Assembly: GCA_030737835.1 (NCBI GenBank)
Contig: CM060849.1
Span: 11,088,454-11,152,453, forward strand
DNA length: 64,000 nucleotides
Direction: 5' to 3'
From: Acorus gramineus
Lineage: Eukaryota > Streptophyta > Magnoliopsida > Acorales > Acoraceae
Position 1 is the stretch's first letter. Every line of letters starts with the position of its first letter. Positions 1-64,000 of this stretch are shown here, piece after piece. The notes beneath the pieces were generated by a model. The model did not search any database. It saw nothing but the letters and a program-made list of their open reading frames with translations, and was not told the DNA's origin. The translations under genes were made by a program, and so were the position numbers.

Positions 1-339
1 CTTTGTCATTATTTTTATTCAAAATCAATTAGATATCTTGTTCAAATTTACGTAGTGGGTGATGATTACTAGCATTGCGAAATTTTCAATCTTGCAATGT
101 AAACAAGAACATTTCATGCTAGTCGAATTTTTAGAATAAAAATATATAATAAATGTTTGCTGAAGTCAAATCATGTGCTTGAATGTTGGAAAATGGCCTC
201 TATTTTCATTTATTTCCATGTTAGATCTTGATTTTAATTTCAATTTTGGTGGTATTCAGTTGGACTTTTATTTGGACAAGTTATTGTATGGACATGGTTA
301 TTTTTCAATGGTTTTTTTATGTTAGACTTAAGACTTTTC
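1..339. other. AT-rich stretch, no gene seen
   Basis: No open frame or element boundary was recognised. It lies directly 5' of decayed copia pol and may be the eroded upstream part of that element. Confidence 0.4.
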
Positions 340-2080
340 CCCATATTCTTACATGGCTTATGATGATAATGATGATGCTTCAAATTCTATAAAATGGCAT
401 GCTAGACTAGGACATATAGGAAAGGAATGAATGACTAGACTAGCTAGAGAAGGTCTGTTGGGATCTCTTGCCAATGTAAGCCTACATGTTTGTGAGTCCT
501 GTGTGTAACAGGAAAAGCATGTAGCTAGGAAGCCTTTTAGAAAGGCACCTAGGGCATAATGTCTTCTAGAACTTATCCATTTTGACATTTGTGGACCTAT
601 GAATGTGAAGGCACGTCATGGTGCCTCCTATTTTCTCACTTTTATAGATGATTATTCGCATTTCAGTTATATCTATTTGATATCTCATCATTTTGAGGCA
701 TTGGATTGCATCAAACGCTTTATACCAGAGGTTGAGAATCAAAATAAGAGGAATATAAAAATTGTTCTATGATGCCTAGCCCAGGTCCAAGAGTCCCAAG
801 AGGCCCATAGATTGGCCCATGGATTGGGTGAGGGTGGGGGTGTTTAGTCCCACATCGCCTAATGGGAGGAAATAGTCTGTACTTGTATGTGAGTGCAGCT
901 TTTACACACTAAGACGTGTTTTAAAGCCGTGAGCCCATTTAGGGGCAAAGCGGACAATTTCTTGCTGTGTAAACCTGGGGCATTACAATTGGTATCAGAG
1001 CATGTCCATTACGCGATGTTGGGTGTGGGTGGCTTCACACAAGGACGTGTGGCCTATTAAGGGGGGTGATAGTGACGCCTGGCCCAGGCCCAAGAGTCCC
1101 AAGAGGCCCATGGATTGGGTGAGGGTGAGGGTGTTTAGTCCCACATCGCCTAATGGGAAGAGATAGTTTGTGCTTATATGTGAGTACAGCTCTTACACAC
1201 CAAGACGCGTTTTAAAGCCGTGAGCCCATTTAGGGGCAAAGCGGATAATTTCTTGGTGTGTAAGCCTAGGGCGTTACATGTTCGCACTGATCAAGGTCAT
1301 GAATATTTATCTAACGAGTTTTAAAAGTTATGTGAGGAAAAGGGATTCTCATATAGTTAATTATTTCCTACACACCACAACAAAATGGTATAGCAGAAAG
1401 GAGGAATCGCACCCTATGATGGCACAAGCTAACCTCTCTTAATCTTTTTGGGGGGATGCTATTTTAGCTGCAGCCTGCATCCTTAATAGGGTTCCTTCCC
1501 CATATGAGTTATGGAACGGCGCAAAACCTAATTTATGGCATACGTGGCCATAGGGTTTTGCTGGTTTTGTTCACAACACTTCACACAAGTATGGAAAACT
1601 TGGACCTAGAGCAAATAAAAAGATCTTTATAAGATATTTTGAATGATCAAAGGGTTATGTGATGTATGTGAACACCCTAATGGAGGGATGACTGATATAG
1701 AGTCTCAAGATGTCAAATTCAATTAGGGTAATTTTTTCATTATTGGTGAATTGAAGAAAGATCTTCAACATTTTGAGTCGCAAGAATATGAGGGAGTAAC
1801 ACCATCTTTGAGTAAGGGTTGGGAAATTACAAATCTAATCTGAAATCGCCAAAGATATTGGAAGTGACTTGCCTCCTAGTGGGAGTGTACCACTAGATAA
1901 TCGCTCACAATTAAGGGTCACAATTACGTAGAAGTAAACATGGATTTATTCCCTGTCGATATTTTGAGATTGGAAATACTTCATGTGTACTCCACGGGAT
2001 TTATGTGACATTGATATGCCTGCTTAACAAGCGTTATCCTCAAATAATTCTGATGAATGGCTAGCTAGCTACTTCTAAGG
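340..2080 (+). pseudogene. Decayed Ty1/copia polyprotein (GAG-pre-integrase, integrase)
   Basis: Conceptual translation on the plus strand gives a GAG-pre-integrase motif (WHARLGHIG near 394), a Cys pair (CESC near 490) and an integrase core starting HFDICGP near 577, with SYFLTFIDDYSRH after it. The second catalytic Asp region (RTDQGHEY) follows only at about 1284, because a TRIM-like element (770-1278) sits between the two. Downstream, weak matches to the integrase C-terminal part (ELWNGAKPNLWH, GYVMYVNT) run to about 1740 and unassigned pol sequence to about 2000. Several stop codons and frameshifts rule out function. No LTR, reverse transcriptase or RNase H was found, so this is a fragment. 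The family call is established from the order of motifs; the outer limits are estimates. Confidence 0.8.
770..1278 (+). mobile_element. TRIM-like miniature LTR retrotransposon, complete
   Basis: Two LTRs (770-987 and 1073-1278, both starting TGAYGCC and ending GTTACA or ATTACA) flank only 85 bp. The primer-binding site TGGTATCAGAGC (990-1001) follows the left LTR by two bases and matches the initiator-Met tRNA type. A purine tract (about 1058-1070) precedes the right LTR. There is no coding capacity. The 5-bp duplication TGTTC stands at 763-767 and 1279-1283. Removing the insert and one TGTTC restores the copia integrase frame across the site. Two extra bases (TA) lie between the left duplication and the TG of the LTR. 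LTRs of the same family occur in the introns of all four LecRK genes and at 10494. Confidence 0.88.
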
Positions 2081-2089
2081 ATGAGATGA

Positions 2090-2400
2090 GTTACTGATTT
2101 TACATGGATCTTTTTCGATTTTCATAAGTTTCCAAGGTGTTATATCGATTTTTTTTTTTTTTTTTTTACCGTTGGTGAGTAAAGGATAGCATGAGAATTT
2201 TCAAGAAAAGACATGGGCATTTTTTTCATCAAAAGGACTAAATCGGATTTTTCATATTTTGTATATACTTATTTGAATGTATTTATTGGATCAATTTAAC
2301 TCATGGATTAAATCCGCTAACCATATATATTTACTTGTGGCAATTTTCCAATTTTAAATGAACTAAAACTGATTTAGCTACCTTTTCAATGAGTTATTTT
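2090..2400 (-). mobile_element. Partial foldback MITE copy (3'-flank family)
   Basis: This resembles the element found intact in the 3' flanks of LecRK-2, -3 and -4, here partial and in the opposite orientation. Shared phrases include the central 'accgttggtgagta' block and the end 'aactaaaactgatttagct'. No coding capacity. Boundaries are approximate. Confidence 0.55.
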
Positions 2401-2439
2401 GATTTTTTTCTTTTTTCTTTTTTCCAGTTACACACACAT

Positions 2440-3104
2440 CATGCATGGACAAAACTAGTTTTTTCTATTTAAAAATGAGTTTGGGTAACTCAGTTGTTTG
2501 CAAACTAAAAAGTACCCCAAACTCATGAAACTGATTTCCTCATATATTGCACACCACATGAATGTGCACCACTGTAGAAAAAATGGAAGGAATAAAATGT
2601 CGTCTTGTTTGATTGTTGGCCAACTTAGACAAACCTGCATGGAATTGCAGAGGAAAGACTTACTTTTGCTAATTTGTTGATGTTGAAGCAGCTGACGCTT
2701 CTTATACTTAACACCCGTTGAACAGTGTTGAAAAAATAAATGAAAATATTACTCAGCCTTTTTCTCCAGCCTTAAAATAGTATATCTCATTTAATGATGT
2801 TTATATTTTATTAAAAAAAAACTAAATATATATACTCTAATGAATTATAGACTCATTTAATTGTAGAACATGTAAAAAAATTCTTATGAGGTATACCTCG
2901 TTACAGTGAGTGAAGTGACTAAAGAAATATATCATGTAGTAAATGTGACTGTAAAATATATTGAATGTAACAGAGCTTCACATACATTCTAATTAGATGC
3001 CTTCAATTCACATGATAAATGAACACTCCTCAAACCCAAACATATCATCTGATCAACCCGCCGGAGAGTAGGGACACCTCAGCAGTTGAAGAGTACAAGA
3101 ATGC
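2440..3104. repeat. 3' flank of LecRK-1 (repeated beside every copy)
   Basis: The block 'caccacatgaatgtgcaccactgtag' (given here only in part) and the stretch 'ttcttatgaggtatac' recur beside LecRK-2 (24030-25800), LecRK-3 (32270-34000) and LecRK-4 (40760-42380). Inverted copies lie at 6660-6970, 7740-7980 and 47650-47800. At about 2800-2850 this copy lacks the MITE that interrupts the same position in the other three flanks. Confidence 0.7.
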
Positions 3105-5408
3105 CTAGTTTGAAGAAGTCGCATAAGACATGAAGAAATCATCAAAACCCTGGTACCCCTCCATGTGAGGTTTGCCGACATTCATGTAATCCGCTGATAA
3201 GTCTGGCAACTCGACATCATGGTCCAAGAACTGCATCACCTGCCTCATGCTTGGCCTAGCCCACGGAACGACGTGCGTGCAAAGCAGCCCAAGTTTCAGC
3301 ACCAACTCCACCTCCTCCACTGCGTATCCCCCCCCCAACCTCTCATCAACCGTCTCCATCACTGTCCCCTTAAGCCAGTGGTCCAACACCCAATCCATTG
3401 TATTCATCGTTTCTTCCGCCTGGATATCGATTGGCCTCCGCCCACACACCACCTCAAGAAGGAACGCACCAAATGAGAACACATCGGTGGCTGTCGTACC
3501 TTCATAGTCACAAAATTCATGTACGACAAATATTCTTTCATTAATTACTATGAAAAACATATGCAAAAAAATTATATGTTGGGTGTGAATATTTAATACC
3601 CCATGTTTACACATCAAAATATTATCTACTCCTAAATTGGCTCACGAGTTTAAAATGCATCTTGGTATCTAAGAGTTGTGCTCACGTATAAGCACATACT
3701 ATGTTTTCTATTAGACGATGGAGGACTAAACTCAGGGTCTGAAAACTCACTTCACCCTCACCATCACCCAATCAATGAGTCCCACAACCACTCTTCACCC
3801 CATCAACAGGCCAGATGTCACATATGTGAATACTATTTTGTGATAGTGCATACCTTTTCCAGTCTTGGAGAGCTCCGGCGCGAGATAGCCCAAGGTCCCG
3901 ACCACAAGGGTCGTCTGAGGATCGGTGCCGTGATCGTAAAGCTTGGCAAGCCCAAAGTCTCCGAGCCTCGCGTTCATGTCACCATCCAACAACACATTGC
4001 TCGACTTGATGTCCCTATGGATGACGAGCTGCTCCCACCCCTCATGCAGGTAGAGCAACCCCGAAGCGACTCCCCTCACAATGCGAAATCTTTGGCTCCA
4101 ACTCAATGCGTGCTTCTTCGTCCGGTCAAAGAGGAGCTTGTCGAGGCTTCCATTTGACATGTAATCATAAACCAAGAGTAGCTCTCCCTTTCGCCTGCAA
4201 TACCCGAGGAGCTGAACAATGTTGCGATGCCGAAGCCGTCCGATGCTGACGATCTCCGCCACAAACTCCCTCATCCCTTGCCTCGACTCAAGGGAGACTC
4301 TCTTGATCGCCACCTCACACTTGTTCTTCGGTAACATGCCTTTGTAGACCTTCCCGAATCCACCTGTCCCGAGAAGCTCTCGCTCTCTAAACCCTCTCGT
4401 CGCCGTATAAAGTTCCTTATACGAAAACCGGTGTGGTCCATATTCGTGCTCCCAATCCTCCATTAGCTCCACGAACTTGCGCCTCCGCCGCAACATCACC
4501 CCAATTGAAACTGCCGTTAACACCACCACCGATAGGATCACCGGTAATCCAATCGTCAGGACCTTTGGTTTCTCTTTGGGCCCAATGCGGGGAAGCGAAG
4601 GGAGCTTGGAGAGATCGAGATCTTGGGCTCTCCCAGTCATGTTAAAGCTCCACCCTAGAATGTAATGCGAGGTCAAGATGGAGCCCGTTGAAGAAGAAAA
4701 GCCAGCGTACATTGAATCCAGTGTGGACTCCGAGAGATCGATAGTGATCGACATGAGCGGAACATCCGGTTTCAAAACTTGAATTGGAGAGAGTGTCACA
4801 TTGAGCTCCGTATTAGATCCATCGTAGTCCACCCACAGCTGCATCGGCTGCCCGCTTCTAAGGCTCAGATTACGAAACCCGCGATTTGATCCATCACTGA
4901 AATAGCCTGCCGGGTGAGCTTCAACTGACCTCAAGCTATTGACGTCTATCCCGACATGGTTGTTGTCGATGTCGCCGAATTCATAGTTGAAAATCGTGTC
5001 GAGCTCGACCGCGATGACGTGGTTCGAGGACTTTCCATTGTTTGATTCACTGAAAAGGCCGAGGTACTGACTGGGGAAGGAGCCGGGGAGGTCCGTGTTG
5101 GGGGAGAGGACGAAGGCGATGCCATGGCCGCTCAGTTCGGGGTCCTCTGAGAAGATGGCGAAGACAAAGGTTGTGGAGAATGAGAAGGATTTGTTGAAGT
5201 GAAGCGGAGTTGGGTAGAAGGCGTGTCCCTGTTGTTGCTGGGTGGTGTTTGTGAGCCTCAAGAGGCCGTTGGAGGTGATCTCCGCCAGACCGTTGAGGCT
5301 CATGTTGGCTACTCCGAAGCCATTGAAGACGAAGCTTTCGTTGTCAGATGAGGCTTTGGTTTTGAATAGGAAGAGGCAGAGCAGTGTGTTAAGCACTATG
5401 TTGGGCAT
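3105..5408 (-). CDS. LecRK-1, L-type lectin receptor-like kinase (join 3105..3499, 3854..5408)
   Basis: Predicted plasma-membrane receptor kinase of 649 aa. Residues 1-20 form a signal peptide and about 22-265 a legume-lectin domain (AVELDT at 134-139, DNNHVGID at 148-155). About 283-306 is the membrane helix. The kinase begins near 340, with glycine loop GTGGFG 347-352, VAIK Lys369, HRD 464-466, DFG 484-486 and APE 510-512, so it is an intact RD kinase. The start is ATG at 5408, right after an A-tract on the coding strand; the in-frame codon at 5420 is GTG. A GT-AG phase-1 intron (3500-3853) splits the Gly codon after KTGK. Exon 2 carries DVFSFG to the C-terminus. The protein ends at TAG (3105-3107) where paralogues read CAG in SSDQ, so about 20 residues are lost. 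Motifs such as [18 protein letters not shown] resemble Arabidopsis clade IV LecRKs; this is from memory. Ligand unknown. Confidence 0.9.
3592..3820 (-). mobile_element. TRIM-family solo LTR inside the LecRK-1 intron
   Basis: On the minus strand the intron reads TGACATCTGGCC at 3820, then the LTR phrases 'gattgggtgatggtgaggg', 'gtgcttatacgtgagcac' and 'ccaagatgcattttaaa', and ends near GGGGTATTAAA. These follow the LTRs at 770-1278 and 10494-10900 in order. TATTCACA flanks both sides. The LTR makes up about 229 of 354 intron bases and runs in the gene's sense. Confidence 0.75.
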
Positions 5409-5589
5409 TTTTTTTTTCACTGTTAGAATTTTTATTTTCTAAGGTGCTAATGGTGGCTGCACATATTTTGCCTCTAATTCTTTGAAAAGAGAGAGTGGTT
5501 ACAACAATTCAAGAATTGAAAGTCGTGAGTTTGGAATTTTCTCTCCAATTCAATACAGCGTTTGATTTATTCTTGTCAAGACCAACAAC
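5409..5589 (-). other. 5' flank of LecRK-1
   Basis: Presumed leader and promoter-proximal DNA. An A-tract on the coding strand lies directly before the ATG, as in LecRK-3 and -4. Similarity to the LecRK-3 upstream DNA (the phrase 'tttggaattttctc' at about 5531 and 36461) stops near 5590, where the CACTA-type sequence begins. No clear TATA box was seen. Confidence 0.4.
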
Positions 5590-6614
5590 CTAGCAAGATT
5601 AAGATTTTTAGTCAATTCTATTGTTGTCCATTTCTCTGCAATTCAATGGAAGGATTAATTGTATATTGAAAATCATATTTAATGATATTTACCTAGGAAT
5701 CATTTCCATGATAAATGTGGGTTGTTTTGAAAAAAACATTTTACCAAGGAAACCACTGATTGGTAAATATGGTTCAAAAGTATGGAATCTGGTTATTTGT
5801 CTCAAATGAACTAAATCTTTCCTAAGGAAATAATTCCTCGATAAAAGTGTATTTAAAAGCAGATTTATTGATATTTACTCAGGAATCATTTCCATGATAA
5901 ATGTGGGTTGTTATGAAAAAAAATATTTTTACCAGGGAAACAACTCCTTGGTAAATGTAGTTCAAAAGTATGGAACCTAGTTATTTGTCACAACTGACCT
6001 AACTTTTTACTAAGGAAATTATTCCTCGGTAAAAGTGTTGAAAATCATATTAAATGGTATTCACCCAAGAATTATTTCCTCGGTAAAAGTGGGTTTTTTT
6101 TAAAAAAAGAATATTTTTATCATGGAAACAACTCCTTGGTAAATATGGTTGAAAAGTATGGAACGTGATTATTTGTCTCAAATGAAATAACCTTTTACTA
6201 AGAAAATTATTCCTTGATAAAAGTGTATTGACAATCATATTTAAATGATATTTATCCAGAAATCATTTCCTTTGTAAAAATGGGTTGTTTTGAAAAAAGA
6301 ATATTCTTATCAAGGAAACTACTCCTTGGTAAATGTGGTTCAAAAGTATGAAATCCGGTCATCCGTCTCAAATGACCTAACTTTTTACTAAGGAAATTAT
6401 TCCTTGGTAAAGGAATTTGTATTTATTTTAAAGACTTTTACCAAGGAAATATTTCTTTGGTACTAATCATTTAACGAACTTCATGAATCTTCTCTTAATC
6501 TTGTTCCCCTTTACCCACGCAATTTGAAATTTCCTGGGTAAATACGCACAATTACCAAGGAAACAACTTTCCTTGGTAAAACATTTGTGGCTACACATCC
6601 TTTTTCTTGTAGTG
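5590..6614. mobile_element. CACTA-type transposon end with subterminal repeats
   Basis: The right edge read on the minus strand is CACTACAAGAAAAAGGATGT, ending at 6614, the canonical terminus of plant CACTA (En/Spm) elements. Inside it are many ACCAAGGAAA / TTCCTTGGT inverted motifs typical of subterminal repeats. No transposase and no matching left CACTA end were found, so this is one end of a deleted or non-autonomous element. The left limit is set by loss of LecRK flank similarity. Confidence 0.7.
5661..6415. repeat. Tandem array, four units of about 187 bp
   Basis: Units start near 5661, 5848, 6036 and 6222. Each contains 'aatcatttcc..gataaa', 'gaaaaaa..att', a palindromic pair (accaaggaaa ... 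tccttggtaaat), 'ttcaaaagtatggaa' and 'aaggaaattattcct'. Units differ at scattered positions, so the array is not recent. Confidence 0.8.
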
Positions 6615-7739
6615 TTTCCTTCTCTTCTCGGTTGGTTTATTTTTGGATTTTTTATGCATGCATATAATCACCATCAACAATTCAGCGATAATTCAGCAAT
6701 AGTTAGTCTTAGCGCCTGCGATGTCTATCCTCTCAATTCAAGCGGGTCTATTCATGTCAAGTGGCCGACAACCAAACAAGAAGATATTTTATTCCTTCCA
6801 TTTTTCTACCGTGGTGCATATTCATGTGGTATTCAGTATACAAGGAAATCAGTTCCATATTGGACCAATCACCCATACATGTGGCCATCTGAAAATGAAT
6901 TTTGTATCCTCGTTTCTTATTCTGGATTCCTAGGAACTCTCCTATGTTCATGCATGTTTAAGATAGAATTTTGAAATTTCAACCAGAAAATACAAGACCT
7001 TGTTCGATTTTTTACGTGATTAATTGTATAGAGTGAATCGGTTCCTTCTCTTCTCGGTTGGTCTATTTTTGGATTTTTATGCATATATAACCTTGGAAAA
7101 ATCATATATCGTCGAAATACATAGCTCCCTTGAAACTTTATTACCACCTTTTATCTCTCTAAAGGATTAAATTGGATGTGAATGCCCTTTTCAGGTATAT
7201 TTATGCACAAAATAAATATTTTAAATTTGATAGAAATATCTCTCAAAAGTGCATTTATGCACAATTTAAACGTTTTTTGAGGGGTATCGTTGAAAATTAA
7301 TATTAATTCACTAAGATTATTTTGATAAAATGAGATTTTTCAAAGAGAATATATATGAAAAACACGTTTATTTTTTAATGTTGTTACACTTAGTCCATTT
7401 TACAATCAATATATATCGTTAGCTACCCGCACTCATTGTAATGAAGTATACCTTTTTTTTTACTGAAATGGTAGGTATACCTCATAATATTAAATTAAGT
7501 AGACATGCCCAAATACAAATACAAACAAGACAAAGGGCTGGTAGAAGAAAGGTCTACTGACCACAGGAAAAAACCTATGCTTGACTTACTTTTCTACCAC
7601 AATTCATTAATTAATACTTTATTTTTTATACAAAAATATATATCTCATCTAATATGATATATTTTTTGAAAACAAGAAGAAAAAAAAGGCATGTACTTCA
7701 TTTGAGGTTAAGTTTGAATTGTAGGAGGCGTATCTGCTA
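6615..7739. other. LecRK-flank repeat (inverted copy) and AT-rich DNA
   Basis: 6660-6970 is an inverted copy of the block found 3' of the LecRK genes ('cattcatgtggtattcag', 'ctaggaactctcctatg'). 7150-7460 is AT-rich and resembles 45040-45190. No gene seen. Confidence 0.5.
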
Positions 7740-7980
7740 CAACATCAACAATTCAGCGATAGTTCAGCAGTAGAAAGTCTTAGCCCGTGAGATGCCTTTC
7801 CTCTCCAACTCAATTAATGTAGGTATATTAATGTCAAGAGGGCAACAACCCAACAAGATGATATTTTGACTTCCATTTTTTCTACGGTGGTGCACATTCA
7901 TGTGGTATTCGGTATATGAGGAAATCAGCTCCATATTGGACCCATTACCCATATATGAGGGCACCTGAAAATGAACTATG

Positions 7981-8320
7981 GAGCGTGTTTGTGACAAAGG
8001 AAAAGTGAGGGAAAGTAATGGAAAGTAAATATTTTCCCTTTGACCATTCAGAAATCTAATGTGCATGTCAAACAAGGGAAAGAAAAAAAATTTCATCACT
8101 TTCTCTCCCCTATTTTATCTTATTAGAAAACGTGGTAAAAATTTTTCTCTTCCCCATAGGTGAGAATTTGAGATAAACTGATAGAAATTTTCCTACCACA
8201 TACACAAACACTATGAAAGTTGATCAAAAGGAAAAAAAAATATTTTCCACCACTTTCCATTTGACCTAAATTCTCTCACTTTCTTTTATTTTCCTTTCAA
8301 ATCTGTGCACAAACACACCC
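7981..8320. mobile_element. MITE with GTGTGTTTGTG-type terminal repeats
   Basis: The left end GAGCGTGTTTGTG and the right end CACAAACACACCC are inverted repeats. They interrupt an inverted copy of the LecRK flank repeat: the uninterrupted version at about 6895 reads 'gaattttgtatcc', here 'gaactatg' / 'ttggtatcc'. The target duplication is unclear, so the superfamily is not assigned. Confidence 0.6.
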
Positions 8321-8365
8321 TTGGTATCCTAGTATCTTATTCTTGATTCCAGGAACTCTCCTAGG

Positions 8366-9170
8366 TGTTGGAATATGAGGAATGGAACCGAACATAACAA
8401 TTTTAGACTTTGAGGCATGTAGCAAATACCCTTTCTTTAAGCGATATTTACTCTCACTTTAAAACAAAGTTGCTATAGGGATTCTCTGCAAACTCACTCC
8501 TGGATACAATGAAGCCTTATTAGATTTGAGATCAACAAAATGAAAATCTAATCGGACTCTCTTTGGTTGCTGTGTTTATGGCAGATAAATGTAAGTCTAA
8601 CAGGGTTTAGAAAAACTAGATTGGGTGAGTTTTCAAGGAGGAAGAAGAAGGTGTATTTTCTGCAAATCCAATCCCCCTTTTAAAGACTCAATCACAATTG
8701 TTCCCAACAGTTGCAGGCAGTTATAACTATCTGGTAGTTCAATTCGAAATTGAAACTCAACTGGTTGATCTCATCCTCAATCAACGGCTCTTGATTGATC
8801 TCTCAAACCCAACGGTGGTCATTAATTAATCGGATTTTATACACATAATGCATCACACATAACGTTTAAATTAATGCAAAAAATCAATGCACTATTAAAA
8901 CGTTATAAGTATTTAATTCAACTGATGCGAAAGTGCTAAGTGCTAAGAATAACATATGCGGTGCACGTGCAAACCCATGTGCATTTGTCCTTGTTCCACA
9001 ATAATAACATGTGTACTAAGCCCTCCCATATATATCACTCCAATCTAAACCATTTAACCAATGTAAGACTATTTGAAAAACTTTATGTGTAAAACTAAAA
9101 AATTACAACATAAAGAAAATAAAATACATGATATATTGTTTATATTGAATCAATAAAAATAAACTCAACA
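8366..9170 (-). mobile_element. Copia-type solo LTR, 805 bp, 5-bp duplication CTAGG
   Basis: It starts TGTTG and ends CAACA, flanked by CTAGG at 8361-8365 and 9171-9175. The interrupted host text 'aactctcctagg|ttcatgcatg' is continuous in the related copies at about 6945 and 47775. On the minus strand it has the copia-LTR phrase 'ttacattggttaaatgg' followed by a TATATAT box, giving minus orientation. No internal region is present. Confidence 0.88.
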
Positions 9171-9175
9171 CTAGG

Positions 9176-10493
9176 TTCATGCATGTTTAAGATAGTATAC
9201 AAAATGTACTAGTTGTAGCAACTAGACAGAACAGATTTTCTTTTTTTTTATTCTTTTCAAGAACCGACAACCCTTATAGGGGCCGCCCAAAAGGCAGGTC
9301 GACGACCCTATTAAGGGCCGTCCAGGAAGCAGGTTGACGGCCCCAATAAGAGCTATCCAAAAAGCAATACCCAGATTTTTCCCTTTCTTCGAAAACTTAT
9401 TGCACCCTCTCATTCATACACATATATACGTTCAAAAAATATTTGTAAATCAGATTCTATCCATATTTAATTGATAGAGATAAAAAGCTTAATCAATTGA
9501 TAGGATTTCACGAAAACAAAGATTGATATATAGGTGAAAATATTGTTTACATAAAGAATATTAAAAAGAAATCAATACAACATATAGATCCAACCCTATC
9601 ATTGAAAAGCCATATATGAGTCATGTAAGACAATGTAAATCTGCAAGGAAAATAGATCAAATTAAAGATCAATCATGTATTGGAAAAACTAACTGAAAAC
9701 CCTAGATTTATCAAAATACATATGGATCTCATAAAACCCTAGTTTAAAATTATAAGAAAACTCCATAAATCTCATGTTAAATCAAGTATAACTAAATCAG
9801 TATTACATAATTAAAAACACACAATATAGGTGAAAGAAACCATAGATCTAAGGAAATAATGAAAATCTCCATGAAAACTCTAACTTTTCAAACCCAAGAT
9901 TCAAAAACATATACCATAAACCTTATTCATATATATATTATTGAAAAATACATTAAAACTAGGAGAGAAAACATACCAATACACCTTTTTTTGGATCCCC
10001 TCAATCAGCCACCAAAGAAAGGGAAAGGAAGAAGAGAAACTTTTAGGGTTCTTAGGGTTTTGGTGGGGAAAGAGAGAGATATGGTCAAATATACACCCAT
10101 ACACGTGGGGGACAATAAAAAAAATCAAATCTATGATATCAATTACTTAATATTGCATTAAGGATTATCAAAAACTGAATTTTAAAAATTTAGTTCGTAG
10201 TCGGGTCGACGGATCTTATTCGGGCCGTCTAAAACCGATGGCTCATCTTGTTGTCCATAATCTTTTGCCCGATACCATGACATGGTATGGCTCATAACTT
10301 AACCGATACACATCTGATCCGTGATCCTAAAGATGCGGTGGAAAGCTAACAGAACAAGCATTCTAATCATATGTTAACTTTAGAAATTAGAGGTATAGAA
10401 GTCCTCCAAACCCTCATAAGAAGATGACCAAAGATACCAAAATATAACTTTATGAACGAAACAACTTAGAAAACCATAGTCGCTGCATTATTG
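9176..10493. other. AT-rich stretch, no gene recognised
   Basis: It contains two GTCGAC...GGGCCGTC blocks (9296-9325 and 10201-10230) in the same orientation, each partly palindromic, which hint at an unrecognised element spanning this stretch. Open frames here show no family resemblance and are interrupted. Confidence 0.35.
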
Positions 10494-10900
10494 TGATGCC
10501 TGGCCCGTTGAGGGGGTGGTAGGCCAAAGAGTCCCAAGATGCTCATGGATTGGATAAGAGTGAGAATGATAGTCCCATATTGCCTAATGGGGGGAGATAG
10601 TCTGTGCTTATATATGAGCACAACTCTTACACACCAAGATGCGTTTTAAAGCCGTGAGTCCATTTACGGGCAAAGCGGACAATTTCTTGTTTTGTAAGCC
10701 TAAGGTGTTACAATTAGTATCAAATCATGTCCATTACGCGATGGTGGGTGAGGGTGAGGGTCTCACATCGTCTAATGGGAGGAGATAGTCTATACTTATA
10801 CATGAGCACATCTCTTACACATCTAGACACGTTTTAAAGCTATGAGTCCATTTAGGGGCAAAGTGAACAATTTCTTGTTATGTAAGCATGGAGCGTTACA
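10494..10900 (+). mobile_element. Second TRIM-like element, internally shortened
   Basis: The left LTR starts TGATGCCTGGCCC and ends near 10712 (GGTGTTACA). A decayed primer-binding site follows (TAGTATCAAATC). The second LTR lacks its first part and ends GCGTTACA at 10900. LTR phrases such as 'cgttttaaagccgtgag' match the element at 770. A convincing target duplication was not found. Confidence 0.75.
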
Positions 10901-10904
10901 TGTT

Positions 10905-11030
10905 CCCTAGTGAACCCATTCAATCCACATGCTTGTCAAGCACTTCCCACAACTCTTTCCTCAATGTTCTTAAGTGAAAAAATATTTTTTATTTGAAAAT
11001 TTATTTTGTTCTATTTTTCCTTAACGGACT
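10905..11030 (+). repeat. Duplicate block shared with 48220-48600
   Basis: The phrases 'cccacatgcttgt' and 'acttcccac' (first seen here as 'tccacatgcttgtcaagcac') and 'tatttttcctta.cggactc' recur in order at 48220-48600. This is the left part of a diverged segmental duplication. Its right part continues at 15845, after the inserted hAT element. Confidence 0.6.
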
Positions 11031-11625
11031 CAAGGCCGGTTCTTTTTTTAGGCATGTTAGGCAATTGCCTAAGGCCCCCAGATGCACAAAGGCCCCTAAT
11101 TGTTTTTCTATAAATAGGTCGAGATATTGACCAATAATAGTTAAACATATAACAAAAAAAAATATTTTTCAAAAAAATTAATAGTAATTTGATATATATG
11201 ATTAAAAGGTAACCAATAAAAAAATTAACAACATTTTATGATACCTAAAAAATAGCAAAAAACAATTACATGACAAACAGGATTTAAAGGCTTTTTTTAC
11301 TCCCAAAAAAATGGGAATGTGAAACGGCAAGGGCAAAAAAGTGTCCTTGTACACTCTCTTCTTTTATTCTTTTCACTCTATTTCCTTTATATAAAAAAAA
11401 AAACATTCTTTTCACTCTATTTCTTTTTTATATCAAAAAAACCTCTCTAGACTTGTTTGCTGTGAACGAAAAAAAAAAAACTGTGTGGTGTGCACAACTG
11501 CAAGGAACAAGGCTTCTTTTATTTGATAATCAGGCTCTATTGTTTCAAATTTTCATTTTTTATTTTTTTCTAGTTATTTTATAATTTATGTTTAAAGAGT
11601 GATTTTGTTTAGATATTTTGTTTTA

Positions 11626-13209
11626 ATGTCTACTAGAAAATATCCATCAGGATATGAAAAACTTAAAAAAAATAGAAAAGTTAATCAAATCTCATAAAGG
11701 ATCCCTACATAAATTTGTTACTAGCAATACACAAGATATAATAGAAAATAAAAATGAAAATCTCACAAATGAAAATGAAATTAATCAAGAATACTTAGAA
11801 AATAATGAAATACTACAACTTGAAAATAGCATAGAAATTAACCATAATGATGTTCATACATGTAATGTAACAACTCTTGAAGATGAACCTCTAGAAATTT
11901 TAGAAGTAAATAAAAATATTAATGATGTGTCCGAATATATTTCTACAAATATATATGACCCAGGAAAATGGAAAATTATCGATTCAAAATTAAGAAATTT
12001 ATTGGTAGAAAAATGTCCAATTATGGATAATGATATAATTTTCCTTAAAGATGAGAACTCTTGGCATTTTTGTACTACACATTACATTTGAAAATTATCA
12101 AATGGGGAGAAGCATGACAGAAAATGGCTTGTTTATTTCAAAGATTTGGATAGAGTATTTTGTTTTTGTTGCAAGTTATTTAATTCAAAACCTAGTATAA
12201 ATTAAAAAAAAAAAAAAAAAAACTAGCTAATGAAGGAACTAATGACCGGAAAAATTTTAGTGCCAAGCTTAAAAGTCATGAAACTACCAATGAACATATT
12301 ATTAACATGAATACTTGGATTGATTTTTAAATATGACTTTTGAAAAATAAAACAATTGATAAAAATGTCCAAGAACAAATTAATAAAGAGAAAGATCATT
12401 CGAAAAAAGTTTTGTTAAAAATTATAGCTGTAGTAAAGAATCTTAGTAAAAATAATTTGGCATTCCATGGGAAAAATTAAAAGATCTATCAAGAAAATAA
12501 TTAAAAAAACTTAAATTTGATTGAAATGATTGCAGAATTTGATCCAATAATACAAGAACATGTTCAATGTATGCAAGATGGAGAAATCCACAATCATTAT
12601 CTTGGACATAATATACAAAATGAATTGATACATTTGTTAGCAAATGAAGTTAAAAATAACATTATTGAAAAAATTAAAGTAAAATATTTTTCAATTGTAC
12701 TTGATTGTACCCCGGATGCAAGCCATCAAGAATAAATGTATTTAATTTTATGATGTGTGGATATTTCAACAAATCTAATAAGAATATTTTATAGAATTTT
12801 TAGAGGTAGATGATATTACCGGAAAAGATCATTTTAATGAAATTGTAAATGCTATAAAAAAAATCTTGAACTTCATATTAATGATATCTATACGAGGGCA
12901 AAGATATGATAATGGGTCTAATATGAAAGGAAAACAACAAGATGTAAAAAAAAAGACTTCTTGATATAAATCCTAAAGCATTTTATACACCATGTGATTA
13001 TCATAATCTTAACATCATACTATGTGATATGGCTAATTCTTGTCTCCGAGCTATATCTTTTTTTGAAGTAGTGCAACGTTAATATTCATTGTTTGCTTCT
13101 TTCACAAAGAGATGGAAAATTTTACAAGATAGTGTGTCTGGTCTAATTTTTAAGTCATTATCACAAACATGTTGGTAAAAAGTGACATTGAAAGTGTTAA
13201 AGCAATAAA
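11626..13209 (+). pseudogene. hAT transposase relic, N-terminal part (TTF-type zinc finger class)
   Basis: From ATG at 11626 (MSTRKYPSGYEKLK) a frameshift leads into the 11654 frame. That frame runs to 12091 and contains HKFVTSNTQ and YDPGKWKIIDSKLRNLL, then DENSWHF. After stops and shifts, more transposase text follows: [23 protein letters not shown] near 12122 (TTF-type finger), then the DUF4371-like part [17 protein letters not shown] near 12616 and [16 protein letters not shown] near 12688, then GQRYDNGSNMKG near 12897 and FYTPCDYHNLN near 12981. The order is that of plant hAT transposases with a TTF-type finger. Several stops and frameshifts mean it is not functional. Confidence 0.8.
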
Positions 13210-15218
13210 GGGGAGGAGGGGGGGGCTATGAATAGTGCGCATCTACTCAAATGGCTTTGGAGGTGGGATGCGAATCCTGATTTGATTTGGTGTCGTGTGG
13301 TTAGGGACTATTATAATTGTGGCCCTCTCCTCCGTAGCAGATACCTCCACGTCTCCAAGAATACCGCATGGATTTGGAGAGGAGTCATGGCAGAGCTGGA
13401 GCGTTACTCTTTGGCGTCGAGTTGGAATATTGGCAATTGGTTCTCGACCAGATTTTGGCAAGACACTTGGATCAGTGATACCCCGGTTGAAGTAGCGCTT
13501 CCCATCTATTGCTTGCATTTTCTAGGTATAAAGAAGGGGCAGCGGTTCTGTTTTGGAAGGTCAAAGGTGGGTCTGGTTATTGGGTGGTTAAGTTGAGCCA
13601 AGCTATGAGGTCTGAAGAAGTTGGGCAGTACATTGAGCTGTTGGAGCTTTTGGGGCATCACAAGATCTCTCCTGAGCAGCCGGGTTCACGGTCAAATCCG
13701 GGTATGTGTGGTTGAGGAGAGAAAGGCCACCCTTGTTGTCCACGGCCACAAAGAACAGTGAGGTATGGGGTTGTAAAGCGCCATTGAAGGTGAAGATGTT
13801 CATGTGGATCCTCTACCAACGGAACACCTTGACGAGGTCCACTTGCGTCTTGGGTCCCGAACTTACAGGTCGAGTGTGGCTTATATGGCGAAGAGGTTGA
13901 GTCTCCGAACCATCTGTTTATCACTTGTTCTATGGTGCGAGGGGTATGGGAGAGACTGAGTCTGGCATCTTCATTATTTGTTTGATTTCACCGATCTGGA
14001 AGGCATGTGGGTGGCAGGCAAGCGGCTGAGACGTGGTGGCAATAGGTCCACTTGGGACAAGGTTACCCAGCTGCTTGTGCCGGCAATGGTTTGGGTCACC
14101 TGGCTTACGCGATGTTCGATGGTATTCGTCCCTATGGAAACAACATTTGCATGATAGTTCAGAGTCTAATTCGAGAGTGGAGGGAATTCTGTATGGGGGC
14201 GGAGGTAGGCCTGTCAACGGGTCGGGTCCAGACCCGGACCTGACCAGACCCGACCCGATTATGTGTGTAATATATCCGATCCAATTTAGACCCGACCCGA
14301 GTTGGACCCGACCCGGCGGACCCGAACAAACAAACGGGTCGGGTCCGGGTCCACCCCGCCCCGACCCGTTAGACCCGAGACCCGATTGTTTTATTAAAAT
14401 ATGCTCATATATTATAAAACCATTAGTATTAGTTGATACATAATTTTATTTCTTACTTAACTTATTTTTGTATCTACAAATTCATAAATCATAACAAGCC
14501 TATAAATCGGTTTGTTTTGGACAATTAACTTATTAGCTTTTGAATTTGTATGATTAATTAGTTTGTTGCATGATTTATGTTTATTATTTAGGTTAATATG
14601 TTAGTGTTTATTGTTTTGAATGTTGTGTAGGTTAATATTGTTTATTATTTAAGTTAATATGTTTTTTTATGTTAGTGATTATTGTTTTGGATGTTGTTTA
14701 ATAATTCATTTACTTCTTTTGAATTGTATAAAATTATATTCAAATATAGTCTCATTAATAATAATGTTTTATTAAAAAAAATTTTAAATAGAATGATAAG
14801 GCAAACAAATAAAAGAGCTCTTCTTAATTTTTTTTTATCAACCATCCGGGTCGGGTCTGACCCGGACCCGACCCGAGTCTGACAGGTCCGGGTCCAGGTC
14901 CACATTTCCCCGGATCCGCCGGGTCCTAGGTTGGACCCGGACCCGACCCACCGGGTCCTGTCACTGGTCGGGTCCAGGTCCACCGCGACCCGGCCCGGAC
15001 CCGACCCGTTGACAGGCCTAGGCGGAGGGGATTGGCTTCTACGATGACAGACTAGCCATGCTGTAGGATGTGGGCCTTGGGTTCAGAGATTGGTAGATCC
15101 CTCTTCTACTATGGCTCCGAGGGTTGGGATTTTCCTTTTATTTCCTTTATTGCACATGTACTTTGAATTGGACTTCGTTCTTAATATATTTTAGGATCTT
15201 CATTTTCATAAAAAAAAA
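13210..15218 (+). mobile_element. 5'-truncated LINE with poly(A), 17-bp target duplication
   Basis: It is flanked by AGTGTTAAAGCAATAAA (13193-13209) and AGTGTTAAAACAATAAA (15219-15235), one mismatch. It ends in an A-tract (about 15210-15218), as expected for target-primed reverse transcription. Only the 3' end of the second frame is present: LLKWLWRWDANPDLIWCRVV near 13243, NWFSTRFWQDTW near 13437, then a zf-RVT zinc-binding region (VKMFMWILYQRNTLTR near 13790, and ESPNHLFITC near 13903 after a frameshift). A hAT MITE (14206-15020) sits inside. Confidence 0.85.
14206..15020. mobile_element. hAT-type MITE, 815 bp, perfect terminal repeats
   Basis: The ends are TAGGCCTGTCAACGGGTCGG (left) and its exact reverse complement (right), with 24 or more identical bases. 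The 8-bp duplication GGCGGAGG lies at 14198-14205 and 15021-15028. Both subterminal zones are dense in GGGTCGGGTCC-type repeats, while the centre is AT-rich and non-coding. Insertion is inside the LINE. Confidence 0.9.
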
Positions 15219-15840
15219 AGTGTTAAAACAATAAAATTTCAAGCTCCACAAATAAGATATGATTTATTAGAACTAGCAAATACAAGTGAAGATCCTAAAA
15301 CAAAACTTGAAGCTAATTGTTCAGCAACATATGAGATTGAAAGTTTTGAAACTTTATTAGGGATGGCTATTAGGTACGATATAGTATTTGCTGTTAGTTT
15401 TGTGAGTAAAAATTTACAATCAAAAGACATGCATATTGATGTTGCTATAGATCAATTAAAAGGTTTAGTTTCTTATTTTAAAAAATATAGAGAAAATGGA
15501 TTAATTCGTAGAAAAAAGAAACAATTTGATGAGAATGTTAATAACGAGACAACACAATCCGCTGAAGAATCTATGTATTATATATTGTAGATCATGCTAT
15601 TTCTTCCATTCAAAATAGATTTGAACAATTTCAGATATATGAAAAAAAATTGGTTTTTTATTTAATTTTAAAAAATTTAAATCACTAGATGTTGATAGTT
15701 TGCAACAAAATTGTCTTAATCTTAAAAGCTTTCTCAAACATGATATTTATTCTGCTATTGATGGTTTTAGATTTATTTTCAAATTAAAGTTTTGAAAGAA
15801 GTTTTACAAATAGAAGAAAATACTTCAATTGACATTGCTC
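15219..15840 (+). pseudogene. hAT transposase relic, C-terminal part
   Basis: It continues the relic interrupted at 13209. Frames give RYDLLELANTSEDPKTKLE near 15257, then VSFVSKNLQSKDMHIDVAID and QLKGLVSYFKKYRENG (15395-15500), RRKKKQFDENVNNETTQSAE (15510-15560), and SSIQNRFEQFQIYEK (15605-15640). Stops interrupt it, and the hAT dimerisation end is absent. Confidence 0.75.
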
Positions 15841-16019
15841 GACTTCATGTCATTATTCCCTTGTCATAAAACTGGTTACACAAAAACTGTATCAGAGATT
15901 GTCCAGTACACAGTGAGTTGGATATGACCCATGGAGGATGTAATGCATGTGTGACTCATTGTAGGGCTAGTGTGGGTCATATTAATTAAGAACCTATATA
16001 GGAGTACATTATACTGTGT

Positions 16020-16200
16020 TTTTGAATCATCGAAGATGATCAATCTGTCGTGGTTCATATTGAAGTCTGTGTAGGTGGGCTTCTCTTTCTCGGTACGGGC
16101 TCCATCATAACTTCGCGTTACACACTTTGGATGGAGCTTTTGAATGAATGGGAAAGCAGAAGATCTTGACCTCTCCAAGCTCCCATCACTTCCTCATGGT
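16020..16200 (+). pseudogene. LecRK lectin-exon relic A
   Basis: On the plus strand, opposite to the cluster, frames give GFSFS, then after a shift GSIIT, and finally MNGKAEDLDLSKLPSLP. These match the end of the lectin domain in the LecRK genes (GFSSSTGS...GRAQDLDLSKLPSLP). A stop and frameshifts are present. The surrounding block is duplicated at 52660-53130, which holds relic B. Confidence 0.75.
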
Positions 16201-16305
16201 AATATTTTAAAAATCCAACCATTTATCGAATCAAAAATTAATTGAATCTTTGGTTTAACCTGATTTGAAGTGTTATATTATTATTGAGCTTTTACTTAAT
16301 GTCAC

Positions 16306-17423
16306 GACCAGTGTTCTGATATGCACTCTATGCAGTCGGATATGCGGCCGCACAAATTGTTCGATTGGTTTGACTGAACCGTCTAAGGCAAAATGTGTCC
16401 ATATACGGGTTTGGGCCACGTCCGCTTATTCTGACAAAAAAAAAAGCCAGGTGGGTCAAACTACCTGGCCCATTTAATAACTTGTCGGCCCAAATCAAGC
16501 CTTCTTCTTCACACGAACACAGACGCATACCTTCTTCACATCTTCTTCTTCATCGATCAGATCTTCTACTTCACACGGACACACGCCTTCGGCCGTCATC
16601 AATTGGTCATCTTCTTGACAAACCTTCTTCATCGATCAAGTTTTCTTCATCTGTTCCTTTCTTCATCGATTGACCTTCTTCAGTTCTTTCTCGGTTTCAG
16701 GTCTTCCTCGGCATCTGGTCTTCTTCTTCAGCTTTCTTTTCCTTTTCATTTTTTGAATAGTGTACCAAGCATGTGTATTATATTAAATGTAAGGGTAATT
16801 TGTACTTTTAGCCCCTCTAAAATGAATATTCACAGAAATAGCCCCGCACGTCAGCGCTGGCCTTTTTTTTTTTAATTTTTGTATTGGAGACGGATTATAT
16901 ATAATTCATCTTCAAGGACGTGATATATACAACCCGTACCCACAGAAAAACCCTAAAAACCCATTTTCACACCCTTTTTCTCCCTCAAACATCCCTTTTC
17001 CTATCCAAAAATCATCCCCCATACAATTCATATATGTTTCAATCAACATCTTTCAACCACTTTTAATCCAAACGTAAACATCAAAACCGTAAACAATTTG
17101 TTGAATTTATTTATTTATCAATTGTTTTGATTTTATTATTGAATTTTTTTTTTATTGACATGTTGAATGTTATGATGTTTGTTATGTTGAATGTTATGAT
17201 TTTTTTTTTATTGACAATTTCTTATTGTCAATATAAACTTTTAAAAAAAATTTAAAAATATGATTGTCATATAAAAACTTTTTAAAAATTCAAAGGCCAT
17301 TTAGAAATATACTTTGTATGTGTTGCATGAATGTTATAGTGTTTGATATACTTGTATGTGTTGCATAATTGTTTTTGTTACCAATTTAAAAATATATTCA
17401 CTAAGTTGAATAATTTATTTTTT
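16306..17423. other. Pyrimidine-rich and AT-rich stretch, possible MULE 5' part
   Basis: 16498-16740 is rich in TTC/CTT. 'Gggtaatttgtacttttag' (about 16793) resembles a Mutator-type terminal repeat and precedes the MULE coding relic, but no partner end was found. Similarity to the 52660-53130 block stops near 16300. Confidence 0.35.
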
Positions 17424-18420
17424 AGATGGTAAAGAAATCCGATGTTCTGCTAATCTACTTTTTCAATAGGAGGATTGTTCAACATGGAGATACTTCATTT
17501 TATGAAGGTGGTACCAGGAAAGCCACCATCATACATAAGAAGATCTCCTATGCCAATTTATTCTAAATGATGTAACATTTGACAGGGACCAATCTAGGTC
17601 GTTACACGTTGTCCATGAGTGCTAAGCATCCCACGCAACTTAGAACGAGTTTGGGTATCCCTATCGAAGATAATATGGGAATATAGGTGATGATGAACTT
17701 GTATCCAAAGCATGTACATGGCATTGAGTTATAGTTGGAGAAGGAAGAGATCATACAAAGGGGTCATGGTGGGATGAATTATAATGCGGAAGATTCATAT
17801 CCCTCCATTGTTCGTGATCCATATCAACCTTCATCGTCATCATTTGTACTATGTACACAAGAAGATTTGATTGATACAACACCGACCAATGCTCATGGGA
17901 GTGTCAATATACCACATTTGTAATTATTGTGTATATATTGAGTTTTTAGTTAGTGTATTTATATGTGTAAGTATAATGTGTTTATATTTATAGGTCCCCA
18001 TTTCATGACATGGGTTGGGACGATATTCGTGAGGAAATTGAAGTAAACGATGAAGAAGAGGAAGAAGAAGTGGAAGATCAAGAAGAAGGAGGAGGAGAAG
18101 AAGAGGATCGTGAAGATCACTGGGTTGGTGGATCTGATACTGAGGACCATGATGTTGAGACAATTGCCATCCATGAATATAGTGTTCCTCAAATATATAT
18201 CCTACACATGAGCTTATGGAGCAAGCAGTGGCAAAAAAAATGTCCATCCATGCATTTATGAAATCAGAACTTCTTCATGTAACGATCTTGAGGTTGGTCA
18301 GCTTTTCACAAATAAGAAGTCACTCATTAATGCTGTCTGAACTTGGAGCATAAAGAAATGTGTGCAGTGTCATGTGGTGAAATTGATTAATGCAAGTCGT
18401 CCACGGTTTACATTTTATTG
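17424..18420 (+). pseudogene. Decayed MULE (Mutator-like) transposase, N-terminal part
   Basis: From about 17426 the frame reads MVKKSDVLLIYFFNRRIVQH and GDTSFYEGGTRKATI, the usual start of plant MuDR-type transposases. An acidic spacer (a run of Glu and Asp, 18025-18150) follows. The MULE DNA-binding region LEVGQLFTNKKSLINAV comes at 18290-18340, ahead of [19 protein letters not shown]. Stops interrupt each part, and the catalytic domain is missing because plastid-like DNA begins shortly after. Confidence 0.7.
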
Positions 18421-18521
18421 ATAATCCATCAACCTGTTAGAAATATAAGCATGGATTCTACCAATCCCACTTCTTTTCCAAAAGTTCATAAATTTCCTAA
18501 AATTAATAGGATTCAAAATTT

Positions 18522-18710
18522 GGGTAACTCCTTTGGAAATATACACGGAATGATACTTTTTCCCATATTTCAAATAGTCTGTATAGTTCCCAATAAGTTA
18601 CTGGGTGTTCTTTTAATGGCTTCAATATCGCAGGGATTATTACAGTACCCTTTTTGGCGAATGTTAATAAATTCCAAAATCCTTTTCGTCATCCAGTAGC
18701 TACAACTATC
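18522..18710 (+). pseudogene. petD: Plastid petD fragment in nuclear DNA
   Basis: Frames give PLEI near 18530, then [19 protein letters not shown] (18575-18620) and, one shift later, [16 protein letters not shown] (18660-18705). These are the C-terminal part of cytochrome b6-f subunit IV. Substitutions, a shift and the missing C-terminus show that it is a non-functional transfer from plastid to nucleus. Confidence 0.85.
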
Positions 18711-18782
18711 TTTTTTTTTTCAGGGAGGTCCGGTTGATATCCAAAAACTGCTAAGAACAGTCGGACAAGTAGGTAATGTTTA

Positions 18783-18846
18783 ATGAATTTGAAAGAAATT
18801 GTATTGAGAAGCAATCTTTATGGAACTCGAGACACATCTATTTGCA
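18783..18846 (+). pseudogene. rpoA: Plastid rpoA fragment in nuclear DNA
   Basis: The frame reads [20 protein letters not shown], a conserved stretch of the plastid RNA polymerase alpha subunit, and then leaves rpoA. It is on the same strand as the petD piece 70 bp upstream, although in most plastid genomes petD and rpoA are on opposite strands. The DNA to 18990 is open but not recognised. Confidence 0.7.
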
Positions 18847-19159
18847 TGAAATTCAATCAATGTAAGATTCAAAATAAATACTCCAGAAAATTGAATTCAT
18901 CTAAAAAGGAAATAAACCAACAAGTTCGTTACGCAAAAGAAATTTCTTATGTAGTGGATTCATTGTCGAGTCAAACAGAAATGATGAATTAATTTCAGGA
19001 TATCACATTATGCCCAAGCCTAGCTAAATATCACATTCAGTAAAGATTTATGATACATGTATAGCTATATTAAATAAGAATTGTCTTCACATAATTTCCA
19101 ATGAGATCATCAAATAAAAGAGTGACCAAGTGTTTATTAGTGTTGAATAGAAAGATAAA

Positions 19160-19190
19160 TGGGCCGTGGCCAAGTGGTAAGCCAGCGGGT
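19160..19190 (+). pseudogene. trnQ: Plastid trnQ-UUG 5' fragment
   Basis: The 31 bases starting TGGGCCGTGGCCAAGTGGTA match the 5' half of plastid tRNA-Gln with a few changes. The anticodon arm and 3' half are absent, so it cannot be a functional tRNA. It supports a plastid origin for part of this stretch. Confidence 0.5.
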
Positions 19191-20059
19191 GAGCTATATA
19201 TCCTCGTCTAACTCTAGTCATTTAATCAAATTAATCTTTGATAAATAACTAATTGATTGTTTCATTCCCGAACCCTTTACTCTAAAAATTTGATGAAATC
19301 ATGAAAGAAAAAAGATTTGTCGGATCTAGTCATCAAATGACATTATATTGACAATTCCAAAAAACCACTCATACTATGATGATATCTTTCTTGATTGCCT
19401 CTACATCAAGTAAATTTGGTTTGACTACTTATACATTTGTGTATTGATAAGACCATTCACAATTTCATGAAGCTCGATCTCCAAGTTGAAGGAATAATCA
19501 AATATTCAATGATCAAATAATTTACTCCAGAATAGGCAAGATATTTTGAAAAACTGATTAATCCAACGAGAATAAAGATAGAGTATATCTAGATAAGAGA
19601 TAGGAGCATAAACTCAAACATTCTGGAGTTACAAAGATAGTTATTGAATCGTTCTCTTTCATGAACAGATCCAGAAATAGATTGTAAGGTGAAGATTGAG
19701 GAGAGGAGAGAAAACATCAAAACAAAGATGGGTCTAAATCACAAGAGCAGTGTAAACCAACTCCCATCTCAGAACAAAAGCAAAAGAAGAGAAAAATAGG
19801 GGTAAAAGCAACCCCCCAGCCCGGACCGACCATGATCACACTTTTCTGGATCAATATGAAAAACCCCTTTGACAAGTTGTACACTTCAAGCACATGCTAG
19901 TGTCCATCCCCATGTCAAAATGAAGTGGAGTGTCCACCCAAACATTATCAATATAGAAACGTTGTCCAATGAATAGCTTCTTGCTTCTGCTTAACCAAAT
20001 GGCCCACATGGCAAGTCCTAGGCATTGGCAGCCAGTGATAATCTTGGAGACCCCAGTCT
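19191..20059. other. No gene recognised
   Basis: AT-rich and non-coding as far as can be seen. It may hold further plastid-like or rearranged DNA, but no gene was recognised. Confidence 0.3.
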
Positions 20060-20295
20060 AAATACGTGAGCTTCCCTCACTGGTACAATGTTGCATTTGA
20101 CTCCATAACTCTTCACCGTTTGAGAAGCTCATTGGGAGGACCCAAAGTTACCCCTACCAGTGACCACAAGGGGAGAAGGGTTGGACATTGGCATTGCAAA
20201 TGCTTTGCATTTATATGGGAGGTGTTTACTCCCACCCCTTGTCCTTCACCCCACCCCAAAGAGAGAGGGGGTCAGGGTGAGTGGGAGTTGGAGCG

Positions 20296-20296
<1 letters not shown>

Positions 20297-20330
<34 letters not shown>

Positions 20331-20364
20331 TGTGTGTGTGTGTGTTGGGGGGGGGGGGGGGGGG
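20297..20364 (+). repeat. (GA)n-(GT)n-(G)n simple-sequence tract
   Basis: About 32 bp of GA, 17 bp of GT and then an 18-base G run. The partner copy (about 37847) has only a short G/GT stretch, so the tract has expanded or shrunk since duplication. Confidence 0.9.
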
Positions 20365-20483
20365 CAGGGGATGAAGTGAGAAAAAAAAAAGAGAGAGAGA
20401 GAGACTGGTTCTCTCAGTTCCGGCCAATTTCATCACCCTCCACCCCTCTTTGTGTTTTTTTTCTCTCTCCACAAAAAAATCCT

Positions 20484-21375
20484 TTGTACCCATTTGTTTA
20501 CAGAATAAGCCCTAGAATAACTAAGAATTAGTCAAGATAGTTCATTTATCTTGTTTGAAAGGCTGGAATAATGCATTATAACATATGACAGAATTACCTT
20601 GCATAACCAGAATATGGATTCCATGTTAGGTGTAGAATTAGGGTATTCTCATTTATTCATGTACTCGAAATATGTGGGCCCCACAGGTCACTTCAATTTT
20701 TTTTCTGAGTGGTACCCCTCTTGTCCTTCTCGCAGACCCTTTGCAGAATCGTGCATCAACCTTTTTTTCTTCCATGGCTTCTTCAATAAGCCACAGATCA
20801 CTTCAAATCTAATATACATGTTTCAAATAAGCATTTAAATAAGTTACTTGGACAATTGAGTATTACATGAAATTGGGTACTCCATGAAATATTCAGTTTT
20901 TTTTTTCATTTTAATATAGAGATTGTTACAGCACCACACTAAACCCAAGTGTGAAAAAATCATTTTTCACTAATAAACAAGATGAAGTTTATCAATTGAT
21001 GCTGGATTAATGTTAAGCAATATTTAGAAAACCCATAAAAATTTAATAATACATAAGAAGGGAAGTTTGGTTATTTTTAGAATAATAAATTTAGTCATCA
21101 ATTTATTCACAACTAATTTCAACATTATTCATCATCCATCCTAACAAACAACAATTTATTCTTATGTTTTTCAGCGAGAATATATAACTAAAAACATAAC
21201 CAAACAGAAAATCTGTTATTCCACTATTATACCCATTTATTCTTATGTTTTCCAGCGAGAATATATAACTAAAAACATAACCAAACAGAAAATCTGTTAT
21301 TCCACTATTATACCCATTTATGCTGGAATAAATGTATACTTTGGAATAATTCTTATTCTCTATCCAAACAATGGC
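20484..21375. mobile_element. Tourist-like MITE, copy A
   Basis: The left end (tttgtttacagaataag) and right end (cttattctctatccaaacaa) are inverted repeats, as in copy B (37983-38753), which has clean TTA duplications. An internal 81-bp unit is tandemly duplicated at 21154-21234 and 21235-21315. Confidence 0.7.
21154..21315. repeat. 81-bp tandem duplication inside MITE copy A
   Basis: Two nearly identical units beginning ATTTATTCTTATG, differing at one or two positions. The partner MITE has one copy, so this arose after the segmental duplication. Confidence 0.85.
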
Positions 21376-21536
21376 TTAATGGGTTGGAGGATCCTATAAA
21401 ATGGGGTTGGAATAGCCACCCACATACGCACATACACACACAAGCACATACACATACAAAAATTTCTCAAATTTTACCCAAATCATGAGAAAACAAATAT
21501 ATAATCTCTGAATCTCCAAAAATAAGTCTTTTGGTG

Positions 21537-21998
21537 GTTGTTTGGATAGTGGAATTGGGAGATAATAGGGGGCAAGAGGGAATAGGATGAGAATAAGCCA
21601 AAAAAATTGTTTGATTAGAAAGAATATATAGGTATAGCTCAACCAGAATATGTGAGAATAAGTTGATAATTATATCCCCCTAAAATTGTATTATTTCACC
21701 CAATCTATTTCACAGGTATAAGGGAATTCACATGTCAAATCAACTGTTATCACCTGTTATAAATCATAGGGCCCACGGATCAAATCATTTTGTCACATTT
21801 TATAAATTTTTATACACATCCTATTCACATTTTATCTACAACTTATCTATAATTAATTAAATAACAAAAACTTTATTATTACGTTTGTTAACGAAAATAA
21901 TTAAAAACATAATTAAATAAAAAATTATTTATTTTACTAATATAGTTATCTATTTTTAGAATAATTATAAACTTTAAAATAAGGTAACTCCCCATCCA
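21537..21998. mobile_element. MITE of the TTGTTTGGATA family
   Basis: The left end ggttgtttggatagtggaa and right end ccccatccaaatgatac are imperfect inverted repeats. The interior is AT-rich and non-coding. The target duplication is unclear. Confidence 0.5.
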
Positions 21999-22112
21999 AA
22001 TGATACATTAAATAACGTGGAGCCCTCATTATTATTTTTCTCGATTATTATTTTTCTCGATTTGTTGCAATTTTTAGCCGTTGAGAGAGAGAGAGAGTCA
22101 CCAAAATTAAAT

Positions 22113-23316
22113 GAGCCCATCTATCACCACCAACCTAAATGCTCTCCCCCCCAATCCAATAAAAATTTAAAACATCTTGTATCAGACACTCATCCAACCA
22201 ATTTCAGTTAACACAAACCCAGTCATACTGGGGTGTCTAATATGACACAAAGTGTGTCACCCAAAATTTTTCAATTGCAATATTTAGACGCGACACACCT
22301 TGGGTCAAAATAAGTTGTATACTTCGACATACTCTGAGTCAAACCATAGTGTCTACTATGACCCAAGGTGTGTCGTCCAATACTATTCAATTGACAATAA
22401 TTTAATTTTTTTATCTATCATAAATATCATAAATACATAACAAATAATATCATAAATAAACAAAATTTACGTACATAATCACATAAGTTAATTCACGTAC
22501 ATATTATGCACATTCACAAATCTAATCATTCTTTTGTCGTAAATGAAAACATACTATTGACATAACAGTCTTCCTTGTTCAACATTCACACATCCAAATT
22601 CAACCAACGAACACATCCATATTATATTTTAGCTTTTGAACAATGTATTAAGTAAAAAAATGTATTAACGTGGATGTGTTAATTAATTGAATTTGGATGT
22701 ATACATTTTCAACAGGGAAGACTGTTATGTTAATAGTAGGTTTTCATTTGTGAAAAAAATAATGTATTAGATTTGTGAATGTGCAGGTTGGATATGTGAA
22801 TGTTGAATTAACTTATATGACCATGTATACGAATGTTGTTTATTTATGATATTTTATTTGTTGTGTATTTATGATATTTATGATAGATAAAAAAAATTAA
22901 CTTATTGTTAATTGGATAGTATTTGGCGATACATATTGGGTCATAGTGGACATTCTAGTTTGACTCGGAGTATGTCAAATCAAATAATTTATAGTGACTC
23001 AAGGTGTGTCACATTACTTCTAAAATATCGTAATTGAAAAATTCTATGTGACACACCTTAAGTCAGAGTAAACATCTTAGTTTAACTCGAGTATGTCAAA
23101 TCGAACAACTTGTGGTGACTCAAGGTGTGTCGCGCAACTTTTAAAATATTGTAGTTGAAAAATTTTGGGTGACACACCTTGGATCACATTAGATATCCCA
23201 GTATGACAAAGTTTGTATCAAGTGAGGTTGGTGTGATGAGTGTTTAAAATAAAAAAATTTTAACTTTTGATTTGATTGGGGGGAGAGTAATTGGTTTGGT
23301 GGGATTAGAACAGCTC
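22113..23316. mobile_element. Long-TIR foldback element, Mutator-like, copy 1
   Basis: Almost the whole 1,204 bp is one inverted repeat centred near 22,660. The ends are GAGCCCATCTATCACCACC and, reversed, GAGCTGTTCTAATCCCACC. A perfect 9-bp duplication AAATTAAAT lies at 22104-22112 and 23317-23325, typical of the Mutator superfamily. Each arm carries several 'aaggtgtgtc' blocks. There is no coding capacity, so it would need transposase from elsewhere. Confidence 0.88.
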
Positions 23317-23325
23317 AAATTAAAT

Positions 23326-24029
23326 TAGCTTGTCTTGTCGGGAGTATCGTAGCCCTGAGAGAGGGAAAGTCACACATCAATGTATAATTTTAAATTTGAC
23401 AAAAAGACCATCTAATTTTAAATTTGACAAAACTCTTTAATGCATATTAAAACAAGCATTTGGGTTGAGTTGGGTCACAAGGCAACATGACATGGTTAAT
23501 TAAAAGGTTTTTTTGTTTTTTTATTTTATTTTATTTTTTTGGATATTTTGAGATAGCAGTGGAAGCAATCACCATACAAGGTCTTCTCAATACAAAATCA
23601 AAAAAATACTGTTTACTCATCATATATATATATATATATATCACTGTACAAGGTCTTCTCGGTGGTCTAGTTCAATGTCCATGACTATCTCCTGGAGTCA
23701 AGTCAGGTCAATAGACGTCTGGCTTGGTGGTGTGAAAAAAATTTAATGAGATATTTACATCGCTACAATGAGTTGAGAGGAGTAACGAGATATATGAGAC
23801 TGCATCTAGACGGTAAAAAAAGACAGTGTAACAACACTCTTTCCTCATACATTAAGGCTTTGTTTGAAAATGGATTTGAGCATTAGTTTTTTTTTAAAAT
23901 CTGAATTTAAAATAGAGTTTACATGAAGCTATCTCTCCACCGATTAAAAAAAACTATTTTTTAAATTTTTTTTTTGCAAAAAAATATCTATATTTTTTAA
24001 TTAAATTGTAATATTTTTTCGGTTTATAA
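23326..24029. other. AT-rich spacer with (TA)n tract
   Basis: Contains a (TA) microsatellite at about 23621-23641. No gene or element boundary was recognised. Confidence 0.4.
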
Positions 24030-24409
24030 GTGAGTTTCGATAAGTCAGCTGTTTGCAAACTGAAACTCATGAAACTCATTTCCCCATGTACTTAATACCA
24101 GATGAATGTGCACCACTGTAGACAAAATGGAAGGATTAAGTTAAAATGTCATCTTGTTGGGTTGTTGACCAGTTGACATGAATAGTCCTGCATTGAATTG
24201 GAGAGGAAAGATTCCACCCGCGCTATGACTTACTTTTGCTAATTCGTTGATGTTGAAGCGGCTGACGCCTCGTATACATCAACCTTAGCACCCGTTGGAC
24301 AGTGTTAAAAAAATAAATGAACATGTTAGATATTCGATCTTGTTTTCAACTTTAAAATAGTATATCTTATCAAATAATGTTTATATTCTTACAAAAAAAA
24401 ATATATATG
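24030..24409. repeat. LecRK 3'-flank repeat beside LecRK-2
   Basis: Matches 2440-2840 and 40760-41130 in order ('tgcattgaattggagaggaa', 'cacccgttg.acagtg'). Confidence 0.7.
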
Positions 24410-25181
24410 AAAAAAATCAATATAAATATGTGAAAAGTTAGCTAAATCAATTTTAATCCCAGTAAAATTGAAAAATCGCCATAGGTCCCCTAAAAGTATG
24501 TATAGATAACGGATTTAGTTCTTCAATTAAATTGTTTCAATAAATACATTCAAATAAATCCCTTACAAAATATAAAAAATTCAATTTAGTCCTTTTGATT
24601 ACAAAAATGCCTCTGCTTTTTCCTGAAAATTCTTCTGCTATCTTATACTCACCAACGGTAAAAAAAAAAAAAAAAAAATAGAAAAATTGATATAACTCCC
24701 TCGAAACTTATGAAAATCGAAAAAGGTCCCTATAAAATCAATAAATCACAAAGGCAACCACAAATTCGGTTAATGTATTTCAATAATTTATCTAATAAAT
24801 TTCAAAAGAGTATTACAGTAATTTATCATTATTTATTAGAGTCTACCACAGATCTGGTTAGTTCTGGTTACGGTAAGGACTAAAATGAATATTGTATAAT
24901 ATGATAGGGACCTGAGAGGATTTAGTGATTTTATAGGAATTTTTTCTGATTTTCATAAATTTCTAAGGAGCTATATCTATTTTTTGAAAATAAGGGGTGA
25001 GAGCATTTTGGTAACTTTTAATGTGCAGTTAGGGTTAATCATGTACCTGGTTAGTTGGTGTGACGCTAAGGACTGAAATGATATTTTTCTAATATCATAT
25101 GGATCTATGATGATTTTTCAATTTTACAAAGACTAAAACCGATTTAGCTAACTTTCTAGAGAGTTATATTGAGTTTTTCCT
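24410..25181. mobile_element. Foldback MITE in the LecRK-2 3' flank
   Basis: The ends 'gttagctaaatcaatttta' and 'aaaccgatttagctaac' are inverted copies, and much of the rest also pairs. AAAAATATATAT on both sides is a likely target duplication. The same element at the same place lies beside LecRK-3 (32790-33517) and LecRK-4 (41136-41890). The matching site of LecRK-1 (about 2800-2850) is empty. Confidence 0.75.
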
Positions 25182-25796
25182 TAAAAATATATATTCCAAT
25201 GAATTTTATGGACTCATTTGTAAAACGTGTAAAAAAATTCTTATGAGGTATACTCAATACCTTATTATAGTTAATGGAAGTGAATAAAGAGGTATATAGT
25301 ATAGTAAATATGACTGAAAAATAAACTAAATGTACAGAGCTACAAGAAGTAATACAAATAATAATGGAGTTTCACATACATTCTAAATAGATGCATTTAG
25401 TTCACATGATATATTAATGGGATGAGATCCTCTACTTGTTTATTTTTTGTACTTAGATTTTGCTTGACTTTAAATGTATGACCAAAGGTGCGACCGAAGG
25501 TGTGATGAAGGTGACCACAGGCGTAAGGGCAACCACTATGGAGCGAGTTTAGTAAGGCGATTGAAGTGAGAGCTTAGTGTTGAGGCGGCTGCAGGGAGGA
25601 GGGATGACGCATGAGCATGATTAAAATCAAACGGTGGAGAAATTATGAGAATTAATAACTATTCTAATTCTAAATTCATCAAATGAAATATAGACTACAT
25701 ATTTCCCATGATGAAATCCAAGCACACAAATTAAAAAACAAGCAAAGGATCCAAATCTATATCTGAACACTCCTCAAACCCAAACGTATCACCATA

Positions 25797-27895
25797 TCAA
25801 CGTCCACCAGAGAGTAGGGATACCTCAGCAGTCAAAGAGTGCAAGAGCGTCTGGTCTGAAGAAGTCGCATAAGACATGAAGAAATCATCAAAACCCTCGT
25901 ACCTCTCTATGTGAGGGACGCCGACATTCATGTAATCCGGTGATAAGTCCGGTAGCTCGATGTCGCGGTCCAAGAACTGTATCACATGCTTCATGCTTGG
26001 CCTAGCCAACGGAACGAAGTGCGTGCAAAGCAGTCCAAGTTTCAGCACCAGCTCCACCTCCTCTACCGCGTATTCACTCCCAAACCTCTCATCAACTGTC
26101 TCCATCAACGTCCTCCTCCGCCGGTGGTCCAGCACCCAGTCCACCAGATTAATCGATTCTTGCTGCCGAAGATTAATTGGCTTTCGCCCACACACCAGCT
26201 CAAGAAGGAGCACACCGAATGAGAATACATCGGTGGCTGTCGTACCTTCATAGTCATAAAATTCGTGTACGACAAATATTCTATCATTACTCCCAACAAC
26301 ATATGTAAAAAAAATTATTTGTTTGGTGTGAATATGTAATACCCCATGTTTCCATAGTAATATATTATTGGTTTTGCTCCTAAATAGACTCAAGGTTTTA
26401 AAACGCGTCTTAGTGTGTAAGAGTTGTGCTCACATATAAACACATACCATCTCCCCTATCAGGCGATGGGGGACTAAACTCATGGTGTGAGAACTCACTT
26501 TCACCCTCACCATCACCCAATTCTAATGTCTCTCAACCGCTCATCACCCCCCTCAACAGGCCAGGCATCACATATGTGAATACTACTTCATAATAGTGCA
26601 TACCTTTTCCAGTCTTGGAGAGTTCCGGCGCGAGATATCCCAAGGTCCCAACAACGTGGGTTGTTTGAGGATCGGTGCCATGATCATAAAGCCTGGCAAT
26701 CCCAAAGTCTCCGAGCCTCGCATTCATCTCACCATCCAACAACACATTGCTCGAGTTGACATCCCTGTGGACGACGAGCTGTTCCCACCCCTCATCCAGG
26801 TAGAGTAGCCCAGAAGCGACTCCCCTCACGATGTGAAATCTTTCGCTCCAACCCAACCTGTCCCTTTCTGTCTCGTCAAAGAGGAGCTTATCGAGGCTAC
26901 CGTTCGACATGTAGTCATAAACCAAGAGTAGCTCCCCCTTTCGCCTACAGAACCCGAAGAGTTGAACAATGTTGCGATGCCGAAGCCGTCTGATGCTTAC
27001 GATCTCCGCCACGGACTCCCTCATCCCTTGTCTCGACTCATGGGAGACTCTCTTGATCGCCACCTTGCACTTATTCTTCGGCAACACTCCTTTGTAGACC
27101 CTCCCGAATCCGCCCGTCCTGAGAAGCTCTCACTCTCTAAACCTTCTTGTAGCCATATAAAGTTCCTTATACGAGAACCGGTGCATCCCGTATTCGACCT
27201 CCTAATCCTCCATCAGCTCTGTGAACTTGCGCCTCCGCCACAACATCACCCCGATGATTGAGGCCACAGTTAATGCCACCACGGATAGAATCACCGGCAA
27301 TCCAATCGTCAGGACCTTTGGTTTCTCTTTGGGTCCAATGCGTGGAAGCGAAGGGAGGTTGGAGAGATCAAGATCTTGGGCTCTCCCATTGATGCGAAAG
27401 CTCCACCCAAGAATGTAATGCGAGGTAAAGAGGGAGCCCGTCGAAGAAGAGAAGCCCGCGTACATAGAATCCAATGTGGACTCCAAGAGATTGATAGTGA
27501 TCGACATGAGTGGAACCACCGGTTTCAAAACTCGAATTGGAGAGAGTGTCACATTGAGTTCCATATTAGGTCCATCATAGTCCACCCACACCTGCATCGG
27601 CTGCCCGCTTCTAAGGCTCATATTATGAAACCCACGATTTTCGGCACTGAAATAGCCCGCCAGGTGAGCTTCGACCGACCTCAAGCTATTGACGTCTATC
27701 CCGACGTGGTTGTCGTCAAATTCGGGGTTTAAATTCGTGTCGAGCTCGACCGCGAAGACGTGGTTCGAAGAGTTTCCATTGTTTGATTGGTTGAAAAGGC
27801 CGAGGTACGGAACGGGGAGGGAGCCAAGGAGGTCGGTGTTCGGGGAGAGGACGAAGGTGAAGCCGTGGGCGCTCAGTTTGGGGTACTCGGAGAAG
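25797..27895 (-). pseudogene. LecRK-2, L-type lectin receptor kinase pseudogene (25797..26245, 26604..27895)
   Basis: This copy lacks its start, signal peptide and first part of the lectin domain: similarity begins at FSEYPKLSAHGF near 27,895, directly beside LTR-type sequence. The rest of the lectin domain, the membrane helix and the start of the juxtamembrane region are open down to an in-frame TAG (near 27202) that replaces the Trp of MEDWE. A TGA replaces an Arg codon before the glycine loop (near 27130), and the loop reads RTGGFG instead of G-x-GGFG. The catalytic loop is HRDVNSSN, so the Lys two residues after the catalytic Asp is lost. The intron (26246-26603) and exon 2 keep normal borders, and exon 2 ends SLLSGGR. 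Together these make function very unlikely. Confidence 0.9.
26335..26570 (-). mobile_element. TRIM-family solo LTR inside the LecRK-2 intron
   Basis: On the minus strand it starts TGATGCCTGGCC and ends GGGTATTACA, flanked by TATTCACA on both sides. It is the best preserved of the four intronic copies, with 'ctcttacacactaagacgcg' matching the free elements. Confidence 0.82.
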
Positions 27896-28990
27896 GCTTG
27901 GCAGGCAAGCCATTCGGTTAGGCAAGCCATTCGGTCAGACATGTCTCCCGAGATCAGTTCTTCTGGACTCCCAAGTGGTTGAGAGACTAAAAGAAGGGGG
28001 CATTTGTGGGAGGCCAAATCAATCAAGGTTGAATAAGAATAGAATCGTACAAGTGTAAGGATTGAACAAGGATCGGCCCATGTGCGGGCCAAAGGATGGA
28101 AGGCCCATGGGCCCAAAAGTCTATTGCGGTCTAAGCAAACCCTCTTCCCTCGTAGGTCGGACAAACAATTAAGCCCGACCAGGGTAAAACAGCTATACGA
28201 CGTCGGTATCAGAACGGGAGCCAAGAAGTGCCCGACCTTAAGATTAAGCCGTCTAGAAGGCACTGCCCGAGTAGGAAGGCAGGTCGGTCATAAGGCCCTC
28301 TCCTTCTGAAAAACGGTTAGCAAATGGAATATTCCCTGATACTAGAAAAGTACGGGGGTCAGAAAAACAGTTATAGGATGATGATGATCCCTAGGTGCCA
28401 CATGTCCACAGATCCTGAGGCCACGTGGAGATTCCATATCATGATAAGATCACCCCGCAAGGCCAAGCTCAGCACGCCCCTGTTGAGTATAAAAGGGGGG
28501 ACTACTCCTCCTTCTCGAGGTATGCAAACACTGACTCTCTCTCCTATCAAGACTCAAGAATTCTAAGTTCCTCTTCTCCTTCTTGAGAAGAAGAGATTGC
28601 TAAATTGAGCGTCGGAGGGGCGTTAGCCGGCACCGCACTGGTGTGAGTTTCAGGTACCCAAAAGCGAAAGGAAAAGAGAGGAAGAGGCAGACAACTACGA
28701 AGGTCGAAGGCGGTGGTGAACTGGCGTGAAGAGAAGGGCTACATCCAAAGCCCGGATCAGTGAAGTTGGCCTAAGAGGGGAGAGCCAGATTCCCTCCCCC
28801 ACAATTACAACTCAGACTTGGAGTGGCATGAAAGATCCAAGAAGGATACACGTCATGGGATTAAGTTTCCAAGAAAAAAAAATTAAAAGTTTTATTACAA
28901 ATTCTTTTCGACCAAGTTCGGTCGCCCGAAACCTGAAATAGTGACCAAGTTAGGTCACCCAAAATATGAAATGACGACCTAGTTTGGTCG
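27896..28990 (+). mobile_element. Gypsy-type LTR region fused to LecRK-2
   Basis: It carries a promoter-like GTATAAAAGGGGGG (near 28489) followed by 'attgagcgtcggaggggc' and 'ccggcaccgcactgg', phrases typical of LTRs of plant Tat/Athila-type Ty3/gypsy elements. No pol was found. A 17-bp unit, gcaagccattcggt(t/c)ag, is tandemly doubled at the junction (about 27,903-27,938). Degenerate 'gacc.agtt.ggtc' repeats lie at 28908-28990. Element ends were not defined. Confidence 0.6.
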
Positions 28991-29124
28991 ACCTGGCCGG
29001 ATTGGTGGAAATAGAAAAAACACCATTTTTTTTTTTTTTGATTGGTGGGGTAAGAAAAAGACTTGATGGGGATAGATGTACCCCTTAAATATGCAAAATT
29101 TAATTAAGATGGTGTTTTTAAATA

Positions 29125-30340
29125 GAGCGGGTCTAATCCCACCAAACCAATTGCTCTCCCCCCCAACCCAACAAAAAATTGAAACATTTTATTTTAGACA
29201 CTCATCACACCAACCTCACTTGACACAAACTTAGTCATGCTGGGATGTCTAATGTGACTCAAGGTGTGTCACCCAGAATTTTTCAACTACAATATTTTAA
29301 AAGTGGCGCGACACACCTTGAGTCAGCATAAGTTGTTCGATTTGACATACTCGAGTCAAACTAGGGTGTTTACTGTGACTTAAGGTGTGTCACCTGGAAT
29401 TTTTTAATTACGATATTTTAGAAGTGATGTGACACACCTTGAGTCACCGTAAGTTGTTCGTTTTGACATACTCCGAGTCAAACTGGAATGTCTACTATGA
29501 CCCAATGTGTGTCGCTCAATACTATCCAATTGACAATAAATTAATTTTCTTATCCATCATAAATATCATAAATACACAACAGATAAAATATCATAAATAA
29601 ACAACATTCGTATACATAGTTATATAAGTTAATTCAATATTCGCATATCCAACATGCACATTCACAAATCTAATACATTATTTTTTTCAAAAATGAAAAC
29701 CTACTATTAACATAACAGTCTTCCCTGTTGAACATGTATACATCTAAATTCAACCAACTAACACATCCACATTAGTACATTTTTTTACTCAATACATTGT
29801 TCAGAAGCCAAAATCTACTAACATGGTTGTGTTGGTTGGTTGAATTTGGATGTGTGAAAATTGGACAAGGAAGACTGTTATATCAATAGTATGTTTTCAT
29901 TTACGATAAAAGAATGATTAGATTTGTGAATGTGCATTATAGATCGAATATGTTAATGTTGAATTAACTTATGTGACTATGTACGTGAATGTTGTTTATT
30001 TATGATATTTATTTGTTATGTATTTATGATGGATAAGAAAATTAAATTATTGTCAATTAGATAGTGTTAGACGACACATCTTGGGTCGCAGTAGACACTA
30101 TGGTTTGACTCAGAGTGTGTCAAACTGAACAATTTACTTTGACCCAAAGTATGTCGCGTCACTTTTAAAATATTACAGTTGAAAAAATTTTGGTGACACA
30201 CCTTGTGTCATATTAGACACTTTTGTATGACTGCACTTGTGTCAACTGAAGTTGGTGGGATGAGTGTCTAATATAAGATGTTTTAAATTTTTATTGGGTT
30301 GGGGGGAAGAGCATTTGGGTTGGTGGTGATAGACGGGCTC
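29125..30340. mobile_element. Long-TIR foldback element, Mutator-like, copy 2
   Basis: 1,216 bp, homologous along its length to 22113-23316 but with its own 9-bp duplication TTTTAAATA (29116-29124 and 30341-30349). It is therefore an independent insertion. Ends GAGCGGGTCTAATCCCACC and, reversed, GAGCCCGTCTATCACCACC. Non-coding. Confidence 0.88.
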
Positions 30341-30349
30341 TTTTAAATA

Positions 30350-31266
30350 TTAGGCTTTTGTGTTTTCTTATTGAAATTTCAAATGATGTCGGCTGCGCTT
30401 AAAATCAGTTGAAAATTATGATTATGTATGAAATAATATATATATTAATTTTTTATGAAGCTCATTTTCTTTCCTTTATTTTTTCTAAAACACATTTTTT
30501 GTACTAAAAGTTGAAATAAATATTGTGGCGTGGTGTGGGAGCACTTTTTATTTATTAAAAAGCAAAATTTCACCCAAACGTATTCCCAAATGATAAATTT
30601 TTATCTTAAACATGAGCTTAAAACAACTCCAACTATACTTCATTTTGAAGATTTGAATACCAATTGGGTTGTTATAGCTCCGATGGAGTTTCATTTTGAA
30701 GACTCTATGTCTTTAATTAGGACAGGGCCTCTATATTTGGAGACTCAATTTTGGGTCTCCAAATGTCAAATCATGGCCCTTGTTAGCTTTTAACAACTTT
30801 TGATAAATGACATTTAACTCTTATTTTATTATAAATTCTTAATTTGCCTTTTGCATTTAATAAAAGGAAAAAGTCCAAATGACCCCGTGGAAACTGCTCG
30901 AAATCCATATAATTCATTGAGTTTTTCTGAAGTCCATATAACCCAACACCTATGTAAATACAAATAAACCTCTGAGTTAAACTTTTATTAACAAATAAAA
31001 AATATTTTATGAATATTCTATTTGGTTGACCGATTATGAAAATAAAAGGAAGTTGCCTTTTTACCGATTATGGAAAAAAACTAGTTTTTAGATATTATTT
31101 TTATAAAATAGTGATCAGCAGTTTTGAATTAAATTGCAATATTTTTTTTGTTTAGATATGAGTTTGGATAATCAGTTATTTGCAAACTAAAAAGGACCTC
31201 AAACTCATGAATTTCATTTCCTCATCCTGAATACCACATGAATGTGCACCACTGTAGACAAAATGG
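30350..31266. other. Spacer between LecRK-2 and LecRK-3
   Basis: 30470-30860 matches 39450-39700 in part ('ttctaaaacacattttttgt'). 31150-31265 is a partial LecRK flank repeat. No gene seen. Confidence 0.45.
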
Positions 31267-31776
31267 CTATTAGGTCCTAGTTTGATAAATAGATAAATAT
31301 TTAGGATAAGTTAGCCTAATTTATGAGTATAAAAAAATATTATTTTTATCCATATTTGCATTTGGTAATGCATTTTGTTATCCCCATTTTTTTGTGTTTT
31401 TATCCTTAACTTTGTATTTGGATCACACGATGTAAAATATGGGATAACTTCAAAAAATATTTAAAAATATTAATTCTACCCTTTCTATTAAAGGGGTATT
31501 AATATTGTTGGTTTTAATTTTATAAAGTTTTTAGTTTTTGCTTTTTTTGGAAGGGTAATCATAAATGTTGTCCATGTTTTACAAAATGAGATTAAAAAAT
31601 GGGGATAAAGTCTATTCCACCTTTTACCTATAACAAAATATCCCTACTTTTTCTCTCAAAATACAGACAATTGTTCATGCTTTATCTATTTTTTTTCTTA
31701 TGCCATATGGGATAACATGTGATTTAACTTAATTATTTTCTTATCTCAATCCTTTATCCCAATGCCAAATCAGGTC
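31267..31776. mobile_element. Probable PIF/Harbinger-like MITE
   Basis: It interrupts the LecRK flank repeat. The ends GGTCCTAGTTTGATAA and (reversed) GACCTGATTTGG are imperfect inverted repeats flanked by TTA and TAA. The interior is non-coding. Confidence 0.5.
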
Positions 31777-31779
31777 TAA

Positions 31780-32229
31780 GCCCCCGTTTGAAATGGGAAT
31801 AAGATTTATTCTGGGTATACATTTATTTTGACATAATCACGTATAAATAAGGATAAAATGATTTTGTGTTTGATTATGTTTTGAATTATTTTCCTTGGTA
31901 AACGTAAGAATAAATGTTTTGTTGTTTGGGTAAAATGTGAATAAAGTATGAATAATGATTTATAAAAGGTGAAAAAATAATTATAGTTGATTTGACATGC
32001 GATTTATAAGAGGTGATGACAGTTGATTTGACAGTGAGTCCACCTATTCTTTGGATGAAAAAACCTAGGATAATTTAATTCTAGGGATTGGTTGGAATCC
32101 ATATATCACTTTATATCAGTTTATTCTGCATAAGATATTCCAGGATATACCAAACAAACAAACGGGTTAAAACCCCTATTCCAATCAATGTCAGGTTATC
32201 CGGGGACTTATTCCTATTTCAAACGGGGC
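31780..32229. mobile_element. Tourist-like MITE, 450 bp, TAA duplication
   Basis: The ends GCCCCCGTTTGAAATGGGAA and (reversed) GCCCCGTTTGAAATAGGAAT are nearly perfect inverted repeats. TAA lies on both sides (31777-31779, 32230-32232). It is inserted immediately beside the end of the preceding MITE. Confidence 0.82.
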
Positions 32230-32269
32230 TAAGAGTCTAGTAGGATACAAAAGTTTATTTTCAGGTTGC

Positions 32270-32789
32270 CTCATGTATGGGTAATGGGTGCAATATGAAA
32301 ATGATTTCCTCGTATGCTGAATACCACATGAATGTGCACCGCCGTAGAAAAAATGGAAGTTAAAATGTCATCTTAATTGTTGGTTTGTTGGGGCCACTAG
32401 ACATGAATAGACCTGCATTGAATTGGAGATGAAAGATTCCACTAACGCTCACTATTGCTGAACTATCGCCGAATTGTGATGTTAAAGCAGCTACGCCTCC
32501 TACAATTCAAATTTAATGCCAAATGTAGTACACAACTTTTTTACTTTTTATTTTTCAAAAATTATATCTAATCTAATGAAATATATATTCTTATGTAAAA
32601 ATTAAAACATTAATCCAATGAATTGTGAACTTATTTATAGAACGCGAAATTTTTTTTAAGGAACACAATATATCTCATTACAGTGAATGCAGATAACTAA
32701 AGAGATCTATGGGGTACTAAATGAGATTGTAGAGTGCAAGAGCGCTTAAAAAAAAATTATACAAATAAATTAAACCTCACGACTTACTA
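32270..32789. repeat. Extra, MITE-free piece of LecRK 3' flank
   Basis: It repeats the flank text, including the part after the MITE position ('catgaatgtgcaccgcc', 'gtagagtgcaagagcgctt', the latter resembling the gene's 3' coding end). It looks like a partial extra copy of the gene's 3' region without the MITE. Confidence 0.5.
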
Positions 32790-33517
32790 TGCCTAAAGTT
32801 AACTAAATTGGCTTTAGTCCCTGTAAAATTGAAAAATAACCACATATCCCAGAAAATATATATGGATAACGGATTTAATCTTTGAGTTAAATTGCTTCAA
32901 TAAATACATTCAAATAAGTACCTACAAAATATTAAAATCCAATTTAATCATTTTGATGACAAAAATGCTAATGTCTTTTCTTGAAAATTCTCATGCTATC
33001 CCATACTCACTAACGGTAAAAAAAGAGAAAAATCGATATCTCCCTTGAAACTTATAAAAATTGAAAAAAATCATTGAAAAATCAGTAAATCCCTTTAAAG
33101 CTAAGTCAACCATAAATCTGGTTAGTGTATTACAATAATTTACCAAGTAAATTTTATAATGATATTACAGTAATTTATTATTATAGGTTAGAGTCAACCA
33201 CAGATCTGTTTAGTTATGGTTACGATAAGAACATGATAGGGATCTAAGAGGATTTAAATTATCGATTTTACATGGATCTTTTCCGATTTTTACTTGTTTC
33301 TACGGAGCTACATCGATTTTTCAAAAATAAAAGGTGAGGGCATTTTGATAACTTTTAATGTGTAGTTAAGGTTAACTATGTATCTTGTTAGTTGGGGTGA
33401 TGCAAGAAACTTAAACAATATTTTTCTAATAACATAGAGATCTGTGGTGATTTTTCAATTTTACTGGAATTAAAACTGATTTAGCTAACTTTCTATGGAG
33501 TTATAACGATTTTTTCC
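32790..33517. mobile_element. Foldback MITE in the LecRK-3 3' flank
   Basis: Same family and position as 24410-25181; the ends 'aaagttaactaaattggctt' and 'aaaactgatttagctaactt' are inverted copies. Confidence 0.7.
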
Positions 33518-34004
33518 TTAAAATATATGTTCCAAAGAGTTTTATGGACTCATTTGTCAAACGTGTAAAAAAATTCTTATGAGGTATACTTGATACCTTA
33601 TTACAGTTAATGCAAGTGACTAAAGAGGTATATAGTACTCTAAATGTGACTGAAAAATGGACTGAATATAACAGAGCTATAAGAAGTTAATACACATAAA
33701 GGAGTTTCACATACATTCTGAATAGATGCATTCAGTTCACATGATATATCAACGGGATGAGATTCTCTGCTTTTTTTTTTTGTACTTGGGATTTTGCTTG
33801 ACTCTCAATGTACAGATGACGAATCAATATATTTAAAATCAAATGGTAAAGGAACGATGAGATTAATTAACAACTATTTCAATTCTAATTTCATCAAATG
33901 AAATATGTATCACAAATTTCCCATAATGAAATCCAAGCACACAAATTTAAAAACAAGCAGAGGATAAATCTATATTTGAACACTCCTCAAATACAAACGT
34001 ATGA

Positions 34005-36357
34005 TCACCTGATCAACGTGAGAGTCTCCTCAGCAGTTGAAGAGTACAAGAGCGCTTGGTCTGAAGAAGTCGCATAAGACATGAAGAAATCATCAAAACC
34101 CTCATACCTCTCCATGTGAGGGATACCAACATTCATGTAATTTGGCGATATGTTCGGCAACTCGACATCGCAGTCCAAGAACTGCATCACTTGCTTCATG
34201 CTTGGCCTAGCCTGCGGAATGATGTGTGTGCAGAGCAGCCCAACTTTCAGCACCAGCTCCACCTCCTCCGCCGTGTATTCGCTCCCCAACTTCTTGTCGA
34301 CCGTCTCCATCACCATCCCCCTCTGCCAGTGGTCAAGCACCCAGTCCACCAGATTCATCGGTTCTTCCATCTGAAGATCGATTGGTCTCCGCCCACACAC
34401 CACCTCAAGAAGGAACACACCGAATGAGAACACATCGGTGGCTGTCGTACCTTCATAGTTAAAATTTGCGTATGACAAATATTCTGTCATTAGTTTATAT
34501 GAAAAACATATGCAAAAAATTATTATGTGTTGGGTGTGAATATGTAATACCCCATGTCTACACATAAAAATATTATATCTTTTCTCACGATTTTAAAATG
34601 TGTCTTGGTGTGTAAGAGTTGTGCTCACGTATCTATAAGTACAAACTATCTTCCCTATTAGGCAATGGGGGACTGAACTCATGGTGCGAGAACTCATTTC
34701 ACCCTCACCATCACCGAATCCATGAATCTTTCAACCGCTCACCACCCCCTCAACAGGCCAACCATCACATATTAAAAAAAATCAAAATACTTTGACAGTG
34801 CATACCTTTTCCAGTCTTGGGGAGCTCCGGCGCGAGATAGCCCAAAGTCCCGACCACATGGGTCGTCTGAGGATCAGTTCCGTGATCGTAAAGCCTAGCG
34901 AGCCCAAAGTCTCCGAGCCTCCCGTTCATCTCACCATCCAACAACACATTGCTTGACTTGACATCTCTGTGGACAACGAGCTGCTCCCACCCTTCGTGCA
35001 AGTAGAGCAGCCCCGAAGCGACTCTCACAATGCGAAATCTTTGGCTCCAACCCAATCGGTCCTTTTTCATCCCGTTGAAGAGGATCTTATCGAGGCTTCC
35101 GTTTGACATGTAATCATAAACCAAGAGTAGCTCCCCCTTTCGCCTGCAGTACCCAAGTAGCTTAACAATGTTTCGATGTCGAAGCCGTCCGATGCTTACG
35201 ATCTCCGCCACGAACTCTCTCATCCCTTGCCTTGACTCATGGGAGACTCTCTTGATCGCCACTTCGCACTTGTTCTTCGGCAACACGCCTTTGTAGACCC
35301 GCCCGAACCCGCCCGCCCCGAGAAGCTCTCGCTCCCTAAACCCTCTTGTCGCAATATAAAGCTCCTTATACGCGAACCGGTGCGGCCCGTATTCAACCTC
35401 CCAATCCTCCATCACCTCCGCGAACTTATGCCTCCGCCACAACGTCAGCCCGACGATCGAGGCCACCATTAATGCCACCATCGACAGGATCACCGGCAAT
35501 CCGACCGTCAGGACCTTTGGTTTCTCTTTGGGTCCAATGCGCGGAAGTGAAGGGAGCTTTGAGAGATCAAGATCTTGGACTCTCCCATTGACGATAAAGC
35601 TCCACCCAAGAATGTAATGCGAGGTCAAGAAGGAGCCCGTCGAAGAAGAGAAGCCTGCGTACACAGAATCCAATGTGGACTCCGAGAGATCGATAGTGAT
35701 CGACATGAGTGGAACCACCGGTTTCAAAACTCGAATTGGAGAGAGTGTCACATTGAGTTCCATATTAGGTCCATCATAGTCCACCCACACCTGCATCAGC
35801 TGCCCGCTTTTAAGGCTCAGATTACGGAACCCGCGGTTTGATCCGTCACTGAAATAGCCCGCCGTGTGAGCTTCGACCGACCTCAAGCCATTGACGTCTA
35901 TCCCGACATGGTTGTCATCGATGTCGCTGAATTCGGGGCTTAAAAGCGTGTCAAGCTCGACCGCGAGGATGTGGTTCGAAGAGTTTCCATTGTTTGATTG
36001 GTTGAAAAGGCCGAGGTACTGACCTGGGAGGGAGCCGGGGAGGTCGGTGTTCGGGGAGAGGACGAAGGCGATGCCGTGGCCGCTCACTTTGGGATATTCG
36101 GAGACGATGGCGAAGACGAAGGTTGTGGAGAAAGAGAAGGATTTGTTGAAGTGAAGCGGAGTTGGATGGAAGGCGTGTCCCTGTTGTTGCTGGGTGGTGT
36201 TTGTGAGCCTCAAGAGTCCATTGGAGGTGATCTCCGCCAGACCGTTGAGGTTCATGTTGGCTCCTCGGAAGCCATTGAAGATGAAGCTTTCGTCGGAGGA
36301 GGCGGCTTTGGTTTTGAAGAGGAGGAGGAGGAGGAGGCTGGGCAGTGTGTTAAGCAT
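34005..36357 (-). CDS. LecRK-3, L-type lectin receptor-like kinase (join 34005..34450, 34806..36357)
   Basis: Predicted 665-aa plasma-membrane receptor kinase. Residues 1-18 form a leucine-rich signal peptide and about 21-264 the lectin domain (AVELDT 133-138, DDNHVGID 147-154). About 282-306 is the membrane helix and about 335-620 the kinase: GAGGFG 347-352, VAIK Lys369, HRD 463-465, DFG 483-485, APE 509-511. The start is ATG at 36357, directly after an A-tract; the frame is open further upstream but has no other ATG. The GT-AG phase-1 intron (34451-34805) is at the same place as in the other copies. One Gly is missing after Arg445 (FRIVRVASG against [10 protein letters not shown]), an in-frame 3-bp loss in helix E of the C-lobe. 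The C-terminus ends AEETLTLIR rather than SLLSGGR. Family and fold are well supported; ligand and role are not known. Confidence 0.92.
34543..34767 (-). mobile_element. TRIM-family solo LTR inside the LecRK-3 intron
   Basis: On the minus strand it runs from TGATGGTTGGCC to GGGTATTACA and contains 'ctcttacacaccaagacaca'. TATTCACA follows the right end; the left flank has diverged. Confidence 0.78.
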
Positions 36358-37619
36358 TTTTTTTTTTTTGAGTTTGAGATTTTTTTCTATGCTGATAGTA
36401 GTCTCTAATTCTTCTGATAAAGAGTGGGGACAACAGTCCAGGAATAGTAAGTCGTGACTTTGGAATTTTCTCAGCAATTCATTGCAAGTTCGATTATTCT
36501 TGTCAACCTTGTCAAGCAGCCCTGACTGAAGTCTACACTAGTTTTTTTTTTTTTTAATTATACACTCTCACATTAGATACATACTATTATATAGAATGAA
36601 ATACAATAATGTATTTTTTTGTTTTTAAAAAATAATGATCCATGTTGAATTGAAACTAGAATGGGATTCATGTTTCTAGTTTGAGATCCAAAGATGCATG
36701 TTAAACCAACTTAAAAACATAAGAGATAATATATGTCAAATACATATATTTTTCAGATCAGATAAACTGATATCTATATCTACATTCTGGATCTTCGAAC
36801 ATTTGATATTTTTGATATTTTAGATATGGATTCGGATCGGATTTAATTTTTTTTTGGATAATTGACAGACTTACCCCTGGGGTGTACGGGGACTCTTGGA
36901 TGACTATACCTGGAGTTGAGACCTTTCAAAGGCCCCCCTGCAACCAACTTTTCTTGAATCTCTTCATGCAGACTAGGCAGGGTATAATATATGACAAAAT
37001 TCAAAATGATGCTTTAAAGTGTTTTGCCAAATTAAGTAGGATGATCTTTTTTATCAAATAGGATGTCTACATTGATGTTTGTCTTTCCCTCTCTAGTGGA
37101 TACATACCTTGATCAACTATCCAATTATGATGACTTGATCGAATGGTTCCTCTCTCTTGCAAAGTCAGATTCAGAATATAAGTTTTCCTTCTCCCAATTT
37201 GTAGCTTAGGGATTTTCAATGAATGCGAGGTTATGGTAACATGTAACGGTATGCTGCTAAGATGAGAATAATGTAAATTTGAGCACTTGAGCATTTACTT
37301 TTAGTCATTGTGTATGGGATGTTAAAGCAGAAAATTTGGTAGTGAAGTTGCATAAATCTGGTCTACTGGTCCCCTTCGAGTAGTACATGCCAATGGAAGA
37401 TTATCATTTTGTTGGAATATAAATAATTTTGATACCACTAATTAGGAGTAACTTTATTTTTTTGAAATAAATAAATAATTTTTTGAGGATAATGATAGAC
37501 TATATATAACTGGAATTTAGTTACATAAGTCTGCAACTTGTACCAAAGCAGCAAGTTCAAAAAAATAATGTCCTGTAGGGTAGCTAGTATATGATAATTT
37601 TGGAGAACCTCAGTTTGAA
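36358..37619. other. Upstream region of LecRK-3
   Basis: The first 130 bp resemble the LecRK-1 5' flank. The remainder is AT-rich and holds no recognised gene or element. Confidence 0.4.
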
Positions 37620-39190
37620 TGCATGAGCTCACCTCACTGGAATAATGCTGCATTCAACTCCACAAGTCTTCACCGTTTGAGAAGCTCATTGGGAGGCCCG
37701 AAGCTACCCCAACCTGTGACCAACCACGAGAGGAGAAAGGCTGGGCATTGGCCCAGCAAATGCTTTGCAGTTATATTGGATGTGTTTACTCCCACCCCTT
37801 GTCATTCAGTACCCCACCCCAAAGAGAGAGGGGATCAGGGTGAGTGGCAGTTGGGGGGGGTGTGTGTGTTGGAGAAAAAAAGAAAGAGAGACTGGTTCTC
37901 TCACTTCCATCGAAATTGTCATCACCCTCCACCCCTTTGTTTATTTTTTTTTCTCTCTTCACAAAAAATAAAAAATCCATTAGCCCCCGTTTGTTTACAG
38001 AATAAGCCCCAAAATAACTAAGAATAAGTCAGAATAGCCCATTTATCTTGTTTGGAAGGCTGGAATAACATGTTATAACATATGCTAGAATTACCTTGCA
38101 TAAACCAGAATGTGGATTTCATGCTAGGGGTGAAATTAGGATATTTTTATTTATTCATGCACTCAAAATATGAGTGCCCATAGGTCACTTCAATTTTTTT
38201 TCTAAGCGGGACCCCTCTTGTCCTTCTCGCAGACCTTTTGTAGAGCCGTGCATTGATTTTCTTTTTCTTCCATGGCTTCTTCAACAAGCCACATGTCACC
38301 TACAAATCTAATATAAATGCTTCAAATAAGCATTTAAATAAGTTAGTTGGACAATTGATTAGTATTACATGAAATTCGGTACTCCATGAAAATATTCAGT
38401 TTTTTTTTTCATTTTAATATAGAGATTGTTACAACCCCACACTAAACCCAAGTGTGAAAAAATCATTTTCACTACTAAATGAGATGATGTTTATCAATTG
38501 ATGCTGTATTAATGTGGAGCAAAATTTAGGAAACCCATAAAATTTTAATAGAATAATAAATTTAATCATTAACTTATTCACAATTAATTCTAACATTATT
38601 CATCATCCATCGATCCAAACAACAAACAGTTTATTCTTACGTTTTTCAGTGAGAATAACTGAAAACATAACTAATTATTCCATTGCTATACCCACTTATG
38701 CTGGAATAATTGTATACTTTGGAATAACTCTTATTCTCTATCCAAACAATGGCTTAATGGGTTGGAGGATCCTGTAAAATGTGGTTGGAATAGGCAATAG
38801 CCACCCACATACGCACATGACACACAGGCGCACACACAAAAAAATGGGGTCTTGACTCTTGAGTATTTTTCTCGAATTTTACTGAAATCTTGAGGAAATG
38901 AATATATAATCTCTGAATCTCCAAAAAATAAGCCTTTTTTTCAGGGTTTTTCGGGTAGTGGAATAAAGAGATAATAGGAGGGAATAGGATGAGAATAAGC
39001 AAAAAAAGTTGACTGATTAGAAAAAATAGATGGGTATAGCTCTATCAGAATAGATGATAATAAGTTGATATTTGTATCCTTTTGAAATTGTATTATTCCA
39101 CTCAATATATTCCACAAGGATAAGGGGACTCACATTCCAAATCAACTGTTATCAGCTCTTATAAATCAGAGGATCCACTGATCAAATCAT
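37620..39190. repeat. Segmental duplicate B (partner 20060-21720)
   Basis: Co-linear with 20060-21720, including the MITE. Similarity ends near 39,190 at 'ttttataaattcttatcgg'. Confidence 0.8.
37983..38753. mobile_element. Tourist-like MITE, copy B, TTA duplication
   Basis: Ends GCCCCCGTTTGTTTACAGAA and (reversed) GCCATTGTTTGGATAGAGAA, with TTA at 37980-37982 and 38754-38756. Non-coding. Confidence 0.78.
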
Positions 39191-40759
39191 TTTTTTCACA
39201 TTTTATAAATTCTTATCGGCGTTGGGAGACGATGGAGGGCGCGATCGGCGTTGGGGTCAAGAGATAAAGAGGCAAATGATGTTTACTTACGGGTAAAAAA
39301 AGGAGAAAAAAATAGAATAGACGGAAGCTGGATGGAAGAACCTAAACAAAATACCATCACTAACTTAGGGACCTAAAGAAAACAAGAAAATGTCAGTGGA
39401 CCTATTATTATTACAGAGGTGTTCCCAGGGACCTCTAATTAATTTTCTCTTTATTTTTTCTAAAACACATTTTTTGTACTAAAAGTTAAAATAAATCTTT
39501 TAACTAAGTATGTTTTTGTGGAGCCGTTTGAGAACACTTTTTTATTTATTAAAACGCAAAATCTCACCCAAACTTTGGGTTCCAAATGTCAAATGAGGGA
39601 TTTTTAGCCTCAGAAATGTTCTAGTTAGCTTTGAACAATTTTTGGTAAATGATATTAACTCCTATTTTATTATAAATACTTAATTTGCCTTTTGTTTTTC
39701 ATAAAAAATATGGAATTTTTAAAAAATGTGTGTTAAATTTTACACAAAAAAAATTTCATTTGAAGTTTAAATTCAATGTTTTAATAAGAGTCACTAGTTC
39801 AACAATTAGATTAATCGGATTTGAACTGTGACATTATCATGACATAATACTAAATTTAGATAGTTGCATTAAAATTGAGACATAACTGTAAATAAACAAT
39901 AAAGATGAAATAGACAAATGATAGAATGAGAATTTTCAAAATTACAAAGAGTGATATGAAGGCCCACACCAAAACATTTAAAATAGTGATTTTGAGGATT
40001 TTTTTCATTATTAAATTTTGATTTAAATGAATATTCTTAGTTGAAATTGTGAAATATTAAATTAAATACTTGAGTGTGTTTAGAATTTGAAATTTAAAAA
40101 TTTAAATGCCATTAAAAAATTTGTATGCAATCAATGAAAAATTATTTTGCATGGTTGTAAGCTTTTATTTATTGATAGATTAGTGATTTTAGTGGAATCT
40201 AACATATTTATATTATATATTTATTTATTAACATTTAAACTACTATTATTTTAGTTTTTATTTATTTATATTTAAAATCTCATTCATGAATGATCTAAGA
40301 TTTCTTCCACTGTTATAAAATCTTGGCTATGCCACTACACACCATAATTGATTTAAAGTATCAAATGATGAAAGTTGAAAATATGTTGTAACAGAAAATC
40401 AATATCAAAATACTTATTCATTTAAATATTTTATCAAACATTTTGTATACAAGTTTCAAATATCAAAATATTTACAAAATCATATAGACATTTTGTCTAG
40501 GGACTAATAAGAAAAAAAATATTTAATATTGGGGACTGTAAATGAAATATATGAAAAAGGGAAAGACTGATCACTAAATAATATAGTTTATATGAACTTT
40601 AAAATAAAAATCACATTTTACAAACTAATGACGTATGGATGGACGTATGACGGAGAGACTAAAAATAAAATAGATAATTGAATTTAAAGATTTAAAAAAA
40701 AAATAAAAGAATTGATACCTTTATATAAGTATGTAAGTATGTTTACACTTAAAACTACG
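39191..40759. other. AT-rich spacer, no gene recognised
   Basis: 39450-39700 partly matches 30470-30860. The rest shows nothing recognisable. Confidence 0.35.
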
Positions 40760-41135
40760 TGTCCTTTGAGTTAAGTGTCATTTTGATGGGTTTTTGGCCA
40801 GGTGACATGAATAGACCTGCATTGAATTGGCGAGGAAAGATTTCACTCACGCGCTAAAACCTACTTTTGCTATTTTGTTTGGTTGTTGGCCACGTCATGA
40901 ATGGACCTGCATTTAATTGGAGAGGAAAGATTCCACTCACGCGCCAAGACTTAACTATCGTTGAATTATCGCTGAATTGTGGACATTGGAGCAGCTGACG
41001 CCTCTTTTACTTCAACCTTGACACCCGTTGAACAGTGACGAAAAAATAATTCAAAATGTTAGACCTGGCTTTGTTTTCGGCTTCAAAATAGTATATCTCA
41101 TTTAATAATATTTTTATAAAAAAAATTTAAAATAT
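40760..41135. repeat. LecRK 3'-flank repeat beside LecRK-4
   Basis: Matches 24030-24409. A piece of about 80 bp ('tgcattgaattgg..aggaaagatt') occurs twice in tandem here (about 40818 and 40909). Confidence 0.65.
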
Positions 41136-41890
41136 AAAAAAAAAAATTAATATAACTTCCTAGAAAGAGTTAAATCAGTTTTAATCTGTATAAAATTAAA
41201 AAATCATCACAGGTTCTCAACAAGTATGCATGGAAATTGATTTTAGTTTCTCAGTTAAATTGTTTCAATAAATACATTCAAATAAGTTCTTACAAAATAT
41301 AAAAAATCCAACTTAGTCCTTTTGATGACAGGAATGTCTGTCTTTTCTTGAAAATTATCCTGCTATCATGTACTCACCAACTGTAAAAAAAAAGAAAAAT
41401 CGATATAACTCCCTCGAAACTTATGAAAATCGAAAAAATATATGAAAAATCAATAAATACCTTTAAAGTTAACCAAAAATCTAGTTAGTGTATTACAATA
41501 ATTTATCAAGTAAATTTTATAAGGGTATTATAGTAATTTATTATTATTGATTAGAGTTAACAACAGATCTAGTTAGTTCCGATTATGGTAGATATTAAAA
41601 TGAATATTGTCTAATAAGATAGGGATATGAGAGGATTTAATTATAGGGATCTTATTTGATTTTCACAAGTTTTTAGGGAGCTATATCGATATTTCAAAAA
41701 TAAGAGGTGAGAGCATTTTGAAACTTTTAATGTGTAGTTAGGATTAACCATGTACATGTTTAGTTGAGGTGACGCTAAGGATTGAAACGGTATTTTTTTT
41801 AATAACATAGGGAATTGTCGTGATTTTTCAATTATACTGTAACAAAAACCGATTTATTTAACTTTCTAGGGAGTTATATCAATTTTTTTC
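41136..41890. mobile_element. Foldback MITE in the LecRK-4 3' flank
   Basis: Same family and position as 24410-25181 and 32790-33517. Confidence 0.7.
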
Positions 41891-42386
41891 TTTAAAATAT
41901 GTGTTCCAATGAATTTTATGGACTCATTCGTAGAATGTGTAAAAACAATTCTTGTGAGGTATACTTAATACCTTATTACAATTAATGCAAGTGATTAAAG
42001 AGGTATATAGTATAGTAAATGTGATTGAAAAATAGACTAAATGTAATAGAGCTATAACAAGTTAATACAAATAAAGGAGTTTCACATATATATTCTAAGT
42101 ATATACATTCAGTTCACATGATACATGAACGGGATGAGATCATCTGCTTATTTTTTTGTACTTGAATTTTACTTGACTTTTAATTTACGGATGACGAATT
42201 AGCATGATTAAAATCAAATGGTGAAGGAACGATAAGAATTAACAATTATTCCAATTCTAAATTCATCAAATAAAATATATATGACACATTTCCCATGATA
42301 AAATCCAATCACACAAATTAATAAAAAACAAGGAGAGAATCCAAATCCATATCTGAACACTCCTCAAACCCAAATGTATCATCTGA

Positions 42387-44677
42387 TCAACGTCCGCCAG
42401 AGAGTAGGGATGCCTCAACAGTCGAAGAGTGCAAGGATGCCTGGTCTGAAGAAGTCCCATAAGCCATGAAGAAATCATCAAAACCATGGTACCCCTCCAT
42501 GTTAGGGATGCCAACATTCATGTAATCCGGCGATAAGTTTGGCAGCTCGATGTCGCGGTCCAAGAACTGCATCACCTGCTTCATGCTTGGCCTAGCTGAC
42601 GGAACGATGTGTGTGCAGAGCAGCCCAAGTTTCAGCACCAGCTCCACCTCCTCCGCTGCGTATTCACTCCCCAACCTCTCGTCGACTGTCTCCATCATCG
42701 TCCCCCTCCACCAGTGGTCTAGCACCCAGTCCACCAGATTCATCGGTTCTTCCACCCGGAGATCGATTGGCCTCCGCCCACACACCACCTCAAGAAGGAA
42801 CGCTCCGAATGAGAATACATCGGTGGATGTCGTACCTTCAGTCATAAAATTCGTGTATGACAAATATTCTGTCATTAATATGAAAAAATATGTAAAAACA
42901 AATTAAATGTCAGATGTGAATATGCAACTCCACGTTTATGCAGTAATATTTTATCTTTTTCACTCCTAAATGGACTCACGATTTTAAAACGTATCTTATT
43001 GTGTAAGAGTTGTGAGAACTGAATTTGCCCTCACAATTACCCAATCCTTAAGTCTTCAACTGCTCATTACCCTTTTAACAGGAATGGCATCACTTATGTG
43101 AATACTACTTTGTGACAGTGCATACCTTTTCCGGTCTTGGAGAGTTCCGGCGCGAGATAGCCCAAGGTCCCGACAATGTGGGTTGTCAGAGGATCGGTGC
43201 CGTGATCGTAAAGCCTGGCGAGCCCAAAGTCTCCGAGCCTTGCGTTCATCTCACCATCCAACAACACATTGCTCGACTTGATGTCCCTGTGGATGACCAG
43301 CTGCTCCCACCCCTCATGCAGGTAGAGTAGCCCAGAAGCGACTCCCCTCACGATGCAAAATCTTTCACTCCAACCCAATCCGTCCCTTTTCGTCCCGTCG
43401 AAGAGGAGCTTATTGAGGCTTCCATTTGACATGTAGTCATAAACCAAGAGTAGCTCCCCCTTTCTCCTACAATACCCGAGGAGCTGAACAATGTTGCGAT
43501 GTCGAAGCCGTCCGATGCTTATGATCTCCGCCACGAACTCCCTCATCCCTTGCCTTGACTCATGGGAGACTCTCTTGATCGCCACCTCGCACTTGTTCTT
43601 CGGCAACACGCCTTTATAAACCCTCCCGAACCCACCAGCCCCGAGAAGCTCTTGCTCTCTAAACCCTCTTGTGGCCATATAAAGTTCCTTATATGAGAAC
43701 CGGTGCGGCCCGTATTCATGCTCCCAATCCTCCATCAGCTCCGCAAACTTGTGCCTCCGCCACAGTGTCACCCCGATGATTGAGGCCGCTGTTAATGCGA
43801 CCACTGACAGGATCACCGGCAATCCAATCGTTAGGACCTTTGGTTTCTCTTTGGGTCCAATGCGCGGAAGTGAAGGGAGCCTAGAGAGATCGAGATCTTG
43901 GGCTTTCCCATTGATGCAAAAGCTCCACCCAAGAATGTAATGTGAATTCAAGACGGATCCAGTCGAAGAAGAGAAGCCCGCGTACATAGAATCCAATGTC
44001 GAATCCGAGAGATCGATGGTGATCGACATGAGTGGAACATCCGGTTTCAAAACTCGAATTGGAGAGAGTGTCACATTGAGCTGCGTATTGAGTCCATCAT
44101 AGTCCACCCACAGCTGCATCGGCCTGCCGCTTATAAGGCTCAAATTATGGAACCCGATGTTTGATCCGTCACTGAAATAGCCCGCCGTGTGAGCTTCGAC
44201 CGACCTCAAGCCATTGACGTCTATCCCGACGTGGTTGTCGTTGATGTCACCGAATTCGGGGCTTAAAATCGTGTCAAGCTCGACCGCGAAGACGTGGTTC
44301 GAAGAGTTTCCATTGTTTGATTGGTTGAAAAGGCCGAGGTACGGACCGGGGAGGGAGCCGGGGAGGTCGGTGTTCGGGGAGAGGACGAAGGTGAAGCCGT
44401 GGGCGCTCAGTTTGGGGTACTCGGAGATGATGGCGAAGACGAAGGTTGTGGAGAAAGAGAAGGATTTGTTGAAGTGAAGCAGAGTTGGATGGAAGGCGTG
44501 TCCCTGTTGTTGCTGGGTGGTGTTTGTGAGCCTCAAGAGGCCATTGGAGGTGATCTCCGCCAGACCGTTGAGGGTCATGTTGGCTCCTCGGAAGCCATTG
44601 AAGATGAAGCTTTCATCGGAGATGGAGGCTTTGGTTTCGAAGAGGAGGAGGAGGAAGCAGACCAGTGTGTTAAGCAT
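42387..44677 (-). CDS. LecRK-4, L-type lectin receptor-like kinase (join 42387..42835, 43126..44677)
   Basis: Predicted 666-aa plasma-membrane receptor kinase and the best preserved copy. Residues 1-18 form the signal peptide and about 21-263 the legume-lectin domain (AVELDT 131-136, NDNHVGID 146-153). About 281-305 is the membrane helix and about 335-620 the kinase: GAGGFG 346-351, VAIK Lys368, HRD 463-465, DFG 483-485, APE 509-511. The start is ATG at 44677 (MLNTLVCFLLLLF), a few bases after an A-tract; the frame is open upstream but has no other ATG. The GT-AG phase-1 intron (42836-43125) is shorter than in the paralogues because its LTR has a deletion. The C-terminus ends EASLLSGGR. Subdomains follow the usual order with no missing catalytic residue. 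Ligand unknown. Confidence 0.93.
42923..43092 (-). mobile_element. TRIM-family solo LTR inside the LecRK-4 intron, internally deleted
   Basis: On the minus strand it starts TGATGCCATTCC and ends near GGAGTTGCA, with TATTCACAT on both sides. The central part that reads 'tttagtccc..atcg..taat' in the other copies is deleted. 'Ttttaaaatcgtgagtcca' remains. Confidence 0.72.
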
Positions 44678-45650
44678 TATGTTGGGCTTTTTTTTTTTTT
44701 TCAGTGTAAGATATTTGTTCTGAGGTGCTAATGGTGGTTTCACATATATACTGTTTAATTCTTCCAGAAACAGTGGGGTCAACAATTCCGGAGGAGTAAG
44801 GCATAGAATAGAATGATACTAAAGTCTTCTCCCACACACACGTTGTGTTGTGTATGTAAATAAAAAAATATTTTAAAAAAATTATTAATTCATAATTGGT
44901 ATCCTATATGTGATATAATATACCATATTATATAGATAAATAATATAATGAAAATTTTAATAATGATTAAATAAATTATTTATAAAATTTATTATGAAAT
45001 TATACATAAAGGAGATATGTTATCATTGAAAATTAAATTTTTGCATATATACCCCTCAACCAACATCGCTCGAATAGATTTTAAAAAAATGACATTCATG
45101 TACAATTTAAACATTTTTTAATAATATTATTGAAAATAACAAATCATCAGAGATATTTTGCTAAAATGTGATTTTTTAGGGATATATATACCAAAAAAAA
45201 AAAGAATTAAACTATTCTCAAAATTCTTTAAAATTTTATAGCTTTTCAAGTATAACTCTGATTGGGATGATCAATAGCTCATTAGAAATATATTTTTTTC
45301 AAAAATGACTATTACACAATGAAAAGTGAGTTCAAACATTGAAACTCATATTTAACCCAAAATTATTTATTTATCACATATATTCTATGATTATCTCAAT
45401 TTAAATATAATAAAAAAATGATGATATAGCATGATCACTACCATTCATTCAATATATTATTAATATAGATAGTCAGATATATTAAAATGATAAATTCAAT
45501 GAGTGGCCTACATTATCTTTTAAAATATTAAAAATATTTTTTTCCATTCTTACCCTTAATATAATTTTAAATACCATAAATAACTAAGGATAAAATTGGA
45601 AATGAAAATGTTACACACGAAGAAACTAACTTGAAAACTTAAACACTTTC
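44678..45650. other. Upstream region of LecRK-4
   Basis: AT-rich. 45040-45190 resembles 7200-7340. No gene seen. Confidence 0.4.
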
Positions 45651-46072
45651 TGTTAGTATAATAAATAGATAGATGCAATAAACAGTTAAGATTAAATCTT
45701 AATTAAGATGCAAAGTAAATCTCTTAAAATCACATAAACAAATTTGTTTGTTACAGATTTATTTGGTAGGAGATACTTGAAGATGAAGTTATTTATCTAT
45801 GTAAATATTCTCTATGGTTCCATGGTAAAACTTGGCATGGCATGATATGCAATGTAGAGATCATTGAGAGGTGAGAGGGTTCTAAGAGTGATTAACTCCA
45901 TCAAAAAATCTTCATTAATTTTATATCTCAACCAGTGGATTCTTTATTTCATCCTGTGGATGTAGGCTTAAGCCGAACCACATATATTTTGTATTTTTCG
46001 TGTGATGTGGTGTTCTGTTTCTGTGTGTGATCTCGTGTTTGTTGATTGCTTCCATGAATTCGTTTCTCAACA
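45651..46072 (+). mobile_element. Probable copia-type LTR fragment
   Basis: It begins TGTTAG and ends CTCAACA. Near the end is the phrase 'gtggatgtaggcttaagccg' followed by 'aaccacatatattttgta', which is characteristic of the R-U5 part of copia LTRs. No target duplication was found at these limits. Confidence 0.5.
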
Positions 46073-47049
46073 CATATCCTATCAGGATAAGGAAACTACC
46101 ATCATATACTTTTTTTGGTCTTTTACATTCTATGTAATGAGGTAACTTTTTTAGAAAAAAATTTACAATCTATAAAAGTTCATACAATTCATTAGATTAA
46201 TATTTTATTTTTTATATAAAAATATATATCTCATTAAATAAGATATATTTTTAAAAATAAAAAGAAAAAAAAGGACGTGTACTTCATTTGGGGCTCAATG
46301 GGGTTAAGTTTGAATTGTAGGAGTCTTAGTCAAGGCCGACAAATTGTAGGAGTCTTCATCAAGGTTGACACTCAGCATAGACGGTCAAGGTGATCGTTTA
46401 GGGCCCTCAAATTAAGAGGACACCAACCTCTTAAAAAAAATGTTATTTATTCCTATTTTATTAAAATTTTATTTTTTTTTATATTTAATTTTTATTTTAA
46501 ACTTAAATTATTTTCCATATTTTATATTTCTTCCTATTTTATTAGGATTTATTTTACTTGTTATTTGATTTGCAGAAAAGAAACTTAATACTTGACACCT
46601 TTTTTTTAGATTTTATTTATTTTTTATTTGTTTGTTAATTTTTTTCATTTGTTTTTATCTTCTTTTTTAGATTTTTTTTTTATCCCTACTTATTTGGGAT
46701 TGTGTCTTCTTGGATAAAAGCCGTTGCTAGAATTATTATTCCATACACAACGAGCAAAACAATATTGGGTCACACTTTGTTTTTGTTTTTTGTCATTGGT
46801 CTTTTCTATTCAGAATTTTTTTTGTTTTATTTTTGAACTATTTATTTAATTTTTAAGAAATTATCCATATTTGCTCTTTGTTTGTTCCTTAAATTTTAAA
46901 AATATTTAATTTTTTATAATAATAAAAAAAATTAAATGAATTTAGGGGCCCCTTTTACAAGCTTGTCTAGAACTCCATTTTTTTTTTATCAATCTCAGGA
47001 CTGCCCCTAGTCATATTGTGTGAGTTGTCTTTCTTCTCCAATTCTAGGG
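46073..47049. other. AT-rich, T-rich spacer
   Basis: No gene. Two GGGCCC / GGGGCCCC blocks (about 46,402 and 46,946) may mark the ends of an old element, not confirmed. Confidence 0.3.
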
Positions 47050-47640
47050 AGGAAAGTCTGTCAATTATCCGAAAAAATATCTATATCCAAAAATGTAGAA
47101 AATATCCGATATCCAAAAAACCGTATCTTTATCCGAATCAAATTATCCGTATCCGAAAATTTTCAGATCAGATCGGATATAGCCTATATCCGATCTGAAC
47201 AATATCTGTATCTGAATAGTTATTTTATTTATATATGTTAGAATTAATTTTAACCCTTAAATGAAAATCCAATGGCTCATGATCTAGGACAAAACACAAA
47301 CCTATTTAACCTTATTGAATACTTGTTTAACTATATTAGGATTTGTATTTTTATGTCTTTGGTAGATACCTATTTAACCATGTTAGGATTTAAGATTTTA
47401 TAAATTCTTTAAAAAAATTTCTGTTTCAGACATTTCATATATTATCTGAATCCGTATCCGAATTTTCAGATCGAATACGGATATGTGTTTTGAAATATCC
47501 ATCGGATATCGGATACTGATAATTTTTCAGATATCTAATTCGGATACAGATATGGATACAGATACAAATATGTGCATATCCGATCCGTATCTATCCGATT
47601 CATATATCTGAATCCGATCCGTATATGAATATCCAAGACG
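47050..47640. repeat. ATATCCGA / TCGGATAT-rich inverted repeat element
   Basis: Both ends are dense in short ATATCCGA-type words in opposite orientations around an AT-rich centre. This resembles plant hAT MITEs with repetitive subterminal zones. No clean terminal repeat or duplication was found. Confidence 0.5.
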
Positions 47641-48189
47641 ATATTTTAATCCGTACACATTCATGTGGTATTCACTGTATGTGAAAATCATTTTCATATT
47701 GGACACATTACCCATGAATGAGGCAATTTGAAAATGAATTTTTGTATTATAGTATATTATTCTTGATTTCTGGAACTCTCCTAAGTTCATGCATTTAAGA
47801 TAGTTATTTGAAATTCCAACAAAAAGCAAGCCCTTGTTTGGGTAGTGAAATAAAGGATAGAATGGAATAAAAATGAATAAGCTTAAGAACATATTTATTC
47901 GTAGAAATGAGTGGTTATCATCATTTGAAATTTGCAAAACACAAACAGCCTAACTGTGGAAGATTCAAAAACACCACTTTTATTTTAAGTTTTTTTTTTA
48001 TTGGACTTTTATTAAGTTCAATATTTAAGAAACATGAATTTTCACACAAAACTTGTGGACCTGGCTGACTCCGGGATTATGGATAAGACTACGGAGAAGA
48101 CTTTGGATTTTGATTGCTCCCACTCTCTCAAATATCCAAAGAACAGAAATATTGTGTCTCAGGATTTCCCTGCCCTAACCTAAAATTAC
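47641..48189. other. Inverted LecRK-flank repeat and spacer
   Basis: 47650-47800 is an inverted copy of the LecRK flank repeat and includes 'ggaactctcctaagttcatg', the uninterrupted target seen broken at 8361. No gene seen in the rest. Confidence 0.5.
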
Positions 48190-48770
48190 TGGTTTAACTA
48201 ACCGTGTCATGTTTCCTAGCTAGTGACCCATTCAGCCCACATGCTTGTTTTAGTCATGCACTTCCCACCATAGTGATCAAATATTCGATAAGTGTCATGT
48301 TCGATACAGTATATGTATATTCATAAATTAGATGGGATAAATTCGAAAAGTAAATAGATAATTTGATTATTTTCTAGATAATTTAAGCATTAGTATGTAT
48401 TAATGAATTTCATATGCATTATGTTTGATACATTTTGTTCAGAAGATGTCTAACCGGATGGAGTACAATAACAAATATGCAAAAAAGTACATAATACTTT
48501 GTTACTTTGTTTTCCACAACTCTTTTCTCAGTGTTCTTTCAATGAAATATATTTTTTATTTGAAATTTTATTTTATTCTATTTTTCCTTATCGGACTCCT
48601 GTGGGGTGGGAACTCTTGTGAGATTTTTTCTGTGGAGGTGACAGTACTCAACATCAAGTCGTTATTCCCTTGTTATAAAAACTGGTTACACTAAAACTGT
48701 ATCAGAGAAAGTCCGCTACACAGTGAGTTGGATATGACCCACTAGAGGATGTAATGCATGTGTGACTCAT
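48190..48770. repeat. Duplicate block shared with 10905-11030 and 15845-15960
   Basis: Co-linear with the host DNA around the hAT insertion. It continues at 52660 after the MULE-like insert. Confidence 0.65.
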
Positions 48771-50240
48771 GAGTCCTGCAACACAGGGCTCACAAAATAG
48801 GCCCCAACCATAAAACCCATTAGCTAATGTCAATATACTATTGGTTATATGATTGACTTTTACAAAAGACCAAATAAGCAAAATACAAAACTACCCCTAA
48901 TTAAAATCACACAGTGTCGCAAGCCCAAACCCTCTTTTCCCATTTGTGGTTTCGTCTACCCCGTCCAACTCACGAGCCAAATTTTGATTTTCAAATTCTC
49001 TAGGGTTTTCAAAAACAGAAATCACAAACGAAATCACACCAAAAAAACTCTTCCCATTTTGTTTAAAACAACCAAAAAGACCTAAAATTTGTTTGCGACA
49101 TCACTTTCAACCAATTTTTGAAAAATTTCTTCATCCGAATGTTAACCCCCTGCCGAAAATTGGTAAGCAACGTTTTTTTTTTTTTAGATGCTTTTACTGT
49201 TTTGAACGATCATTCAAATTTGGTGTAATTATATAACTTTTATTCCCAGTTGGTATATTGCTTTTTTCTGTGATGTGTGAAAATAATTTATGAATAACTA
49301 CATGAATCTGATATTATTAAAAAAAAATAGTAGCTCCCCATATCTATAATCACTATAAAAATGCTTTATAATGTATAAAATGCTGCTGAATGTGAATCTG
49401 ATACACCTATTGGAAGAATGTGACTGACCTTTTTTTATTATGTGTTCTATGTGTATTTGAATGTTGCAGGTGTGTTTGTCACATAACGTAAATGGAATCA
49501 TTAATTAGTTGTATATGTGACTCATAAATTAAAGTGAGTAACTTATTTTTTGGTTGTATGCATTTCCCTATTTCTTTATTGTAAACTGACAATGGAAGAC
49601 TGTAACTGTCTTTTTATTAAAGTAACTTATTTTTTATTATGTGTAACTATCAATTTTAAATATGTAACTGATTTTATATTGAATGTAACTGACTTTTGAA
49701 AAATGTAATATGTGTGTATCTCAAGGTGTATCTGGAGTAATCATTTCTTGGATATGTAACTAAAAAAAATTTAAAGAATATAACTGACAATGTTATTGGT
49801 TTGTTTGTTGTTTGTTACTAAATTTTATAGAATGTAACTGAATTTTACTAAATGTAACTAACTTCAAAGGTATGTATGTTTCAAAGTGTATGAGATGTAA
49901 TTGTATGTTGGGCCAATTTAACTTATTCCAATATGTATGTGACATTTAATAACTGACAAGTCAATGCTTTCAAATGCAAGATTTTCAATTAACAATTTCT
50001 ACGGGACCAAAATTAATAGAGGAACCAAAACAAAGGAGAAAAATTATTACCCACTGTTCAGATCATTGTTGCAGAGGATCCTTTAGACCTTTTCAGAACT
50101 TAAGAAAAGGCATGTGGAGATGCTAAGGAAAACATCATTCTGAAATCTCTTCAAATGCTTTTTGAATAAGTCATATGACTAAAAAATAATGACAATATAC
50201 TTTGGATAATATAATCACATGACCAAAAAGCCCACTCATT

Positions 50241-50331
50241 TATGATTGGTGGCAAGCCTCTCAAGATCACATCCAAAGAAATTGATATCATATTGGGCAT
50301 TCAACCTGGAAAAAGAGAAGTGAAAGGTAAA
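50241..50331 (+). pseudogene. Coding relic, KPLKITSKEIDIILGI
   Basis: The plus-strand frame reads MIGGKPLKITSKEIDIILG then IQPGKREVKGK and stops. This resembles a motif in plant transposon-associated proteins, but the family was not identified. 27 bases of it recur (with changes) at 50477-50506, next to the FAR1 frame. Confidence 0.4.
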
Positions 50332-50481
50332 TAAATGTTGATTGAATTATATATACAAAACTTTTTTTGTGTGCTTTCAAAAATGTAGCTTGATTTTTGA
50401 AAATGTAACCTAATTTTATGCTTACAGTGAACTATGGGACTATACCTGACATGCAATTATTAAACCTCAATTTTATTGATA

Positions 50482-50829
50482 TCATGTTGGGCATTTAATC
50501 CTAGCTCCACATCCAGTCTTCATAAAAGACTTGGCATTAAAAGCATTCTTCCTATTTGAGACATGCTTCCCATTCCGAAAACATGCAAGAGAATAAAACC
50601 TTTGCCTTCTATTTTCATCCCTTTTCCCATAAATCTTTGCAATGCCAAAACCTTCTTTTGGATCAAAGTTATTATAAAACATGTGCACATCTTCTTTTGG
50701 ATCAAATATCATTCCAACCCTTGGAACATTTGCTTCTGCACATTGCTGCTCAACTTCAACAATGAAATCCTTTTGTGGGCTGCCTTTCAAAGAAAATATA
50801 ACTGAATCCCCTATATTCCCTATATTCAA
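50482..50829 (-). pseudogene. FAR1-type DNA-binding domain fragment
   Basis: The minus frame of about 115 codons has no ATG at its start. It reads PRVGMIFDPKEDVHMFYNNF, then EGFGIAKIYGKRDENRRQRF, YSLACFRNG, and TGCGARIKC. This is the N-terminal FAR1 (WRKY-GCM1 type) zinc-binding domain shared by FHY3/FAR1 proteins and Mutator-like transposases. The MULE catalytic core and SWIM finger are absent nearby, so this is a fragment or a single exon. Confidence 0.8.
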
Positions 50830-51002
50830 AATTCAGAAATAAATAAAATTAAGGTACTCATATATTCACTAAAGATTAGATAAACAGAAATCATAGTATA
50901 GAATTAGAGGACTCATAGATCCACTAAGATCGTATTAAAAGTCATTTATATTTTGAAGTGAAACTTTGTTTCATAATTTATTGCACTAAAAGTTCTAACT
51001 TT

Positions 51003-51905
51003 TGTTAGAAAAGCAATGAATGGGTTATGTTTACAAAACAGTATGTGTATATAAACTGATAGTAATACAGAGAAGAAAAACACAAGAAAGAAGAACAATT
51101 GTACTGTATTGACAAATCTGTTCTGTTGAGATGAAGAACGAGGCTAGAGTTAGACTCTATGTCCTTAAGACAATAATCGTCCCGCACTGGTGCTCACGGA
51201 TCTAACGACTGTCTCCCAGGATACAACGGCGAACTCCTGACGATAGCAGCACTTCAGACTACAAGGACAACGAACTAACTCTGTGACACACTCTCTCTGT
51301 TTACTGACTGTATGTATGCACTAGAATGAAGTGGACTAGAGACTCGAATGCACCATGAGAATGTTCATTGCAGTGAATGAATTGGATGATCTAACAATGC
51401 AAACTTTGGTGGAATTTTTAGAGGGAAAAGTCAGTTGATAGGGCTGTTGAAGACGGATCCGAACGGCCCACCATAATATTCGACCCAGATAGATAGCCCA
51501 TGATGAAAAAATATTATTCCACGCGTCGGCGCTCGCGTGTGTTTTTGAGCCAAGCCCACCATGATGTAGGTCTCTCCCCTTCCACAAAAATGGCCCCTTG
51601 GGGCACAACTTAGTACTCCTACTGCCCATATATATACACACCAAAACTTTTCTAAATAATTAATGTGGGACTAAAACTTTTCCCTACAACCACCAACCTT
51701 TTCCAACATGTTTTTGGGACTACTTTGGATCCAATTTTCTCATTCATCTAGAAATGGTTTTGAGAATGTAAATATACTACATTCATCTCCCTGACGAGAG
51801 GAACACAATTCAATGGGTTTCTACTACCAATAATTAGTGGAACCCAACTTGAATTATTCCAAAGCATGCTCGGTCAAGACTCACTCAAGACCCAAGTTTC
51901 CAACA
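51003..51905 (-). mobile_element. Copia-type solo LTR, 903 bp, duplication ACTTT
   Basis: It starts TGTTAGAAA and ends TTTCCAACA, flanked by ACTTT at 50998-51002 and 51906-51910. On the minus strand it has 'ttagtcccacattaatta' and then a TATATATA box, the usual copia LTR promoter order. It sits inside the MULE-like element. Confidence 0.9.
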
Positions 51906-52734
51906 ACTTTTACTATATACCCATATAACAAATCAATTACATTCATAAATGTAACTAACTTATAAAAAAAATGCTCAGATTAGTTTGGAATGTAACTTAT
52001 TTTTGAAAAATAATGCATATATATCCAATAAATTAAAATTATGAATATGTAACTGACATTCAAATGTTAAATAAAAACATGCCAAATTCAAACACTTTAA
52101 CATCAAAACACCAGATTAGAAACTATCACGCTTAACATCATATCAAATTCAAAAGGCCATATCAGAGACTGCCAGAATTAACATCAAACACCAGAATAAA
52201 AAAAAAATTGTAACAATTGAAAAAACAAACAATAACAAATGTCACACCTGAATCGCCAGACATTGAAATGGTAGTCAAATTGTTCCATTGTTTTTTCCGA
52301 TCAGATAAGAGGCTGAAAAGCCCTCCAAATATCAAATCCGAGGTTGAAGAATCTCTAAAACAAACTTCCGATCAGCTTCAATGTGTTCTTCAAAACAATT
52401 ATCAATTATTCAACAAGATAATTGAGGAGTTGATTTAATTATCGATTAATAATTCAATTGTGATAAGCCAAAAAACAAAAACAAAAAAAAAAACGCAATT
52501 GAATGCACTCTACGCCTGGTTCCATATAAGGTAATTTTGACCATCCCATAATTATAGTGAGGAATTACCTAATTTGATTTCAATGACATAATCAGTATTA
52601 TCACCAATGTCACCTCATGAGACTTACATGAAATTTATATAATGAGACTTGTGAATCATTATAGGGTTAATGTGGGTTGTATTAATTAAGAACCCATATA
52701 AGAGTACATATCATACTGTGTTTTGGAATCATCG

Positions 52735-52905
52735 AAGATGATCAATCTGTCGTGGTTCGTACTGAAGTCTACGTAGATGGGCTTCTCTTCCTTGACAGGC
52801 TCCATCATAACTTTGCATTACACACTTGGATGGGGCTTTAAAATGAATGGAAAGCCGAAGATCTCGACCTCTCCAAGCTCCCATCATTTTCTCCTAGCAA
52901 TGTTT
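52735..52905 (+). pseudogene. LecRK lectin-exon relic B
   Basis: Frames give MGFSSLTGSIITLHYTLGWG followed by FKMNG, then after a shift EDLDLSKLP. A stop precedes the Met. It is the counterpart of relic A (16020-16200) within a duplicated block, on the plus strand, and is not functional. Confidence 0.78.
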
Positions 52906-53589
52906 TTAAAATCCAACGTTTATTGAAAAGGAAAAATGAACAGGAATGGGGCACTGATTCAGTCATTGGTTTAACCAGATTTGGAGTGTTATATTATTAT
53001 GACATAATATATATATATATATTAATTTTGTTACTAAATAAATACATTTATTAAAAAAATGAAATATTTTACAATCAAGTCTTATATTTTAATATTTTTT
53101 AATCTTTTACTTAATGTCATGACATAATTTTATTATATGGTTTTTAAATTTTTTATTAAATTTAAAATTTTAATAAGTTTTTTTATCCCAATTTCAAAGA
53201 TCAATTGAATGACACGCTCAGACATAATGGATATCCAAATATATGTCGTGATTTGAAAACTCTTTTTTTTTTAATTTAAGACCCGTTTGGAAAACAAATA
53301 AAGGGTTTTTTTAACTCTCCCCTTTTCCTATGTGGGACTGAGCAAGCCAAGCCAGTCCAGAATTGATTCAACGTCCTTAGCGCGCAAGATATGTTCAATA
53401 AACGCAAACATATGTCTTCAATGTCGGATAGAAAACAGTGTCTGAATCTTAGTGTTGTCTTAGATTCATTGTATCCACATCGAATGGTCACGATGAATTC
53501 ATATTATAAGGAGCACTTAATTGATATTTTTAAGTAAGATTTTACATTAATTTAATTAGATGAAGTTAATATCTTGATATCTTGTAAAC
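52906..53589. other. Spacer, no gene recognised
   Basis: The first 220 bp continue the block shared with 16200-16300. AT-rich beyond that. Confidence 0.4.
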
Positions 53590-53963
53590 AAGATCTGTTG
53601 GTTATTATTTGTTGAGAATTTATTTGCTGGTTATTGAGACTTATCTCTACAAATTACTTTATAAAGAGATATTTTATTAGCCAAGTGTATTCCTTGGCAA
53701 TGGATTGATTGAAAGCAGATATAAGGAGAGGTTCAGAGAGATAGATAAGAGGAGAGAAAACTGCAGAGGAAAACTCCATGTAAGTTTTTTTAGTCTCTTA
53801 TAAGTTTTTTATCTAATCTAATATTTATTATACTGATGCCTCAAATCTTGCCTTGTAGATATAGACCAAGGCCCAATCATATAAATTTGTGTTTTCTCAT
53901 ATAATATTGGTTGTTCTTTACTTGATCTCTGGTTCATTGCATGCTTGTCGATGTGCGTAACAA
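53590..53963 (+). mobile_element. Possible copia-type LTR
   Basis: It has a TATA-like 'ttactttataaagag' followed, about 180 bp on, by 'gtagatatagaccaaggccc', resembling copia R-U5. The limits TGTTGG...GTAACA are tentative, and no target duplication was seen. Confidence 0.35.
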
Positions 53964-55080
53964 TTAGACAACAGCTGCCATATGCGAAGTTACTCAGCCT
54001 ACTACATCTACATGCATTAAGTTATATAGGAAGAATAAAACCATCCGGTGCATCTTCAACAGAATCTGGTTACACGTTTGAGTCGATTCTACGTTTTAAA
54101 ATCAGTTTTAAGTCAAATGATACTATTTTAGAATATGTTTTGCAAAACAAAGTTTAGTGTTTGTAGTGTAAAAAAAAAAAAAAAAAACTGAAAATATGAA
54201 GAAAAAAATTAATATATATGTTTTTCAAAAAGTTAGATTTCTTGTAGAGTTTTAAATTAATCTCAATTTTTCAATCATGCATCCAAAAATTGTCTTCATG
54301 CACCAGAAGAAAGCGTTTTGGATAAGAACCACACCTCACATAACATTGATTCAAGTGAAAACTAACCCTTGGTTATTACTTATTGTTGTTGTTGTTTTCT
54401 TCACAAACCCTGCACTCGCAATAAATATGGACAGTTATCATCCATGTCTCTCCTGAAAGTTCATCCACCACTTCACAATAAATAATTCTTAACAAAGCTA
54501 TGTTAAAATAAATTAATTTGAATGTAAATCCAAATAAAAAAACACAATAAATAATATTACATGTATTTTCTAATAAATTCATGTTAACTTATACCAACAT
54601 GTTAATGACATGATTAAGAGGAAAAAGTATATATGTGATTTATGCTTTTTCCAAGATAATTATTTTATACTTACAACATGGGTGAGACAATGGATGTCAC
54701 CTAAATGGTTCAAAAGAAATTAAAATGTGCATACATGGGTTTCGTGAAAATAACATCACAATTGGTGACATTTTCATATAGTTGTCTTTTTCATTTTGCT
54801 TGGGATATCTTCAATGGGCAAAATAAAGATTTTATGTGATTCTCACATAGAGGATCTGAACCCAAAATGGATCCATGATATCCTTTTGGAATCAATTATG
54901 AAGATGATTTTAGTTTTTGCAAAATTAGGTTTTTAAACATATATTTTTCGTACTTCAAGTTTTGGTTTTTATTTTTTATTTATAGGTGTTAAAAGTTAAT
55001 AAAACAATTTTTATAAAATAAAATAAAACTTGGTTGAACATGACTTTTTCATAATCACTTGTTTTAATCAATTTACCCCC
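53964..55080. other. AT-rich stretch, no gene recognised
   Basis: Short open frames show no family resemblance. Nothing else seen. Confidence 0.35.
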
Positions 55081-56037
55081 AGTATAGGGTGTCACATAAG
55101 GTTATTCACTCTTGAAAGATATATCGGGATAGATAACAACTAATGCTGAATAAGTAAATAAGTATTTTTGTTTGGTTGGTTTTTTTTTGCTATTCTCATT
55201 TAAAACTTAAAATTGACATTTTTGTTATTTTGTTCACCTTGGATAAAGTAAAGATAAGTGGTGAATAAGTAATGAATAAGAGTATATCATTTTTAAATAA
55301 CAATTATATTTTTACACCAATTGTTTGTATTTAGGAATAAGTGTGAGAGACATGCATGGATATGATAGATATGACCATTTTTGGAACGTATTTGAGAGTG
55401 TTAGATAAGATAAATTTTTTAAAATAATATATAATGATATTTTTATCTATTAGCATAGATAAAGCAATTTCAGCATTTTCTTAGAAGATTAATTAGGTTT
55501 TATTATATCTTATCTAAACATAACTATCAATGTTTATTCTAACAAAATAAACTATTTTCTTTTTAATCCCTCGTATGGGGTGTGACATTAGGTTATTCGC
55601 TCCTGATAGCTATACTGGAATAAATAACAATCCAGGCTGAATAAGCAATTTTTTGTTTGGTTGTCTTTTTTGTTATTCTCATTGGGAAACGTAAAAATGA
55701 CTTTTTTGTTGTTTGGTTCACCTTGGATAAAGTGATGATAAATGGTTGATAAGGGATGAATAAGAAGAGTTTATGATTTTTTAAATGACAATTATACCCC
55801 TTGGGAATAGTGTGAGAGATATATGATTGATTTGATAGATGTGACGGTTTTTGGAATCTGTGTGAGTCTGTTAAGTGAGAAAGATTTTTTAAAATGACAG
55901 AGAAAGATATTTTTATCCATTGACATAGATAAGCCTTGATAAGCAATTCCATAATTTCCTTAGAATAGTTATCAGATCTTATTTTAGTTTATCCAGACAT
56001 AACTATCGGGCATTATTCTATCAAAACAATAACTTTT
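55081..56037. repeat. Tandem duplication of an approximately 480-bp unit
   Basis: Units begin 'agtatagggtgtcacataag' (55081) and 'tcgtatggggtgtgacatta' (55571) and are co-linear to their ends ('cataactatc..t.ttattct'). They differ at many positions, so the duplication is old. Non-coding. Confidence 0.75.
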
Positions 56038-56310
56038 TTTAACCATTCTCATCTATTTTTTATTATTCTTGTCGTATGTTCCATGACATAGGAGGGGTAA
56101 GAGTATAAACTATATTTGAAAATCAATTAAAAATGGGCAATGTCTCATGTTATTTATGACACCTAGCCTACACGCGCCCCCTTCAAAATGCATCAAATTT
56201 AAAACCTTGTGTTTTTTTTTTTTTTTTTTTTTCATAGCACCACTTACACACACACACTCACTCACTCTCTCTCTCTCTCGGGAGTGGAAGAAAGTAAGAA
56301 ACAAGAGGAG

Positions 56311-56481
56311 ATGATGATGATGGAACGGAAAGATCAGTTGAAGAGAGAAGGGCAGGTGCACATCCCTCCAAAGAGAGGGCTCTCCGACGATTCTGTCTTC
56401 ACATCCCCTCCCTCTTTCGCAGTGTTGATGCTTTGCTTCTCCCCATCACCCATAATGTCTGATATGATGAAGGTCTACTGA
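56311..56481 (+). CDS. Possible small protein, 56 aa, unknown
   Basis: The ATG at 56311 heads a row of four Met codons; the frame ends with TGA at 56481. It is preceded by a CACA/CTCT-rich leader (56243-56280) like many plant 5' leaders, and followed by T-rich DNA of 3'-UTR type. The product is basic near its start (ERKDQLKREG), then Ser/Pro-rich. No domain or family was recognised. It may be a real short gene, the first exon of a longer one, or chance. Confidence 0.3.
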   Translation: MMMMERKDQLKREGQVHIPPKRGLSDDSVFTSPPSFAVLMLCFSPSPIMSDMMKVY

Positions 56482-57052
56482 AATCTATGTGTGTGTGTGG
56501 TAACTCTTGTATGACTGTAGCACAAGTTATGTGCTCTCTTAGGTTGGTTTGTTTGTAAGCAACGACTACAGGTTTTGTAGTCTCTTTGGTTTTTTTGGTT
56601 ATAACTAGTTTGATAATCCTTCTCATTCTTATTTTGCTAGAGCGTTCAGATAAATAGCGTTCAGAGTCTTTCATTCCTATGATCATTCATGGTGTCTCAG
56701 GAAAAAATTATGTTTATTCTTCCCTCCTGATTTTAGGTTTCGGGGTCGACCTTGATAATTGAATTTTTTGAATGGGCTCTAAACGAAATTTTAAAGCGGG
56801 CCCATGCATTATTTTTAAAAAAAAATCTATATTGTTTTAATCTTATACATTATCTATATTACTAAATAGATGTACAATGTTACATAATAATTTAAATTAA
56901 AATATTATACAATATCACATGCACTTAATAAAACAAAAAAATTGAATTTTAAAAATTGAAATGTATATTGGGTTATGGTGGGAGAGATTTAGGGAAAAGA
57001 GAGATTTTAGGAGAATATCAAACAAATTGAGAAAATTTGTTTGTTATATATG
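56482..57052. other. AT-rich spacer before the gypsy element
   Basis: No gene or repeat boundary recognised. Confidence 0.35.
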
Positions 57053-57659
57053 TGTCACTTTTTAGCCTGCTGGTAACCGTTGGAGCATTTCTGGCAGTTT
57101 TAAAATTTTTAGGGTTTTTCGATCGGAACCGCATAATTTCAGACTGTTAGCTATCGTCTGAGCTAGAGGACTCCGATTGAAGATCTAACTGCATATTTGG
57201 TGTCCTGGTGCCATTTTAAGCCACTCATGAAAATTTCATCGAATTCTGGCATCGTTTGCAAAAATTTCGCAGTTCCGGGGCGTATCCGGGTTTTTAAGTC
57301 GCGCATTACATAAATGGAATCTAAAAATTTGAAATCACTATTCATCATCCCCGACCTTGAGCTCTCTCTCTCCTCGCCTCCGTTTTTCTTCCGTTTGAGC
57401 CCCCTCCACCCCTCAAAATCAAAAACCTAAAGCACGGGAAGTGTAGATCGGGTCCCGATCTACACTCCGGTGTCTTCAAAACCCGATTCCGACGACTTTA
57501 GCCTCCCCGACCTCCCCTTTTCGTCCTCTGATTTGGCCCATTCCGAGGGCCGTGATAGATCGGGTCGTGAGAAGGCTTGTGGGAAGGGTTTCGGCGCGTG
57601 GAGATCCACCGGACACCTCCTCCTCCCCTCGGTAAGCCTCCGTTCCCTCTTATTTCTCG

Positions 57660-58430
57660 TCTAGATGATTGCTAGGGGAAGGTTATGTGTTTGGGAGGTG
57701 GTTGGAGGCGGTGGGGGTCGTCGGAAGGTGGTCGGAGGCGGTTGGAGGTGGTCGGGGCAGTGGGAGGGGTGGTTGGAGGCGCTCGGCAGGTCGTCCGGGC
57801 CAAACCGCAGCAGCAGCAGCAGCCCAGGCGGCGCGCAGGTCGGGTGCGCGCGGGCAGGCGCGTGCGCGCGCGGGCGTGCGTGCGCGCGGCGTGCGCGCGG
57901 GCGTGCGCGGGTCTGGTGCGAGCTGCTGGTCGTGCTGGGCGCGCGAGCTCGGGCTGGGGGGCCTCAGGCAGCAGGCGCGCGGGCGTGCTGGGCGCTGGGT
58001 GCGCGCGGGTCTGTGCGCGGGGCTGTTCGGGCGGCTGTGCGCGGGGCTGTTCGTGTGGCTGAGGCAGCGGAGGAGCGTGCGCGAGGTGCGGCAAGGCGTG
58101 CGAGGTGTGCGCGAGGCGCAGCGGGGCATGCAAGGTGCGTGCGAGGTGCGCGCGAGGTGAGGCGAGGTGCGTGCGAGGTGCGTGCGAGGTGCGGCAAGGT
58201 GGCGGAGGTGCGCGCGGGGTGCGCGCGGGGCGGGGCGCTGCGCGCGGGGGCGTGCGGGGTGCCCCGGGAAGCTCGGCGGTGTGTCTCCAGGCGGCGGGCA
58301 GGGGCCGGCGGTGCGCGGGGCGCGCGGGCCGAGGCGCGGCGGTGCGCCCGGGCGGTCGGGTGGCCGTGCGGGTGATTGCCGGCCGTGTGGGTGGTTGCCG
58401 AAGTGCTCGGGCTAACGTGCGTGCGGGTCG
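57660..58430 (+). repeat. Very GC-rich low-complexity tract in the LTR
   Basis: Dense GCGCGCGGG and GCGAGGTGCGT words, repeated irregularly. Open frames appear in several phases on both strands because stop codons are rare at this composition; none looks like a protein. Confidence 0.85.
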
Positions 58431-59337
58431 CGTGCACGTTTGCCCGAGTGTTAGGTGTTTGTGGTGGGTTTTGGGTATTTATTTGTGTATTTAATAATAT
58501 TGTGGATTTATACTTACCAAGTAATACCCTATCTTGCAGATCCCGACGGACGGTCGCGCGTCGACCCGAGTTCCGGTGAGTGGGACAATCCAACCCAGTA
58601 GAGAGGTGCTATACGCACTTGTGCGTATACCGACCTCTCCTGGGGCACCTTGGATGAATATTGACCATGTGTAATATGTATATCATGCGAGCATGATTTA
58701 ATTGTAGAATGCATGTTACCCTAGACCTTGCATGTTAGGGACTTGCACCCTTAGGATGTATATGAGCCATGCAGCATGTCCCCTGGTTCCATGTTAGGAA
58801 GCCCGGCCGATGCATGTGCCCTACTAGTTTATTTATTTGATTAAATGCTAGTATTTGTTTACAATGCATGTTATAGTGAATATTATAGGGGAGGGGCCTT
58901 GCGAGGACAGCGGTGAGACCCGGGTTAGGGTACACCGTGTTCCTTGTTTGGTTGTCGGGGTGTCCTATAACGGGAACTCACGCTGCCCTCCCGAGTTTCT
59001 TTCCCCAACGATATTCCACATTGTTATAACCTTATGCATGTTCCCCGCATCGTAGTTATGCGCCCTGGTGGGTTCTGAGGAATTCAGAACATTAGTGTTG
59101 TTATAATGTGCCGTCTGCGGATCCAAGTGGATCATATGCGATGGTTAGGCTGTTCTGTTCCCTTCGTTGGATCCGGTAGAGACTACCCCAACGTTAGACA
59201 GGCCTTCCTGACAGAGGGCTCCCATTAGTAGGCATCTCCTGATTTTGGACGGACTGTGCTGAATGTGGGAGTAGACCAGGCGGCCTACGGAGTGGAGGAG
59301 AGCCTATCGGTGGACCAAGGGTGACCAACAGCCTAGT

Positions 59338-59685
59338 CAGTCCCAAAATCCTGTGTCACCCATTGAAGGGTGAGGGTGAGGGTGTAGCGGGTTGGCGGAA
59401 GCGACCCGTTGGTTTTTGGTGCAGTTAGTCCCAATATCCTATGTCACCCATTGAAGGGTGAGGGTGAGGGTGTGGCGGGTTGGCGGAAGCGACCCGCTGG
59501 TTATGTGTAGTCAGTCCCAAAATCCTATGTCACCCGTGGTAGGGTGAGGGTGAGGGTGTAGTGGGTTGGCGATGAGCGACCTACTGGATTTGTGAATGGA
59601 TTATTATCAGTCCCAATAACCTATGTCACCCATTGATGGGTGAGGGTGAGGGTGTGGTGGTTCGGCGAAGTACGAATCACTGGAT
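59338..59685 (+). repeat. Minisatellite, four units of about 78-96 bp
   Basis: Units start AGTCCCAAAATCCT or a variant at 59338, 59426, 59512 and 59608. Each has 'gtcacccattgaagggtgag', 'ggtgagggtgt' and 'gggttggcg'. They diverge towards the 3' end. Confidence 0.85.
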
Positions 59686-60205
59686 CATGTTGTTATGTCT
59701 TAGAGGCTGGATAAATAATGGAATTGTGGTAAATATTGTCTGTGATGCATGGGTTGTGCCGTTCACTGAGCGTGTGGCTCACCCCTCGCACAATATTTTT
59801 TCTTCAGTGTCATCTGAGTCGGATCTGGAGGAGGAGCTCCCCGAGGGACTTCATCAGTAGCGGAGTAGCGCCACGTCCCGCGAGTTGCAGAGACTATCAG
59901 CATCCTTTGTACCAGTATGTATTATTTTCCGTGCTTGGGCACGCGTTTGTGTTGTATTTGGATCTCTTTGTATGTATATTGGCTCTCACAGGACATGTGA
60001 TTATGTATGGAGTCTGTAGTGTATTTTGATTACAGATTCAGTCTTAGTTATCCGCATTTGGTGTATATATATCCTGTCAGCCTTGCTTTTGTTGTCTGTG
60101 TGTCATTTTGGCTGCTTGTGTATGATATTATTGACCTCCTGAGTAGATTCTGATATATATATACACTTGCCGCGTCCCGGGGACGCCTGGGGCGTGACAA
60201 AAAGG

Positions 60206-60217
60206 TGGTATCAGAGC
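60206..60217 (+). promoter_or_regulatory. Primer-binding site (initiator Met-tRNA type)
   Basis: TGGTATCAGAGC, 6 bp after the LTR end GTGACA. The same site is used by the TRIM-like element at 990-1001. Confidence 0.85.
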
Positions 60218-60319
60218 CTGGTCCTGTCAGAGCCAATAGTCTTCTTTCGTAGAGATGAGTCCTAGGATTTTGATATGGGTATTCTGATCCTAGAGTCTGG
60301 TTTTCTTAGGATTGCTGAT

Positions 60320-60748
60320 ATGTCTCCTCGTGGAGGACGGCGCGGACATGGTCCCTCTCGACCTTTGGAGGTTTTCGGACCTGCTAGAGGCGAGGATGCT
60401 ACTGGAGAGTCCACGGCTGTGAGGCCAGGATCGGCGCAGGAGCCTCCCGCACGGGAACGTGCGTTCGCTCGGATAGCGGATTCGGTGGAGACTCGGATCA
60501 AGGCACTGGAGGCGCAGACCAGAGCGTTGGTAGAGCAAGCGCGGGAGATCCGGGAGCTGAGGGCGGCCCGTGATGCAGTTCCACAGGTCCCCTTGGTAGC
60601 AGATCCGTCTGTGGTACCCGAAGTACCCCCAGTCCCCGTGGTGATTCCAGCGGTGAGAGTTCAGGATCCCCTAGTGAGGGAGGTGGAGCTAGAGGCTGCA
60701 GCGCGAGTATTGAGTGTGGTTGTTCGAATTGAAGAGGCTGGGTTGTAG
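60320..60748 (+). pseudogene. Gypsy gag relic
   Basis: From ATG at 60320 (MSPRGGRRGHGPSRPLEVFG) the frame runs 142 codons, with a predicted coiled stretch (ADSVETRIKALEAQTRALVE) and a Val/Pro-rich part. It then stops long before the capsid domain and CCHC knuckle expected of gag. LTR-like DNA follows, so gag is truncated. Confidence 0.6.
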
Positions 60749-60839
60749 CCGTCCTGGCAGGAGGCTCTCATCCGTAGGTACCGCCGATGCAGTCGGAGGG
60801 GTACTGATCGTGGGAGCGTGTCAGGTAGGGGCTAACCCG

Positions 60840-61700
60840 GAAATGGATTAATGGATGGTGTCGCGAGCGTGGAAATCGCTCTCCCCTTCGTCGGATCCGC
60901 GTAGTACAGCCCCGGCGTTAGACAGGCTCCCGGTCAGAGGACCAGGCGAGCTACGGAGCGGGGAGAGGCTACCGGTGGACCAGGGGTAGAGAGCAGTCTA
61001 AGTCTCTCCCAAAGTCCCAAAATGTCTCCTTTCGGGAGTGAGGGTGTGGATGAGGCGAAGACGGTTCGCTCGTGACCAAATGGTTCATTCGACCATTCCC
61101 GATGATGTTGGGTTTGGTCCTGTAATGGATGATGTCGCGAGTATGGAAATCGTTCTCCCCTTCGTTGGACCCGAGTAGGGACTCCTCAGCGTTAGAGAGG
61201 CCTTCCTGACAGAGGGCTCCCCTCAGTAAGCACCTCCTGATTTGGTTTCGGACTGTGCTGAATTGTGGGAGCGGACCAGGCGGCCTACGGTGTGGAGGAG
61301 AGGCTACCGGTGGACCAGGGGTGAAGAACAGTCTAAGTCTCTCCCAAAGTCCCAAAAAGTCTCCTGAAAGGAGTGAGGGTGTGGATGAGACAAAGACGCG
61401 TCGCCTCGTGACTCGGTCGTGGTTCGACCGTTCCCATAGAGGTTGGGTCCGGTCTTGAGATGGATGTTGAAGGATATCGGTGGGTGATTATCTAGATGTA
61501 GATGATCCGGTGAGGTTGGTAATGTTCTTTAATAATGATGTCTTCTCCTAGTGTTCCTTTCTGGATTAAGGGGCCTTGTGAGGTCGGCGTTGAAACCCGG
61601 GCTAGGATACTTCGTGTTCCTTGTTTGGTTGTCGGGGTATCCTATATCGGGGTTTCATGCTGCTTTCCCGAGGTTTCTTTTCCCAGTCAAGGGACACCAT
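60840..61700 (+). repeat. LTR-derived blocks between gag and pol, out of order
   Basis: 60840-61080 and 61130-61440 each resemble 59140-59400 ('gttagacaggc', 'ccaggcggcctacgg', 'ctaccggtggacca'). 61560-61690 resembles 58888-59010 ('gtgttccttgtttggttgtc'). The order is therefore reversed and one block is doubled. Confidence 0.7.
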
Positions 61701-61757
61701 GGAAGCATCAGATGGATGGTGGATCAAATGTGAGTTTTGGTTGGTGGTTAAGGCCTT

Positions 61758-62160
61758 TTGGGCTGGGTGATTTTTGGTAAAGGAATATCTGTGGACCCGG
61801 GCAAGACGCTCGTCGCGTCAAATTGGCGCCGACCGTCGAACCCCGCAGGGATTCGGAGCTTCCCGAGTTTAGCAGGTTATTGTAGGAAGCTTGACGAGGG
61901 ACTCTCGAAGATAGCTGTTCCTCTTAACCGCCTTACTCGGAGGGATATCCGGTTCGAGTGGTCCCCTTCTTGCGAGGAGAGCTTCCTGGAGTTTACTCGG
62001 AGGCTCACCTCAGCGCCAGTTCTTACCTTCCGTCTGGGAGGGGTGGGTTCGCAGTTTGCTCTGACGCATCGCGATTGGGTGTGGTGATGCGTTCGATCGG
62101 AACCAGGTGCGTCCTATTGCAGCTCAGTGGGCGATCGCTAGTGGACAGGGTTCCATAGTG
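61758..62160 (+). pseudogene. Gypsy reverse transcriptase C-terminus and RNase H start
   Basis: The frame reads KGISVDPGKTLVASNWRRPS, then RSFPSLAGYCRKLDEGLSKI and TRLTRRDIRFEWSPSCEESF (near-consensus RT thumb/connection), then SAPVLTF. A shifted frame continues AVCSDASRLGVVM (RNase H first Asp). It lies upstream of the RT palm fragment (62640-63030), the reverse of the usual order. Confidence 0.8.
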
Positions 62161-62639
62161 GCATCTGGAGTCGCTTCGATAAATCATTATGTGTTGTAGC
62201 TGCCCGGTTGAGGCCAGAGCCCTACGAGGTGCTCCCAGATGCTATGCTTGTTGGTGCGCCCATATGGCAGAGATAGCGGGCTTGGGAGGCTACCAGGTAG
62301 AGGCCACACCGGGAGAGTGCTGCTAAATGATGACGAAAGCATGGACTCCCGTGATGAATCTGCCCATAGAGTGCAGGATGCCGGAGTTCCAATGGTTGTG
62401 ATGAGCGGCCTATCTCTGGCGGCATGTAAGCACAGATGTAGATACTGTCGCGTTTTGCCCCACATTGGTCGCAAATAAGGAGACGCGATGCTAGCGTTCG
62501 TGATGGGACTTGACCGCCATATCAGATAGATGACGTTGCATAGGCATTGTCGAGGTCCGACGACCCCTTATTGCATGTCTCGTGGATTAAGTGCGGTTAA
62601 GCGGCTTACCGAGCGTGTAAGTGTTATCATGAGCGCCAG
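62161..62639 (+). other. Unassigned part of the gypsy element
   Basis: GC-moderate and decayed. It is probably pol-derived, but no motif could be fixed. Confidence 0.35.
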
Positions 62640-63030
62640 CCATGCTCGAAGAGCAGAATCCGAACTTGATTGTTCATGGTGTTGTTTTGATCTCCCCGTG
62701 GAGGTAGAAGATCAATTACCTTTGTCGCGAATGGATGATCTATTTGACCAGCTCTGAGAGCGAGTGCCTGCTGTTAGATCGATCTTCGCACAAGGGTACC
62801 ACAAGCTGGAGATCCGAGAGTTGGACATCCCGTAGATGGCCTTTCGTGACCGTTCAGGCACTACGAGTTTTAAGTACTGCCGTCGGGGTGGACGAATGCG
62901 CCGGATGCCTTCGTGGATCTCGAAAGTTTTATTGGGTTTCCGAGGACTACTTTGGGGTAGTCTTTGTTGAGTTGCTGTGGTGTGATGATAAGATGATGTG
63001 GGTGACCTTGTTTCCCCAGGTTGGCATGCC
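62640..63030 (+). pseudogene. Gypsy reverse transcriptase palm relic
   Basis: The frame gives LPLSRMDDLFDQL (62717-62755), a stop, then FAQGYHKLEIRELDIP and MAFRDRSGTTSFKYC. These follow the conserved RT fingers/palm order. The catalytic FIDDIL motif is not readable after several frameshifts. Confidence 0.75.
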
Positions 63031-63079
63031 CTCAGGCAAAGTTCGAGATTCATCATCGCGTGAAAAGCGTCAGTCCATC

Positions 63080-64000
63080 AAGATTCCTCAGTGGGCGTGA
63101 GAATGGGTTGTCAGGGATTGTTGCAGACTAGTTAATGTCACGTTCGGGTCACGACGCCGTCTGGGTGATCATTGACCGACTGACTAAGTCCGCGACTCCC
63201 TCCCTATCAGACTGATTGAGTCTCTGGACGTCTTGACGTGGGTTTCCACCTTCGCGATTGTTCGTCTTCATGGCACTCCAGTCGGCGCTATTTTCGGTTG
63301 AGACGCGAGGGTTACTTTGAGGTTGTGGCGCAGCCTTAGGCGCGAGCCTCCATTTAAGTATAGCGTTTCATCGCCGATGGACAGCCAGTCAATGAGGGCG
63401 ATTCGAACCTTGGAGGACATGCTATGTGCCTGCGTGCTCGATGTTGAGGGCAGTTGGGTGAGGCACCACCAATTGTTGGGGTATGCCTGTAAGCGACTGC
63501 CATTCGAGCACCCGGATGGATCGGTGATGGGCACTCTACAGGCGCAGTTCCATACCTCCCTTGTGTTGGGACGGTAGTGGAGCGCCAGTTGGAGGGGCCA
63601 TAAGTTAGTTGTTTGACCTCGCGGTGGCCGGGTTGGTTAGGGTGTACATCTGCACCTCCCAGAACCGACAGAAGGGCTACCCGGGTCATCGTCGCCAGAA
63701 GCTTACCTTCGGGTTTGGCGACCATAATTGCAAGGAAGTGTCCTGGTTTAAGGGCATCCTCTGTTTCGACGTTCGAGGCAAGCCGAGTTGCTCTTTAATG
63801 GGACCTTGTTCTCGTCATTGAGTGGATTGGGGAGGTGGCTTATCATGTAGCCTTTCCCCCGCAGCTGGTTCGTGCCCACGACGTCGTCCTTGTCCCATGG
63901 CCAAGGCGTTATGTCCACGATCCTGCTCACGTCATCCCGTTCGAGCCGCTTGTCTCTGAGCCGGACAGTCATTCGTGGAGCAGTCGATTGAGATCATGGA
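63080..64000 (+). pseudogene. Gypsy integrase relic, runs off the window
   Basis: Across several frames: DAVWVIIDRLTKSA near 63155, IVRLHGTP near 63258, SMRAIRTLEDMLCACVLD near 63390 and GSWVRHH near 63450 (integrase core). Then LPSGLATI near 63700 and VIPFEPLVSEPDSHSWSS near 63930, the C-terminal region that precedes the chromodomain in Tekay/Del-like elements. Stops and shifts abound. The chromodomain and 3' LTR would lie outside the window. Confidence 0.75.

Follow-up and report, generated by a model that had tools for sequence, protein, structure and literature searches.

How did the only intron of four neighbouring LecRK gene copies come to consist mostly of retrotransposon LTR? The copies lie in a 64,000-nucleotide stretch of Acorus gramineus DNA (the window), and the preliminary description of this stretch offered two answers without choosing between them, namely that an old intron had been invaded or that the insertion had helped to create a spliced segment. 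Our analysis favours the first and disfavours the second. At a probability of roughly 0.87, we propose that an existing intron was invaded by a TRIM, a very small non-autonomous LTR retrotransposon, which was then reduced to a solo LTR and multiplied together with the LecRK genes.

Four LecRK copies share one intron position

All four copies are on the reverse strand. The 649-residue protein of g1 (3105..5408; exon 1 5408-3854, exon 2 from 3499) is an L-type LecRK, with Lectin_legB (PF00139, E 4.1e-81) and Pkinase (PF00069, E 4.8e-48) domains in a Pfam scan that covered this one of the four copies; the other three were identified by tblastn with g1. Open reading frames are present in g3 (34005..36357; exon 1 36357-34806, exon 2 from 34450) and g4 (42387..44677; exon 1 44677-43126, exon 2 from 42835), while g2 (25797..27894; exon 1 27894-26604, exon 2 from 26245) is a pseudogene with a 5'-truncated exon 1 and two in-frame stops. 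Both exons flanking the intron have kept their frame under purifying selection in the intact g1, g3 and g4 (dN/dS 0.22-0.27 for exon 1, 0.35-0.39 for exon 2). Across the entire coding sequence the closest pair is g2-g4 (dS 0.246, against 0.251 for g3-g4); in exon 1 alone it is g3-g4.

As the preliminary description had noted, the four introns occupy a single phase-1 position after KTGK: each has GT-AG ends and splits the identical codon (KTGK-G^GT). With a slash at the splice site, the junctions read GGAAAAG/GTATGCACT...GAAG/GTACGACA in all introns, the sequence upstream of the g4 donor being GACCGGAAAAG. In g1-g3, GACAG offers a possible second acceptor, also in frame, 9 nt further downstream. 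Intron lengths are 354 nt in g1 (3500..3853), 358 nt in g2 (26246..26603), 355 nt in g3 (34451..34805) and 290 nt in g4 (42836..43125). Since these lengths differ and every intron has stops in each of its three frames (3-14 per frame), the segment is non-coding. It is presumably spliced out in all four copies.

A TRIM family in the window

A complete TRIM (T1) lies on the forward strand at 768..1278, with LTRs at ~768-987 and ~1067-1278 that enclose only ~79 nt (988-1066). At 511 bp it falls within the size of a TRIM (below 1500 bp, with two direct LTRs). Between its LTRs are a PBS (TGGTATCAGAGC, 990-1001), which we take to be an initiator-Met PBS, and a PPT (AAGGGGGG, 1059-1066), and the element is flanked by a 5-bp target site duplication, TGTTC (763-767 and 1279-1283). 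A second, older copy on the same strand (T2, 10494..10900) retains two LTR-like halves and an eroded PBS-like segment but shows no target duplication that is clear. The LTR-LTR K2P distance is 0.096 in T1 and 0.218 over 153 aligned sites in T2. An exact search with 24 bases of the TRIM LTR gave no match in viral and prokaryote contig collections, a result that is uninformative on plants.

Each intron carries one LTR of this family

The same LTR fills ~60-67% of every intron, in the sense of the gene, as the preliminary description had maintained. It accounts for 233 of 354 nt in g1 (3824-3592), 240 of 358 in g2 (26574-26335), 229 of 355 in g3 (34771-34543) and 174 of 290 in g4 (43096-42923), with edges that are uncertain by a few bases. 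In blastn, the introns matched the TRIM at 770-1278 with E values of 2e-33 (g2), 6e-28 (g1), 8e-20 (g3) and 1e-9 (g4), and an nhmmer profile built from the four free TRIM LTRs only, leaving the introns out, recovered them at 4.4e-34, 1.3e-29, 1.2e-24 and 5.2e-11 in the same order. The homology, which the preliminary description had named as the point on which its reading would stand or fall, is directly observed and far beyond chance.

The octamer TATTCACA borders the LTR on both sides in three copies, again as described before: g1 (3832-3825 and 3591-3584), g2 (26582-26575 and 26334-26327) and g4 (43104-43097 and 42922-42915). The g3 intron retains the octamer on the 3' side (34542-34535) and has a T-run in its place on the 5' side. 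Because a single LTR is enclosed by target repeats in three of the four copies, with no internal region, we read the relic as a solo LTR; g3 has this pattern on its 3' side only, and the g4 LTR has lost its middle through an internal deletion. Target duplications of plant TRIM-type elements are normally 5 bp long, so TATTC may be the true duplication, the first LTR bases having eroded and the extra ACA of TATTCACA being coincidental. The family's target duplications are TGTTC at T1 and TATTC(ACA) at the solo LTR of the ancestral intron.

Splice sites lie outside the LTR

Both splice sites are found outside the LTR in all four introns, the donor 29-34 nt upstream of it and the acceptor 79-84 nt past the 3' target repeat. 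The 5' flanks (g1 3853-3825, g2 26603-26575, g3 34805-34772, g4 43125-43097) and 3' flanks (g1 3591-3500, g2 26334-26246, g3 34542-34451, g4 42922-42836) have an A+T content of 62-77%. The 3' flank can be aligned across all four genes and the 5' flank across g1, g2 and g4; only the first ~13 nt of the g3 5' flank match the other genes (K2P 0.46-0.72 over 29 nt). Subtracting the LTR and one target repeat leaves ~108-118 nt, an ordinary size for a plant intron. It is because the splice sites fall in non-LTR sequence, and because of this LTR-free length, that we favour invasion of an old intron over its creation.

The sequence of events would have begun with a short, AU-rich phase-1 intron of ~108-118 nt that split, in an ancestral LecRK gene, the codon after KTGK in the kinase domain. 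A TRIM would have landed in it in gene sense, and recombination between its LTRs would have left a solo LTR between target repeats (TATTC, perhaps TATTCACA). Local duplication would then have produced the present copies, all with the same relic, which later drifted. We infer both the recombination step and the greater age of the intron from the arrangement of these parts. The LTR would be a passenger, since it is the older intron that supplies the splice signals, and the LTR would have enlarged that intron about threefold.

An old intron at this site is not assured, as most L-type LecRK genes have none: introns are present in 5 of 38 Arabidopsis and 8 of 72 rice genes by the figures quoted in the available portion of PMC11518778, and 148 of 248 wheat genes are intronless according to that of PMC12196811. 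The short intron could itself have been gained, in a history of two steps, through an AAGGTA-flanked insertion or a tandem duplication that the TRIM invaded later. AAGGTA (AAG/GTA) is present at both splice junctions in all four copies, as duplication-type intron gain would also give, and GAAG/GT is a weak acceptor against the usual consensus, AAG being unusual at this position. However, AG/GT at both ends belongs to the ordinary splice consensus, and the intron flanks have no further copy in the window beyond weak 12-21-base matches (E 0.015-0.064). Inverted repeats between intron ends are no better than in dinucleotide shuffles, with p values for g1 to g4 of 0.387, 0.998, 0.531 and 0.548 (first against last 40 nt) and of 0.256, 0.392, 0.066 and 0.231 (60 nt). 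We consider such a two-step gain unlikely. A DNA-transposon-born intron with terminal inverted repeats was also considered and rejected, its 9-base match in g1 (TCACAAAAT) being no better than dinucleotide shuffles.

Less probable still is that the TRIM insertion itself made the intron, by striking an intronless LecRK gene in which the inserted DNA became spliceable. The mostly intronless state of LecRK genes (PMC11518778 and PMC12196811, as above) and the share of the intron taken up by the LTR speak for it, but the target repeats adjoin the LTR and not the splice sites, the donor and acceptor fall in non-coding sequence outside the LTR, and the ~110 nt of non-coding sequence would require another source.

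The relic probably predates the gene cluster

For these four copies, the claim that the LTR is older than the cluster holds up. The insertion site is identical, the 3' target repeat is found in four of four copies and the 3' flank is common to them. Differences from the free LTRs are likewise common and private to the introns, among them a stretch of ~22 nt that is mostly deleted in g4, and FastTree separates the intron LTRs from the free TRIM LTRs with a local support of 0.999. Separate insertions into each intron at a hot spot, conceivable given the enrichment of TRIM-type elements in introns (PMC3281118) and genic regions (PMC4717578) reported in the accessible text of these papers, are highly improbable against this common site, repeat, set of private differences and tree split.

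Divergence among the intron LTRs (K2P 0.18-0.34) is near exon dS (0.25-0.33) and therefore fits a passenger copied along with the genes. Their tree groups g2 with g4 and g1 with g3 (support 0.72-0.83), which agrees with the g2-g4 pairing found across the entire coding sequence and disagrees with the g3-g4 pairing of exon 1 alone; in view of this conflict, gene conversion may have occurred among the copies.

Promoter-like motifs in the TRIM LTR

The T1 LTRs also contain motifs known from snRNA genes, all on the forward strand. An exact plant snRNA-gene USE (TCCCACATCG; consensus from the available text of PMC11961915) lies at 848..857 in the 5' LTR and is followed, after 25 nt, by an imperfect TATA-like TTGTATG at 883. 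The 3' LTR has an exact USE at 1139..1148, TTATATG after 25 nt at 1174, and MSP-like GGCCCA at 1081, 1087 and 1105. Together, the USE, the TATA-like box 25 nt on and the MSP-like boxes form the monocot U3/U6 promoter layout.

It is conceivable, though doubtful, that this TRIM family has a U3/U6-like LTR promoter, gene-external and of Pol III type, unlike Cassandra, Helenus and Ajax. TTTT runs at 900-903, 919-922 and 1210-1213 speak against a long Pol III transcript; with such a promoter, the TTTT just past the expected start could show where a very short terminal repeat R ends in the second LTR. A search of the window with 4227 Rfam families gave no match at the gathering threshold, and by this standard it therefore has no 5S, tRNA-like or hammerhead motif. 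Within the available text and listings of open-licence papers we met no description of a TRIM LTR with a USE and, by title and abstract start, none of a plant LTR with CCCACATCG; USE and LTRs are not linked to each other in the part of PMC6181210 at hand.

Relation to known systems

Among described systems, intronic plant TRIMs such as SMART/FRetro129 of grasses come close to this family. These are also very small non-autonomous LTR elements with solo LTRs and are often intronic; as given in the accessible parts of PMC3281118 and PMC4717578, 74 of 262 rice SMARTs and 62 of 99 complete sorghum elements lie in introns, and gene structure is usually unchanged: among the genes that have comparable relatives, this holds for 36 of 43 in sorghum and 73 of 77 in maize. 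What differs here is that the LecRK host has a single intron and that the relic has multiplied along with its tandemly clustered host genes. Introners and other transposon-generated introns resemble our case in that most of the intron consists of a mobile element (PMC9860276), whereas the splice sites here come neither from the element nor from its target repeats, and the intron ends lack significant terminal inverted repeats. The available text of that introner survey reports none in land plants. With TRIMp3 elements (Cassandra, Helenus, Ajax) the family shares its TRIM nature and possibly a Pol III-type promoter in the LTR; their promoters are 5S rRNA- or tRNA-derived in what is accessible of PMC10886601, in contrast to the USE, TATA-like and MSP-like motifs here, a set like that of U3/U6 genes.

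If true, the promoter lead would represent a new promoter type for miniature LTR retrotransposons and would give a clue to the transcription of elements this short. The TRIM relic itself most likely records an event of a common type and not the origin of a new intron. It is a clear-cut case of a passenger, a miniature retrotransposon lodged in the sole intron of a duplicated receptor-kinase family, and it warns that an intron made mostly of a transposable element is not the same as an intron made by one.

Results

An L-type lectin receptor kinase (LecRK) gene is present four times in the window, always on the minus strand. With the intron removed, g1 (from 5408) is open over 649 residues, g3 (from 36357) over about 665 and g4 (from 44677) over about 666, and g2 (27894 down) is a pseudogene with two in-frame stops and its 5′ part gone. 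The Pfam scan covered g1 alone and assigned it a legume lectin and a kinase domain; tblastn with g1 as query identified g2, g3 and g4 as further LecRK copies. In g2, similarity to the gene breaks off immediately ahead of the lectin-domain fragment, where the 5′ part has been replaced (27895–28600). Downstream sequence common to g2, g3 and g4 (24750–25334, 33102–33670 and 41465–42045), spaced by about 8.3 kb, is a tandem duplication unit, for which no g1 counterpart was among the matches listed. Two short, degraded and mutually similar LecRK fragments from the lectin-domain end lie on the plus strand (16030–16194 and 52741–52889), and tblastn at E 1e-5 found no kinase part next to them.

The introns (3500–3853 in g1, 26246–26603 in g2, 34451–34805 in g3 and 42836–43125 in g4) share a phase-1 site in the codon after KTGK, as the preliminary description had it, with junctions reading GGAAAAG|GTATGCACT ... 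GAAG|GTACGACA in 4/4 copies. Since each intron has stop codons in every frame, the protein requires splicing at this site. Downstream of the intron, selection on the intact genes maintains the frame of exon 2 (dN/dS 0.35–0.39 in the three pairs among g1, g3 and g4, with 0.22–0.27 for exon 1; pairing each of them with pseudogene g2 gave 0.38–0.54 in exon 2 and 0.25–0.26 in exon 1), which argues, at the sequence level, for the intron being spliced out. A possible alternative acceptor, GACAG, ends in frame 9 nt into exon 2 in g1 (3491–3499), g2 (26237–26245) and g3 (34442–34450), where g4 has GACAT.

Most of each intron is an LTR of a miniature LTR retrotransposon (TRIM). An nhmmer profile made from the four free TRIM LTRs only, leaving the intron sequences out, matched the introns with E values of 4.4e-34 (g2), 1.3e-29 (g1), 1.2e-24 (g3) and 5.2e-11 (g4), and blastn likewise matched intron stretches to the TRIM LTR, so that the homology proposed earlier withstood the alignment that could have overturned it. 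By length, the LTR makes up about 66% of the intron in g1, 67% in g2, 65% in g3 and 60% in g4, whose LTR has its middle deleted; it lies in gene sense throughout, and both its predominance and its orientation agree with the earlier reading. So does the repeat TATTCACA, which borders the LTR on both sides in g1, g2 and g4, with a T-run replacing the 5′ copy in g3. As plant TRIM-type elements make 5-bp duplications, reported for plant Helenus (PMC10886601) and SMART (PMC3281118), TATTC may by analogy be the real target duplication. The start of the LTR is known to within a few bases only, because the first bases differ between the two LTRs of the free copy T1 and the introns.

T1 (768–1278) is complete, with two LTRs, a PBS, a PPT and the 5-bp target duplication TGTTC; T2 (10494–10900) is a copy without clear target duplication. 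By LTR divergence T2 is older than T1 (K2P 0.218 versus 0.096). The surroundings of T1 (390–770 and 1279–1700) resemble, by eye, a decayed Ty1/copia coding region in which T1 is nested. The stretch 59338–59655 hits one short segment of the TRIM LTR profile four times, weakly and at intervals (E 0.008–0.063), and is perhaps a small tandem array.

FastTree separates the intron LTRs from the four free ones (local support 0.999), and some 22 nt of sequence are private to the intron LTRs, most of which g4 has lost. A single TRIM insertion before the gene duplications, which would then have carried the LTR along, would account for both observations, and the earlier claim that the LTR predates the cluster is thereby supported for these four copies. 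Among the four genes, whole-coding dS is 0.25–0.33, and K2P is 0.18–0.34 for the intron LTR, 0.12–0.23 for the 3′ flank (intron sequence between LTR and acceptor) and 0.07–0.72 for the 29-nt 5′ flank (donor to LTR), a broad range due to alteration of g3 there. Within the intron LTRs, the groupings (g2,g4) and (g1,g3) have a support of only 0.72–0.83. The smallest whole-coding dS (g2–g4, 0.246, next to 0.251 for g3–g4) and the smallest exon-2 value (g2–g4, 0.210) match the LTR grouping, but the smallest exon-1 value (g3–g4, 0.234) does not, making gene conversion among the copies possible.

Both T1 LTRs contain an exact plant USE, TCCCACATCG (848–857 and 1139–1148; consensus as given in PMC11961915), expected 0.05 times in the window by base composition; the two sites are copies of one LTR, hence one event, and the motif was chosen after looking, so that chance figures are a guide only. 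A TATA-like box follows 25 nt after each, TTATATG at 1174 and an imperfect TTGTATG at 883 that a plain TATA search misses, and three MSP-like boxes (RGCCCR) precede the USE in each T1 LTR; among 6247 overlapping windows of 130 bp taken from position 1400 onwards, 45 contain at least three. This order is the layout of monocot U3/U6 promoters, the spacing and MSP consensus being those described for monocot U3 (PMC6181210), and as a side lead the T1 LTR could hold a Pol III-type promoter. With at most one mismatch, USE occurs at five sites in the window, four in TRIM copies (T1 twice, the T2 LTR T2L3 and the g2 intron) and one outside (53337). Against Pol III, however, TTTT lies close to the expected start (900–903, 919–922 and 1210–1213), the USE of the other T2 LTR, T2L5, carries two mismatches, and a single MSP-like box occurs in the T2 LTRs, leaving one of them without any.

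Discussion

The preliminary description left two histories side by side, an old intron invaded by the TRIM or an insertion that helped to make the spliced segment; the first is favoured. The target repeats adjoin the LTR rather than the splice sites, which lie outside it at donor-to-LTR distances of 29 nt (g1, g2 and g4) or 34 nt (g3) and an LTR-to-acceptor distance of 87–92 nt, 3′ target repeat included. Without the LTR and one target repeat, about 108–118 nt of AU-rich sequence remain, an ordinary plant intron size. Taken together, these features make it most likely, judging from sequence, that the TRIM entered an already existing intron. The 3′ flank is alignable across all four genes, and the 5′ flank across g1, g2 and g4, with g3 retaining about the first 13 nt only; outside the introns, the flanks have only six matches in the window (12–21 bases, E 0.015–0.064).

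As for the intron itself, gain by duplication would fit the presence of AAG|GTA at both junctions in 4/4 copies, although this sequence is also near the ordinary splice consensus. An intron made by the TRIM insertion is disfavoured, since its splice sites should fall inside the element or at its borders, where the actual ones are not. A survey of introns created by transposons lists no case from land plants (PMC9860276). For a DNA-transposon origin, an inverted-repeat test gave nothing beyond shuffles.

An existing intron invaded by a TRIM has many parallels. TRIMs are reported to be enriched overall in genic regions (PMC4717578), and SMARTs lie in introns in 74/262 cases in rice, 62/99 complete elements in sorghum and 204/361 in maize, leaving gene structure unaltered in 36/43 sorghum and 73/77 maize comparable genes (PMC3281118). 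The LecRK relic resembles SMARTs in its intronic setting, and because such elements are often intronic, usually without a change in gene structure, it belongs among the already known cases. L-type LecRK genes are mostly intronless, in line with the preliminary description: introns are present in 5/38 Arabidopsis and 8/72 rice LecRK genes (as quoted in PMC11518778), and in wheat 148/248 L-type genes are given as intronless and 70 as having one intron (PMC12196811). The LecRK intron may therefore be a fairly young gain in the Acorus gramineus lineage, which counts against the favoured history.
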